From the NCBI RefSeq assembly GCF_003171515.1, contig NC_089399.1, positions 2,418,001 through 2,482,000 of the forward strand: DNA of 64,000 nt. Direction: 5' to 3'. Positions 1 through 64,000 of this stretch are shown here, piece after piece. The DNA is from Pyrenophora tritici-repentis. Its lineage: Eukaryota > Ascomycota > Dothideomycetes > Pleosporales > Pleosporaceae. Within the stretch, counting starts at the first letter, position 1; every line of letters starts with the position of its first letter. The position numbers and the translations under genes are program-made. The notes under the pieces are model-generated. The model was not told where the DNA came from and did no database searches. It saw nothing but the letters and a program-made list of their open reading frames with translations.

Positions 1-1950
1 GATCGCTTACCCGTCTCAAACACCTATCGGCTGCTTCACGTTCACGACCGCCGTAACCCAGCATTGCTATGGCCACCACTCCTAGAGAAAGCCTACCTCA
101 AAGTTCGAGGTGGCTACGACTTCCCAGGCAGTAGTTCCTGTAGTGACCTGTTCACAATGACTGGCTGGATTCCAGAGCAAGTCTTCTTGCAAGAGTAAGT
201 GATGTTCGCAGGTGCTTTGGATGGTACTAACGTCTCTAGGACCGACACTGTTCCCGATCAGCTGTGGAAACGCATCTACAACGCTTTCATGTATGGAGAT
301 GTCCTTGTCACTGCAGGCACCGGAAAGATGTCGAGCAAACAAGAGCAGGAAGTTGGTCTAGAAGCCCAACACAGTTATGCCGTATTGGACATGAGGGAGG
401 TAGGCCCCGACCGGCTGTTACTTGTCAAGAACCCATGGGTAGAAGGTAAAGGCTGGCGTGGACCTCGCCCATCGGCTGTGGCAGCCATGGATGCGTCTGT
501 ATCGGACCGGGAGCCCAATAACAGCCTCGAGTGTTACCACAAGGACAGCATTCCGACTCCTGAGCGACCGCACCCAACAACATTCTGGATCGGACTGGAG
601 CAAGTCATACAGCACTTTGAGGGCCTGTATCTGAACTGGAATCCGGGATTGTTCCAATATCGGCAGGACATTCATTTTCAGTGGAACGTCGGAGCACCAG
701 CACCAGGTGCATGCATTTTCGAGCATCCTCAATTTGCCTTTACCTGTAAAGAAGCGGGTCCGGTGTGGTTTCTTCTAAGCCGCCACTTCCAGGACGCACC
801 GGCGCCTACCAAGAAAGAGTCCGATACAGTCGACGGTGGCGTCATGCTCCCTGAGAGTCAATTCCACACCCACGAAGAGACCCCAAAGGGTTACATGAGC
901 ATATACATCTGCAACGGACAGGGAGATCGACTCTACGTCAAGGATACCTACCTAGAGTCCAGCGACTATGTCACAACTCCACAGTGCCTCCTCCGCGATA
1001 ATGCAAAGGCCAAATCAAGCTACACTGTAGTGATTGATCAGGACGAGTTGCCTTCATCTCTCTACTCTTTCACCTTGTCTGCTTTCGCCAACACGCCAAT
1101 CACACTGGAGCCGGCAAAGCAGCGATTCCCCATACAAAAGCTGGAAGAGGGAGCGTGGACAAGGCAAACGGCGGGTGGTAGTACTGACTCGGCAAGGTAC
1201 TTTGACAACCCTCAGTACTCACTCATCATGCGTGAACAGGGCTCGCTAGCGATTCTATTGACGGGTACAGATCACGAACACCCTTTGCATGTAAAACTTG
1301 CCATTGGCCACGGTAAGAGACTGTATCGACTCCAGAGCCGAGATGTATTTGGAGACTCTGGCAATCATCGAAGTGGATGTGTCTATGCAGAAATCAAGGA
1401 CGTCCAGGCGGGATCTTACACGCTCATCTGTTCATTGTTTGAATCTGGACTCACTGGCGGCTACAAACTTCGAGTGGATAGCACCAGCGACATGGAGCTG
1501 AAGCAAATTCCGCGCGAGGGGGCGGGGTTGCTTTTGATGAAGCTAGCGCCGGCATGCTTCAGTCCAAGCATCAACAAAGTGGCAGCGCCGCTGCGGCTCA
1601 TGCGGCTGGCTTCGTATACCATCATTGCCCGCTTCATGAAGGCAACTAGCCCTCGGGCAACGGATACGGACAAGCTAGCCCGGAGTCCGCTACGGCTCTG
1701 TGTTGAGATTGGTCGAGGCCCGGATCGCAAGTTCATTACCGCTAGCGAAGGCGGATCTTACGCCGATTCTGCCATGGTTCGGTCCGAGAGCGTTAACATC
1801 GATCCGAAGCTGGGCATGCAGGGAGAAGTCTGGCTAGTTCTGGACAGGTTGACTAGCGCTGGGGGTCCTGTGGAGGAGTGGTACGATGTCGAGATCTATG
1901 TCGACACGCCCCAGGCATGTGAAGTGGGTGTTTGGCGGGATTACAACTGA
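1..1950 (+). CDS. palB: PalB/Rim13-type calpain-like cysteine protease, 3' part
   Basis: The gene enters from the left edge; the frame is open from base 1. An intron with GTAAGT donor lies at 195-239, giving join(<1..194,240..1950). The first exon carries the calpain core around WPPLLEKAYLKVRGGYDFPG; the catalytic His is in QHSYAVLD (about 370) and the catalytic Asn in KNPW (about 430). The catalytic Cys lies left of the window. The roughly 500 residues after the protease core match the length and position of the C-terminal beta-rich domains of PalB. Known family role: proteolysis of the PacC/Rim101 transcription factor in ambient alkaline pH signalling, on the endosomal Rim/ESCRT platform. 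No breaks are seen, so it is probably functional. A general calpain is the alternative, but the long C-terminal region favours PalB. Confidence 0.88.
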
Positions 1951-2682
1951 CGGAGGAGTGGCAGCAGGGGCGGTGTCTGAAGGTGTAGGCGTAGGCGGTG
2001 GGCAATGATTTGTATAGTATTGAGTATTGCCGATGACGGCGACTAGGGCCTGACCCTGGTGTCTCGCACTTGGGCGTTGTCACGTACGGACATGGGCGCA
2101 AGGGCGAGGTCACATGGAGATTATGGTTTCCGGTGGTGTAGGTCGAATAGTTATCGCGACTCCATCACGAGCTCTCTTACGTCTCATGCGGTTTGAAGCA
2201 AGCTTTGGACGGGTGTGAAACATGGTAGGGGTTTGGGCGGGCGGCGAGACTGGACCCAATCAAGGGCTGCACGACCGACCAGTCAATGCATGCTCCTATT
2301 GCGCGTTCGGACTTGCAGCAGACGCGAGAAACATGTACAGTATGATAGTGGCACGCTAGAGGGGAGAAAGCGCAACCCGTAGAATGGGCATGATTGAAGA
2401 TAACCGTGGTTTGGAGTCGCATGTGCATGCTGCCGTCTGTAGCTTTGTGGTCTTGTTTCTTGTTCTCTTCTCAACTCGACTACCCCGCCGCCACTCTCAC
2501 GGGCCAGGTGAACTGAAAGCTATCCACGGCGCTACGTCAGTGCAGCAGCGCATGCGCCAAGTGACTCGAAAAGCACACCGGCTCGACACTTGACGACACT
2601 ATTCATCAGTCACCGGATTCAGCTTCGCGCTCTCCCTTCTACTCTATATTGCAACAAACAAGACAGCTCTCGTTTGCCCTAC
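1951..2682. other. Intergenic region palB-KES1
   Basis: 732 bp between a gene end and the next start on the same strand. It must hold the palB terminator and the KES1 promoter. I see a pyrimidine-rich stretch near 2,625-2,660 ahead of the KES1 start, as is common in fungal 5' UTRs, and no convincing ORF. Confidence 0.6.
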
Positions 2683-4458
2683 ATGGCGGACCCTGTTCCT
2701 GAAAAGGGCCCAACTGGCTCCGCGCCTTCCTCGGTCATCAACTCGCGGGATAACTCACGGGCGGCGACTCCCTTGAACGCTGCGGTAGCGGAGAAGGCGC
2801 CCGATGACAGCTCAAAGTTCAAGACGTTTCTGGGCATACTGAGGAGGTAACGTAGTACTGCCCTTCTATAGCTGCAGGCGGCACCGCCACACCAAAGACA
2901 TTGAGGCGCAACTGCTAACTCGGCCTCTCTATGCAGATTCATTGGCGTTTCCGATCTCGCTGCCGTCCGATTCTCCCTCCCCGCCCAACTCCTCGAGCCG
3001 AGACCGAATTTGGGTACGTTGTTGGATGCTTTTGCTGTGGTTGAAGCATGGTTCTGACGGATAACAGAGTACTGGCACTACCTAGACCGACCGGACACCT
3101 TCATCAGGTCAGAACAGCCCAAGCCACGCTTCCAGGACTTCATACTGACTCGCGCAGCATCGGAGATTCAGACGATGATTTGGGGCGCATGCTCGGAACC
3201 CTGCGCTTCTGGTTTACCAAGGACCTGGTATGCGGTACACATACACCGACATGAGTGGCATAGCTAACGTGGCGCAGAAATACGTCAAGGGAAAGCCATG
3301 CAAGCCCTACAACTCCACACTGGGCGAGTTCTTCAGGGTACGTGTTTTTCTGATGCCTATGAGAGTTGTCTGCTAACCAACCTACCAGTGTAATTGGAAA
3401 ATCGAAGATACCCACCCCACGCTCAAGACGCCCAAATCGGCACCCTCGAGCGCCGCCAACAGCGTCAAGGGCGATGGCAAGACTGTCACCGTCTCGTACC
3501 TCACCGAGCAGACGTCGCACCACCCTCCCGTTTCTGCCTTTTACGTCGACTGCCCCGAGAAGGGTATCAGCGCACGAGGCTATGATCAGCTTAGCGCAAG
3601 GTTTACGGGTACAAGCGTGCGCGTTGTGGCTGGAGCGCACAACTTGGGCATCTTCATCAACCTGAAGAACCGAGATAACGAGGAGTACCAGCTCACACAT
3701 CCAGCCGCGTACCTGGGGGGCATTCTCCGAGGTATGAGCCGACCAGCAAAGATAAAGATAGCAGGTGCATTTTACTGACAACCCCTATAGGCTCCCTCAA
3801 TGTGTCCGTTGCGGATAGCTGCTTCATCACCTGCCCAAAGACTGGGCTGAAGACGATTCTAGAGTACCAGGAGGAGGGCTGGCTCGGCCGATCGCAAAAC
3901 AAGGTTATGGGAGTCATCTTCAAATACGACCCCAGCAAGGATACGGTAATGAAGATCAAGGATGTGCCTGAAAAGGATGTCCTTGCGCGAATAGAAGGCA
4001 ACTGGCAAGACAAGGTCTACTACACTCTGGGCAGCAAGCCCTACACCAAGGTCCCTGTAAGTACCCGAACGCTGGCATAAAGGGCCAAACTAACGCCTGT
4101 TCAGGAGAAGAACCTTATCATCGATCTCAATCCGCTTGACCCCATCCCCAAGATCGTCCCGCCACTTGAGGAGCAGCTTCCCAACGAATCGCTCAAGTTC
4201 TGGGACGGCGTGACGAATGCCATAGTAGGCAAACAATACGGGGTTGCCACCACGCTCAAGACGGAAATCGAGGAGAAGCAAAGGGCAAAGGCGGCCGAGC
4301 GCAAGGCAGCGGATAAGGAATGGAAGCCACGCTTCTTCACCGGTGCCGTTACCCCCGTGGGCAAACCAGACCTCACCAAGGACGGCGAGGAGGCGCTCAA
4401 GGGACTGCACACGGAGAACTACAAGCTTCCACCCAACGACGAATACGCAGCCTTTTGA
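2683..4458 (+). CDS. KES1: Oxysterol-binding protein, Kes1/Osh4-like
   Basis: Eight exons fit the family: 2683-2846, 2937-3013, 3068-3107, 3158-3227, 3278-3337, 3389-3731, 3791-4056 and 4105-4458. All introns are GT-AG and splice phases agree. The ORP signature EQTSHHPPVSAF is in exon 6 (about 3,508-3,545); the lid and early core (FIGVSDLAAVRFSLPAQLLE, then EYWHYLDRPDTF) are in exons 2-3, and LGEFFRCNW spans exons 5-6. There is no PH or ankyrin domain, so it is the short Kes1 type. Known role: sterol/PI4P exchange between ER and trans-Golgi membranes. The start was chosen as the first ATG in the frame leading into the conserved N-terminus. The C-terminus is lysine-rich and ends in NDEYAAF. 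No defects are seen. Confidence 0.93.
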
Positions 4459-4971
4459 TCGCATTGCCCTTTGAATTTACTAGAAATTGCATATCCAGGC
4501 GAACTGAGAGCACGAACGGGGACTTTCACTACGATATCCATTACATTACATTTTGAATAGCTGGGCAACGAGTACGGTACAGGGCACCTTCGTTTGGCAT
4601 CATCATCATCATCATCTGACACGCTTGGCACACGTTCTTGTTGGTTAACGAGAGGGAGTATAGCGGGGATTGTTCGGCGTTGCGTACATATACTGGGTTC
4701 TCATCAAGTCAATCTGAATAGATCTCCAAGGCTAGCGAGCCTGATTACGCTTTGAAGAATTTTTTGAGTTGATTGTGAAGTAAAGTGGAGAATTACAGAT
4801 TTAGTGATTAAGAGACTATCTTTTCTATGAAATCTTGATAAGATCATTATGCCACAAACTCCATCCCACAGCTCCTATGGGTAGCTGAAACCGTTCCCAA
4901 ATACATGCAAATAACCCTGGTTCAGTCCAGTCCAGTCCTGTCCAGTTCCCAAGTTCCCAAGAACGCCCCCC
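4459..4971. other. Convergent 3' intergenic region
   Basis: 513 bp between the ends of two convergent genes. It contains a short CAT trinucleotide run near 4,600-4,616, an AT-rich stretch around 4,740-4,850 suited to 3' ends, and a short repeated tccagt motif near 4,925-4,945. No gene is seen. Confidence 0.55.
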
Positions 4972-5571
4972 TCAACAACCCTCCCCAACACCAACACCAA
5001 CTTCTTTCAAATCAACACTCCACCCCGCACCTCCCACAACCCCATCCCCCTGCACACTAACCGCAACCGTATGACCCACCACCTTATCCCCCTCACCCAC
5101 AGCAACCCTCCCCCCAACCCTCGTCCACTCTCTCCCCTCTCCTGGACCCAAAGCCACAGCCTCACCACAACTCAGCGCATCCAGAAAAACTTGCACGCGC
5201 GTCTGGCCGGTTGGTCTGTCTGAGCGGACGTAGGCGTAGCACTCTACCGTCGTTGTTGTTGAGTCGGCGGGGATGGTGATGTAAGACTGCGAGAGGGCGA
5301 GTGTGGCGGTAACCGTGGTGCTGTTTGAGTGGGCCGTGTATATGTATGGACCTGAGGAGTTGGAGGAAGTGGTTGTGATGCCGCGCATGGACCAGGATCC
5401 GGTTACCATGTCGAGCCAAGGGGTGAGAGAGCCGGTGGCGAAGGATGGATTTGTGAGGGTGTTTTTGCAGAGGGGGTGTGGTGGATATGTTGTTGTTGGG
5501 AGGGCGTGGGTGAAGGTAGAGGCCGTGAGGATTGAGAGGATGAGCGTGGTGGGGGTTTGTGAGAAGATCAT
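4972..5571 (-). CDS. Small secreted protein, carbohydrate-binding-like fold
   Basis: A single-exon ORF of 199 aa. The N-terminus is a classic signal peptide (hydrophobic LILSILTASTFTHA, predicted cleavage near residue 23). The mature part opens with C..NPSFATGSLTPW, the opening strand pattern typical of fungal CBM4/9-like jelly-roll modules. It continues Thr/Ser-rich and has four cysteines (about residues 35, 109, 134 and the last residue), consistent with disulfides outside the cell. The end is Gly/Val-rich (DLKEVGVGVGEGC). No catalytic motif is visible, so function is unassigned; extracellular sugar or cell-wall binding is an inference from the fold-like pattern. It is transcribed towards KES1, and its upstream region is 5,572-6,903. 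Confidence 0.75.
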   Translation of the reverse strand: MIFSQTPTTLILSILTASTFTHALPTTTYPPHPLCKNTLTNPSFATGSLTPWLDMVTGSWSMRGITTTSSNSSGPYIYTAHSNSTTVTATLALSQSYITIPADSTTTTVECYAYVRSDRPTGQTRVQVFLDALSCGEAVALGPGEGREWTRVGGRVAVGEGDKVVGHTVAVSVQGDGVVGGAGWSVDLKEVGVGVGEGC

Positions 5572-6903
5572 GTTTGGTATGTGGTTGGAGGTTTGTTGCT
5601 GATGATGTAGTTGTGTGTCGTTTCCTCGTCCCAGGGTCGGTGTCGGTCGTTGAAGTTTGTTTCAAGCTTTTTATCGAATTGATCCTTCGCCTTTAGCAGT
5701 GGCTACCCGGGTATGTGGTATCGCGGAGAATTAATGCAATAAAGCAAGTCGATAAACAGGTCGGAGATGATGACGATTTCAGGCGCCCGTAAAGCAGGGA
5801 TGCTATAGCAAGGGTCCTGCTAAGTGAAATGGAGCTATCAAGTGAGACTTGAAAGGTCACTAGTCCAAGTAACGTGGTCTCCGCCGTCGTCGATTTAAGA
5901 TAGTCTAGTGGCGGCCACGTGGGTCCTTTTTGCCTTTACTTCCCAGCGCCGGACTCTAATGCGGTAATACCAAAAGAAAACCCTCCCCCGTGGACACGAA
6001 AAAGCGTCGGGGTGCGGGTCAGGTGAGAGACGAGACAGGGTAGTGAGTCAAGGAAATGGAGTACCCCACGTGCCAAATGGAAAAAAGAAAGAAACTTGGA
6101 CTCCTAGAACGCCTGACAGGGGAGGAGGGTAAAAGTGAGAAAAGAATGGAGGTGAAATAAGAAGGGAAAGCAGGAACAGATAAAAGTAAGAGGGGAAGAT
6201 GACTACAAACAACTTCATGTGTCCTGGCTGTCAAAGTTCCCCGACCAAACGCACACGAATACAACATGACCACAAGAAAGCACGCTCCAGTCTGTGGCCA
6301 TGTTAGACAGGGTCGAGCTTGTAGGGGCCAAACTCTGAACCAAAGCAGCTAAAGCACCGAGCCACTCCTTTATATACTGCTGGACGTCCGACTCTACATC
6401 GACGTCGGATGGACGGTTGGTAGGGTCGACGGTGGCGCAAACGCAAGCGAGATTCACGGGGCCGTTGCTGGTTCCTTGGCACCACTTAAAGCAACGAGAC
6501 AAATGTGGTTGCAAAGCGGACTATTTCACAAGCAGCAGTCTGGGCGAGACGTCGACAGGGACGACGCATCAGGGATCGTTGTTAGTTCGTGAATGCTGCG
6601 ATTAGGGATTGTCAGACCTAATTGGTATTTTCGCGGGACACAACAGAGTTACAGCAGATGGGAGAATGTTTTGTCGGATTGATATGATTGGATCTTTATA
6701 GGCTCAAGAAGCATGTCTACTCCAAGGCCCCTGCTCATAGCGGCGTACTTTTGGGGTATATAGTGAACCGTCGAAATCAACCTGCGTTGCTGTCGAAGGC
6801 TGACTGTACGCTTCTGTCGCATACTGATGCAATTGTAGTGTCCTCCTCAAACGCCATCCGTGCATACCGTAGCCTCATGTCGTCGTACTGTAAATCATAC
6901 CGC
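5572..6903. other. 1.3 kb intergenic region
   Basis: It lies between the start of the secreted-protein gene and the 3' end of eIF3k. It contains a purine-rich block at 6,020-6,200 and a few weak ORFs. A 99-codon minus ORF at 6,215-6,514 lacks recognisable homology and was not accepted. Its left part probably holds the promoter of the secreted-protein gene. Confidence 0.5.
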
Positions 6904-7884
6904 TCATGCAGGCTGTTCGTACGCCCTCTTGATAACCCTTGCAAATTCTAGAATGATTGTTAGCAGCCAATCGGCATACGACTACGACAAACTTACGATC
7001 AAACTTGACGTTTTCCCGGACAACGGTGCCCTTAGCCTCGTTGTCCTTGTTAATGGGTACCTTGATCTTAGCACCATCAACGTTCCATCCGCACACGCTT
7101 CCAACAAAGTGGTCAAATTCGCTTCCCGAGAGGTTCAACCATGACTCGAGGATGCTTCGGTCGACCTCACGCACAGCCTGGCTGACAGTAGCAGCAATGC
7201 GCACGCGCATAAGCTCCTCGAAGCCTGATACGTCGGCAATCAAGTCGGCGTACAGGTCATCAGAGTCGAGCGTTGACCAGAAGGTGGCGTAGTCAGCGCC
7301 TTCGAGCAGATTTCTCAGCTCGTTGAGCTTCTGGACAGCTTCGGATAGCGGCGCATCGCCAGCTGCTGGGTTGTGTAGTGAGGATGACAAAGGAGCTAGG
7401 ACGTGTGGGGGAAGGAGCGAGAGACCCAGGGAGAAGTCGGGGCTCGGGAAGACGGTAAGAGCCTTGACGAGGATGTTGGTGATTGTCTCATCACGGGCAA
7501 GGTGGGGGTTGAATTGGTAGCTAGATTCTCGCGGTTAGTGAGAGGTACCAAAGATGCTGGGGTACAAGAGTAGTGGTAGTGAAAGCTGTCAGATAGAGCT
7601 AATAATAAACTTCAGCGGGCGGAGTGATTCAAGCCCCATCCCTCGGGTAATAGGAAACGTTGTGGTTGTTTCTTCATCGTGTAGCTTTGCAGGAAGAAAG
7701 GGAGGTTGACGTACAGCTTCAGGAGGGCGAGGTTGGCGTAGCAGTCATATGTCTGGCTTTCGCATTGCTGCATGACATAGTCCTGGAAGACGCCCGTCGT
7801 CTCCGGGTTGTAGCGATCCAGTCCATCGAGGATCTGCTGCATGTGATCGGGCCGCTCAGGCGCGAAGTCAAAAGGGACGCCCAT
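6904..7884 (-). CDS. eIF3k: Translation initiation factor eIF3 subunit K
   Basis: Complement of exons 7715-7884, 6997-7520 and 6904-6947; introns start GTACGT and GTAAGT and end CTAG. The product is 245 aa, the usual length. It begins [22 protein letters not shown], with [12 protein letters not shown] next to the first splice site; the middle has SESxVQKLNEL-like and SWLNLSG segments (PCI/CSN8-like fold), and it ends [12 protein letters not shown]. The start was placed at MGVPFD because this is the conserved family N-terminus, although the frame stays open upstream to 8,013. Role: non-core eIF3 subunit on the 40S ribosome. It is divergent from TSR4 with only 184 bp between the start codons. 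Confidence 0.92.
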
Positions 7885-8068
7885 GGTGGTTGTGTGGATG
7901 AGCGACGAGGAGTTGGTGTTGAGGGCTTGGTCAAATTCGCTCAGTGCGAGCTGGTGCACTGGCCATGCACTAACCCGCCCCGCGTCATTTTCAAAAAAGT
8001 TAGACCCCGCCAAAGAATCAGCGCGAGAATATATACACCGAGTATTTGCACCGAGTTAGATTCACACC
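7885..8068. promoter_or_regulatory. Bidirectional promoter eIF3k / TSR4
   Basis: 184 bp separate two divergent start codons, one for a translation initiation subunit and one for a ribosome-assembly factor. Both promoters must lie here or overlap the 5' ends, so co-regulation is plausible (inference). No specific binding site was identified with confidence. Confidence 0.55.
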
Positions 8069-9419
8069 ATGGCGCCTTATGATAGTGATTCCTCGGATGG
8101 GAGAGATGACTATACCGAGACGAACGTCCTGCTAGGCTACGCGACCAAGGATGCCACGGGCGACGCCATTTCCCACGTTGGAGGCGCTCCGGTGCGTATA
8201 GTGCGAATTGCAGTCAAAGACTGTCACTAAGACTTTGTAGAATTGGATAGACGACAAGACGGCTCCTTCTGGCGCATTGGCCAAATGTAAAGTGTGTCAT
8301 GGCCTGCTTAGTCTGCTCCTCGAACTCAACGGCGACCTGCCCGACCACTTTCTAGGTCACGAGCGGCGCTTGTACATCTGGACGTGTCGGCGCAAGACTT
8401 GCAGGCGGAAGGAGGGCAGTGTCAGGGGAATCCGTGGTGTGCGCATCGCAAAGGGCGCCGCCAAGTCGGCCCCTGCGAAGAAGGTGGAGAAAAAGGAAGT
8501 CAAGCAGGAGGAAAAGCCACAACCCAAGATAGGCGAGTCACTGTTTGGCGTCAAGAATGGAGGAAGCGCGTCCATCCCAGCAAACCCCTTTTCAAACCCC
8601 TTCGCATCCAAGCCGAACGGCGCAAATCCATTCTCGCAGTCAGGCAGCACGAACCCATTTGGTGCCGCGACACCTGCGCCTGCTGTCCAGATCACGCAGC
8701 CAGAAAAGAAGGAAGATGAGGCTTCTACGACTCTCCCAGAGACATTTGCTGCCAAAGCCCGCATAGCCGCCCCGTCACCCTCCGAACAACAACCACCTCG
8801 TCCCTACGAGCCATGGCCAGCCGACTCGGCCTTCCCTACGCCATTCCCGCACTACCACCTCGATGCCGAATATGAGACACTAGACGCTCCATCAACGCCC
8901 TCAATACCAGCGAATGCGCGCATGGATATCGATACCGAAGGTGGCGGGAGTGGTGGAGGGAAAGAAGACAAGGAAGTCTTTGAGTCATCCATGGACAGGA
9001 CATTCCAGAAGTTTGCAGATCGCGTAGGCGAGAACGCCGAGCAAGTTCTGCGCTACGAATTCAAGGGCAAGCCGCTCTTATATAGCGACAAAGACGCTGT
9101 CGGCAAGCTCCTAGGGCCTCACTCAGAGAACGGCGCTTCATCAAATTCAAACGTCACAACCGTAGGCTCGAGGAGTGGGTCAGGCTACCCTCGTTGCCAA
9201 ACTTGCGGCGCTGATAGAGTGTTCGAAGTCCAGCTGACACCACACGCCATTACTGAGTTGGAGGCGGAAGAGATGAGCATCGATGGTATGGAGTGGGGTA
9301 CTATCATCATGGCCGTGTGTAGTAAGGACTGCAAGCCCAACGATGTCCCAGAAGGTGAGGTAGGGTACGTCGAAGAGTGGGTTGGTGTACAGTGGGAAGA
9401 AGTCCCTTCGAAGAAGTAG
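8069..9419 (+). CDS. TSR4: PDCD2-family 20S pre-rRNA maturation factor Tsr4
   Basis: join(8069..8191,8241..9419), 433 aa, one intron. The N-terminal half has the PDCD2 cysteine cluster: CKVCHGLLSLLLELNGDLPD, then YIWTCRRKTCRRKEGSVRGIRG. A low-complexity linker with several NPF repeats (about residues 125-185) follows. The PDCD2_C domain begins at DRTFQKFADRVGENAEQVLRY and ends with YPRCQTCGADRVFEVQ and WGTIIMAVCSKDC. Known role: co-translational chaperone of Rps2 and 40S subunit maturation. The start was chosen because exon 1 splices in frame to the conserved region. No defects are seen. Confidence 0.9.
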
Positions 9420-10402
9420 GCTACAGTATGCCAGTTAAGAACCACGATTGGATATACCATTCCAAACTATGATTTGCATTGAGCTACGTGTGAGAGTTGC
9501 TGAATCCCACGACTGCTTTCTGCCTAGTACAGGGCTGAGGTTATCTTTCCTAAAAAAACCATCTGTCAGTATCGTAGAATGCGGGATCCTGGTATAGACT
9601 AGACCTACATTACTTCTGCGCTAGCACTAGCCACGCGTCATCCTCCGTTCTAACGTGCAGCCACCAACCGGCACGCCTAAGACTACCCAAACACCCTCGC
9701 AAATATGCATCGAAAGAAGCTAGCCCTTCAAATCCGACGAGAAGTAACGAATCCATGACAATTGAACGCTATCAAATGTGTCATGCAAACAGTATCGTAC
9801 TACTTGAATACCCTCAAGTGTTGAGGAGCGTTGCCTCCACACACTACTGTAGACGCCCCACTAAATACGCTGCCAAAACCTCTTGCATGGGGGAAAGAGT
9901 TAGAATACGAATATCAACCGGGCGCTTCGTTATTGCAACCTATGCGCAGTGAGAACCATTATGCTAGGGGAGAATGGCGCGGATAACGAAGAAAAAAAGG
10001 TGGGATGAAGTCCCCCGCCACGTGCATCTTTGACTCTGCATGCTCGACCATCTCGTCACCGAAATCCGCGAAGCCGATAAAACGCCATGTTCCTGCATGT
10101 CTACTAACTACACCGGGCACTGTGAACTGCATGAATCCCATGCTTGCCGCCCCTGCAACCAATCACAATGGGCCTCTATAGTTTACAGAAAGTCCGTGGT
10201 ACCCGGGGCGGAGCATTTAGTCTCGCCGTGAACGCACCATTGTCCGACCGAGAGTCCTTGGTGCATTCGGTATCTTCCGGATCAAATGTAGTGTCGGTAC
10301 ATATACAAGGCTGGAGTTCGTGTCAAAAGAATATACATGTCCGACTCTCCAATCGCTCAATCGCTTGCTTCTTTGCTTGTCAGATAGAGACCATTGCCCT
10401 CC
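9420..10402. other. Intergenic region TSR4-OLE1
   Basis: About 980 bp without a supported gene. The part at 10,330-10,400 is CT-rich and directly precedes the desaturase start. Short ORFs in 9,755-10,231 have no recognisable features. Confidence 0.55.
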
Positions 10403-11820
10403 ATGGTCGCCTCAATCCGCTCAGATGCCGCCATGCCCGCACAACCAAAGGAACCTCACATCTCACAACAACCCTTCACATGGAAGAATTGGTACAGGCA
10501 CATAGATTGGCTTAACACCACGCTTGTTGTGCTTATACCAATATACGGTCTCTGTCTGGCGCGGAATACAACCCTCACTCGACCGACCCTCTTGTGGACG
10601 ATTCTCTACTATGGTATGACCGCATTTGGTATCACAGGCGGATATCATAGATTATGGAGCCATCGGTGCTACTCTGCCGCGCTTCCTCTACGGTTATTCC
10701 TGGCATTCGTGGGAGCTGGAGCGATCCAAGGCTCGATTCGATGGTGGAGCGCTAAACACCGCGCTCACCATCGATGGACGGATACAATGAAAGATCCGTA
10801 CTCTGTAATGCGGGGTCTTTTATTCTCACATATCGGCTGGCTGGTAACAAACGAGGATCCAAAGAACAAGGGACGAACGAATATTTCGGATCTCGATAGC
10901 GATCCCATTATCGTATTCCAACACCGTCACTATACCTTGATTCTTCCCCTGGCCGCCTGGATCTTTCCTGCTCTTGTGGCCGGATTGGGATGGGGAGATT
11001 GGTGGGGCGGATTGGTGTATGCAGGAATCATAAGGGCTTGTTTGGTTCAGCAGGCTACCTTTTGTGTGAACAGTCTCGCACATTGGATTGGCGAGCAACC
11101 ATTCGACGATCGAAGGAGCCCAAGGGACCATGTTCTAACTGCTCTGGTAACAATGGGAGAAGGGTATCACAACTTCCACCACGAGTTTCCCAGTGACTAT
11201 CGTAAGCTTCTACACAAAACGCTCCTAGTCTCTGGCTAATAAAGATAGGCAATGCAATTGTCTGGTACCAGTACGACCCTACCAAATGGCTCATCTGGGC
11301 CTTTTCAAAGATACCATTCTTTCCGCTGGCCTACGATCTAAAGACATTTCGGTTCAACGAAATCGAAAAAGGCCGTCTGCAGCAGCAACAAAAGGCTCTC
11401 GACAAGAAGCGATCGGGGCTTGACTGGGGTGCTCCGCTAGCCCAGCTTCCTGTCATCTCCTGGGATGACTTCCAAACTCAGGCCTCCGCTAATGGAGCAG
11501 CTTTAGTCGCTATTGCCGGAGTAATCCACGATGTCTCACCTTTTGTTGCGGATCACCCAGGCGGCAAGGCACTCATCAAGTCTGCAATCGGAAAGGATGC
11601 GACTGCGATATTCAACGGCGGTGTGTATGAGCATTCGAATGCGGCGCACAACCTGCTTTCGACTATGCGCGTAGCGATTCTCAGGGGCGGTCAAGAAGTC
11701 GAGGTTTGGAAACGAACGGGTGAAAGAGCAGTGAAAGATCCCGAGAGTCTTGGTGTAGTAAGGGCCGGTGATCAGATCACCAGGATCGCGGCGCCGGTAG
11801 CTGCTGCTGTTGCAGCATGA
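10403..11820 (+). CDS. OLE1: Acyl-CoA delta-9 (stearoyl-CoA) desaturase with cytochrome b5 domain
   Basis: join(10403..11201,11249..11820), 456 aa; the intron is GTAAGC to TAG. The ATG at 10,403 sits in CCATGG. The three iron-binding histidine boxes are present: HRLWSH (about residue 82), HRAHH (about 119) and HNFHH (about 256). Hydrophobic segments between them form the ER membrane hairpins. A C-terminal cytochrome b5 domain follows with [17 protein letters not shown] and the second haem region [16 protein letters not shown]. Role: oleate/palmitoleate synthesis in the ER using cytochrome b5 electrons. No breaks. The extra C-terminal tail rich in Ala (PVAAAVAA) is unremarkable. Confidence 0.92.
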
Positions 11821-12255
11821 GACAGGAACAGAGAAACTACGGTATCACGCTTGGATCAATAACTTGGTCCTCTAGGTCAGTAAGAATCACTGCTGTATAT
11901 ATGGGTATAGGTACATAATCCACTTCGGCTTGAAGCTGGGAATGCAGCTCGGAACACATCCGGAGTGACTGCAATCCAGAGCTCATTTCAACCAACTATG
12001 ACTCTCATCATCACATGCATGGGATGTGTTGGCCAATCGGAGCTGTTGAGATGATGTAAAGGGTACTGAACAAACCAAATGGAGAGAACCAGTTGACGGA
12101 CAGCGGAGTCAACTCGGAGTTTGGCAAAGAAGGGGCAACAGATCCATGATCTTCGGAAGGGATTACCTTCATCGATCTGAGTTCTTTTATCATCTTGCCT
12201 TCCACATCAGCAGTACCTACTCAATTCTCAACACCATCATTCCCATCAATAAACG
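11821..12255. other. Intergenic region OLE1-LYS9
   Basis: 435 bp holding the OLE1 3' end and LYS9 promoter. CT-rich, AT-moderate sequence runs at 12,170-12,250, just before the LYS9 start. No other feature is seen. Confidence 0.5.
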
Positions 12256-13447
12256 ATGGCTAACGCTAGCAAGAAAATCCTTGTACTTGGAAGTGGCATG
12301 GTGGCACCACCATGCCTGGAATATCTGTCTCGCAACCCGATCAACAACCTTACTGTTGGTAAGCTTGTGTGATATCATCTACATATCGTAGTTAATAATA
12401 CGCTGCAGCATGTCGAACGCTAGAATCGGCTCAGAAGCTCGCTGCTGACTTTCCTCGTACTACTGCCATCGCTCTGGATGTTGCCTCTGAAGCGGCTCTC
12501 GAAGAGCAAGTAGCGGCACATGACGTGGTCATCTCACTCATCCCTTACATACACCATTCAACAGTCATCAAGGCCGCCCTCAAGGGTAGCACACAAGTCG
12601 TTACGACAAGTTACATCTCAGATGCCATACGGAAACTTGACGAAGACGCCAAGAAGGCCGGCATCACTGTCTTGAATGAAGTTGGCGTAGACCCCGGCGT
12701 AGACCACCTCTATGCTATTAAGAAGATCGACGATGTTCACGAAAAGGGCGGTAAAGTTCTCGAATTCTATTTATACTGTGGCGGGCTTCCCGACCCAGAA
12801 TGCGTCGACAATCCCCTTGGCTTCAAGTTCTCGTGGTCTCCGCGAGGTGCGCTTCTTTCGCAGTGCAATTCTGCACGATTCCTTAGGGACAACAAAGTGC
12901 AGGAGATCTCTTCCGAGAACCTCATGATGTCGGCAACATCTTACTACGTCATGGACGGCTATGACTTCGTGGCTTATCCTAACCGCGACTCAGTGCCATC
13001 CCGAGACTTCTATGGTATTCCGGAAGCTCATACAGTCATCCGCGGTTCGCTCCGATACAAAGGAAACCCAGCCTTCGTGCAAGCGTTGGCTAATCTGGGT
13101 TGGCTTGACCGGGACAAGAAGGATTGGCTGAAGGACGGCATGACGTGGGCGGAGATGCAGCAAACTGGGATTGCTGCATCTGGCACGGACGCAAAGTAAG
13201 TCCCACCTTCCATATTGGAATATCTCTTGCTTATACGGCATTAGCTCTCTCATCTCCCGCATCAAGCAAGTTGCGCGCTTCGCCGACGAGGCTGAAGGAG
13301 AGCGCATCATTGACGGAATGAAGTGGATAGGCATTCTTTCCACGGAGAGCGCCACCATCATCGGAGGAAACCTCCTTGACACCCTTTGCAGAAGGCTGGA
13401 GAAGCTCATGAGCTATGGTCCGGGTGAACGCGACATGGTCATGCTCC
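12256..13447 (+). pseudogene. LYS9: LYS9 saccharopine dehydrogenase (glutamate-forming), 5' part cut by hAT insertion
   Basis: Exons 12256-12358, 12409-13195 and 13245-13447 splice in phase. The N-terminal Rossmann motif is KILVLGSGMVAPPCLEYL; family segments GVDPGVDHLYAIKKID and GTDANSLISRIKQVARFADEAEGERIIDGMKW (across the last junction) are clear. The frame stops being LYS9 directly after GERDMVML, at the 8-bp target duplication 13,440-13,447, where a hAT end begins. About 80 residues of the C-terminus are missing here; they lie at 45,529-45,847 on the other strand. Known role: step before the last in alpha-aminoadipate lysine synthesis. The coding part left here is otherwise undamaged, so the break is fairly recent or a functional copy exists elsewhere. 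Confidence 0.93.
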
Positions 13448-13959
13448 CAGAGTTGCTATCAGTCAGTTCAGTCAGTCCGGAGCTCTCTGGACTGACTGAA
13501 TTGACGTCCTGAGGTCACTGAACTGGACTGGACTGACTGCTAAGACTTTTCAATTAAACTAAAACTGAGTGACTGAACTGACGTCGCCGCGGCCTACGGA
13601 CTGACTAGACTGACTGAACTAAGTTACCTAACGTCGAACTGAGATAAATGCTCCTATACTTTTAAGATTTCTTCCTCTAATAGTGTGCGCGCTAGCCTAG
13701 AAGCTAAGGTAGTTATTAGCTATATACTAAGCCTCTTCTAGCTCTTTAAGCTCTGCAAAGCTAAAATAAGCTCTAGCTTTATATAGAGTCTCTAGGTGCC
13801 TAACATGTCGCTAAGCTCGCTAAAAGTCCGCTTACAGTCTGCCGCTGCTGCTAGTATTATTAGGACGTTGAGAGTAAACTTTAAGAGTATAGTGAACTAT
13901 CTAGTAACTAACTCCTAGTATAGAAGCAGATTAAGAGATAGCTAATCCTCCTTAGCTAA

Positions 13960-15335
13960 CGCTAGTTGCCGCTTCTATATTTTATACTTATCCTTAGCAA
14001 GGCTTGCCTCTAACTACTATGTGCTTTACTTAATTAATGACTATAGAAAAGCTAATCGCGACGTTAAAATCCCTAGCTAGGGCTTCTTACGCGGCGGCTT
14101 TATAGTGTAAGCTAAAGTAGCTATAGAGTCCTTCCGCCCCTACTATATGCGCAGGAATGCCTAGTAGTTATTATTAAGCTAGCCGTCGCGATAGTGGACA
14201 CCGTTACAGGCAGTAACATAGGTGTTAGGCACCTTCTAGAGCGCTAAGAGGTAGTGTTTGTAGTGCGGGTGTAGTATTATAGCAGTGTAGTAGATAGGCG
14301 CGTTATCGAATTTTGCGTAGTACTTAGCAAGCTTACAATGCGCAAGGTTAACGTTTATAATAAGATAATCTTTAGGCGCGTCTAGATCTCCGTAATTTAC
14401 ATTGTGATGGTTTTGGGCCGTTGCCCCGCACAGGCCACCTGCCAGATGCCTTAGCGTTGTTTTGATGTTCGCGCACGAGCCACCTGTTTGGTGGCCCATG
14501 CACACCCCCACTTAGATATATTCCGCGCAGAGCTTCTTACAAGCTCTGCACTGCAATTACTTTGTAATTCAACACAGTTTCAAATACCTGACCTATGTGA
14601 GACCCTTACATACATCCTTAAGGCGGTCTTTAAGAGCCTTAAGCTAGTTAAGAAGCTACTTAAATGTTACTAGAACTTCCTATATAGCGCTGTGCCAGCC
14701 GTGTTAGCTTCGATCTTTAAGTAGCCTTGTAGCTTTAGTAAATAGCTTAAGGAGTTAAATATATTCTATTATTATTGCCTAGTCCTTGCCGCTTAAACCC
14801 CCTTCGCGTATATATAATCATAGCTAGGCAATAGGGAACTGCTTATAATTCTTCTAGCGTCGTGAGGTTGCTGTTATAGTACTATGCTCCTTAAGTTTAC
14901 ACTTAATATAGCTATCGATAGGGCCGTGTAGCTTAGCTGCGCGGACAAACGTGTTGAAATAGCTATTCTAGCGTGTCTTAATAGGCTTCACAAGCTGCTA
15001 GATATATGGTGTAACACTTAGAGACTCTGCCTCCTCGCGCTATAGGCGCTCTAGTAGTTGTTGAGTTTAAGGCGTGTAGATAGACGCAATTACGTCAAAG
15101 AGGACGCTAATAGGACTGTATTTACACTACTTATCTATGTACTTCTTCTCTTTCTTAAGATGTGCGGCTTTATTCTTATACGCGCTACGGTCTTTGCCCT
15201 AAGTTACTAATTGTGCACTTAGGTTAAGTATATAGTAGTAGCATTGTAGCCGCCGCTCGCTTGCGATAAAGCTAAACTCCTCTACTAAGGACTTAACTAC
15301 AGTATTATTATTACTTCTACTATAAGGTAATATAG
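13960..15335 (-). pseudogene. hAT transposase, C-terminal half, RIP stops
   Basis: Read on the minus strand from about 15,335. Recognisable hAT blocks are: an NNNTVVKSLVEEF stretch after the second catalytic region, RRLQCYYYILNL (equivalent to the RCxGHIxNL block), LKALKDRLKD, then after the solo LTR VNYGDLDAPKDYLIINVNLA and YYTAIILHPHYKHYL. TAG/TAA codons stand where CAG, CAA or TGG are expected. The N-terminal half is not here; it is at 46,244-47,281. The C-terminal limit is approximate. Confidence 0.8.
14403..14610 (+). mobile_element. Solo LTR, 208 bp, TSD TACAT
   Basis: TGTGATGG...CCCTTACA, flanked on both sides by TACAT (14,398-14,402 and 14,611-14,615). It interrupts the hAT frame exactly between LKALKDRLKD and VNYGDLDAP. 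It keeps balanced composition inside strongly RIP-mutated DNA. A near-identical copy is at 58,412-58,619 and a truncated inverted copy at 43,219-43,342. Strand is arbitrary. Confidence 0.9.
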
Positions 15336-15946
15336 GATACAGCGGTTATTAGAAGCGAGGGCTATCTTTATATTGCGTAGGCGTAGGTCGCTAAGGTAGA
15401 GCTCTAAGAGGACATCGTTAAGGGGGCGATTATTAGCTCCTTTAATATCGTTATATAGGTTATAGGTGCCCTTTAGGAAGAAGTAGTCTAACCCTACTAA
15501 TATTATAGAGGTAGATAGTAAAGCGCCTTCGCCGCTCTCTTATATTAGTGTAAGGATAGAGCCTAGGTTATAAGAATTATCGCCTAGACATACTCTAGCG
15601 AGGCGTACAGCAGTATAGCTACCGCTCTATTAGTTAGAACTTAAGATAGTTTAGTATTAGTGCTAGACTAAGTCGTCTATAACTAAGTCTAGTAAGTCTC
15701 CTATTTAGCGGGTAAGGCTATTAGGCTTAGTACCTTATTTACTAGGGCAGTATTATATATAAAAGTCAAATTCCTTTAAGAACTTAGCCTAGTAGGCTTA
15801 TTAACGATTAAGATTACGTTTAGAGTCAAAGTATTTAAGCCTATAATAGTCTATTAGCACTTCTACTACCTTAGAAACTCTTATAAGTTCTAGCCTCTAT
15901 TCCTTAAAGGCGTAGACTATAGCGAGGAGCTCCTTATTATATATCT

Positions 15947-16143
15947 TGTCGGCATACACACGGTGTGTCGCCTAATGAGGCCCAATGTACCGCCTCGATC
16001 CTACTTCGGCCTAACTCGGACCCAACGTTATGTATACCTTCGTAGCCCCCACATTCGTAGAATCATCATACACCAGAATACTAATACACAAAATTACCTT
16101 AGTTACTGTTATTCACCGTACGATCGTATAAGGCCTTCTAACA
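15947..16143 (+). repeat. Cop1-R 5' LTR
   Basis: Begins TGTCGGCATACACACGG and ends in ACA, 197 bp. A few RIP-type changes set it apart from the Cop1 LTR. Confidence 0.93.
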
Positions 16144-17294
16144 CTAATTAGTAATTGCATAGCAGTCACAGATAGTTAGGTTAAGAAGAGATAGATTCTT
16201 TACCCCGCGCGTTCCCTAGATTACCTATATTAGCAAGGCGAAGTTATCTATACTAAGCTCACTGTTAGCTATATTAGGCGTCGTTCGTGGCTAGCGACCG
16301 ACTATTACAGCCGTATTAGAAGCGTTCTAAGACGCCGTCTATACACGCGCTAACCGACTAGTTAAGATTTAACCCGTGTACAACCTACGACCACTAACGT
16401 ATCCCTAGCGAACGCAGCTAGCGCAATAAGCGTTAACAAGAACACAATAGCAGGAGAGAGAATATTATTAGAAAGAGCACTAGTAGCTAGGACACTAGCA
16501 ATAGGAATAGCGAGCAGTAGTAGAAGAGTGGTACCCACACTAGAGGCGCTACTAGGGACTATAAATATAAAACTAAGAGAATAGCATTATATTAATCTAG
16601 AGATGTAGGAGGACAACGTTGAAGCTCTAGACAATAAGGTAGGGATTACTACAGCATTAACGTATATTGCGCGTGCGATTGCGGACTATACAGATCGACT
16701 AACAGCAGATAAAGAACTCTTCTAGGAGTTCCGTTAGGACTTTAAAGGATAGACAGAGGTAATATTCTTACGTGCCCAGCTAATATACACAAAGGAAGTA
16801 AAGCGGATCCTCCGCTTTAAGGGAGTGTATACTAGCCGTATTAATATGGCACCTAGTGAGTCTCTAGCTAGGTTATTACGCATAGAGGAGTACCTAGAAT
16901 AGCCTTAGGACGTATTCTAGTCGGCTGTGTTTGACACACGATTAGCTGCGCATATGTTACAAGAGCGGGCACTACAGCAATAACGCAGTGAAGGATTAGT
17001 ATAGTCTATAGATAGGAGATTATTAAGCTAGGCCTAGAGCCGAACCTAAACGCCTGTAAGGACAAGAGGCCGAGACGTAGACAGTCGGCAAACCCGCGAT
17101 TAAGACTAGACCTACGCCCGTGTGCAAGGACGACAGGAGACCGTTAAGGAAGAACAACAGATTTAGGACTAGCTAGCAAAAACGATTAAGAAAGCCTAAA
17201 ACTAACTAATCTAAAGCTAGCCTATAGAGACAACTAAATCCGCACTGTAGCTAGCCTATTAGCGCGTCTAAAGTTAGCAACCTCCTCTTACCTA

Positions 17295-19397
17295 CAGTCG
17301 GGTGACAAAAAGAAAGAGACTTTTTAAAAGTTAACTTTTTCTAAGCTCTATATCTAAAGAACTAGACTACCTAGACTAATACATCTTGATTTTTTAGAAA
17401 GTTAAGAACCTTCTCGTTAGGTAAGGTTACTATAAGATATACTTAGTAGGCAAAATAAAGCTAATCTAAGGCAGTAAAAGTAGAGTTCAAAAAGAGCTAG
17501 AAGAGAGTTAGGTATAACTTTTTACTGAGCGTATGAAAATTTCTAAAAAAAGTTCCTAAGATACTAGCTTATATAAGCATTACATAAGCAAATCTCTTTC
17601 TAAACTTTCTTATCTAGTTAATTTTAAAAACGAAGAATAAAGAAAAGTACGCTAAAAAAGTACGCTAGAATTACGTAATAATCTACTAGTGTTATTCTAT
17701 ATATCTTTCTCTTTCTACTTCCAAATTTTCTCATCTCTATTATCTCTCTATGTCTCGAGAGCTTTCTAAATTCGAAAAAGAAGTTTATACTCTATCTTTG
17801 CAAAAAAAATCTACTAGTACTATTAGTACTATACTAGAAAAGCCTTATAAGTCTATTTATAATACTTTACAACGTATTAAGAGGAAGAAAAGTCCTATTC
17901 TACCTCTTTCTACGCCTAAACTAGGCCGCCCTACTAAGGTCTCTAAACGAACTACTCGAGTAGTTAATAGAGACCTAGAAAGAAGTCCTAAGAAGACAAA
18001 TAGGCGTATTCTAGTAGAGAATAATCTAGATTTCTCTACTAGAAGCCTACAACGCTTATTGAAAGCAGAGAAATACTCAAAATCTCTAGCTAGAAAGAAG
18101 CAGCTTTTAAACGCAGAAAAAGCTACTAACCGCAAGAATTACGCTAAGAAGACACTTAAAATTCTTAAAAATATAAACTTTAGCAAAGTTATATTTTCTG
18201 ACGAGTCTTCTATACAGCGTGGGTATGGTGCTAGGCAAGAATACGTTAGAAAGAGAAGAAATAAGCGACTTGGAAAGGAACAGGTCCAAACAACCAACTC
18301 AAGTGAGTTTAAAAAATATCTAAATAAGCTAAAATATTCTTTGAAAAATCTAGTATTTTTCTAGGAGTTTAGTACATTTTTATCTAACTTACTAACAGAG
18401 ATATAGCCCGCGATATCTCGATAGGTGTTTGGGGAGCTATCTGGATAGGTGGAAGATCTAAGTTACACATAACTAGATCTCTACAGGACTCTAGAACATT
18501 TACAAATACACGTTATATACGAGAAGTACTTGTACCTATTGTTAAACCTCTATTTAAAAGAGGTAAGTAAGAAGTCTTTCTTTCTTACTTTAAAAGACTA
18601 TATCTTTTGAATTTCTTGATACTTTTTAAGTTTTTCTTTTTATTCTTAAATTTAATAATTAATTCTATTTAGGTTGGAAATTTCAGCAGGATAACGCCAA
18701 GATCCATAAAACGCCAGCAGTTATCTCTTGGTTCTCCAGGAATAAAGTTCCTCTTTTCGAGCATCCGGCCTATAGCCCAGATCTAAATCCTATAGAAAAC
18801 GTTTGGAGCTTACTTAAGAATAAGCTAGCAAAAAGGCCTAGTGCCTCTTTAGGCATAGGTAAGAGTACTAAGGCAGTAGAATTGTTTAAACAAGCAATTC
18901 TAGAAGAGTGGGAGCAATTACCGCAAGAGGTAATAGATAACTGTATTAGGTCTTTACCTAGGCGTTATCTAGCAGTAAAAGCAGCTAGAGGTTGGTATAC
19001 TAAGTACTAGTAACTAGCTTTGGCTACTTTAATATAAAAAAAGCTTTAAAAACTTCTTTTTAGCCTTACTCTTGCAAACACAAGTAGAATAACTTCTAAT
19101 TTGAACATTGTATAGATCTATACGTAATAAATAGCATATAAGAGTTTTAGCTAAAAGGATACTGTAGATAAAAAGTTATACTTAGATTTGTAGCTTACTT
19201 TTTTCTACTCTTAAACACTACTAGAGTTACTCAGACGTAAGCTTACTTAGCATCCTTTTTAGTAACCCATCTTAAAAAAAATGTTCTTAGCTTTCTAGAG
19301 AACTAAAATTTATTAGTCTAGCTAGTCTAGTTCTTTAGATATAGAGCTTAGAAAAAGGTAAATTTTAAAAAGTCTCTTTCTTTCTGTCACCCGACTG
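17295..19397 (+). mobile_element. Tc1/mariner element with long inverted repeats, TSD TA
   Basis: 2,103 bp, flanked by TA (17,293-17,294 and 19,398-19,399). Ends are CAGTCGGGTGACA..., near-identical in inverse for about 85 bp and recognisable for about 130 bp or more. It is inserted in the gag region of Cop1-R. Its composition is AT-rich but the transposase is open, unlike the host element. Confidence 0.93.
17750..19010 (+). CDS. Tc1/mariner DD34E transposase
   Basis: Starts at ATG 17,750. The N-terminal part has helix-turn-helix-like DNA-binding sequence (FEKEVYTLSLQKKSTSTISTIL...) and an RxKKSP..GRPTKVSKR hook. The first catalytic Asp is in KVIFSDESSIQ. The frame then changes between about 18,300 and 18,400 (an intron with GTGAGT and an acceptor near 18,398 is likely; exact phase unresolved). 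It continues DIARDISIGVWGAIW, and an intron at 18,563-18,672 (GTAAGT to TTTAG) splices in phase to WKFQQDNAKIHKTP. Second Asp in QQDN, Glu in NPIENVW, 34 residues between, giving DD34E. Stop TAG at 19,008. It may be functional if the first junction is an intron. Confidence 0.82.
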
Positions 19398-22300
19398 TAT
19401 GATAACTTCGACCGATTCCGCGAGTATACACTAGCATACCCGCAACGTCTGAAGGGACCGAGCGTTCCCCTAATTGTGCCCTCTAGTGAAACAGACCCGT
19501 ATAAGGTAGTTCCACTAATCGAGTTTAGTAATAAGAAACTAGATCCTAAGACGATTAATGTCTTCGTGAAAATATAGGACTAAGACAAAAAGTATACGGG
19601 AAAGCCGTACGACCTCCTAGACGATAAATTGAAGATCTTCTATAGTATCTATTATTACGTAGACAATAAGCTAGGTTAGTTTTATGCAGTCTTTCCACGG
19701 ATTCTCGACGGCCGCGCAGAGGAGTATTACCTCCACTTCGTCGATTAGCAGATAGATACATTCTTAACTACCTACACAAAGCTTAAGAACCACTTCGACA
19801 TAGACGTTAACCACGGCTATTACTACGCGGACTAGACGACAACATCGTTTATTAAAGTCCACAGGGAGAACCCTAAAAAGAACTTCTACAAGGTCCTTAA
19901 CATTATATTAGATAAGCTCTAATTATGTTAAAGAGCACTTAGACAGCAGTACATAGGAGAATACGCGCTCCGAAAAACTATAATTACAGCATGCTAAGGC
20001 GTAAAGGAGCTTAAGATAGCACTCTACAAGCCGTCTCTAGAATGCGAGGTTCTGTTTAGAGATCTGCGATCGTTAATTAAAAACTTACTCGCTATAACTA
20101 TCTCTGTTAACTTCACAAAGGCGGATATAGATAGCTAGTACTACTTAGATCGCTAGTACAACAACAGCAACAGCTCTAGGAGATTACGAGGGAATTACAA
20201 CCCTTGCGGTAGACACAGCGGATTCATCCGCGGACGCGGTGGGCTTTAGCACCGTTCTAGAGTTAACACACAAATTAACAAGAAATATTACGTATATAGC
20301 AAGACAGGCTATTAGTCTATAAACTACACGCTTAAAGAAAGAAAACGTTTAAAAGCACAGTACATTACACACTGCGCGATTATAGGAGAGTAAATAGAGT
20401 TTAGCACATTTCTTGTCGCGTACAAGAGGGAAGAAGTCGACTAGTTCTTCCTAGAGGAGCAAGACGAAGATGATGAAGACTAAAGACTAGCAGTTAAGTA
20501 CCTCACAGATTAGGCCTTTTTGCACTACGTGACTAAAGAAGACGTCTACAGGCGTAAGGAGCCTATTACGCCCGCAACGCAGTTCCTTATTAAGGATCAA
20601 TACTCGCGAATTACGTACTAAGGCATTCTTCCTAACACTAGTGCCTTAAATGTATCGATAGCTAGAAAGGAGCAGTTCCTAGCGCTCTAAACTAAGGACC
20701 CTACTATAACTCTAGATACGTCTACTACTAGAAACGTATCTATATAATTTAGCAAAGGAAGTGTTACTACTTTAATTAGAACTGCACATGTATCGACATA
20801 GATTAGAAAGATTAAATTTAAGGTCTTAAACGCACCTACCCTATTTCTCCTCTGTCTAAAAGACATAGACTAGCTCTACGTGTACTTTAATAATACTACG
20901 GACTAGCTAGTACAAGGAAAAGCTACCTTTCTAGTAATTCGCAAATAGGGACACCCGTGGTTCCACCTAAGTAAGGCAGAGCGCGCGCGCGTATTCCTTA
21001 CAGAGACTAAGCTCCGACGCTTACACTAGAGGTTTAGGTATCTAGCCGTCGAACGGCTGATACGATTGCTTAAACGCGCAGGACACGAAGACGTGGATAA
21101 ACGGCTGCTCTAAGAGATCTAAACGTTCTATTATTACTACTAAGCGCATAATCTAGCGCCGCGCCGATTTAAGTTTAGGCTAAAAGATAATTAGGAATTT
21201 AACTTCAAGATCCTCGTAGATGTAATGTACCTAAGTAGGAAACTAGTACTTCACGTAATCGATTCGGCTACAACATTTAACGGCGCGCGATTTCTACCAT
21301 CTATAAGCGCGAAAGACACCTAGGAAGCACTCCGCCTGCTCTAGATTAATACATACTAAGGGCCGCTAGATATCGTTACCTACGACGCTAGCACTAACTT
21401 TGCGTTAGTCGAATTTAGATTAGAGGCGAAGATCATAGGAATTACACATAAACAAGTGCTAACCGAGACCTATTAGTCTATTAGCAAGGTAGAAAGATAC
21501 TACGCACTGCTTAGACGCGCGTACGAGATCCTAAGGACAAAGCTTAACACTAGCACTAGCGACGCCGCAGTGTTGTAGATAGCAGTCAAGGCCGTTAACA
21601 ACACCGCAGGCCTAGACAGGCTCGTACCTACGCTGCTCGTCTTTGGTGCATACCCCTAGATATCCATGGATTCACCACTATCTCCCTCGATAACCTATCG
21701 CGCGGAGGCAATCTAGAAAGCGATGAGGGCGCTGCGGAAGGCTGCAGCGGAACATGCGGTGAGCAACGCACTTAGTACTAGGAACGGGCCTACTATAGAC
21801 GGGGTACTATCACTGTCTCTTTAGAGTGAGGTGATAGTATAGCGCAAGAAGAATAGATAGTAAGGGCCGTATAGAGTTATCGATATAAAGGACCACGATG
21901 TTACTATAGACATAATTAACGGCCCAACGACGTTCTAATCCACTGTCGTAAAACTGTACTATCGCGATCTAACTACAGCGATAGACAGCGCAGATTAAGG
22001 CACAGGTAGATTTCCGACTATAGACGAAGCGATTGCTAATAAACCGCCACTACTAGTACCACCGGCGGAAGCCACCTAAGCGGCTTAGCTGCGTAAGCGG
22101 GGCCGCCTACCTAGATTAAAGAACAAGCCTAAGTTGCAGTACTTGTCGAAGAAGGAGGAGGACGATTACGCCCTGGCCGTCAAGCTACGCAATGACGGCG
22201 TGATTAACGTCCTAGGCGCTCTATTCGAAGCATCCGATTAGAAGGAGATTAACGACCTCGTCAGCCGTAAAGTATTTAGTTTTAAGCTATTTAACCTAAC

Positions 22301-22954
22301 TCTACACAGCGGGTATTGTATCTTTAAATCGCGCATAGTCCGCGAAGTTAAAGGCAAGACTATAGTCCCGTACGAGAAATCACGCCTCGTTGTTTAAGGT
22401 TACAATAACGAGGGCAAACACGAGATCCTAACGCAGTCGCCAACTATCTAACGAGCCAGCTAGCGCCTAATTCTAGCCCTAGCGCCTGTATTACTTAATA
22501 AGGGCATAGTTGTAGAACTACGAGATATCACGCAAGCGTACCTATAGGCATAAATAGAGCTATTCCGCACAGTTTTAGCGCACCTCCTAAAGGAGCTTAT
22601 AACAAAGTATCCTAAGGGAATAATTATTCGCGTAATTACGCCACTCTATAGAATCGCGGAAGCAGGAGTCTACTAGTTTACTACGTACTAAGGACACTAC
22701 TATAAGGAGCTTGATATGGCTATATTAACGTATAACCCGTGCCTCCTAATCACGAACGGGAGACAGGAAGCGTTTAGAATAGTAGGCCTGCAGACAGACA
22801 ATACTCTCGCAATTAAGACGCCTGTATTCTCTAGTGTAGAAGACGCTGCGCTCTAGAAAGCCAATTTTCGAGCTAAGCCTAAGGAGAGACTGTCTAAAGA
22901 AGTATCACTCGAGTTTAATAGATGTACTCTAACGTTGTGCGGAGACACGATTCT

Positions 22955-23406
22955 TGTGAAGGTCGTCCGAAGATGATCTTGGGTTGGTTCTCGGGGATAG
23001 AGTGATGCGATGGACACGAGGGTGTATAGCACGATTGGTAGATCGATGTAATATACGGGGAGTTGAGAATCAGGTACTAATCCTTAGATTTCGAAGTTGA
23101 ACACAATGAACCGTAAGGGCTCATTGCCTATTGTTATATACTAACGAATGTCCTATGTCCTATACGTCCTACGTTGTCCTACACTGTCCCATGCGTGGGA
23201 CATCGTGGTACATCGTGGGATTCCTTGGGACACACGTGACATGTCCCATGGTGGCGTTCCGCCAAGCTTTGTGGGATGCGGGGCAGGCTTACGTCATTGG
23301 TCCTTGTACACCTTTGTACGCCTTTGTCTGAGAAGGGATTCCGACAAGGTCTCCATCCTTCTGCCCTTCATATCTTGCACTGTGTCCTCTCCTTAGGTTC
23401 GTAACA
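22955..23406 (+). mobile_element. Solo LTR, 452 bp, TSD ATTCT
   Basis: TGTGAAGG...TTCGTAACA, flanked by ATTCT (22,950-22,954 and 23,407-23,411). The empty site is seen in Cop1 (CACGATTCTACTTACG near 30,050). It holds short repeated gtcctac/tgtccta and cccatg units and no RIP signs. Strand is arbitrary; family unknown. Confidence 0.93.
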
Positions 23407-24316
23407 ATTCTACTTACGCAGAAAGGACAAGGTGCTAAGATCGAAATTATTAATCTAAAGGCAGTAAACTAAGTACAGAAGTATATAGAGCAGCGTGCGC
23501 GTAGCGCGTACATTGCGTCGATATGCTAACCTAAAGCATTGTTCGATCTTTCCGCGGCTGCGCAAATACAACAACCTAAGGACATAGAATACGTGAAGCT
23601 TAACCGCTGGCTGTAGTGGCAATCTAAGAGTATACAATAAGGCCTATAATACGTCCCTCTCGACCTCAATATAGCAAAGCTGGTAGTGTTCACAGACGGA
23701 TCCTTCGCAAATAACTAAGACCTTAGCTTATAGCTAGGGTACCTACTTATCCTTGCAAATAAGTCGAGTTGACAAGACAGCACGTTTAATATTAGTGGTA
23801 ACGTAATCTATTAGAGTTCGACCAAATGCAAACGCGTTACCTAGAGCGTTCTTGCCTTAGAAACGTACAGTATAGTTAGCGGTGTCGATATCGCTATCGC
23901 TATTCTAACAACCCTTAAGATAATTATAAGATGCCTAGGTCTACTACTAATCCTACTTATTGTGTGTACAGATTTATACTCCTTATATAAATGCCTTGTT
24001 AAACTCAGAACAACTGCTGAGAAGCAACTGATAATTAACATTATAGCGCTTCGGCAGTCATACGAGCGTCGCGAGATTACTAAGATCCGCTAGATTAACG
24101 GAGAAGACAACCCCGCAGACGCATTCACGAAAGCAACACCAAATCGCGCGTTAGAACGTTTCATCGAAAGCAATAAGCTGTTAATCTAAGTAGAGGGATC
24201 TGTGCAGCGACCTACGGAGTAGGCACATATGCCTATTTAGAATCCCTCTTATTGTGTTCTTTTTAGAAGACCTATTTTTCCTTATATTAGTCGTTACAAC
24301 AAGAAAAGATTGCTAG

Positions 24317-24513
24317 TGTTAGTATACACACGGTGTGTCGCCTAATAAGGCCTAATAAACCGCCTCGATCCTACTTTAGCCTAACTCGGACCCAACGTTA
24401 TGTATACCTTCGTAGCCCCTACATTCGTAGAATCATTATACACCAGAATACCAATACACAAGATTACCTTGGTTACTGTTATTCACCGTACGATCGTACA
24501 AGGCCTTCCAACA
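24317..24513 (+). repeat. Cop1-R 3' LTR
   Basis: 197 bp, TGTTAGTATACACACGG...CCAACA, RIP-type differences from the 5' LTR. Confidence 0.93.
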
Positions 24514-25161
24514 TATCTCGTAATTACACTCTATAGGCGACATCTTCTTTAAAAGATAGGCGACTAGCTAAACTAATCTATCTAGCTAAACCTAGGAGAG
24601 CACTACTACGTATATATACTTAGACGCGTTAGTTTCTATAATAGTCTTTAGGTTAGGGTTAAAGTAGACGAGCACTACGTTACTATAAAAGGCGACTTTT
24701 AGTGTAAGGAAAGAGCACTTAGCTTCTTTAGTTATCTTAAATAGCTTAAGGTCTCCCTTAGTAAGATACGTTAAAGGTTTAGTAATATCTAAGTAACTAT
24801 ATATAAGTTAGCGGTAGAAGTTAGTAAAACCTAAAAAGGCTTATATATCTTTTAGAGATCAAAAAAGCTTCTAGTCTTAAGTAGCGCTAACTTTATCTAG
24901 GTCTATTTTAATATCATTAGTAGTAATAATAAGCCTAAGGAATTTAACGCCTATCGTTATGAAGTTAGATTTAAGAATATCTATAGGCAATCTAGCGTCT
25001 ACGAGCTAAGAGACTACCTATACTAGGTGCTTCTTTTCTTAATTAAAAGTCCTAGTGAAGATAATTATATTATCTAAGTAAGCTATATAAAACTTATTAA
25101 GTTATTTATATAAGACGTTATAAATATATACTTAGAAGATTCCTAGGCTATTATATACGCT
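24514..25161 (-). pseudogene. GypA reverse transcriptase / RNase H segment
   Basis: The minus frame reads the RT palm as AYLDN (about 25,060-25,100), where active gypsy RT has YLDD; the D to N change is a RIP-type G to A. The next downstream part reads towards RNase H. Many stops. The flanks are copia insertions with target duplications TATCT (left) and about CGCT (right). Confidence 0.78.
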
Positions 25162-25358
25162 TGTCGGCATACACACGGTGTGTCGCCTAATAAGGCCCAA
25201 TGTACCGCCTCGATCCTACTTCGGCCCAACTCGGACCCAACGCTATGTATACCTTCGTAGCCCCCACATTCGTAGAATCATCATACACCAGAATACCAAT
25301 ACACAAGATTACCTTAGCTACTGTTATTCACCGTACGATCGTACAAGGCCTTCCAACA
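25162..25358 (+). repeat. Cop1 5' LTR
   Basis: TGTCGG...CCAACA. Contains the short palindromes cacacggtgtg and cgtacgatcgtac. Directly followed by the primer-site candidate CTGATCAGTGATTGC. Confidence 0.94.
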
Positions 25359-25373
25359 CTGATCAGTGATTGC
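25359..25373 (+). promoter_or_regulatory. Candidate primer-binding site of Cop1
   Basis: CTGATCAGTGATTGC abuts the 5' LTR. The same 15 bases abut the 5' LTR of the unrelated-length Cop2 (55,224-55,238, minus strand). Position and conservation suggest priming; the tRNA is not identified. Confidence 0.55.
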
Positions 25374-25583
25374 ACGGCAGTCACAGACAGTTAGGTTAAG
25401 AAGAGATAGATTCTTTACCCCGCGCGTTCCCTAGATTGCCTATATCAGCAAGGCGGAGTTATCTATGCTAAGCTCACTGTTAGCTATATCAGGCGTCGTT
25501 CGTGGCTAGCGACCGACCGTTACAGCCGTATCAGAAGCGTTCCAAGACGCCGTCTATACACGCGCCAACCGACCGGTTGAGAT

Positions 25584-28500
25584 TTGACCCGTGTACAACC
25601 CACGACCACCGACGCATCTCTAGCGAACGCAGCTAGCGCAACAAGCGTCAACAAGAACACAATAGCAGGAGAGAGAACATCATCGGAAAGAGCACCGGTA
25701 GCCAGGACACCGGCAGTAGGAATGGCGAGCAGTAGTAGAAGAGTGGTACCCACACTAGAGGCGCTACTAGGGACCACAAACATAAAACCAAGAGAATGGC
25801 ATCACATCGATCCAGAGATTTGGGAGGACAACGTTGAAGCTCCAGACGATGAGGTAGGGATTACTACAGCAACAACGTACATTGCGCGTGCGATTGCGGA
25901 CTATACAGATCGACCAACAGCAGATGAAGAACTCTTTTGGGAGTTCCGTCAGGACTTTGAAGGATGGACAGAGGCAATGTTCCTACGTGCCCAGCCAATA
26001 TACACAAAGGAACTAAAGCGGATCCTCCGCTTTAAGGGAGTGTATACTGGCCGTATTAATATGGCACCTAGTGAGTCTCTAGCTAGGTTATTACGCATGG
26101 AGGAGTACCTAGAATGGCCTCAGGACGTATTCCAGTCGGCTGTGTTTGACACACGATCAGCTGCGCACATGTTGCAAGAGCGGGCACTACGGCAACAACG
26201 CAGTGAAGGATCAGTACAGTCCACAGACAGGAGATTATCAAGCCAGGCCCAGAGCCGAACCCAAACGCCTGTAAGGACAAGAGGCCGAGACGTAGACAGT
26301 CGGCAAACCCGCGATCAAGACCAGACCACGCCCGTGTGCAAGGACGACAGGAGACCGTTGAGGAAGAACAACAGATTCAGGACCAGCTAGCAAAAACGAT
26401 TGAGAAAGCCCAAAACCAACCAATCCGAAGCCAGCCTGTAGAGACAACTGAATCCGCACCGCAGCCAGCCTATCAGCGCGTCCAAAGTCAGCAACCTCCC
26501 CTCACCTACAACAACTTCGACCGATTCCGCGAGTATACACCAGCATACCCGCAACGTCCGAAGGGACTGAGCGTTCCCCCAATTGTGCCCTCTGGTGAAA
26601 CAGACCCGTACAAGGCAGTTCCACCAATCGAGTTTGGCAATGAGAAACTGGATCCTAAGACGATCAATGTCTTCGTGAAAATGTGGGACCGAGACAAAAA
26701 GTATACGGGAAAGCCGTACGACCTCCTAGACGATAAATTGAAGATCTTCTACAGCATCTGTTATCACGCAGACATCGAGCCAGGGCAGTTCCATGCAGTC
26801 TTTCCACGGATTCTCGACGGCCGCGCAGAGGAGTATTACCTCCACTTCGTCGATCAGCGGATGGATACGTTCTTGACTGCCTACACAAAGCTCAAGAACC
26901 ACTTCGACACAGACGTCAACCACGGCCATTACTACGCGGACTGGACGACGACATCGTTTGTCAAAGTCCGCAGGGAGAACCCCGAAAAGAACCTCCACGA
27001 GGTCCTTGACATCATGCTGGACAAGCTCCAATTGTGTCAAAGAGCACTTGGACAGCAGTACATGGGAGAATACGCGCTCCGAACGACTGTAATCACAGCA
27101 TGCCGAGGCGTGAAGGAGCTCGAGATGGCACTCTACAAGCCGTCTCTAGAATGCGAGGTTCTGTTTGGAGATCTGCGATCGTCAATCGAAAACTCACTCG
27201 CCATGACCGTCTCCGTCAACTTCACTGAGGCGGATACGGATAGCCAGTACTACTTGGATCGTCGGTACAACAACAACAGCTCTGGAAGATTGCGAGGGAA
27301 TTACAACCCTCGCGGTGGACGCAGCGGATTCACCCGCGGACGCGGTGGGCTTCAGCACCGCTCTGGAGTCAACACACAAATCGACAAGAAATGTTACGTC
27401 TGCGGCAAGACAGGCTGTTGGTCCACAAACCACACGCTTGAAGAAAGAAAACGCTCAAAAGCGCAGTACATCACACACTGCGCGATTACGGGAGAGCAAA
27501 TGGAGTTTAGCACATTTCTCGTCGCGTACGAGGGGGAAGAAGTCGACCAGTTCTTCCTAGAGGAGCAAGACGAAGATGATGAGGACCAAAGATTGGCAGT
27601 TAAGTACCTCACAGATTAGGCCTTTTTGCACCACGTGACTGGAGAAGACGTCTACAGGTGCAAGGAGCCTATTACGCCCGCAACGCAGTTCCTTATCGAG
27701 GATCGATACTCGCGAATCACGTACCAAGGCATTCTTCCTGACACTGGTGCCTCAAATGTATCGACAGCCGGAAAGGAGCAGTTCTGGGCGCTCCAAACTG
27801 AGGACCCCACCGTAACTCTAGATACGTCTACTGCTGGAAACGCATCTGTGCAATTTGGCAAAGGAAGCGTCACTACTTCGATTGGAACCGCACATGTATC
27901 GACACAGATTGGAAAGATCAAATTTGAGGTCTTGAACGCACCCACCCCGTTTCTCCTCTGTCTGAAAGACATGGACCGGCTCCACGTGTACTTCAACAAT
28001 ACTACGGACCAGCTGGTACAAGGAAAAGCTACCTTTCCAGTGATTCGCAAATGGGGACACCCGTGGTTCCACCTAAGCAAGGCAGAGCGCGCGCGCGTAT
28101 TCCTTACGGAGACTGAGCTCCGACGCTTACACCGGAGGTTCGGGCATCCAGCCGTCGAACGGCTGATACGATTGCTCAAACGCGCAGGACACGAGGACGT
28201 GGATGAACGGCTGCTCCGAGAGATCCAAACGTTCTGCCATCACTGCCAAGCGCATGATCCAGCGCCGCGCCGATTCAAGTTTAGGCTGAAAGATGATCGG
28301 GAATTCAACTTCGAGATCCTCGTAGATGTGATGTATCTGAGTGGGAAACCAGTGCTTCACGTGATCGATTCGGCTACAACATTCAACGGCGCGCGATTTC
28401 TACCGTCTATGAGCGCGAAAGACACCTGGGAAGCACTCCGCCTGCTCTGGATTGATACATACCAAGGGCCGCCAGATATCGTCACCCACGACGCCGGCAC

Positions 28501-30870
28501 CAACTTCGCGTCAGTCGAATTCAGATCAGAGGCGAAGATCATGGGAATCACATGTAAACAAGTGCCAACCGAGGCCCATTGGTCTATCGGCAAGGTAGAA
28601 AGATACCACGCACCGCTCAGACGCGCGTACGAGATCCTGAGGACAGAGCTTGACACTGGCACCAGCGACGCCGCAGTGTTGCAGATGGCAGTCAAGGCCG
28701 TCAACGACACCGCAGGCCCAGACGGGCTCGTACCCACGCTGCTCGTCTTCGGTGCATACCCCCGGATATCCATGGATTCACCACCATCTCCCTCGATAAC
28801 CCATCGCGCGGAGGCAATCCAGAAAGCGATGAGGGCGCTGCGGAAGGCCTCAGCGGAACATGCGGTGAGCAACGCACTTGGTACCAGGAATGGGCCTACT
28901 ACAGACGGGGTACTGTCACTGCCTCTTCAGAGTGAGGTGATGGTATGGCGCGAGAAGAATGGATGGCAAGGGCCGTATAGAGTCATCGATATGAAGGACC
29001 ACGATGTTACTGTAGACATGATCAACGGCCCAACGACGTTCCGATCCACTGTCGTAAAACCGTACTATCGCGATCTGACTACAGCGATAGACGGCGCAGA
29101 TCAAGGCACAGGTGGATCTCCGACCACAGACGAAGCGATTGCTGATGAACCGCCACTACCGGTACCACCGGCGGAAGCCAACCAAGCGGCTCAGCCGCGC
29201 AAGCGGGGCCGCCCACCTGGATCAAAGAACAAGCCCAAGGTGCAGTACCTGTCGAAGAAGGAGGAGGACGATTACGCCCTGGCCGTCAAGCTACGCAATG
29301 ACGGCGTGATTAACGTCCCGGGCGCTCCATTCGAAGCATCCGATCAGAAGGAGATCGACGACCTCGTCGGCCGTGGAGTATTCAGTTTTGAGCTGTTTGA
29401 TCCAACTCTACACGGCGGGTATCGTATCTTCAAATCGCGCATGGTCCGCGAAGTCAAAGGCAAGACCATGGTCCCGTACGAGAAATCACGCCTCGTTGTT
29501 CAAGGTTACAATGACGAGGGCAAACACGAGATCCTGACGCAGTCGCCAACCATCCAACGAGCCAGCCAGCGCCTGATTCTAGCCCTAGCGCCTGCATTAC
29601 TCGATGAGGGCATGGTTGTGGAACTACGAGATATCACGCAAGCGTACCCACAGGCACAAACAGAGCTATTCCGCACGGTTTTAGCGCACCTCCCAAAGGA
29701 GCTTATAACAAAGTATCCCAAGGGAACAATTATTCGCGTAATCAAGCCACTCTATGGAATCGCGGAAGCAGGAGTCCACTGGTTTGCTACGTACCAAGGA
29801 CACCACTGCAAGGAGCTCGACATGGCTACATCAACGTATGACCCGTGCCTCCTGATCACGAACGGGAGACGGAAGCGTTTGGAATAGTGGGCCTGCAGAC
29901 AGACGATACTCTCGCGATTGGGACGCCTGCATTCTCTGGTGCAGAAGACGCTGCGCTCCAGAAAGCCAATTTTCGAGCTAAGCCCAAGGAGAGACTGTCC
30001 AAAGAAGTATCACTCGAGTTCAACGGATGTACTCTAACGTTGCGCGGAGACACGATTCTACTTACGCAGAAGGGACAAGGTGCCAAGATCGAAATCATTG
30101 ATCCGAAGGCAGCAAACCGAGCACAGAAGTACATGGAGCAGCGCGCGCGTGGCGCGTACATTGCGTCGATATGCCAACCTGAAGCATCGTTCGATCTTTC
30201 CGCGGCTGCGCAAATACAACAACCTAAGGACACAGAATACGTGAAGCTTAACCGCCGGCTGCAGTGGCAATCTGAGAGCATACAACGAGGCCTGCGATAC
30301 GTCCCTCTCGACCTCGCTACAGCAAAGCTGGTAGTGTTCACAGACGGATCCTTCGCGAACAACCAAGACCTTAGCTCACAGCTAGGGTACCTACTTATCC
30401 TTGCGAATGAGTCGAGTCGACAAGACAGCACGTTTGATATTCGTGGTAACGTAATCCATTGGAGTTCGACCAAATGCAAACGCGTTACCCGGAGCGTTCT
30501 TGCCTCAGAAACGTACGGCATGGTTAGCGGTGTCGACATCGCTATCGCTATCCTAACAACCCTCAAGATAATTACAGGACGCCTAGGTCTACCACCGATC
30601 CCACTTATTGTGTGTACGGATTCATACTCCTTGTATGAATGCCTCGTCAAACTCGGAACAACTGCTGAGAAGCGACTGATGATCGACATCATGGCGCTTC
30701 GGCAGTCATACGAGCGTCGCGAGATCACTGAGATCCGCTGGATCAACGGAGAGGACAACCCCGCGGACGCATTCACGAAAGCAACACCAAATCGCGCGTT
30801 AGAACGTTTCATCGAAAGCAACAAGCTGTCAATCCGAGTAGAGGGATCTGTGCAGCGACCTACGGAGTAG
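25584..30870 (+). pseudogene. Cop1 gag-pol polyprotein with one stop and two single-base frame breaks
   Basis: Frame segments 25,584-26,390, 26,336-27,619, 27,626-29,887 and 29,845-30,870. Gag ends with an unusual zinc-knuckle-like CYVCGKTGCWSTNH (about 27,390). TAG at 27,617 separates gag from protease (PDTGAS, about 27,738). Integrase shows H..H..C..C (HRRFGHP ... FCHHCQAH) and D,D,E (VDVMYL, HDAGTNFAS, KVERYH). RT shows DITQAYPQAQ, LYGIAEAG and QTDDT in place of YxDD. RNase H shows FTDGSFANN, SVLASETYG and CTDSYSLYE. Frame breaks near 26,327 and 29,866 are one-base losses relative to Cop1-R. The first codon of gag is uncertain, since no early ATG is seen. Confidence 0.9.
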
Positions 30871-30964
30871 GCACATATGCCTATTTGGAATCCCTCTCAT
30901 TGTGCCCTTTTTAGAAGACCCGTTTTTCCTTACATCAGTCGTTACAATAAGAAAAGATTGCCAG

Positions 30965-31161
30965 TGTCGGCATACACACGGTGTGTCGCCTAATAAGGCC
31001 CAATGTACCGCCTCGATCCTACTTCGGCCCAACTCGGACCCAACGCTATGTATACCTTCGTAGCCCCCACATTCGTAGAATCATCATACACCAGAATACC
31101 AATACACAAGATTACCTTAGCTACTGTTATTCACCGTACGATCGTACAAGGCCTTCCAACA
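30965..31161 (+). repeat. Cop1 3' LTR
   Basis: Identical to the 5' LTR by eye. Preceded by a purine-rich tract (aataagaaaagattgccag). Confidence 0.94.
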
Positions 31162-33644
31162 CGCTAAAGAGTATAATAGTGTATTAGTATAGTCCGTAGA
31201 GCGTAATCAAGGCGGAGAGGTGTTTATATTCCTCTTTAATACGTATTTTATTAAATACGGCAATTATGTCTACCTTAGAGAAATATCGCGATTTAAAGAG
31301 CTTAGCAAGCATGTCCTAGATTAGTAGTAGGGTATTTTAGTTATTAATAGTGTAGGCGTTTAGACTATAATAGTTAACGCATATATAGATACCTTTACCC
31401 AGCTTACGCATAATAAGAAGAGGTATAGCCTAGGCAGAAGTGCTACGTTTAACGTATCCTTTCTTACTTACGTCGTCTATATAGAGTTTCACTGCTTAGG
31501 CTTTATCTTAGAATATTAGGCGTAGACGCTACGATAACAGCTTAGGCAGCTAGCTAGTATTATTAAGCTTAAGTTTAATTTTATAGTTAAGGTTACCCTA
31601 AAGCTCTAGAAGCTTATCTGCTTCTTTAAAGTTAAAACCTTAATATAAGAGATAAAGGATCTTAGGTAGTTACTTAAGAACTCCTTATCTCACTATGTGT
31701 AGACATTCTATCTTATTATAGAAATTCTCGTAATCCTCTAAAAGCACTTTAGCGCCTATAGTATATAGGTACTAAGTGTCCTCTTATTTCTTATTAGATA
31801 GCTTAGCGATGCGGTAGATTTTATCGTAAGAGGTAATATAAATATCCTAGTTCTAATAGATAGCTGGAGATAAAAGCTATATTAATTAGTAAGGGTGCTG
31901 TAGAGTAATAAGTAACCTTCTAGTAAGGGTTAGAGACTTGAGGGAAAAGTTGCTTATAGTACTAGCTACTTTTAGTATAATAAGGTTAGTAATTATGAAT
32001 ATAGTTAATTAGATAGTACTTTAAGTTGAAACTTAGAGATATATCTTTCTAGTTAACTTGGGGTTTATAGGTTTAGGACTAAGGCGTTCCTAGGATTATT
32101 TAGACGCTAGAGAGTTTAGTAATATAGGCTAAGATATCTTTAGCGTATATACTAAATATAATAGTTACCTAGGCTGTATAGGTAACGCCTACTACTAGAG
32201 AGCTATTAGCGAGTTCTAGAGTAGTAGGCTAAGAGAGAGAGATAAGGTTATATTTATATACGCGGGCATAAGAAGAATAAATAAAGAGAGAAGTATAACT
32301 AGTATTACCTATAATTTTAACGTATTAAGGAGAAGAGTAATTAGAAGAAATAATTTCTTTAAAGACTAGTTACTAGCCTACTAAAGGCTAATACTTATTA
32401 CTGCATATAGCGGCGGTAGTAATAGCTAAGAGAGTAATCTAAGATCTAGTCTAGCTCTATTATTTTAGAGCTTTAATATAGTTTATAATTACTTAGAGAC
32501 TTAGATCTAGTTTAGACTTATCATTAGAGCTAACTTCTATAGTAGGAGAAAGGGCAAGAGTTAAAGAATTATTAATTAAGTAGTTAGGATATAACTCCTC
32601 TTCTTCTTCGCTATCTTTAATAGAAGGGGTAGAGAGAATTAGGGGGTGTGCTAGTAGTTATACTAGGGGTAGCTTCTTATACTAGGGAGGTCCCTAGGGG
32701 CAACTATCGCTAGAGATTAAGCGTTTTCTAAAGGTTAGGGAGAGGTAGAGGTAACGCTAGCTATAGCGCCTTTAACCTTAGGGCGAGCTAGCTCTCTAAT
32801 AAGTACGCTATTATTAGTAATAGCCTTCTCTAGAGCGTCCTAAACTTTAGGGTATGAGTTAACAAAGGTAGCTAGCTCCTTAGAGTAGTAACCTTCCATA
32901 GCCTTAAAAGTATAATTCTTCTTAAGATAGTTAAAATAATAATTTAAGTAATAGAAGACCTTAACCTAGATATTAAAGTAGCTACGTGGGCTAGATCTTA
33001 AGCTAGATCTACTATTCTAGGGTCTATTAGAGGGACTAGACTTATTACCGCCTACTCCGCCGCCTTTACTACCTCCTAAACTCTAATTTCCTCTATAGTT
33101 ACTAGTTATAGTAGCTCGTTATATGTTAGACTATTCAAGGAGATAAAGAGTTTAATAGAAGTTAAGGTAAGTAAGGCTAGACTTTAAGACTTTTATAGCG
33201 GTTTTATTGCGCTACTATATAAGTAGCTAGTTATGTATAAACTAGATCTTAAGGGTGTTAGGCTAACAAAGGGCTAAGGTACTAACGTTAAAGTAGGTAA
33301 TATACTTACGTATAGACTCTATAGGCTTTATAGTAGAATTTAAGGTTTTATATTAAGAATAAGCTTTAATACTAGTATTTAGCGACTTATAGATAGATTT
33401 AAAGATAGACTAAGCCTTATTACTATGCGCGAACTTAGCTCTAGGTTTAAGGTACCTATACTAGAGGCATCTAAAAGCTTTATCCTTAGTCTTCTAGTAG
33501 ATATAGCTAAGCTTCTTAGTTTTTAAAGTAAAATTATAGGGATAATTAGTAAACTAATTAGTAACGTCTATCTTCTACTTAAGATAATCAGTAGAAGTAG
33601 TGCTATTACTAGAGAATACCTTAGGTTTAGGTTTCTTTAGGTAG
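31162..33644 (-). pseudogene. GypA gag, protease and N-terminal RT, RIP-decayed
   Basis: Minus-strand continuation of GypA beyond Cop1. RT N-terminal blocks are in 31,162-31,500, a protease/linker in 31,500-32,700 and gag-like Lys/Arg-rich sequence to about 33,600. No frame is open for more than a few dozen codons. Cut at 33,645 by a pogo-like element. Confidence 0.65.
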
Positions 33645-35445
33645 ATGTAACATGTTTTATAAGCGAGCCGCCAGTACAAGCGAGCCGCCACCTAACCAAC
33701 TTTCTACACCTCTCCTATGTTAACATACAATGGCTCTACGCAGCGCGCCTCAATTAGCTTTAAATAAAGCAGATATACAGCTTGCTATCTCTTCTATTAA
33801 TGCGCATTAAATTAATAGTGCTTCTACTACTGCAGCTATATATAATGTCCCACGTACGACACTACGTAACTGACGCGCTGGTATACCTGCACGACGCGAT
33901 TGCTAGCCCAACTCAAGGAAGCTTACCTAGAGAGAAGAGGAGGTGATTATCAGCTATATCCTTCACCTAGATCTACGTGGATTTGGGCCTACCTACGTTG
34001 ATGTACGAGATATAGCTAATAAGCTAATAGCTGCACGCGGCGCTAGCCTAGTTAGCATCTACTAGCTGCGCAACTTTGTTAAGCGTACAGATAGCCTTCG
34101 GACGTGTTTTAACCGAGCGTACAATAGTCAGAAAGCTCTCTGTAAGAATCCAGCCCTTATCCAACGCTAGTTTAAGCTAGTAGAAGAGACAAGGACTAAG
34201 CTTAGTATCTGCGATAAGAACACATACAACTTTGATAAAGCTAGCTTTATAATAGGCAAGATTACAACGCAGCTAGTTATAACAGGATTAGAGAGAAGAG
34301 GCAGGCTAAAGAGTATTTAGCTAGGCAATCGCGAGTGGGTAACGCTAATTGCTGCTATTAGCGCTAGTGGCTAGTTAGTGCTACTATTCCTTATCTTCGC
34401 TAGCTAGTACCACCTATTAGCCTAGTATAAGGAGGATATCCTACGCGACTAGGCGATCGCAGTCAGCGATAATAGCTGGACGAATAATAAGCTTGAAGTT
34501 GAGTAGCTAAAGCACTTCAACGCTCACACGCAGGCTCGTATTATAGGCGCGCGTCGCCTGCTTATTATTAATAGCTATAGGAGCTACTAGTCTCTAGAGT
34601 TCTAGGAGCTTTGTAAGGAGAATAATATCTATACGCTCTATATACCTCCTTACTTATCTCACCTACTTTAACTACTTAATGTTAGCTACTTCTCGCTATT
34701 AAAGCGCGTGTACAGCTGTAAGGTAGAGAGCCTTATACGCAACCACATTAACTACATCACTAAGCTAGAGTTTCTGCCAGCGTTTAAGGCTGCGTTTAAT
34801 CGAGCGTTTACGCTAGCCAATATCTGCTTAGCCTTCCGCGGCGCAGGCCTTGTTCCTCTACAACTAGAGGCTGTTCTATTAAAGGTAGATATACAGCTGC
34901 GTATACCTACTCCTCTAGCAGCTGCTCTACTAGAGGCTCCCTAGGTAGCTTAAACACTAAGCAACGCGCGTAAGCTTAAGGCTTAGTCAAGCCTTATATG
35001 TAAGCGCGTGCGCTAGCATAAGAGCTTATTACCAGCTTCGATTATTAAGGCGATTGACTAGCTAAAGAAGGGCGCTGAGGTGATAATGCTGTCTGCTAAG
35101 CTAATGCGCGATTAGATCTCTAGTCTTAAGAAGGCCAACAGCGCAGCCTCAGCGCGTAGGCAGCGCTCTAAAAAGCGTATACAGAAGCATAGAGTACTTA
35201 CAAAGGGAGCTAGAGAGGATACACTAGCTCAAAATAAGGCTGACCAGCAGATTGCTCATGAAGAGCGTTAAGGAGGAGCGCGATTAGGCGTCAGCCAGCG
35301 GGCTCAAAGGCGCTGCACTAGGTGCAAGGAGACTGGGCACAACTCACGCACATGCAACACTAATACTATTAATATAGAGTAATCTACTGTATCAATATCT
35401 AGCAATAGTATTATCGCGTTGTTGAGATGCGTCGCTTTGAAAGAA
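33645..35445 (+). mobile_element. Pogo/Fot-like DNA transposon, RIP-decayed
   Basis: Inserted in GypA. The left end starts near TGTAACATGTTTTATAAGC, followed by a doubled acaagcgagccgcca unit. No matching right inverted end was found; the right side runs into a second pogo fragment at about 35,446, so it is truncated or rearranged. Confidence 0.7.
33730..35382 (+). pseudogene. Pogo-like transposase with C-terminal zinc knuckle, RIP stops
   Basis: From ATG 33,730: helix-turn-helix region (QLAISSINAHQIN..ASTTAAIYNVPRTTLRNR), a second Tc5/CENP-B-like DNA-binding part (EEVIISYILHLDLRGFGPTYVDVRDIA), and a DDE_1 core (YNFDKASFIIGK, REWVTLIAAISASG, IPPYLSHLLQLLNVSYFS). The tail is Lys-rich and has CTRCKETGHNSRTC, a CCHC knuckle (C-X2-C-X4-H-X4-C). 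TAG/TAA stand in place of CAG/CAA/TGG. The longest open part is 34,708-34,944. Confidence 0.8.
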
Positions 35446-36110
35446 CTTTAACAAGTTAGACTTTATAATAGGCAAAATATCTTCTTAGCTTATAGTTACA
35501 GGCTTAGAGAAACCTAGAAAATAGAAGAAACTACACCCTAGCGATCGCAAGTGGGTAACTCTAGTCTAAGGCGTCTCTGCAATAGGGCGCATTATCCTGC
35601 CTTTCTTTATTTTTACAGGTAAGGTCCTTATTACCTCCTAGTTCGTAGATCTGCCTCGCGATTAGATTATTACTATGTCTTCTACTAGCTAGATTAATAA
35701 TAACCTCGCGCTAGCCTAGCTTAAGCACTTTAACGCCTATACAAAGGCGTCTTCTGCTAGGGCGTATAGGCTACTTATTATTAACGGCTATAAGAGCTAC
35801 TACTTAATAGAATTCTAGGATTACTATAAGGAGAATAAGATTATTACTTTCTATATGCTACATTACTCGTCGCACCTCCTATAGCCTCTTAATATTGTCC
35901 TCTACTCGCTGTTAAAGCGCACGTACGGCGATAAGATCTCGCTCTTAGCACGTAGCTATATCTACTATATTAATAAGGAAACTTCCCTACTAGCCTTTAA
36001 AGTAGCTTATAAGAAGATATTTACACTAGAGAATATTCGCGCTAGGTTTTAAAGTGCTAGGCTAGTCTTATACAGCCTAGAGGCTGTGTTAAAGCTAGGT
36101 ATATAGCTAC
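35446..36110 (+). pseudogene. Second pogo-like transposase fragment
   Basis: DDE part of a different copy (FIIGKISSQLIVTGLEKP, RKWVTLVQGVSAIGRI, FYMLHYSSHLLQPLNIVLYSLLKR), RIP stops, cut at 36,111 by the Gyp1 LTR. Confidence 0.75.
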
Positions 36111-36277
36111 TGTGAGGGATCGATCAAGAAAGATTGGATTTGACAAGATACAAGCTATCGAGCTATCTACGTTGTGAGCCCGAACTTATGCTGTGGGCGC
36201 CAAGGCGCTAGTCCGATAAGATAAGGATCTTATCGATATGGGGGCCATGGGCCGAGCGAGTCTATGGATCCGTAACA
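36111..36277 (-). repeat. Gyp1 3' LTR
   Basis: 167 bp, TGTGAGGG...CGTAACA on the plus strand, identical to 43,052-43,218. Confidence 0.95.
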
Positions 36278-36371
36278 TTACCCCCCCTTTCAGAAGACGG
36301 TTGCACCTGCAAGCCGTGAATGTCTTTTATTTTATGACGCTGTGCTTGATGCCGAGCAGTTATGTTGTGTC

Positions 36372-39300
36372 TCATCCTTCGGGTCCTTGCTTCTGCTTGG
36401 AGACAGACGTCCTGAGTTGTGCCACCTTCCCAGGTCCAAGCTGTGCCATCAGTGAATGCGAAGGTGATAGGGCAAGCTCACAACTGTCTAGTACGCTAAC
36501 AACTTCAACATCATCGCGACCAAGTGAATATGCGGCGACTAGGTTGAGATACAACGCTAGGTCTCGATACAGTTCGTGAGGTGGGGGCTTGTCGGGATAG
36601 AGACGGTGAAAGTCTTCAACCGCTTCCTCTGCGCCCCACAGGTCTGTATAGTCTTGCCATGCGGGCGAGGCATTCCAGTCTGGGGAGTTGGTGTACTTAA
36701 CCTTATACTGGAGCATGCCTTTCTTGTTTGTGAGGGTGTCCTTGCGTCGTTTATCTATGCGACAGTCGACGACCATGTCTACGTAGTAGTCGTGCTCTCC
36801 GTCAGGGTGTTTCTCAGCGATGACGCCCTCACTTGGGCGAGCTGTTTGATCGGCGTCCAGGTGTAGTAACCATGGGTGGAACACTGGATGGACTTGTTTG
36901 TAGCAGTCTGGTAGTGCGAGCTCGACTGCATATCGGTTGGGCAAAGCTCGCACTTTGTATGGGCCAAGGTTCTTTGCGCTGAGACCGCGGCTCGGGCGCA
37001 TCGTAGGGATATTGCGGGCATCAATATAGACTTTGTCACCGACGCGGTAGTCTGGAGCGGGCTGTCTGTGCTGGTTGGCGTAGTGTTCCATCTTGTTTTG
37101 GGACCAGCGAAGATTTTCTTGCATGAAACGGATAACGTCGGTCATCCTTTTCACCGTGCCTCGGGCGTCTTCGCGGAGCAACTGTTCTGCGCGTGAACGG
37201 GCGTCGGTAATGGGCGAGTCTTCGGTGACTAGTTCCGATCCCATGCGAGGTAGGTAGCCCTTGGTGGCAAGCGCGGGTGCGACGCCAGAGGACACGTTTT
37301 CTCTGTTATTGATGGCGAGCTGGGCTAGTGGCAGCCAGTCTACCCAGTCGTTTTGCATATAGTTCGTGTAAGCACGCAGGTAACACTTTAGTCCGGCGTT
37401 GGCGACTTCAGTCTGGCCGTCTGTTTCTGGGTGGTAAGCTGTAGAGAGCTTTGGTGTAACACCCAGTCGATGACACAGCTCCTTCCAGAAATGAGAGACG
37501 AACTGTGACCCTCGGTCAGACACAATTGTAGTAGGGAAACCTTCCTCTCTCCAGACGTAATCGACAAATGCTCGGACAACAGCATCAACTTCAAGGCTGT
37601 CTAGGGCGATAAACCGTTGCGACTTGCTTAGCCGGTCAATCACGACCATGACATGAGAGTAGGTGCGTCCGAATCTAGTACAGTCTGGCAGGGGTGTGAT
37701 GAAGTCGACTGAAATGTCAGTCCAGAATCGTTTCGGTACGGGGAGCGGGTGCAGCAGTCCCTGCTTGCGGTCTCTGTATGGCTTTGCGCGTCGGCAAACT
37801 ACACAACTCCGGGTATACTGAGCGACTGTGTCTGTCATGAGCGGCCAGTAGTACTGTTGGCTAACTAGGTAGTAGGTAGAGCGCTTGCCGCCGTGGCCCG
37901 CCGTGGCGGTGTCGTGGAACCGACGGACGATGTCTTTGCGAAGATCGTCGTCGTAGGGATGAAGAGTCTGCCGCGGAAGTAAACCAGACTGTTGCGGATT
38001 TCGCAGTCCTGTAGCTCTAGCTTCAGCTTCATTTGTATGGCGACAGTGTGGGGAAGGTGACGGGCGCCGTCTGCCTTTGCTCGTATTATTTCTTGTAGTG
38101 TGGGATCGACGCGGTAGGCATTTACGATCGCTGTCATAAGTCCATCGTCAGGCGCGTTCTCCCCCGGCACCCGTGCCAGGGAAGCTGGCGCAGCAGCGTG
38201 AGGGATCTCAATTGTCTCCCCCTTAGGCTGGCTGTCCAAGGCTACGTCTGGGGTTGAGTCGTCATCCACCAAATCATCGACGCCATACGCCTCCTCGCTC
38301 ATTAGATATAGCATGCCTGCTAGCGTTTGTACCTCCTCCGCGTATTCGAATAACAGCGCCGCGAGTTGAATTGCTTGTCGGGCGTCGTTGTGTGTGTGCG
38401 TGTCTCGTTTGATGACGTCGTCGACGCGGTCGGGGCCGAGGATCGTCTGGGTCTGATGTATGATCCGTGGATCGTTTGGGTTCGTGGGTGTGTCGCCGGG
38501 GCGTCTCGTCAAGGCGTCGGGTTTGCTGCCTAGTCTGCCTGGTCGGTAAGTGATCTTAAAGTTGAATTCGCTCAGAAACTCAGCCCATCTTGCTTGACGC
38601 CTGTTGAGTGCTTTGTTGACCATAAAGGTCTGTAAGGTGGCATGGTCTGAGATGACCTTCACCGGGTCCGAGGTGCCGGCCAGCTCTGGTCTCCATTCCT
38701 CAAAGGCGCGGACGATGGCCATAAGCTCCTTGTCGTAGATGGCATAGTTGCACTCAGCTGGTGACATCTTTGTGGAGATAAAAGCGACTGGTTTTAGCAC
38801 TCCGTCAGTCTGGACTTGGGACAGCACGGCTGCTGTGACGGTGTCGGAGGAGTCTGTTTCGACCCAGGTCTCAAGCGCGGGGTTGAAGTGCGCGAGGACC
38901 GGGGCGATGGTAAATGCTTTCTTAAGCTTTTCGAATGCGTCGTGGGCAGCAGATCCTTGGGCGATAGGAAAGTTCAGCTTGACGTCGCCGTTTGTCCCGC
39001 GGGTAAGATCCGTGAGCGGCCGCGCGATATAAGAGAAGGCAACAATAAACCTTCGGTAGAAATTTGCGAAACCTAGGAATGCTTGCAACTCTTTCAATGT
39101 TGTTGGGGTGCCCCAGTCGAGCACTGACTTAACCTTGGCGGGGTCCATTTTGATGCCTTCAGTTGTAAGAATGAGGCCCAGGTATCTCACCTCTTGGACG
39201 GCAAACTCGGACTTGTCAATGTCTAGATGAAGTCCGGCCTCACCTAGACTCTCGATAACCTTGCGGACATGAACCTTATGCTCTGCCAAAGACGCGCTGT

Positions 39301-40918
39301 AGATTAGGACGTCGTCGAGGTATGCAGAGCAGAACTCGTCAAGGTTATCGCGTAAAACCTCGTTAATGTAGGCCTGAAAGGTACCTGGTGCGTTGCAGAG
39401 TCCGAAAGGCATCACTAAGTATTCGAATAGGCCATACCGTGTTAGGAAGGCAGTCTTATGTTCGTCGCCTTCCTTGATGCGGATTTTGTTAAAGGCGGCG
39501 ATGACGTCGACCACGGTGAAGTAGGCGACGTTAGCTAGCCGCGCGAGCGTTTCTTTAATCATCGGAGGAGCGTTCCTGTTCTTGATAGTGACGGCATTGA
39601 GCGCTCTATAGTCCACGCAAATGCGGAGTCCACCTCCAGATTTGCGGACGACGAGCACAGGCGAAGCGAAGTCTGACTTGCTTTCACGGATCTCACCGCG
39701 TCCTCTCATGTCCTCAACATAAGCTTTAACGGCAAGGCCTTCGTCCTTACTTATGCCGTACATCTTAGCGTTTGGGTGTTTTGATCCGGGGATAATGTCA
39801 ATGCTGTGGTCGACCGCGCCTCGTCGAGCGGGCAAGTCTGTCGTGGCGGGATCAGGATTAAATCGGTGGGCGAGATCGTGGAGCCATTCGGGCAACTTGT
39901 CTAGGACCTCGTCGCGAGTTTTAGCGGGCGAGTTCAGCTTCTGGTGGAACTTATCAATGTCTTCCTGAGATAGGGCGTTCATGTCCATGGCAAATAGTGA
40001 GGCGAAGACGCGGCTAGCCTGGGCTCTCTCGTCGGCGTCATCGCTGTCATCTTTGTCGAGTTGTTCAAAATCATGTGGGTACAGCCAGATAGTACCGTTC
40101 TCTGGTCGTGATGCCAGTGCGGCAGCGGCCTCACCTGACACATGGTGTATGTCCATGTTCGCGTAGGTCGGGTTCCGTTCTTTGGCTTTTGCTGCGGCCC
40201 GTCGGTGTCGACTGCTGCGAACAGTGACTTGCTCGCCTTTGTGTAGGCAGTTGGCGTAGCAATGCTCGCTGTTGAAACGCATAGTTTTTTCCCTCCAGTC
40301 GATGTGTGGATTATGCTCTTCTAGCCATGAAGTGCCGAAAATAAAGTCGTAAGTCGTCATAGGTACACTGTAGAAGAGTTCCTCGCTAACGTGTTCAGCG
40401 TGGGAGATGGGGGCTAGGACGCCGTGTGTGATAGGCGCCATGGCGAAATTGCCGTCGCCAAGTCGTAGTTGCAAAGGTTGTTTAAGCCGAAACGTCGGCA
40501 GGTTATGTCGTTGCGCAAATAGTGTGGAGATACAGTTTCCAGTAGCACCAGAGTCAGTCAAAGCTTCCGTATCAATATAGCTATTCGAAGTGGCGACCTT
40601 GCACTTGAAAACGAACTGCTGGCCTTGGACAAGCTGCTTGCCTTTGACCATAGTGTTCGCGCTCAAGACAACGTGTCTGTCCTCTATAGCCTGGGGAGGC
40701 GTCCAGTCCTCCAATTCTTGTAAACAAACGCGTAAAGTGCTAGGTGTAGCTCCGGTGAGCGGGGTAGTTTGGGTATCAAGGGTCGGTGAAACAATAGGGG
40801 GTATCGCTAACAAGGGTTGGACTGGTAGTTGTGGCTTTGACTGTGACTGTAACTGTATCTGTGGACCATTTTGGTGCGGTCCCCGGGGGCGTCTTTCGCC
40901 GGGGACGGCTAGTTTTCC
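36372..40918 (-). pseudogene. Gyp1 pol: protease, RT, RNase H, integrase; one frame break
   Basis: Segment 37,865-40,918 (pol frame open from the slippery site) and segment 36,372-37,838. Protease DSGATGNCI; RT FPFGLCNAPGTFQ-type block (VMPFGLCNAPGTFQ) and AYLDDVLIYS; RNase H ETDSSDT and YDKELMAIVRAFEEW. Integrase H2C2 lies across 37,840-37,960 (ends CVVCRRAK), with catalytic ITPLPD..DRLSK, VSDRGSQFVSHFW and ETDGQTEVAN, then a C-terminal chromo-like region (VKYTNSPDWNASPAWQ). A one-base loss near 37,950 breaks the frame between RNase H and integrase. Everything else is intact. Confidence 0.9.
40879..40918 (-). promoter_or_regulatory. Candidate programmed -1 ribosomal frameshift signal of Gyp1
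   Basis: On the minus strand GGAAAAC (40,912-40,918) is followed at once by the gag stop TAG (40,909-40,911). After a 5-nt spacer come GTCCCCGG, a 12-nt loop and CCGGGGAC (40,879-40,906), a perfect 8-bp GC stem. The -1 frame is open from this heptamer into protease. GGAAAAC is not the textbook XXXYYYZ, but its A-site half (AAC to AAA) fits. Confidence 0.7.
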
Positions 40919-42747
40919 GACTCGTCGGTGGCATCGACGACTGTGGCCTGGAGGGCGGCGTTGGTGAATGTAGCTTTGAGGGCAGGGACGCGGCTAGCTG
41001 GCACGATAGAGCCAGACTTGCAGGCTGCTGGGACGTCTGCGTCGGTCGGACGATGTTTCTTGCCGCTGACATTTGCCGTGCCTCCGCATTTAAAGCACTC
41101 GCCTTGCTTACTCAACGCGTTGAGTTGCGCGCGCGTGCGACCGTAGTTGTTACGCGTTGTGGAGCCGCTGCTATTGCTGTTGCCGTTGCCATTACCTCCA
41201 CCACCAGCGTTAGACGTGTTGCGGCCGGTTCGGGTACCATTATTTCCGCTGCTCTGGGTGAGACGTGAGAGCTGTTGCTGAGTGCGGCAATTCTGGGCAA
41301 ACGCTTCCCAAGTATCACCATGGCGGAATTGTAAACCTGCGTTACGACCAAACTTCATGAGTCGGATCGCGTGCTGGATCATTTCGTTGTCGCCCAGGTT
41401 CAATGGTGCGACTGTAGAGGTAAAGCGGGCTACCCAGGTGTTAAACGATTCATTGTCGCGTTGCTTTAATCCTCCAGAGCCGCTGTCGTGTAGCGCTGCG
41501 CTGGCTTCGGTGACCTTGTCGACCGTGTCAAAGATGCGATCAAGTTCCGTGAGGACTTCTTCCGCTGTCACGTAGGCGTTACGAGCTCCGGGTACTGCTC
41601 TATATTCCACCTGTGCAGCGGCTGGTCCTCGCAAGTGGTCAATCAGGTAGTCGAGCTGATCTTGAACAGTTGTGTGGATAGTAGTTTTGTTTAAGAAGTT
41701 CCTGGCGCTGCGGCGCCAATACTTGTAGTCCTCTTTGTCGGTGCTGTCTCCGCGAAAGATGTCAATATCCTTCAGCTTTGCACCCGTTGCAGTGAGGTTG
41801 TCCGATACAGCAGACCGAGCTAGGGGTCGGTTTTTCTGATGATGTGCCATAGGGGGAGGCAGCATCAAGTCGTGAGTGCCAGTGCCAATGAACGGGTTCG
41901 CAGTCATTGGAGGAGGGGACGACTGGAACTGAGCTGGGCGCGTGTCATATAAATTTCCATTCGTCGGGACGCCCGCGTGCTGTTGCAGGACACTCCTCTC
42001 GTTGTAGAGGTCGCTAATCTGGGAGTAGAGCTTCACGTTTGACTCGCGCGAGGCTGCAAGCTCGTCTTCGAGCACTGCTAGCCGTGAAGCGTAGCTGTTC
42101 TTAGTAGTGATCATGCGGTTGCATTTCTGGGTGACTTGGGCAAGCTCGTCTGCGGCGGCAGCGCGAGCTTGCGTCTGGGCGCGCTCCACGCGGGCGTCAG
42201 CTGCTTCTTGTTGTACACGGGCTTCATTATGTGCTTGGTCTAGCTGTTCGGCTTGTTCAGCTATCTGACTAAGCAAATCTGCTAGGTGTCCAAAGACACT
42301 CTCAGCATGTTCAGCGATGCAAGCGGTGAAGTCGTCAACGTTCCTCATGTCCGCGAGGATCTCGCGCTCATCGTTGTCGTGGATGCCATAAAAACGTAGA
42401 TACATGTCATCCGTGTCGTCGTCGTAGCCTAGTTCTATAGAAGTCTTATCCGCTGGCTTAACGGCTTTCTTAAGAGACTGTCTACAAGACTGTCGTCGGC
42501 GTTCAGCGGCGTTGACGTCATTGCCCTCGTCCTCGCTGTTGCCTTGGCCGTCTCCACGGCCAAAAGTGACCTGTCTCTTGCGGGTGGCGAGCTTCTGTCT
42601 AATAGTCGCCTTCTCCGCTTCGGTGAGGTCGTCGTCATTCTCAAAGTCGCCGTACTCAAGGTGCGACTCTGCTGGAATGGTTTGTGTGTCGTTCTGAGCA
42701 CCCTGGTCGTGGGCATCCTTGCTCGTCTCGTTTAGTCGGGCCATCAT
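40909..42747 (-). CDS. Gyp1 gag polyprotein
   Basis: 612 aa. The N-terminus is acidic and Gln/Glu-rich, with a coiled-coil-like segment (about residues 160-260, QIAEQAEQLDQAHNEARVQQEAA). The capsid-like domain is at about 340-500 (DIFRGDSTDKEDYKYWRRSARNFL). An asparagine/glycine-rich basic region follows, then a zinc knuckle variant (ECFKCGGTANVSGKKH...C). Stop TAG at the frameshift site. Gag packages the element RNA. Frame fully open. Confidence 0.9.
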   Translation of the reverse strand: MMARLNETSKDAHDQGAQNDTQTIPAESHLEYGDFENDDDLTEAEKATIRQKLATRKRQVTFGRGDGQGNSEDEGNDVNAAERRRQSCRQSLKKAVKPADKTSIELGYDDDTDDMYLRFYGIHDNDEREILADMRNVDDFTACIAEHAESVFGHLADLLSQIAEQAEQLDQAHNEARVQQEAADARVERAQTQARAAAADELAQVTQKCNRMITTKNSYASRLAVLEDELAASRESNVKLYSQISDLYNERSVLQQHAGVPTNGNLYDTRPAQFQSSPPPMTANPFIGTGTHDLMLPPPMAHHQKNRPLARSAVSDNLTATGAKLKDIDIFRGDSTDKEDYKYWRRSARNFLNKTTIHTTVQDQLDYLIDHLRGPAAAQVEYRAVPGARNAYVTAEEVLTELDRIFDTVDKVTEASAALHDSGSGGLKQRDNESFNTWVARFTSTVAPLNLGDNEMIQHAIRLMKFGRNAGLQFRHGDTWEAFAQNCRTQQQLSRLTQSSGNNGTRTGRNTSNAGGGGNGNGNSNSSGSTTRNNYGRTRAQLNALSKQGECFKCGGTANVSGKKHRPTDADVPAACKSGSIVPASRVPALKATFTNAALQATVVDATDESEN

Positions 42748-42775
42748 CGGCGGCAGCGCTAGAAGCGGCGGCGGA

Positions 42776-42918
42776 TCTTTTCTGGCAGGTGGGTACAGCT
42801 ATGCAGCTGGGCAATCCAGTGTCTTCCGCGGCGGCACTCTGCGGCGGCGGGTCTTTTCTGGCAGGTGGGTACAGCTATGCAGCTGGGCAATCAGGTGTCT
42901 TTACTACGGCGGCTCTTC
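42776..42918 (-). repeat. 76-bp tandem repeat in the Gyp1 leader
   Basis: Two copies starting 42,776 and 42,852 (tcttttctggcaggtgg...), between the 5' LTR and gag. The second copy diverges at its end. Confidence 0.85.
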
Positions 42919-43051
42919 TGCGGCGGTACGTATAGTCAATGCGATCCTCGTCGCGTAAGTGTTTCTGTCGTTGGCGTGTCGCTCGCAGCGACAAGAAAAT
43001 ACAATTCGCGAACGAGCTTCCAGGGCCCGTCTTGAAAGGGAGCTTGTATAA

Positions 43052-43218
43052 TGTGAGGGATCGATCAAGAAAGATTGGATTTGACAAGATACAAGCTATC
43101 GAGCTATCTACGTTGTGAGCCCGAACTTATGCTGTGGGCGCCAAGGCGCTAGTCCGATAAGATAAGGATCTTATCGATATGGGGGCCATGGGCCGAGCGA
43201 GTCTATGGATCCGTAACA
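43052..43218 (-). repeat. Gyp1 5' LTR
   Basis: 167 bp, identical to the 3' LTR. The leader beyond it (minus strand) starts TTATACAAGCTCCC. Confidence 0.95.
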
Positions 43219-43342
43219 GCAGGATATTTCTAAGTAGGGGTGCGCATGGGCCACCAAACAGGTGGCTCGTGCGCGAACATCAAAACAACGCTAAGGCATC
43301 TGGCAGGTGGCCTGTGCAGGGCAACGGCCCAAAACCATCACA
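43219..43342 (-). mobile_element. Truncated inverted copy of the 208-bp LTR
   Basis: Reverse complement of the first part of the 14,403 LTR (shared ccaccaaacaggtggctcg and aaaaccatcaca end). The rest is cut off at the Gyp1 LTR. Confidence 0.85.
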
Positions 43343-43970
43343 GTAGACAGAACCACGACACAATCAACCATCAATAATATTATCATTATCATCACCTATT
43401 TCATCACTATACCAGATAAGAGTGAATATCTGACAAAAGCACGGTAAATGCGCCTATAGCGCGTTAAAGGCTCGAAAATTATTTATTCTTATACGTAGTA
43501 GTAGTAGTAGTAGTATCCATTAACGTCCTTTTTTCAGTCAGAGACTATGTAGGACGGTGGCCTAGGGCCGTTTGACTAGTTTTTTCCCTCTATACCCGTA
43601 GGATTTCGTTTCTTTGGTCGAGTTTGACTATGGGGGTTTGGGTTTTTTGCTTCTATACAGGAAAGAGAGAGAGACCTTGTAATAGACACCCGTTTATCTC
43701 CACCTTTGTGACCAATCCCTTTGCTATAATAACCCCGTGCTCCTAAGACTGAAAAAAACCTCGTAGGGGAAAAAGTCATGGGACCTTGAACGTTTGTTGT
43801 ATATAGCGGCAGTTGCGGCATATTTTCGTCTCGGCGGTACTTTGTGGCTCGGTTGTACGGCGGCGGCTAGCGTTAAGCGTGCGGGGTATTGGTGAAAAAC
43901 TTTCCAGGTTTCGAAAGGAGCCGTTCGATGTTTTTTGGTAAAGCTAGAATAATAGAATTATTATAGCGGT
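43343..43970. other. Unique, un-RIPped spacer
   Basis: Balanced composition, with a (GTA)7 microsatellite at 43,495-43,515 and a 15-bp phrase tattcttatacgtag near 43,483 that recurs at about 44,054 just past the tRNA-like gene. No gene is seen. Confidence 0.5.
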
Positions 43971-44053
43971 GAGGGGAGAAGGATTCGAACCTTCAACCTC
44001 TGCGAGCAAGCTAGCAGAAGCAACCAGGCGCACTACCACTGCGCCATCCCCCC
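43971..44053 (-). tRNA. tRNA-like gene, anticodon unresolved
   Basis: Minus strand: acceptor GGGGGGA pairs with TCCCCTC (one G-U); D stem GCGC/GCGC with loop AGTGGTAGT; T arm GAAGG-TTCGAAT-CCTTC; discriminator A. The B-box GGTTCGAATCC is perfect and the A-box TGGCGCAGTGG good. The stretch between D and T arms is 33 nt, 10 longer than normal. It can fold as a 7-bp stem CTTCTGC/GCAGAGG with a 10-nt loop, or it holds a short intron. No anticodon is assigned. It may be a tRNA relic. Confidence 0.55.
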
Positions 44054-44487
44054 TATTCTTATACGTAGAAAGTGTAGTTAAATTGAATTTTCTCTTTAAG
44101 ATTAGATAATAGCGCGTGTAGTTGTGGAGACATTTCGCGTTAAGAAGAGAATTGGTGTTCTTGGCAAGAACTGACCCGCTCGGTGATTTGTTTCACTCGG
44201 TGCTAGAATACGTTATAAATGTATAGGCACTCCTGCTAAAATATTTATTACTGCTGTCAAAGCTTCCTGTAGAGGGCCCTGTGTATTAGTCTAAAGTTTG
44301 AACTTCGATAGGACAAGAAACCAACGACACGAAGGAAATATATATGATGAAACTTACGGGCCATCTTTTACTTCTTCCAGCTAGTGCAGCGTCAGCTGAT
44401 TGCGAGTCATGGTCAGGGTGCGATGGACCGGCCAAGTGGGGGAAGCTGTGCCGAACCATGTATTCTTTGGAAGAATAGAGGAGAAGG

Positions 44488-44494
44488 TATATAA
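44488..44494 (+). promoter_or_regulatory. TATA box candidate
   Basis: TATATAA about 137 bp upstream of the small secreted protein start. Confidence 0.45.
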
Positions 44495-44630
44495 TTAGAG
44501 ATGGAACGTCTACTCTATCATGTTCAGTCTCGTTTCAGTCAGTCAAGCGGTGTATGTTCAACGCAACCACAGACTCATTCACACTTCAGTCAACACGACA
44601 ACACCATTGTCCCAGTCTTTAACCTTCACT

Positions 44631-44846
44631 ATGCTGTTCCGCTCTCAAGTCCTGTTCGCCTTTCTCGCTTCCATCGCAGTTGTGCGAGGTGCCGAGCGCG
44701 GGGGGAAGTACGCTTATACCAAGGAGAATTGCACCTCTGACGAGGTGGCATTTTGCCAAGCTCAAGCAGAATTAGAGAACGAAACATATGAAGATTGCAA
44801 ATATTTCTCGTGGGTAGATTGCAACTTCTGCACGTCACCTTGTTAA
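44631..44846 (+). CDS. Small cysteine-rich secreted protein (effector-like)
   Basis: 71 aa from the ATG at 44,631. The N-terminus MLFRSQVLFAFLASIAVVRG is a strong signal peptide. The mature part of about 50 aa has six cysteines (NC, FC, DC, NC, FC, PC), is acidic, and has one N-glycosylation-like NET and one NCT. An in-frame ATG lies upstream at 44,520 but would bury the signal peptide. Downstream DNA (44,898-45,069) encodes more cysteine-rich sequence (CMWYAACDYLCNPGARR; NPGGYTCGCITDAKW) next to intron-like GTATGT...CTAATG...TAG. An intron at 44,842-44,913 would join in phase, so the true gene may be longer, or the 3' exons are dead. Size, secretion, cysteines and repeat-rich setting resemble fungal effectors; no homologue is recognised. 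Confidence 0.6.
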   Translation: MLFRSQVLFAFLASIAVVRGAERGGKYAYTKENCTSDEVAFCQAQAELENETYEDCKYFSWVDCNFCTSPC

Positions 44847-45528
44847 CCTGCATTCAGAGCTGAAGTATTCTCGACCCATGGCGAGCTTGGCTCTATATGC
44901 ATGTGGTATGCAGCTTGTGACTATCTCTGTAATCCGGGTGCGAGGCGCGGTAATGTCCTTAGATAGTATGTCTTTCTCCGCGTCTTTTCAACTTGCTGTT
45001 GCAACGACTAATGAATATAGGAATCCTGGGGGATATACGTGTGGTTGCATTACAGACGCTAAGTGGTGAACATCTGCTACTCAGTACCAATATCACTTCT
45101 CCATATTTATACATGTGAATGCAACATGGATACTTGAATGCACCTAGTGATGCCTTTCTCCTATGCTGATTAGTGTGTTTGTTTCGATGATTAGGCACGC
45201 CAAATTAGATCCGTTACGAGCTTCTACGGCGCAGTTGGATCATATTCCTGGTATCATGGTACAGTAGACTCGAGACAGCCAAAATTACCGCATTTGAAAG
45301 TCTTCAAATGATTAATTACTTCGATGCAGCAGATGTACGATCGAGGAGAACCACCAACCTGGATAACATTCAGTTGAAGTCGACTTGACTACCCATTACG
45401 ATTGACTACCCGTTGAACAACTATCGATTTTATAAAGATACCTGATTCTACCCTCGTTGTCTCATTAAATATTCTTAAGTTTTCTCATGAGAATTCTTTC
45501 TTATCACGGAATCTTTCCTAGTGTTCAG
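44847..45528. other. Possible extra exons of the secreted protein, then spacer
   Basis: 44,847-45,069 has the cysteine-rich exon candidates described for the secreted protein. 45,070-45,528 shows no gene; it lies between that gene and the 3' end of the LYS9 fragment. Confidence 0.45.
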
Positions 45529-45847
45529 CTATATCTTTCTCTCTACCAGTACTACACCTTCCTTCTCCAAGAGAACCCTAATCAGATCACACATATATTT
45601 TTGGTATGGAGCCCACACACCAGGTATTCGTACCGCCGGATGCCCATCCATCAACAACTATGTGGCAATTCCACACGTAACACCGACGGACAGGGCCATA
45701 GCAGAGTAGCGGTTGGGGTCGCCGAACAGTTCAAGTGTAGAAGTAAACGTCTCCTACAGGAACAAGTCAGCAGATACAGAGACAGGCTCAATATCACACA
45801 CCGTGTCTCCATTTGACCACTCCACAACGAACTCGTGTTGGAGCATG
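45529..45847 (-). pseudogene. LYS9: LYS9 3' part, inverted and displaced
   Basis: Minus strand from the 8-bp duplication (45,840-45,847, CATGCTCC). Reads MLQHEFVVEWSNGDT, intron 45,754-45,801 (GTGTGT to TGTAG), then ETFTSTLELFGDPNRYSAMALSVGV. A TAG at 45,658-45,660 stands where the family has Gln (VQL); the sequence ends with LLEKEGVVLVERKI and a stop at 45,529. This is exactly the C-terminus missing at 13,447. CAG to TAG is RIP-type. Drift from the family is larger than in the 5' part. Confidence 0.9.
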
Positions 45848-46397
45848 CAGACTTGCTATCAGTCAGGTAACTCAGTTCGAACTGACTGAACTGACTGCCA
45901 AGACTCAGTTCAGTCAGTCAGTTCTTGAGGCCGCTGGACGTCAGTCCAGTCAGTTCAGAAGCCTCCAGACTGACTGAACTGACTAACGTTAGACTGACGT
46001 TAGCTGTTTTTAAAGCAGTATTTTAGAGTTATGAAAGCTACATCTAGTGCGGCTTCGAAGCCGCGCTAGTCTTAGATATAGAGACACTAATTCTATATAA
46101 GTTAAAGCATCTAGCTTAAAGCTAATTAGAGTTTGTGGAGATGCGCTGCCCAGTGCGCACCTAGCAAGCCTTTCGCGTCGCGTCGCGTCTGCTATACACA
46201 CAACGCTAGACTACTGTTGCCATAATACTTCTTAGTGTACTTCATGTCTACTCCCTCTAATTCAGGCCTTCGCCGCCTTGTAGAATACGACAAGCGCAAT
46301 TCTTCTCTACCATCGCTATTAAACGCGCCTACTGTTAGCGATACTGCGAGCGAGGCAAAGGCTGATGAGCCCTTGGCAGTACAGGCGGACTTCCCTA

Positions 46398-46432
<35 letters not shown>

Positions 46433-47281
46433 AATTACGACGGGCTTGATTTTAAGCGTGTGCCGTATCTTGAGCGGTGCTAGGTTGAGCGTAATAGTCG
46501 CGGTAGGCCAAAAAGCTAGATCTACCGCCACGGCTGGGCCGTCTAGCACCGCAAGTACAAGAAAAACTACTACTGTAGCTTTGCTAGTACTGCCGTTAAC
46601 GACGGAAGCAGGAGGCTTGCTATAAGGCTGACAGCACTACAAACGCCGGCCGACACCTCTTAAGCAACAAGCCTGGACACTCACACGGACCTAACGGACC
46701 TATACTAATTGCTAGCTGTGAGGGCAACATTATGGGCGCGCTCGCAAAGTCCTAAGTACATATTATAAAGTCTAAAGGGATAGAAGTATCGTAAGAGGTA
46801 GCAAACGAGATAGCAGCAAGCTTTTTAACCTCTTGATTTTAGGACGCGCTGAAGGACTAGGTAGTCGCGGACAACTAGAGTCTTCGCGTAATAGAAATGC
46901 CGCAGTTTCGAGCCATAATTACGGCCGTAAGCCCGCTAGCTAAAGCCCTCCTTTAGCGTAGCAACTAAACGCTCCGCGATTATATTATTACTAAGTATAA
47001 TACATATATACTAGCTATTGCTAACTACCTTCGCGAAGCCTAGTCGCTTATACACGTGTTATTCGATAACTAGACTTTAACTAGTAGGCAGTATGCTTTT
47101 ACTAGCCTCGGCGTACATTACCTTAACAGCGAAGGTAAGCTAGTTAACTACCTACTTAGGTTACCTAAGCTATATAGGGCGTATGCTAGCAATAATATTA
47201 CTGCTACAGCAATAATAATACTTCGGCTATTTAGCGTTAACAACGCGAGCGTTAGGTACTTTATGCTTGATAACGTAAGGT
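45848..47281 (+). mobile_element. hAT transposon, N-terminal half, right inverted end
   Basis: The end CAGACTTGCTATCAGTCAG (45,848-45,866) is the partner of 13,448. Subterminal tcagtcagt/actgactga repeats run to about 46,000. It ends near 47,281 inside the transposase and joins a gypsy integrase fragment. Confidence 0.88.
46244..47281 (+). pseudogene. hAT transposase, N-terminal half, RIP stops
   Basis: Starts MSTPSNSGLRRLVEY; poly-Asp run from a (GAC)n repeat (46,405-46,432); BED-type block GRPKS-IYRHGWAVWHRKYKKNYYC; later FTSLGVHYLNSEGKLVNYLLRLPKL and RYFMLDN. It stops just where the half at 15,335 begins. Confidence 0.82.
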
Positions 47282-47884
47282 ATTTAGATAGAACTAGCTA
47301 ACCTAGAAGCTAGCAACAATAGTAAGCTATTTATTAATAGCGGGCGTCTTATTATCCCCTTTAGTAAGAAACTCTATATAAGGATTATCGCACACATCTA
47401 TGATAGCTTACTAGGCGGCTACAAAGGTTATATAATAACGTACTAATCAGTAAGCTAGTAGTACTACTAGTAAGGTATAACAAATATAATTATACGCTTT
47501 ACTAATAACTATCTAACCTATAAACGCTCTAAGATTAACTGCACTGCTAAATATAGTTTACTTTACCTACTACTTATCCGTACTTAGTACTAGGACGATA
47601 TATCTATTAACTTTATTACCCTACTATTTAACTTAACCTAGTGTAGTTACTCTTACTAAAATATTATAGTCGTGGTCGACTATTCATTAAAATTAAAGAA
47701 ATTTATTATAATAGAAACCCTAGAGGTACTTATAGTTGTTAACAAGTTTATAGAATTTATCTAGAAAGAGGAAGGATACCTAAGAACTCTTGTATTAGAT
47801 TAGGGCCGCTAATTTACGTTATATTTCTAGAGTCGCCTGTGTGCCTAGGTAGGAACGCACCCTAAACTCTCTACTATCTATTAC
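47282..47884 (+). pseudogene. Gypsy integrase fragment (other part of GypA)
   Basis: Plus frame: LANLEASNNSKLFINSGRL, IIAHIYDSLLGGYKGY (HHCC region), then INFITLLFNL, VVDYSLKLKKF, LVLDQGRQFT and a YHPxTDGQ-like remnant. RIP stops. It continues the pol order that breaks off at 15,336 and is cut at 47,885 by an LTR. Confidence 0.8.
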
Positions 47885-48169
47885 TGTCACGGTAATCACC
47901 CTGATTCCTTGACATCCGAACGGCTATAGACGCTAGGTGCTCCTGTAAGCACCCGGCATCTGTTAATTAGCTAAGGGCAGCTAGGGCCCGCGCTAAGCGC
48001 ACGCGCCCCGCTTATATCTGCTTACCGCAACTTAAACCTGTTCTGTTTCCTTACGCAACGTCTTATATCTATACTAGATAGTAACTACAACTAACAAAGA
48101 ACTATAAAGACTATCTTCTGTCTGTGTTTAACTGCAACGTAGTCTCTTATAATATTATGTTGCGTCACA
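47885..48169 (+). repeat. GypB 5' LTR
   Basis: TGTCACGG...TGCGTCACA, about 285 bp, less RIP-mutated than the interior. Boundaries inferred from TG/CA ends and the start of gag. Confidence 0.6.
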
Positions 48170-48189
48170 CTAACTATAACTACTAAGGA

Positions 48190-49338
48190 GCTGAACTCTG
48201 ATTTGCAGCTTATACTGCAGCAGATTACTAGCCTGACGGACACTCTTGCGAAGCAAGAGGCGCGTTATTATAAGGAAATAGCTGCTATATGCAAGAACTT
48301 TAAAGAGCGCCTTAATATAGTTACGTAGTTAGCAAGAACCTTACTAAAAGCTACTTTTACTAAGACTAAAGAGGAACTAGCACCTAAAGGCACCCTAAAG
48401 TCTAGGAATAGCTTATCTCTAACTACCTAGACCTTACCTACGACCTAAACTCCCGCCCCTAATAAGAACTCGAGGTTAGAACGACTACCTAACCCCCCTA
48501 CCTTTAGTAGCAAGAAGAAAGATCTCCTACTCTTCCTTACTAAACTTTGCTATAAGTTAAAAGGAAACGCTAACTGCTTCCCTACTAAAGAATTACGACT
48601 TATATACGTATACTCTTAACTTAAATATAACCTTACTACACTTATTAACCAACTTATAGGCAAGAATATTATTATAGTAAACTAACTTATTTAGTTCCTT
48701 AAAGTAACTTATAGAAGCTCTAACTACGAACTTACTACTTAAAGCTAACTTGATAACCTAAAGTAAAGAAAGAGGAACTTTCTGTCTTACTTTGCTAAAT
48801 TTCGCTGCCTTATAGCTAACACTAACCTAAATAAAGGTGCCTAGATTAACTAGCTCTAACGCTTACTTTCTAATAAGTTTAAAAGAGCTATAGTAAGAAT
48901 TCTAATTCCTCGCTCCCTTAATAATTACGCTAACCTAATAGCCTTATACGATAATAAACTATATTACCTACTAGCTAGCTAATCCTATTATATAACGGCT
49001 AAATAGCTAAAGTTCCCTATAGAAATAGAGTTAGACACCTTAAACCACGCCCTAGCTAGCTCCGCCGAATAATAAAAGCGAATTAAGGAAGGGCGCTACT
49101 TTAAATATAACAAGATAGGCTATATCTCTAAGGATTACAACGTGCCTTTACTAACCTAGCATATCTAATTAAATAGCCCTCCTTACTCTACGAGCCCTCG
49201 CTCTATCTAATCTAACTCTTTAAAGTCTTTAAAATTACGATCGCAGGGACGCCGCTCTCGCAAGTCACCTACTAAGGGGAAAGGCGTATCCTAGGGATAA
49301 GTCGCTCCTTAGGACCGCGCACTTATTAAATCTCTACT
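48190..49338 (+). pseudogene. GypB gag, RIP stops
   Basis: Coiled-coil-like start (LQLILQQITSLTDTLAKQEARYYKE), capsid-like middle, and a decayed knuckle YFKYNKIGYISKDY near 49,090-49,140. Ends at the Cop2 target duplication. Confidence 0.7.
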
Positions 49339-49530
49339 TGTTGGTTGGCTTTGCACTAAGTGCGTAAAGGGAAATAACGATAACTAGGAATGCATTCTGT
49401 TCGGTGGTTCTAATTGATATCTACGAACATAGGTGCTACGAAGGTATACCTAAGCTCTTGCGCAAGGTGGGCCGAAGTCGGGCCGAAGTGTCCAGCAGCC
49501 GACGTCTCTACCGATACTCACGATCCGACA
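49339..49530 (-). repeat. Cop2 3' LTR
   Basis: 192 bp; on the minus strand preceded by a purine tract (ccagaaagaaaagacttccag). Confidence 0.94.
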
Positions 49531-49595
49531 CTGGAAGTCTTTTCTTTCTGGATAGCTAGTAACTCTGCTTGTATCGGTAGTGACAGTGTATAGCA

Positions 49596-52500
49596 TTAAA
49601 CATCAAAGCTTGTTGGCCTCTGCACCCATCCATCTACTCGGACTGTCAGCTTATTGCCGTCAATAAAGCGTTCAAGAGCGCGGTTTGGCGATGCCTTCGT
49701 GAAGGCGTCTGCAGGATTGTCTTCGCCATTGATCCAGCGGATCTCCGTGATCTCGCGACGCTCATATGATTGGCGCAGCGCCATAATATCGATCATGAGG
49801 CGCTTCTCCTTCGTTGTCCCAAGCTTTACTAGGCACTCGTACAAGGAGTACGAGTCTGTACAGATAACCAAGGGAATTGCAGGTAGTCCAAGTCGTTCTG
49901 TAACTATCCTTAGCGTGGTTGCAACCGCGATGCCTATGTCAAAGCCGTTGACCATGCCGTAGATCTCTGAGGCCAGTACGCTCCGTGTGATGCGCTTGCA
50001 CTTTGTAGAGCTGTAGTGGATCACGTTGCCTTGTATTGTGAAGGTGTTGGCGCCAATGGACTCGTTGACGAGCATGAGGACAAAGCCTAGCTGTGAGCTG
50101 AGGTCCTTGTTGTTGGCAAAGGAGCCGTCTACAAAGACTATCAACTTAGCCTCCGTAAGGTTGACAGTGACGTAGCGTAGGCCACGAGTGAGATTCTCCA
50201 TCTGCCATTTCAGGCGCTTGTTGAGTGCCTTAATGTCCTCGTCTGATGGTTGCTGCGCTTGAGCAGCTACGGACAGATCAAATGATGCCTCTGGTTGGCA
50301 TGTTGATGCGATGTACGCTCCGCGGGCGCGTTGCTCGGTGTACTGTTGCGCGGTCGGGTGCCCTAATATCAACAAGCCTGATCCTTCCTCCTTGTCCTTT
50401 CTGCCTGAGGATTAAGACTCTGCTGGCGTCCATCGTAAGTGTACATCCATTAAAGTCTAACTGCACCTCTGGTGTCAGCATAGCCTTTGGTTTTGATCTA
50501 AACTGCGCCTTCTGGATCTTTTTCTCTTCGCGTGATAAGAACGCGGTCGTTCCGAGCATGAGGGTGTCGTCTGTCTGCATACCGACGATGCCGAAGACGT
50601 CTGCGTCGTCGCTGTTCGTGATCAACAGGCATGGGTCGTACGTAGATGTTGACATATCTAGTTCCTTGCAGTGGTGTCCGTGATATGTTGTCCACCAGTG
50701 GACTCCTGCCTCCGCGATCCCATATAGTGGCTTGATCACGTGGAGTATCGTGCCTTCTGGATATCGATGTACCAGCTCGGTAGGGAGGTGTGCGAGTATC
50801 GTCCTCTTCAGTGTTGTCTGAGCCTGTGGGTATGCCTGCGTAATATCACGTAGCTCAACGCTCATGCCGCTTTGTACTAGCCCAGGCGCCAGCGACATAA
50901 TCAGGCGCTGGCTACATCGCTGGATGGTTGGCGACTGCGTTAAGATAGCCTCCTTGCCATAGTCTTGGTAGCCTTGGATAACCAGACGGGATTTCTCATA
51001 AGGCTTAGTTGTCTTTCCCTTGACCTCACGTACTAGGCGTGACTTAAAGATCCGGATCTTGCTGTGTAGCCTCTCGTCGTATTGCTCAAACTTGAAGACT
51101 CCACGACCTACTAGGTCGCTGATCTCTTGGTCATCAGACGCTTCAAAGGGGGCGCCTGAGGTTGTGATCACGCCATCGTTCCGTAGCTTGATAGCTAGCT
51201 CAAGATCGTCCTGCTCCTTCTTGGTGATGTACGCGTGCGCCTTCCGCTTGTTCTTTGACCCTGGAGGGCGGCCTCTTCTACGTGGTTGCGCTGCCGGAGG
51301 TACTGCTATCGGCTCGTGCGGCTCATTCGGCTCATTCGGCGCGTGTGGCGCATCAGGGTCGCTCCACAGGTGGTCTGGTCTGTAGTATGGCTTAACGACA
51401 GTTGATCTGAATGTCGCTGGACCATTAACCATGTCGACAGTGATGTTGTGGCCATCTGTACTGGCGATCTTGTACGGGCCATTCCAGCCATCACTCTCTC
51501 TCCATACTAAGACTTCGCTCTGGAGTGGGAGCGCGAGCATGTCTGCAGTGGCTGGTCCATTGCGGGTGTTCAAGGCGTCTGCAACTTGGCGCTCTGCAGT
51601 GAGCTTGCGCAGGGCTTTCGTCGCCTTTTGAATAGCCTCGCTGCGTTTGACCATTGATGGTGATGGCGGTGACTCTGCAGTCATTCGTGGGTACGCTCCA
51701 AAGACTAGTAACGTCGGGACTAGTCCATCAGGGCCAGCAGTATCGTTAACAGCCTTCACAGCCATCTGGAGAATCGCGTCGTCGGACATAGTGTCAGTGA
51801 GTTCTGCATGGAGTATGTCCCATGCCCGGCGTAGAGGGGCATGGTACCTCTCAGTTTTGCCGATAGACCAGTGCGCCTCCGTAGGTACTTGCTTGCATGT
51901 GACTCCCATGATCTTTGCTTCTGCGCGGAACTCTGCGCTCGCGAAGTTAGTACCTGCATCATGCGTGATGATGTCGGGTGGTCCCTGGTAGGTGTCGATC
52001 CATAGTATCCGCAGTGCTTGCCATGTTTCTTTAGCTGAGATAGCGCTGAGGAACCTCGCGCCTTGAAACGCTGTTGAGGAATCGACCACATGCAGTACAG
52101 GTTTGTTGCTTAGGTACATTACGTCCACCAGGATCTCATAGTTGAAGTGGTGATCATCCTTAAGAGTGAATTTGAATCGGCGCGGCGCGGAGCTGTGGAG
52201 CTGGCAGTGGTGGCAGAACTTAGTGACTTCTTCTAGGGTTCTTTCTTCGAAGTCGTTATGGCCAGCATCCTTTAAGAGTTTGACTAGTCGCGTAACAGCT
52301 GGGTGTCCAAACCGTCGATGGAGCCGTCGCAATTCTGTCTCCGTTAGGAACATAGTTGCTCTCTCTCTCTTGTTTAGATGGAACCAAGGATGTCCCCATT
52401 TGCGAATCACCGGGATGTGTACGTCATCCTGAACCAGCTCGTCTGTCGTATTGTTGAAGTATACCTTTAAGCGGTCCATGTCTGCAAGGCATAGCAAGAA

Positions 52501-54784
52501 CGGCGTAGGCGCCTCGAGCACTTCGAAGTTGATTTTTCCGATCTCCGTAGAGACCTGCACGGTGCCAATCGACGCTGTAGCCTCGCCTTTTCCGAATTTA
52601 ATAGACGCTTTCCCTGCTGTAGATGTGTCTAACTTAACCGTCGGATCTTCTCTCGTAAGTGCGAGGTATTGCTCCTTGCCGACCGTGGATACGTTTGCAG
52701 CGCCTGTATCTGGTAGGATTCCTTGGTACACAGATCGTGTGTAGCGGTCCTCAAGCAGGAACTGCGATGCTGGTGCTGACGGCGCGTCTCGGCTGTATAT
52801 GTCGTCGCCCGAGATATGATGCAAGAACGCCTGGTCTGCAAGGCATTGCTCCTTGAAGAACTGGTGTTCAGAATGTGCTTCCGCGACGTCGTCATCCTCG
52901 TCATCCTCGCAGTCTTCCTCCTCTCTCCAGCCTCTCTGATTGTACTGGCTGGTGTGCTCGATCCCTTCGTATTCTGCAAGATGTACGGAGAAGTCCTCAG
53001 GGGGCTGTGCACCTGTAAAGTATAGCGTAGAGAAGAACTGCGCACGGGCATCTTTGCGCTCTTTATCTGTGTGGTTGGTAGACCAGCATCCTTCCTTCCG
53101 GCAAACAAAGCATTTCTTCCTCCAACGTGGCTTGAATCCTCGTCCGTTGTCGTCGCGCTGCTCGCCTCCTCGGTATGCTCCTCTGGATCCGCCTCTGAAT
53201 CCTCCTCCACCTCGAGATCCACCTCGGATCCTTCCATTGCCGTTGTATCGGCGGTCTAGGTAGTATTGATCTTCTGTGACCAACTGGGCGGTGTGTTGCC
53301 GTGCTAGGTGTGTTTCCACTGCGGATCGTAGATCTGAGAAGAGTCCTTCACAGATTGTGGCTGGCTTGAACAGTGCCATCTCAAGTTCTGGTACTCCTCG
53401 GCAGGCATTGATGACCGTAGTGCGGAGGGCATCCTCACCCTCAAAGTTCTTGCCAAGGGCACGCTGGCATAGCTGCAGCTTGTCAAGCAGGATCTGCAGA
53501 ACCTCGTGTAGTCCCTTATCAGGGTTCTCTGCGCGGGTGCGAGCGAAGGTTGTAGTCGTCCAGTCTGTGTAGTAGTGCTGGTGATGGACGTCATGGTCGA
53601 AGTGGTTTTTGATTGCCATGTACGCATCAGCAAAGCTATCATCTCTCTCTACAACCTGTATGTAGAACGTCTCTGCACGCCGGTAAGGATACGGGGAAAC
53701 ACTGCGTGAAACTGCTCCTCCTGGATATCTACCTGCCAGCAGATGCTGAAGAAGATCTTAATCTTATCGTCTAGGAGATCGTACGCATTCCCTGTATACT
53801 TGTTGCTATTGTCCCATAGCTTAGAGAACTGCGTGATCGTATTGGCTTCGAGCCGATCGTTGCGAGACCATCGCGGCGGTAGCGTCTTGTACGGGTCATG
53901 TGGTAGGCCAAGGGGTCTGTCAGGTACTCGGTTTGTAGGTTGCTGAGGGAAAGGTGTCACCTCGCGGTATGCGGTCGCTGGGGTCGTGTCTGTGTCTGCG
54001 GGTACCATTGTTGTGGTTGCATAGCCTGCTCCGTTTGTCGAGGCTGTGGTCCTGCATAGGCATTGATCGCGTAGGGCGGTTGTTGTAGCTCTTGATATTG
54101 CGGGTGGCTTCGAACGCCTTGTCTCACTCTATACTGCTCGCCCTGTGACGGACGTTGTGGCTGCGGCTGTAGCGGTTCCAGTGGCTGCGTCTGTTGCAGT
54201 GGCTGCTGCGCTTGTCTATCTATAGGGGCTGCTAGATGTGCGTTCTGCTGACGCTGGTACGCCTCAGAACGTTCGTCAAACTTCTCGGCCTTGAACTCTG
54301 CAGGGTCCCATTCGGGAGCGTTTTCTCCTCCTAGTAAGTTGAAGAGGGAATCAGCTACTCTAGCCCGAAATTTGCCTGTATAGACTCCCCTATACCGGAG
54401 CACAGTCTTCAGAGATCTTAGCGTAGTGCGCTCAACCTTCTGGAATAGCTCTCGTGTCCATCCTTCAAAGTCCCATTGGTAGTCGAAGTATAGTCTCTCA
54501 TCCCATTCCATTCCTACATGGTAGTCGTGGATAGCCTTCGCGACCCAGGTTGTTGCGTGCGTCTCGTCTGCATCCTCTGGTGCGGGTACACCCCAGAGAG
54601 ATGGGTTGATATAGTCAAACGTGACTGTGTATGGACAGTGTCGCATAAGGTGTTCAGCAGTAAACTTCGCTCCTGGGGATATAGTTTCTGCGCGCTTGCT
54701 TGTATTGCGTTCGGATGGATAGTTGAGTAGTTGCTCTTGAACATCAGCGTCTGTATCGCCAGAGTTGCTCTGGCTGCCTGCCAT
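49596..54784 (-). pseudogene. Cop2 gag-pol polyprotein with three single-base frame breaks
   Basis: Segments on the minus strand: 54,784-53,957 (gag start, 275 aa), 54,008-53,649, 53,619-50,278 (1,113 aa: knuckle KCFVCRKEGCWSTNH, protease PDTGAAN, integrase HRRFGHP..CHHCQLH and HDAGTNFAS, RT LYGIAEAG and QTDDT) and 50,375-49,596 (RNase H, FVDGSFANN, CTDSYSLYE). Breaks lie near 53,980, 53,660 and 50,350; each is mended by one added base. Gag and protease are in one frame with CAG at the place where Cop1 has TAG. Confidence 0.9.
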
Positions 54785-55238
54785 CGTGCCGGTGTATATT
54801 GACGCGTTGCCTTGTCTTGTCTAGCTGGTTGGTCGGTTCCAGCGCTTGTGGTTGTACGTGATAGGATCGTCCGGGGACGCTCGTACGGAATCGCTACGCG
54901 TTGCTGACGCACTATAGTCGTCCCGAGACTTCTCGCGTCGGGATATCAATAGTCTGTCGCTCTGCGCTGCTGACGTGCTGTAGTCGTCCCAAGACTTCTC
55001 GCGTCGGGATTTCAACAGTGTGTCTTTGTGCGTTGCTGACGCGCTGTAATCGAGCTTCGGCCTGGATTAGCAGCTTAGAGGGAGGTTTTGATCGCTATGC
55101 GTTATCTCTGCCTCGCTCTGTTCTTAGCACAGAATCTTCTCTCAGGAGTATAACGTCGTGCGTTAGGGAGGCTGTCAAAGATGCGGTCTGTCTCTTCTTC
55201 CTTGCTGTCTGTGATCGCCTCAAGCAATCACTGATCAG

Positions 55239-55430
55239 TGTTGGTTGGCTTTGCACTAAGTGCGTAAAGGGAAATAACGATAACTAGGAATGCATTCTGT
55301 TCGGTGGTTCTAATTGATATCTACGAACATAGGTGCTACGAAGGTATACCTAAGCTCTTGCGCAAGGTGGGCCGAAGTCGGGCCGAAGTGTCCAGCAGCC
55401 GACGTCTCTACCGATACTCACGATCCGACA
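55239..55430 (-). repeat. Cop2 5' LTR
   Basis: 192 bp, identical to the 3' LTR. Followed on the minus strand by CTGATCAGTGATTGC (55,224-55,238). Confidence 0.94.
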
Positions 55431-55435
55431 CTACT

Positions 55436-58411
55436 AAACTTTAGTCTAAATCTTAACCAAATACCTGGAAACGCTATATTATAATACCTTACGTAGCTTA
55501 ATAAGGCAATATTAGAAGTAATCTTAATGCCTTAGTTAATACTAGAGCTATAGGTATTAAATGTATTTATAGAGATCTCTCGCGTAACCTAAAACTCTAC
55601 TAAGACCTACTACCTTGCGTTATATACCTAACTAGATTTACTAGAACTAGACTAGACGGTAGAGAAGTAACTTACACTATTAACTTAACCCTATAATATA
55701 ATAACTACACTAAGTCTATACACCTCTTTATTACAAATACTAGACGCTATAAGATACTCTTAGGCTAACCCTAGATGCGTAAGCACTAGGTAAACCTACA
55801 CTATAAGAAGGAGAAGCTCCTATTTACCGCCTAGCGGTGTACTAAACGCTACCTTAAGAAAACTTAAATAACTATCTACCCTATAGAAGGATAGTAGGGA
55901 GGTAATAGTTAAACCCTTACTCGCTCCTAAGCCCTAAAACTTACACACGCTATATGATAGCGGTATAACTATTAGTAGTTTAAGATAAAGAGCTAACTAT
56001 AAGAGTTAAAACCTAATTAGAACTATAGTCTTAGCTAAGACTATACGCCTACACTATATAATTAAAATAATAAATTGAAGTTAAGACCTAAGCTTAATAT
56101 CTACTATATTAGCGCAGCCCTACTTATAACCCTAGCACGTATGAAGGGGTATAAGATCTACGCCGTTAGCCTAGCGGAAATTGATAAGGCCCTAGCTAAC
56201 AAGACCTATATAAACCCTACTACGAAAGTCCCTCTAGAATACTATAACCTACTAGAAGTATTCTCCTAAGAGAATTTAGAGTAGCTCCTAAAGAGACGCC
56301 TATACGACTATAAGATCGAACTCGTAGAAGGTAAGTAACACAGCTTTAGCCCGCTCTATAGTATATCTTAAGATAAACTAAAAGTGCTACGTAATTACCT
56401 TAACAAGAACCTATCTAAGGGTTTTATCCGCGTAAGCTCTTCGCATATTACCTTACCTATTATCTTTATAAAAAAACTAGGAGGGAGTCTCTAATTCTAT
56501 ATAGACTACTAGGCACTAAACGCTATTACTATTAAGAACTAATACCTAATCTTACTAATTTAGGAGACCTTAAGCTAACTAAGCAAAGCAAAGTACTATA
56601 TAAAGCTTAATATTATTACTGCTTTTAATCGCCTACGTATTACTAAAGGTAATAAATAGCTCACTACCTTTCGTACTTAGTATAGCCTATTTAAATACTA
56701 AGTTATACTATTTAGATTAGCTAACACACTAAGTATATTTTAGCACTTCGTTAATAACGTGTTACGTCTATTCTTAGATATATTTTATACTAAGTATCTT
56801 AAAGATATCTTAATCTATAGTAAGAGCCTATATAAATATAAGAAGCATATTAGAGCAGTTTTAGGCGCTCTTAAGGAAGCTAGACTTTAACTAAATATTA
56901 ATAAATGCGAATTTTACTAGACTAAAGTTACTTACCTTAGCTACGTTATTAGAGTTAACGGAATACAAATAGATCTTAAGAAAGTCTAAGCTATTATAGA
57001 CTAGGAATACCTAAGTAACGTAAAGGACGTACGAGACTTCCTTAGATTTATAAACTTCTACTAATAGTTTATAGATAACTTCTCTTACCTTACTACTTCG
57101 CTTATCGCCCTAACTAAGAAAGACGTTAAATTCCTCTTTAATGACGACTGTCGAAAGGCCTTTAATAATCTAAAAATTACCTTTACTAGCGCACTAATCC
57201 TACAACACATTAACCTAGACCTACTAATTATTATTAAAGCTAATACTTCTAACTATGTTATAGTAGGAGTCCTCTCTTAATCTAGATTTAACGGCGTCCT
57301 TCGTCTAGTTGCCTACTACTAGAAGAGAATAAACCTTGCTAAGAACAACTATAAGATCTATAACAAGTAGCTACTTACTATTATCTACTATTTTAAGTAA
57401 TAGAGACTAGAACTAGAGAGAGCTTCCTTCCCTATCTTTATACTTAGCAACTATAAAAACCTATAGTACTCTGCTACTATAGAGTAACTAAGTCACCGCT
57501 AAGCACGTTAGTCTAAATACCTAGACTTATATATTTAAGACTATCTACTACTATACTTCTTACTATTATATCTACTAACGATTAAAGGCTTCTTACGAGA
57601 AGTACTATTGCCTGCTAAAACCGCTACCTATACCTAAGCGACGCTAGGCGGATATCTCTATTAACTTTATTATAGACCTACTAGAATCTAAAGGTTATAG
57701 GAATTTTATAGTTATTATAGACCGCCTCTCTAAGTACTAATATATAATCCCTTATAATAAGATAGAGGCTGCTAACGTAGCACGTATGTTCCTGCGCTAC
57801 GTTTAGTATAACTATAGCATCCCTAATATAATAGTCTCTAACCGCAGTAGATAGTATATCTCTACATTTTATAACGAGCTTTGCGCCTAGCTAAAGATTA
57901 ACCTACGTTTCTCTACTAGCTACTACCCTAAGACTAATAGCTAGATGAAGAACGTAAACGCTATAATAGAATAAGTCCTACGCGCGTATACAAACTACTA
58001 GTATGACGATTAGGTTTAATAGCTTTCTACTACTTAGTTTAAAGTAAATAATACTATCTCTAAGTCTATAGGAGTATCCCTAATAATAGCCTACTACAGC
58101 TAGAACCTCTAAATGGGCTTTAAATTACCTACTAATAAGAAGCGACTAGCGTATTAGGCTCTATAAGCCCGCAAGGTTAATATAATGATTAATAAAATAC
58201 ACGATATTATAGAGTTTATCCGCGAAGAAATAACTTAGGCATAAGCCCTATAACAGGAATACGCAAACTAGAAGTAACTCTCTACACTAGCTTACTAACC
58301 TAGTAATAAAGTCTAGCTAGACGCACAAAATATACGAACACAGCGGGCGTCTAAAAAGCTTAACTAGGAGAATCTTAGACCGTATAGAGTAGTAAAGAAG
58401 TATGATAGTTG
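55436..58411 (+). pseudogene. GypB pol: protease, RT, RNase H, integrase, RIP stops
   Basis: Protease remnant 55,440-55,900; RT 56,230-57,050 (RVSSSHITLPIIFIKK, LFRLANTLSIFQHFVN, YLKDILIYS where YLDD is expected); RNase H 57,200-57,500 (NNYKIYNKQLLTIIYYF); integrase 57,650-58,150 (DRLSKYQYIIP, SNRSRQYISTFYNELC); C-terminal GFKLPTN to LRPYRVVKKYDS, cut at 58,412. No open frame over 64 codons. Confidence 0.85.
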
Positions 58412-58619
58412 TGTGATGATTTTGGGCCGTTGCCCCGCACAGGCCACCTGCCAGATGCCTTAGCGTTGTTTTGATGTTCGCGCACGAGCCACCTGTTTGG
58501 TGGCCCATGCACACCCCCACTTAGATATATTCCGCGCAGAGCTTCTTACAAGCTCTGCACTGCAATTACTTTGTAATTCAACACAGTTTCAAATACCTGA
58601 CCTATGTGAGACCCTTACA
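58412..58619 (+). mobile_element. Solo LTR, 208 bp, second copy
   Basis: Same length as and near-identical to 14,403-14,610 (one change seen near the start). Flanks AGTTG / GTTGG share only GTTG, so the target duplication is imperfect or one flank changed. Confidence 0.88.
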
Positions 58620-58975
58620 GTTGGGATGACACCGATCAGATTCGTTCAAGAGTGGGATCATTGATTACTCTAAGGATCAGAAAGATCAGACGGCTGGTCC
58701 GGTATTTGTACATAATGGATCAGTCCCTTGGCACGGATCCGGAGTCTCAAAGACCCGATCCAATCACGTGATCATCCGACGTCCAACATCAAGTCCATTT
58801 CCGCGACACACCCCCTAGTCCGACGCCGTCTTAAAAAGTCGGACTGCTATTCGCATGAGTCGGATCACTCATCGTGGTGCCTCTCTATCTTTTTGATCCT
58901 CTGTAAGTCCGCCACTAACCGGCGCGCCCCTCTATAGGCATAATAGCTGCTCCTCTAGTCGCTCTCGACTATCAC
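58620..58975. repeat. Un-RIPped LTR-like patch
   Basis: Balanced composition between RIP-mutated stretches; repeated ggatca/gtcggact phrases, end near CTATCACA. Looks like another solo LTR, but no target duplication or partner copy is in view. Confidence 0.35.
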
Positions 58976-60860
58976 ACCTTGTTCCTTCGAGCTTTTTTAA
59001 AAGATATGCCTGCTGTATAATTATGAGTTCTCCTTTCTGTTCCTATAAAATGCTCGAAAACAAGTGTTCGCAGCTAGTATATGCGGCTGCTTAGTTCCTT
59101 TTAGTAGCTTTAACTAGTCTCTTAAAATTGATGAATCGCCAACTATATAGCGGTCTAAAAAGTTGCCCTAGACAGGCTATATTGTCCTAGACCTTCTGCT
59201 CCTATGTGTAGAAACCTGCTAAAAAATCATATCTGTATTAGTTAATGTCCTAGTCCTAGATCTTTTTACGGTTAAGCGGTGAATCTTGCGTTTTAAAGAC
59301 TTCGTGAGGTGCGCAGTAATAATTAATAATCCTTGCGCTGTGAATAGTCGGAGAGTGTTTATTATGATGAAAACTAGTTAGCGAACATTACACTAGCAAC
59401 GCTAAGAGCATTGCCCCCGCTAGGCTAGCGCTAATCCTTAATATTAATGCCTATAGCTTAGTCCTTTGCTTAGCTGCTCTATGTTTTCTACTTTACTATT
59501 ACAAAAATCCTCACTATCGCCTTTACTCCGCACTATTACTCCTTCGCATTCCCGCATAGCACACTCTCCACTCTTCTCGCCTTCGTTCGCCTTCGCTCTC
59601 TCTGCTCGTCTTCGTCGTCGCCGCTCTAGTTATAGTAAGTTTGAGCAGCTGCGCAGTAGTGAGTGAGTAAGATACTAACGAAATGCAGCCTAGGACTACT
59701 CGCGGCAAGGCCGCTTAACGAGCTAATGCTAAACATGCTCGCAACTCTAAGATTACTACCTCTAGTAGCTCGCGTTCGATCAGCGCTCCTTATTCTACTA
59801 CTAGTAATCGCTCTAGGCCTGAGTCTCGTCGCCGCACTGCTTCTCTAATTAATAATAATATAAGCCCGTTTTCCCGCTCGTCTGTTAAGAAGCAATACAA
59901 CTCTTAAGCTAGTGCTCTTCGCGAGTTCGCCTACGAGCGTTGCGTTAAGTAGTAGGCTTTAAATAATAGCAATAGGCTTTGTTATAATTAGGCTAATAGT
60001 AAGAGCAGTTGCTGCGAGGCCTACAGGAGCTATATATATGCTCTAGTATAAGTTTCGCGCTTAGTCCCTAATCTTAATTAGATTAGCTAATGCTATTCCT
60101 AGCGACGAGTCGATCGCTAGTGACGTTTATGCCGCTATAAAGCAAGGCATGCGTAAGCAGCGCAAGGACACTCCCTTTGTAAGTAATGCTCTAGTTGATT
60201 AATAGCTTACGTATAGCTAATAGGGTCGTCTAGTATATTATTAAGAAGTACTACGATATTGTCTTTAAGATAATCTAGAAGATTAATAATCGTATTAAGT
60301 CTAAACGTCTATCTACTCGCGCTTCTAAGAAGGCCCCCGTGTCTTATAACAACAATAATTAATTCGTTTCTAAAGAGGAGGACGTTGTTTTCGACATTAA
60401 TAAATACTATGCCCGCTCTTCTTAGAAAGAGGAGGACTATGTTGATCTCTCTAGCGAGGCTAACTACACTACGCCTACTTATAAGACGAGCATCTTTCGC
60501 TAGGATAAGTAGAATCCTTTTCTTAATCGTAAGCCTTCTGCTAGTCCTTCGTCTACTCGAAAGCCTTAGCGTCTTGCTATTCCTAATCGCGCTGCTGTTC
60601 GTCGCAAGTCTATTTAAGACTTTACTAATCGCATTAGTAAGATAGCTATTAAGTTTACTAAGAAGCTTAAGCGTAATAAAGCTTAAGTTCTTTTCTTTTC
60701 TATTAATCTCTTACTTCTTCTTAGGTAAGCCTCGCTGATAACGCATTCTAGCTAATTAAAGCCTTCAGCCTTAAGCCTTGTATAGTAGTTTCCTTAATTA
60801 GACTAATTTCCTAAAATAACGCTCTATTAATTAGCGATCTATTATTTCGCATCTTAAAGA
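58976..60860 (+). other. RIP-decayed repeat DNA of unknown type
   Basis: TA-rich with heavy TAG/TAA. A pyrimidine-rich, promoter-like block lies at 59,466-59,640, followed by the broken ORF at 59,683-60,686. Confidence 0.5.
59683..60686 (+). pseudogene. Broken ORF, unrecognised protein
   Basis: Ser/Arg-rich start (MQPRTTRGKA, then SRPESRRRTAS), FAYERC and CCEAYRSYIYAL in the middle, acidic patch KEEDVVFDINKYYARSS and basic end KIAIKFTKKLKRNKA before a TAA. Stops are where CAG/CAA would be, and at least one frame change occurs. Plus strand, opposite to the copia relics beside it. Not identified. Confidence 0.4.
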
Positions 60861-61232
60861 TTAAGCTGTGCCTTAAACTTCTTAAACTGTTGTTAGGTCA
60901 ACGACTTTGTGAGACCATCGGCTAGCATTAAGCTAGTCTCTAGGTATTCTACCTAGAACGATCCCTTTGCGTGCTCCTGCCTAAGCTATATGTTCTAAAT
61001 GTCTACATGCTGTAGTCTTGTTGTGGTCTGATTATTTTTCCTAATAACTAGCCGAATTGTTTATTAATTATCGCACTAGATCTTCTAAACGTCCCTAAGA
61101 TTAAGGGTTAGTTCCTTAAAGAAGCGCTTAAGTGCTATAGCTTCCTTAGCTGTATGCTTAAGAGTAAGGAGTTTAGCTTTAGTAGTTAAGGTAGTTACTA
61201 TTAGAACAAGGTCCCTCTAGTAGTATAACTAC
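60861..61232 (-). pseudogene. Copia RNase H C-terminus (Cop4 relic)
   Basis: The minus frame reads a QHVDI block, LRQEHAKGSF, VEYLETS and LADGLTKSL, the usual copia RNase H end. RIP stops. Cut by the Cop3 LTR. Confidence 0.75.
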
Positions 61233-61426
61233 TGTGGATAACCGAGTGGGAGGAGGGATAAGGCGGGGTGGCTGCAACGTATTGTATTTTCTATCGTGTT
61301 GAGTGTCTCTCTTACTTTTGCTGTTGTGGTGGGTGCTACTGCCTACCAGGCAGTACCTGCCACACCAGCACATCACGTGACTCTCAATCACCTTCTACCC
61401 TGGACTAAACCTAGATATTCTTAACA
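61233..61426 (-). repeat. Cop3 3' LTR
   Basis: Minus strand TGTTAAGAATATCTAGG...GGTTATCCACA. The other LTR lies outside the window. Confidence 0.8.
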
Positions 61427-64000
61427 CTCCCCCTTAGGACAGGTCCGGTCTATAGACAACACCTAGTTAGTTCTTAAATCTCTCAAATGCAACTCGCTGC
61501 AAAGGCTTTGTTATTCTATCTGCAACTATCTCTGCAGTTAGCACATAGGCCACATTAAGTTTACCTTGCTCTGCTAGGTCCCAGACAAAGTAATAGCAGA
61601 CATCGATATGCTTTAATTTTTCATAGAGATAAGGGTTCTTTGTAAGTGCGATAGCGCCCTAGTTGTCTCCTAGCATCTAAACCTTATTAGTATCTTTTCT
61701 AATGTACTTTAGGAACCTAAGGTCTTTAAACACTTAAGCAATCTACTAGCCTTACTTACAGCATGTTAATAGTGCTATGTACTTAGATTCGCAGCTTAAT
61801 ATAGTAACTAATCGTTGCTTCTTACTAGACTATGATATTAGGCCTCCATAGAACATCGCAGTGCTTCCAGAAACGCTCTTTTAGTCCACGATATCGCTTG
61901 CCTAGTTAGCATCAGAGTATATAACAAATTGCGGGTGTGCTCCCCTTAGTCTATAGCGTAGTTTCATTAAGACTGTCGATTAAAGATACCGTAGCAGGTT
62001 TTTTAGTGCATAGCTATAGTGTTCTGCTAGATCGCTTATGTATTAGCTTAGCTTCCTAAAGGTGAATGCAATATCTAGACGTGTAAGAACTATAGCGAAC
62101 ATTAGGCTTCTAATTCCCTATTAGTACTTAGTTGTGTCAATTCGAGTGTCGTTGTTAGTAGCTAGTCTAAATAAGGTGTAATTAGCAGATAAGATCTTCT
62201 TATCCTTATGCTTCTTGCTTAACATTCTAAACTTTTTAAGTACTGCACATAGGTATTGCTCTTAGTTAAGGAAGATTGTATAGTGCTTTCTGTCTCTCGT
62301 AACTCGCACTCTAAGGACCTTATATACCTCCCCTAGGTTCTTAGCGTTAAATCTTCTAGAAAGCTTCTTCTAGAACTACTTAGTCTAAGATTGCTCCTTT
62401 GCCGCTGTAAGGACGTTATCGACGTAGACTAGGATTCGAATCTTTCTCTCCTTATAGACAAACATACAAGGGTCTGCAAGGCTTTGCACAAATCCCTATA
62501 TACCTCCCCTAGGTTCTTAGCGTTAAATCTTCTAGAAAGCTTCTTCTAGAACTACTTAGTCTAAGATTGCTCCTTTGCCGCTGTAAGGACGTTATCGACG
62601 TAGACTAGGATTCGAATCTTTCTCTCCTTATAGACAAACATACAAGGGTCTGCAAGGCTTTGCACAAATCCCTATATAAGAAGCTCTTTCTTTATTAACA
62701 GGTTGTAGTCTCGCGCAGCCTGTTTTAGTCCGTAAAGGCTTCGGAGTACTTTTAGGATATGTCCTTTCTTAACGTGAACTCCCTTAGGTGGCTTAAGAAG
62801 GATTAGTTCCTTAAGGTAAGACTTAGTGAACGCGTTCTTAATGTTATAATAAAAATATTCTAAGTCTTCTACTACGACAGTAGCTAGGAATAGACGCAAG
62901 GTATCTATGCGAACTGTTAGTGCAAAGGTCTCGTTGTAGTTAATTCCGTGTACTTAGGTAAAACCCCTTGCTATAAGGCGTGCCTTAAATCGTTTAACTA
63001 TCCTGTCTAGCTTAGTTTTAATTATAAAAACCTACTTTAAATTAACTATATTCGCGTCTTTTACTAGTAAGACTTCTTCCCAGGTTCTATTTTCTATTAG
63101 TGAGATTATCTCCTCTATAACTACTGCTTTCTATTAATTTCCGTACCTTAGGTCACGGATAGCTTGTTAATATATCTAGGGGATCTAGATTCCTGCGATC
63201 TCTATTGCTAGAAAGGCCATCTTAAAAATCTAAGCTTCTTCGTCTACTTCTTCGTCTGTAAGATTAACTTGTGCTAGTATAGCTTTAATAATCTTGCGGA
63301 ATCTTTTATCTTCTGCAGTATCTTCGCTAGGCCTCTTGCGCTTAGACCCTCTTATAAAGTATCTTAGGGCTTCTAGCAAGAATTGCACAGGTTCTTTAAG
63401 TTCTATTCTATCCGCTATATTAGGTACTCGCTTATTATCAGCTAAGGCTGTAGGAGTTAGCTTTGCTTATTCTGCAGGCGATGTGTCTATTTGTTCCGTA
63501 GGAGGTGGCTCTATCTCTTCTGTAGGCGATGTATCTATTTGTTCTGTAGGAGGTGGCTCTATCTCTTCTGCAGTTAGTAGTTCTACCTATTCTATAGCAG
63601 CTTGTTCTATTGGTTGTATAAGAGTTAGTGCTGCAGGAGTTAGTTCTGTACAAGCTAGTTAAGTAGGAGTTAGATCTTTCCTTAGTCTTCCTCTTAGTTT
63701 TCGGTCTAGCATAATATTCTGCGTTCCTTGTGGTCTAGCTAGGATGTTCCGCAATCGCAGTTCGACTTTTCCTCTAGGCGTGTATTCATCCACAGATATA
63801 TGGCTTGATCTTGATGTGTATCCTAGTTCTAGCGAGTAGAATTTAAACTGCTTATTTATTATCTTAGAATATCCTATAAATACTCTAATTCTGCTGCGGT
63901 CCACGAGCTTGTTATGCTGTTAATCTGCTAGGATTGTCTTAGGGTTAATGTAGGAATCGCATCTACTCCCCTATACACGGATGTGATTAATTAATAGCGT
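61427..64000 (-). pseudogene. Cop3 pol: integrase end, RT, RNase H, RIP stops
   Basis: Minus strand: VFIGYSK..FKFYSLELGYTSRSSHISVDEY (integrase end, 63,659-63,880), Ser/Glu-rich hinge 63,440-63,660, RT 62,320-63,200 (NIKNAFTKSYLKELILLKPPKG and VLRSLYGLKQAARDYN, 62,672-62,899), RNase H 61,450-62,250 (LKHIDVCYYFVWD, ADRITKPLQRVAFERF). Contains a 176-bp tandem duplication. Confidence 0.82.
62321..62672. repeat. Perfect 176-bp tandem duplication
   Basis: 62,321-62,496 and 62,497-62,672 read the same base for base; inside the Cop3 RT region. Six bases (tatata) of a third unit follow. Confidence 0.93.

Follow-up and report, generated by a model that had tools for sequence, protein, structure and literature searches.

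The window analysed here, a stretch of 64,000 nucleotides of Pyrenophora tritici-repentis (C10:2,418,001-2,482,000; the genome comprises 41 contigs and 40.9 Mb), contains a LYS9-like gene, a hAT element and a gypsy element, here called gypsy A. Each of the three is present in two parts that lie on opposite strands, and several further transposable elements are nested between them (Table 1).

Table 1. Features of the window, numbered from its first nucleotide
Feature	Position	Strand	Evidence and remarks
5′ part of LYS9-like (saccharopine reductase) gene	12256..13447	+	tblastn of P0001 and P0002; cut by hAT insertion
hAT target-site duplication (TSD), copy 1, 8 bp	13440..13447	+	CATGCTCC; letters read
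hAT arm A, transposase C-terminal half	13448..15316	-	Collinear with L010 521-2177
Short TG...CA element, solo-LTR-like, nested in hAT arm A	14403..14610	.	TSD TACAT
Junction 1	15314..15316	+	CTT common to hAT and gypsy; letters compared with L010, L069 and L070
Gypsy A, RNase H side	15314..33641	-	Collinear with L069, L070 and L073; pieces 15314-15946, 24514-25161 and 31162-33641
LTR element C, nested in gypsy A	15947..24513	.	TSD TATCT; LTRs 93% identical
Last six residues and stop of P0001	16409..16429	+	Beyond junction 1
LTR element B, copia-like, young, nested in gypsy A	25162..31161	.	LTRs 198/198 identical
LTR element D, gypsy-type, within inverted segment	36108..43218	-	LTRs 169/170 identical (99.4%)
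3′ end of LYS9-like gene, inverted	45535..45847	-	tblastn of relatives; putative 48-bp intron and one in-frame stop
hAT TSD, copy 2, 8 bp	45840..45847	-	Reverse complement of CATGCTCC; letters read
hAT arm B, transposase N-terminal half	45848..47279	+	Collinear with L010 from 2175 to end
Junction 2	47277..47279	+	AAG (= CTT) common to hAT and gypsy; letter comparison
Gypsy A, integrase side	47277..47884	+	Collinear with L069; integrase domains in L070

The 5′ part of the gene has exons at approximately 12256-12358, 12409-13195 and 13245-13447 (splice sites read by eye) and is matched by the solved saccharopine reductases 2AXQ and 1E5L. Intact relatives map to the window in two pieces: residues 7-365 of P0002 (Zopfia) align at 12,271-13,446 (+) and residues 362-451 at 45,852-45,535 (-). 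The other four relatives mapped (P0003, P0004, P0010 and P0011) show the same split, first on the plus and then on the minus strand, as expected from the division of the gene at 13,447 (+) and 45,847 (-) in the first-pass annotation. There the gene had been named LYS9; the saccharopine-reductase type holds, but the canonical identity does not. A second gene copy, 55% identical and without stops in its matched part, is located at C1:3,664,496, and the window gene is not the best and only copy in the genome. The C-terminal 344 residues of the C1 copy scored 547 bits against 1E5L (Magnaporthe) and 474 bits against 2AXQ (yeast), compared with 490 bits over 443 residues and 494 bits over 444 residues, respectively, for P0002, a full-length relative of the window gene. 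Considering this higher score per residue against both structures, the C1 gene looks like the canonical LYS9, with no break seen in its matched C-terminal part. Judged by sequence, the window gene is a diverged LYS9 paralogue, a spare copy.

At both cut ends of the gene, a copy of the 8-bp duplication adjoins a hAT end. Read inward, these ends are CAGAgTTGCTATCAGTCAG and CAGAcTTGCTATCAGTCAG, and both carry the short terminal inverted repeat CAGA(g/c)TTGCTATCAGTCAG. An 8-bp duplication also flanks L010 (by eye), a full-length copy that is collinear with positions 13447-14402 and 14611-15316 of the window and then, reversed, with 47279-45831, the last few bases of the alignment running beyond the hAT end. 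The 208-bp gap in this comparison is the short TG...CA element, which matches a copy in L073 over 210 bp without a difference. In L010, the hAT dimerisation domain PF05699 was found (E 1.5e-17), in the part that matches arm A, and the other two L010 frames scanned gave no Pfam match. The hAT element measures approximately 3.1 kb and is broken within its transposase region, 1.4 kb from one end and 1.9 kb from the other.

Among the matches listed, 35 of the 39 arm-A places elsewhere in the genome adjoin an arm B, and each of these 35 pairs overlaps by exactly 3 bp. The arm-B side likewise had 39 other places among the matches listed, and on each side four of the 39 had no partner among them. An 18-mer running unbroken across the hAT breakpoint was present in 63 of the 65 fetched loci, which represent approximately 36 distinct places, and was absent from the window. 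The two loci without it are L005, which stops before the breakpoint, and L002. One of the four unpaired arm-A places, C3:69607, adjoins an arm retrieved in the integrase-side junction search.

Gypsy A is broken in pol, between RNase H and integrase. Nested elements C and B delimit its RNase H-side pieces, and its integrase side is truncated at 47,885, where another element begins with an LTR-like sequence (TGTCACGG). Copy L069 is collinear with window positions 47874-47266 (reversed), 15314-15935, 24513-25153 and 31159-33497. In copy L070, a 466-codon frame, which runs off either end of the fetched 1.4 kb, spans the breakpoint at residue ~236; it encodes RNase H (residues 1-85) and, further on, the integrase zinc-binding domain (266-322), and for these domains the order is that of a Ty3/gypsy pol. 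The two gypsy halves abut in opposite orientation in all 18 listed rows that reach the junction. For this pairing, the RNase H-side search gave 22 gypsy rows besides the window, of which 18 were entered and four partial rows stopping short were excluded; the integrase-side search gave 23, with 19 entered and four stopping short excluded. Rows matching the hAT part alone (18 and 17, respectively) were left aside. One integrase-side arm, C9:603585, had no partner among the matches listed. BLAST overlaps between the halves were 10 bp in 16 cases, 14 bp in one and 3 bp in one; the letters in L069 and L070 give three shared bases, the longer overlaps being due to chance extension of the alignments. 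The far end of gypsy A (query L072) had no match in the window or the next 8 kb, and its LTRs were not located in the same interval or in comparisons with other copies.

The letters at the breakpoints are GTTA-CTT-GCG in hAT copy L010 and AATAC-CTT-CTG in gypsy copy L069. The window reads hAT-CTT-gypsy at 15,314 and, on the reversed strand, gypsy-CTT-hAT at 47,279, with every base of the compared copies retained and none added. The reversed segment begins with CTT and finishes with the complementary AAG, which leaves an uncertainty of 3 bp in where exactly the cut fell. The breakpoints had earlier been placed at 15,335 and 47,281, correctly within both elements but approximately 20 bp too far right at the first and 2-5 bp at the second. 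The string taaggta, noted as possible microhomology, must be replaced by CTT/AAG: near 15,322, it lies wholly in gypsy DNA. A match of at least 3 bp occurs at 5.2% of random hAT/gypsy position pairs, so the shared CTT is weak evidence of mechanism, hinting at end joining without proving it.

Evidence from outside this genome comes from P0001, an NCBI protein of P. tritici-repentis (367 aa, in a cluster of 12 members) and the only one from Pyrenophora among the species-named relatives in the best 120 of 3,211. It differs from the window gene by one residue over residues 1-361 and then ends in the tail RTQLAQ. This tail, followed by a stop, is encoded once in the window, at 16,409 (+), directly after AG, inside element C and 1.1 kb past junction 1. 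RTQLAQ is encoded at one further position in the window, 25,624, with no stop after it, and the tail is encoded on neither strand of hAT copy L010. P0001 is listed on a contig of 2,182,945 bp, a length unlike those of the contigs compared from this genome. Considering both the tail and the contig, it is most likely that a second assembly carries junction 1 and element C; this protein bears on junction 1 alone, through a predicted six-residue tail, and is silent on junction 2. The gene model behind P0001, and any other that runs across the junction, is probably an artefact.

These arrangements are very probably accounted for by a single reciprocal inversion of positions 15,314-47,279, as the first-pass annotation had proposed. 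One inversion with breaks in the hAT element and in gypsy pol predicts the positions and orientations of the half-elements, the split gene and the split duplication, and all of them agree. The claims on which that proposal was built also stand: the 8-bp repeats lie where they had been described, and the halves of both elements are complementary. Compared with L010, L069, L070 and the gene relatives, the exchange is reciprocal and base-exact at both junctions, with a reversed segment between them. The split duplication, the split gene, the abutment of both element pairs to the base and the reciprocal join can be read directly; that this was one event, and what the ancestral order was, we infer from other copies and the gene relatives.

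An origin in at least two separate moves, for example template-switch copying followed by deletions, would fit the many insertions in the region and the missing far end of gypsy A. However, the breakpoint halves occur once each in a self-comparison of the window, and the joins show neither duplication nor loss of bases, so we regard it as very unlikely. The probability is smaller still that the assembly is wrong. Both junctions do fall within high-copy repeat families, where two misjoins might arise, but the copies here are 7-22% diverged from L010, L069 and L070, which makes a misjoin through identical repeats unlikely. Furthermore, the joined sequences have 3 bp in common, the two misjoins would need to be reciprocal to the base, and P0001, on another contig, is best explained by junction 1.

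Inversions linked to transposable elements commonly arise by NAHR, in which two homologous repeats in inverted orientation recombine, but such repeats were not found at these breakpoints. Comparison of the hAT with the gypsy copies gave a best match of 15 bp (E 0.038). Within 300 bp of the junctions, the longest inverted match has 12 bp and lies away from the joins, at offsets -13 and +57. No homology longer than CTT was detected at the joins, either between the hAT and gypsy copies or in the 300 bp around both junctions, and NAHR is accordingly a most improbable explanation. Aberrant transposition, in which the hAT transposase cut the ends and flipped the segment, would explain why a hAT lies at one breakpoint, but it is hardly credible, with the break internal, 1.4 and 1.9 kb from the ends, and the duplication kept at both ends. 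Insertion of the gypsy element into the hAT was rejected, the breaks being internal to both elements, with no LTR end and no longer common repeat.

Both elements carry directly readable RIP-type changes, an excess of C>T/G>A chiefly at CpA/TpG. In the hAT arms, 257 of 293 substitutions relative to L010 are C>T or G>A (182 at CpA/TpG and 56 at CpG), and in the gypsy arms the figure is 241 of 259 relative to L070 (125 and 89, respectively). Per arm, C>T/G>A counts were 40/48, 49/34 and 43/43 for hAT and 51/68 and 54/68 for gypsy, none strongly one-sided, and no dinucleotides informative for dating RIP against the inversion were seen by eye at the junctions. Published accounts describe RIP in P. 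tritici-repentis as weak (PMC3538342, PMC5913888), and the RIP-type changes found here make the hAT and gypsy A copies look older. Element C is approximately 11% diverged from its family and RIP-like by look. The low LTR divergence of B and D suggests that these two arrived late, whether before or after the inversion. The 32 kb given in the first-pass annotation is correct as the present size but includes nested elements; without C, B and D, approximately 10.3 kb remain. Nested LTR elements make up much of the 32 kb, so that the length of the segment at the time of the inversion may have been approximately 10 kb.

The single inversion would have proceeded as follows. The hAT element would have inserted into the LYS9 paralogue, duplicating 8 bp, with gypsy A sitting downstream; that this came before the inversion, the order already proposed, follows from the inversion having split the duplication. 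One double-strand break in the hAT and one in gypsy A would then have been rejoined by end joining with the DNA between them reversed, so that one half of each element, together with the 3′ end of the gene, came to lie at the far end in reverse orientation. Several nested LTR elements would have inserted later. The 3 bp common to both joins suggest end joining with tiny homology, and two double-strand breaks repaired in this way are the most likely mechanism.

Isolates of P. tritici-repentis are described as differing by inversions, fusions and translocations, with possible breaks in LTR or repeat beds, and isolate M4 as having inverted segments on Ch3 and Ch10 (PMC5913888, PMC9594970). The inversion described here is likewise repeat-associated and in the same species, but those published are described as large and drawn from whole-genome alignment without base-level breakpoints, whereas this one is 32 kb and known at base level (PMC5913888, PMC9594970). 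By its title and abstract opening, a study of another fungal plant pathogen, Sphaerulina musiva, also reports inversions, there in a genome that transposable elements have shaped (PMC12778737). Families of hAT are listed among the most frequent repeats of P. tritici-repentis (PMC3538342), to which the element of approximately 3.1 kb found here can be compared. Neither this inversion nor the break in this gene is named in the titles and abstract openings found, and either may be in print.

It is a speculative and rather unlikely possibility that RIP-weakened transposon nests serve as break sites in the species, that the inversion originated in one of them before at least two isolates split and that this nest, which may lie on the fused chromosome 10 of isolate M4, goes on gaining elements and so forms a datable rearrangement hotspot. 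Telomere repeats, a possible scar of chromosome fusion, were absent from the window, which says little, 0.37 being expected by chance.

The event looks real and cleanly readable, of an ordinary and already known type, and is a precisely resolved example of it, in which two transposable elements unrelated to each other underwent a reciprocal exchange. In old inversions, both breakpoints are not always still readable; here they are clean and can be checked. The lysine pathway gene itself appears not to be cut, the canonical-looking LYS9 remaining on contig C1, and the inversion could be a marker for tracing isolates of this wheat leaf-spot pathogen.

A second LYS9 copy is present in the genome on contig C1 (positions 3664496-3665155), where the reading frame is open from the matched part to the C-terminus. 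Of the two copies, this is the canonical-looking LYS9. Close relatives of the LYS9-like window gene appear to be scattered over fungi, including Zopfia, Emydomyces, Periconia, Cladophialophora, Glarea and others, and among the named entries in the best 120 of 3,211 relatives Pyrenophora is represented only by the broken window gene.

When the deposited P. tritici-repentis gene model P0001, near-identical to the 5' part of the window gene, was compared with window positions 13438-16408, its splicing appeared to cross the hAT element and junction 1 (hAT/gypsy A) into element C, the LTR element nested in gypsy A. The model is probably an annotation artefact.

A 71-aa ORF and a predicted tRNA-Arg lie within the inverted segment, and no Pfam match was retrieved for the ORF. 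Window self-comparison also detected two segments within 33650-36100 (34470-34722 and 35683-35935) that are about 71% alike and are perhaps DNA transposon remnants, a type guessed by eye, as well as a unit of about 176 bp present as two head-to-tail copies with 99.5% identity (62318-62678). The middle copy of the short TG...CA element is partial and immediately adjoins the LTR of the gypsy-type element D. The copia-like element probably inserted into the element whose LTR-like start lies at 47,885.

Small ORF, predicted tRNA and mobile elements in the window
Feature	Position	Strand	Remarks
71-aa ORF	44631-44846	+	Several cysteines; signal-peptide-like start judged by eye
tRNA-Arg (TCT), predicted	43968-44053	-	
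Short TG...CA element, three copies	14403-14610, 43224-43342, 58412-58619		Window self-comparison
Copia-like element	49339-55430		LTRs identical (194/194); CTACT duplication
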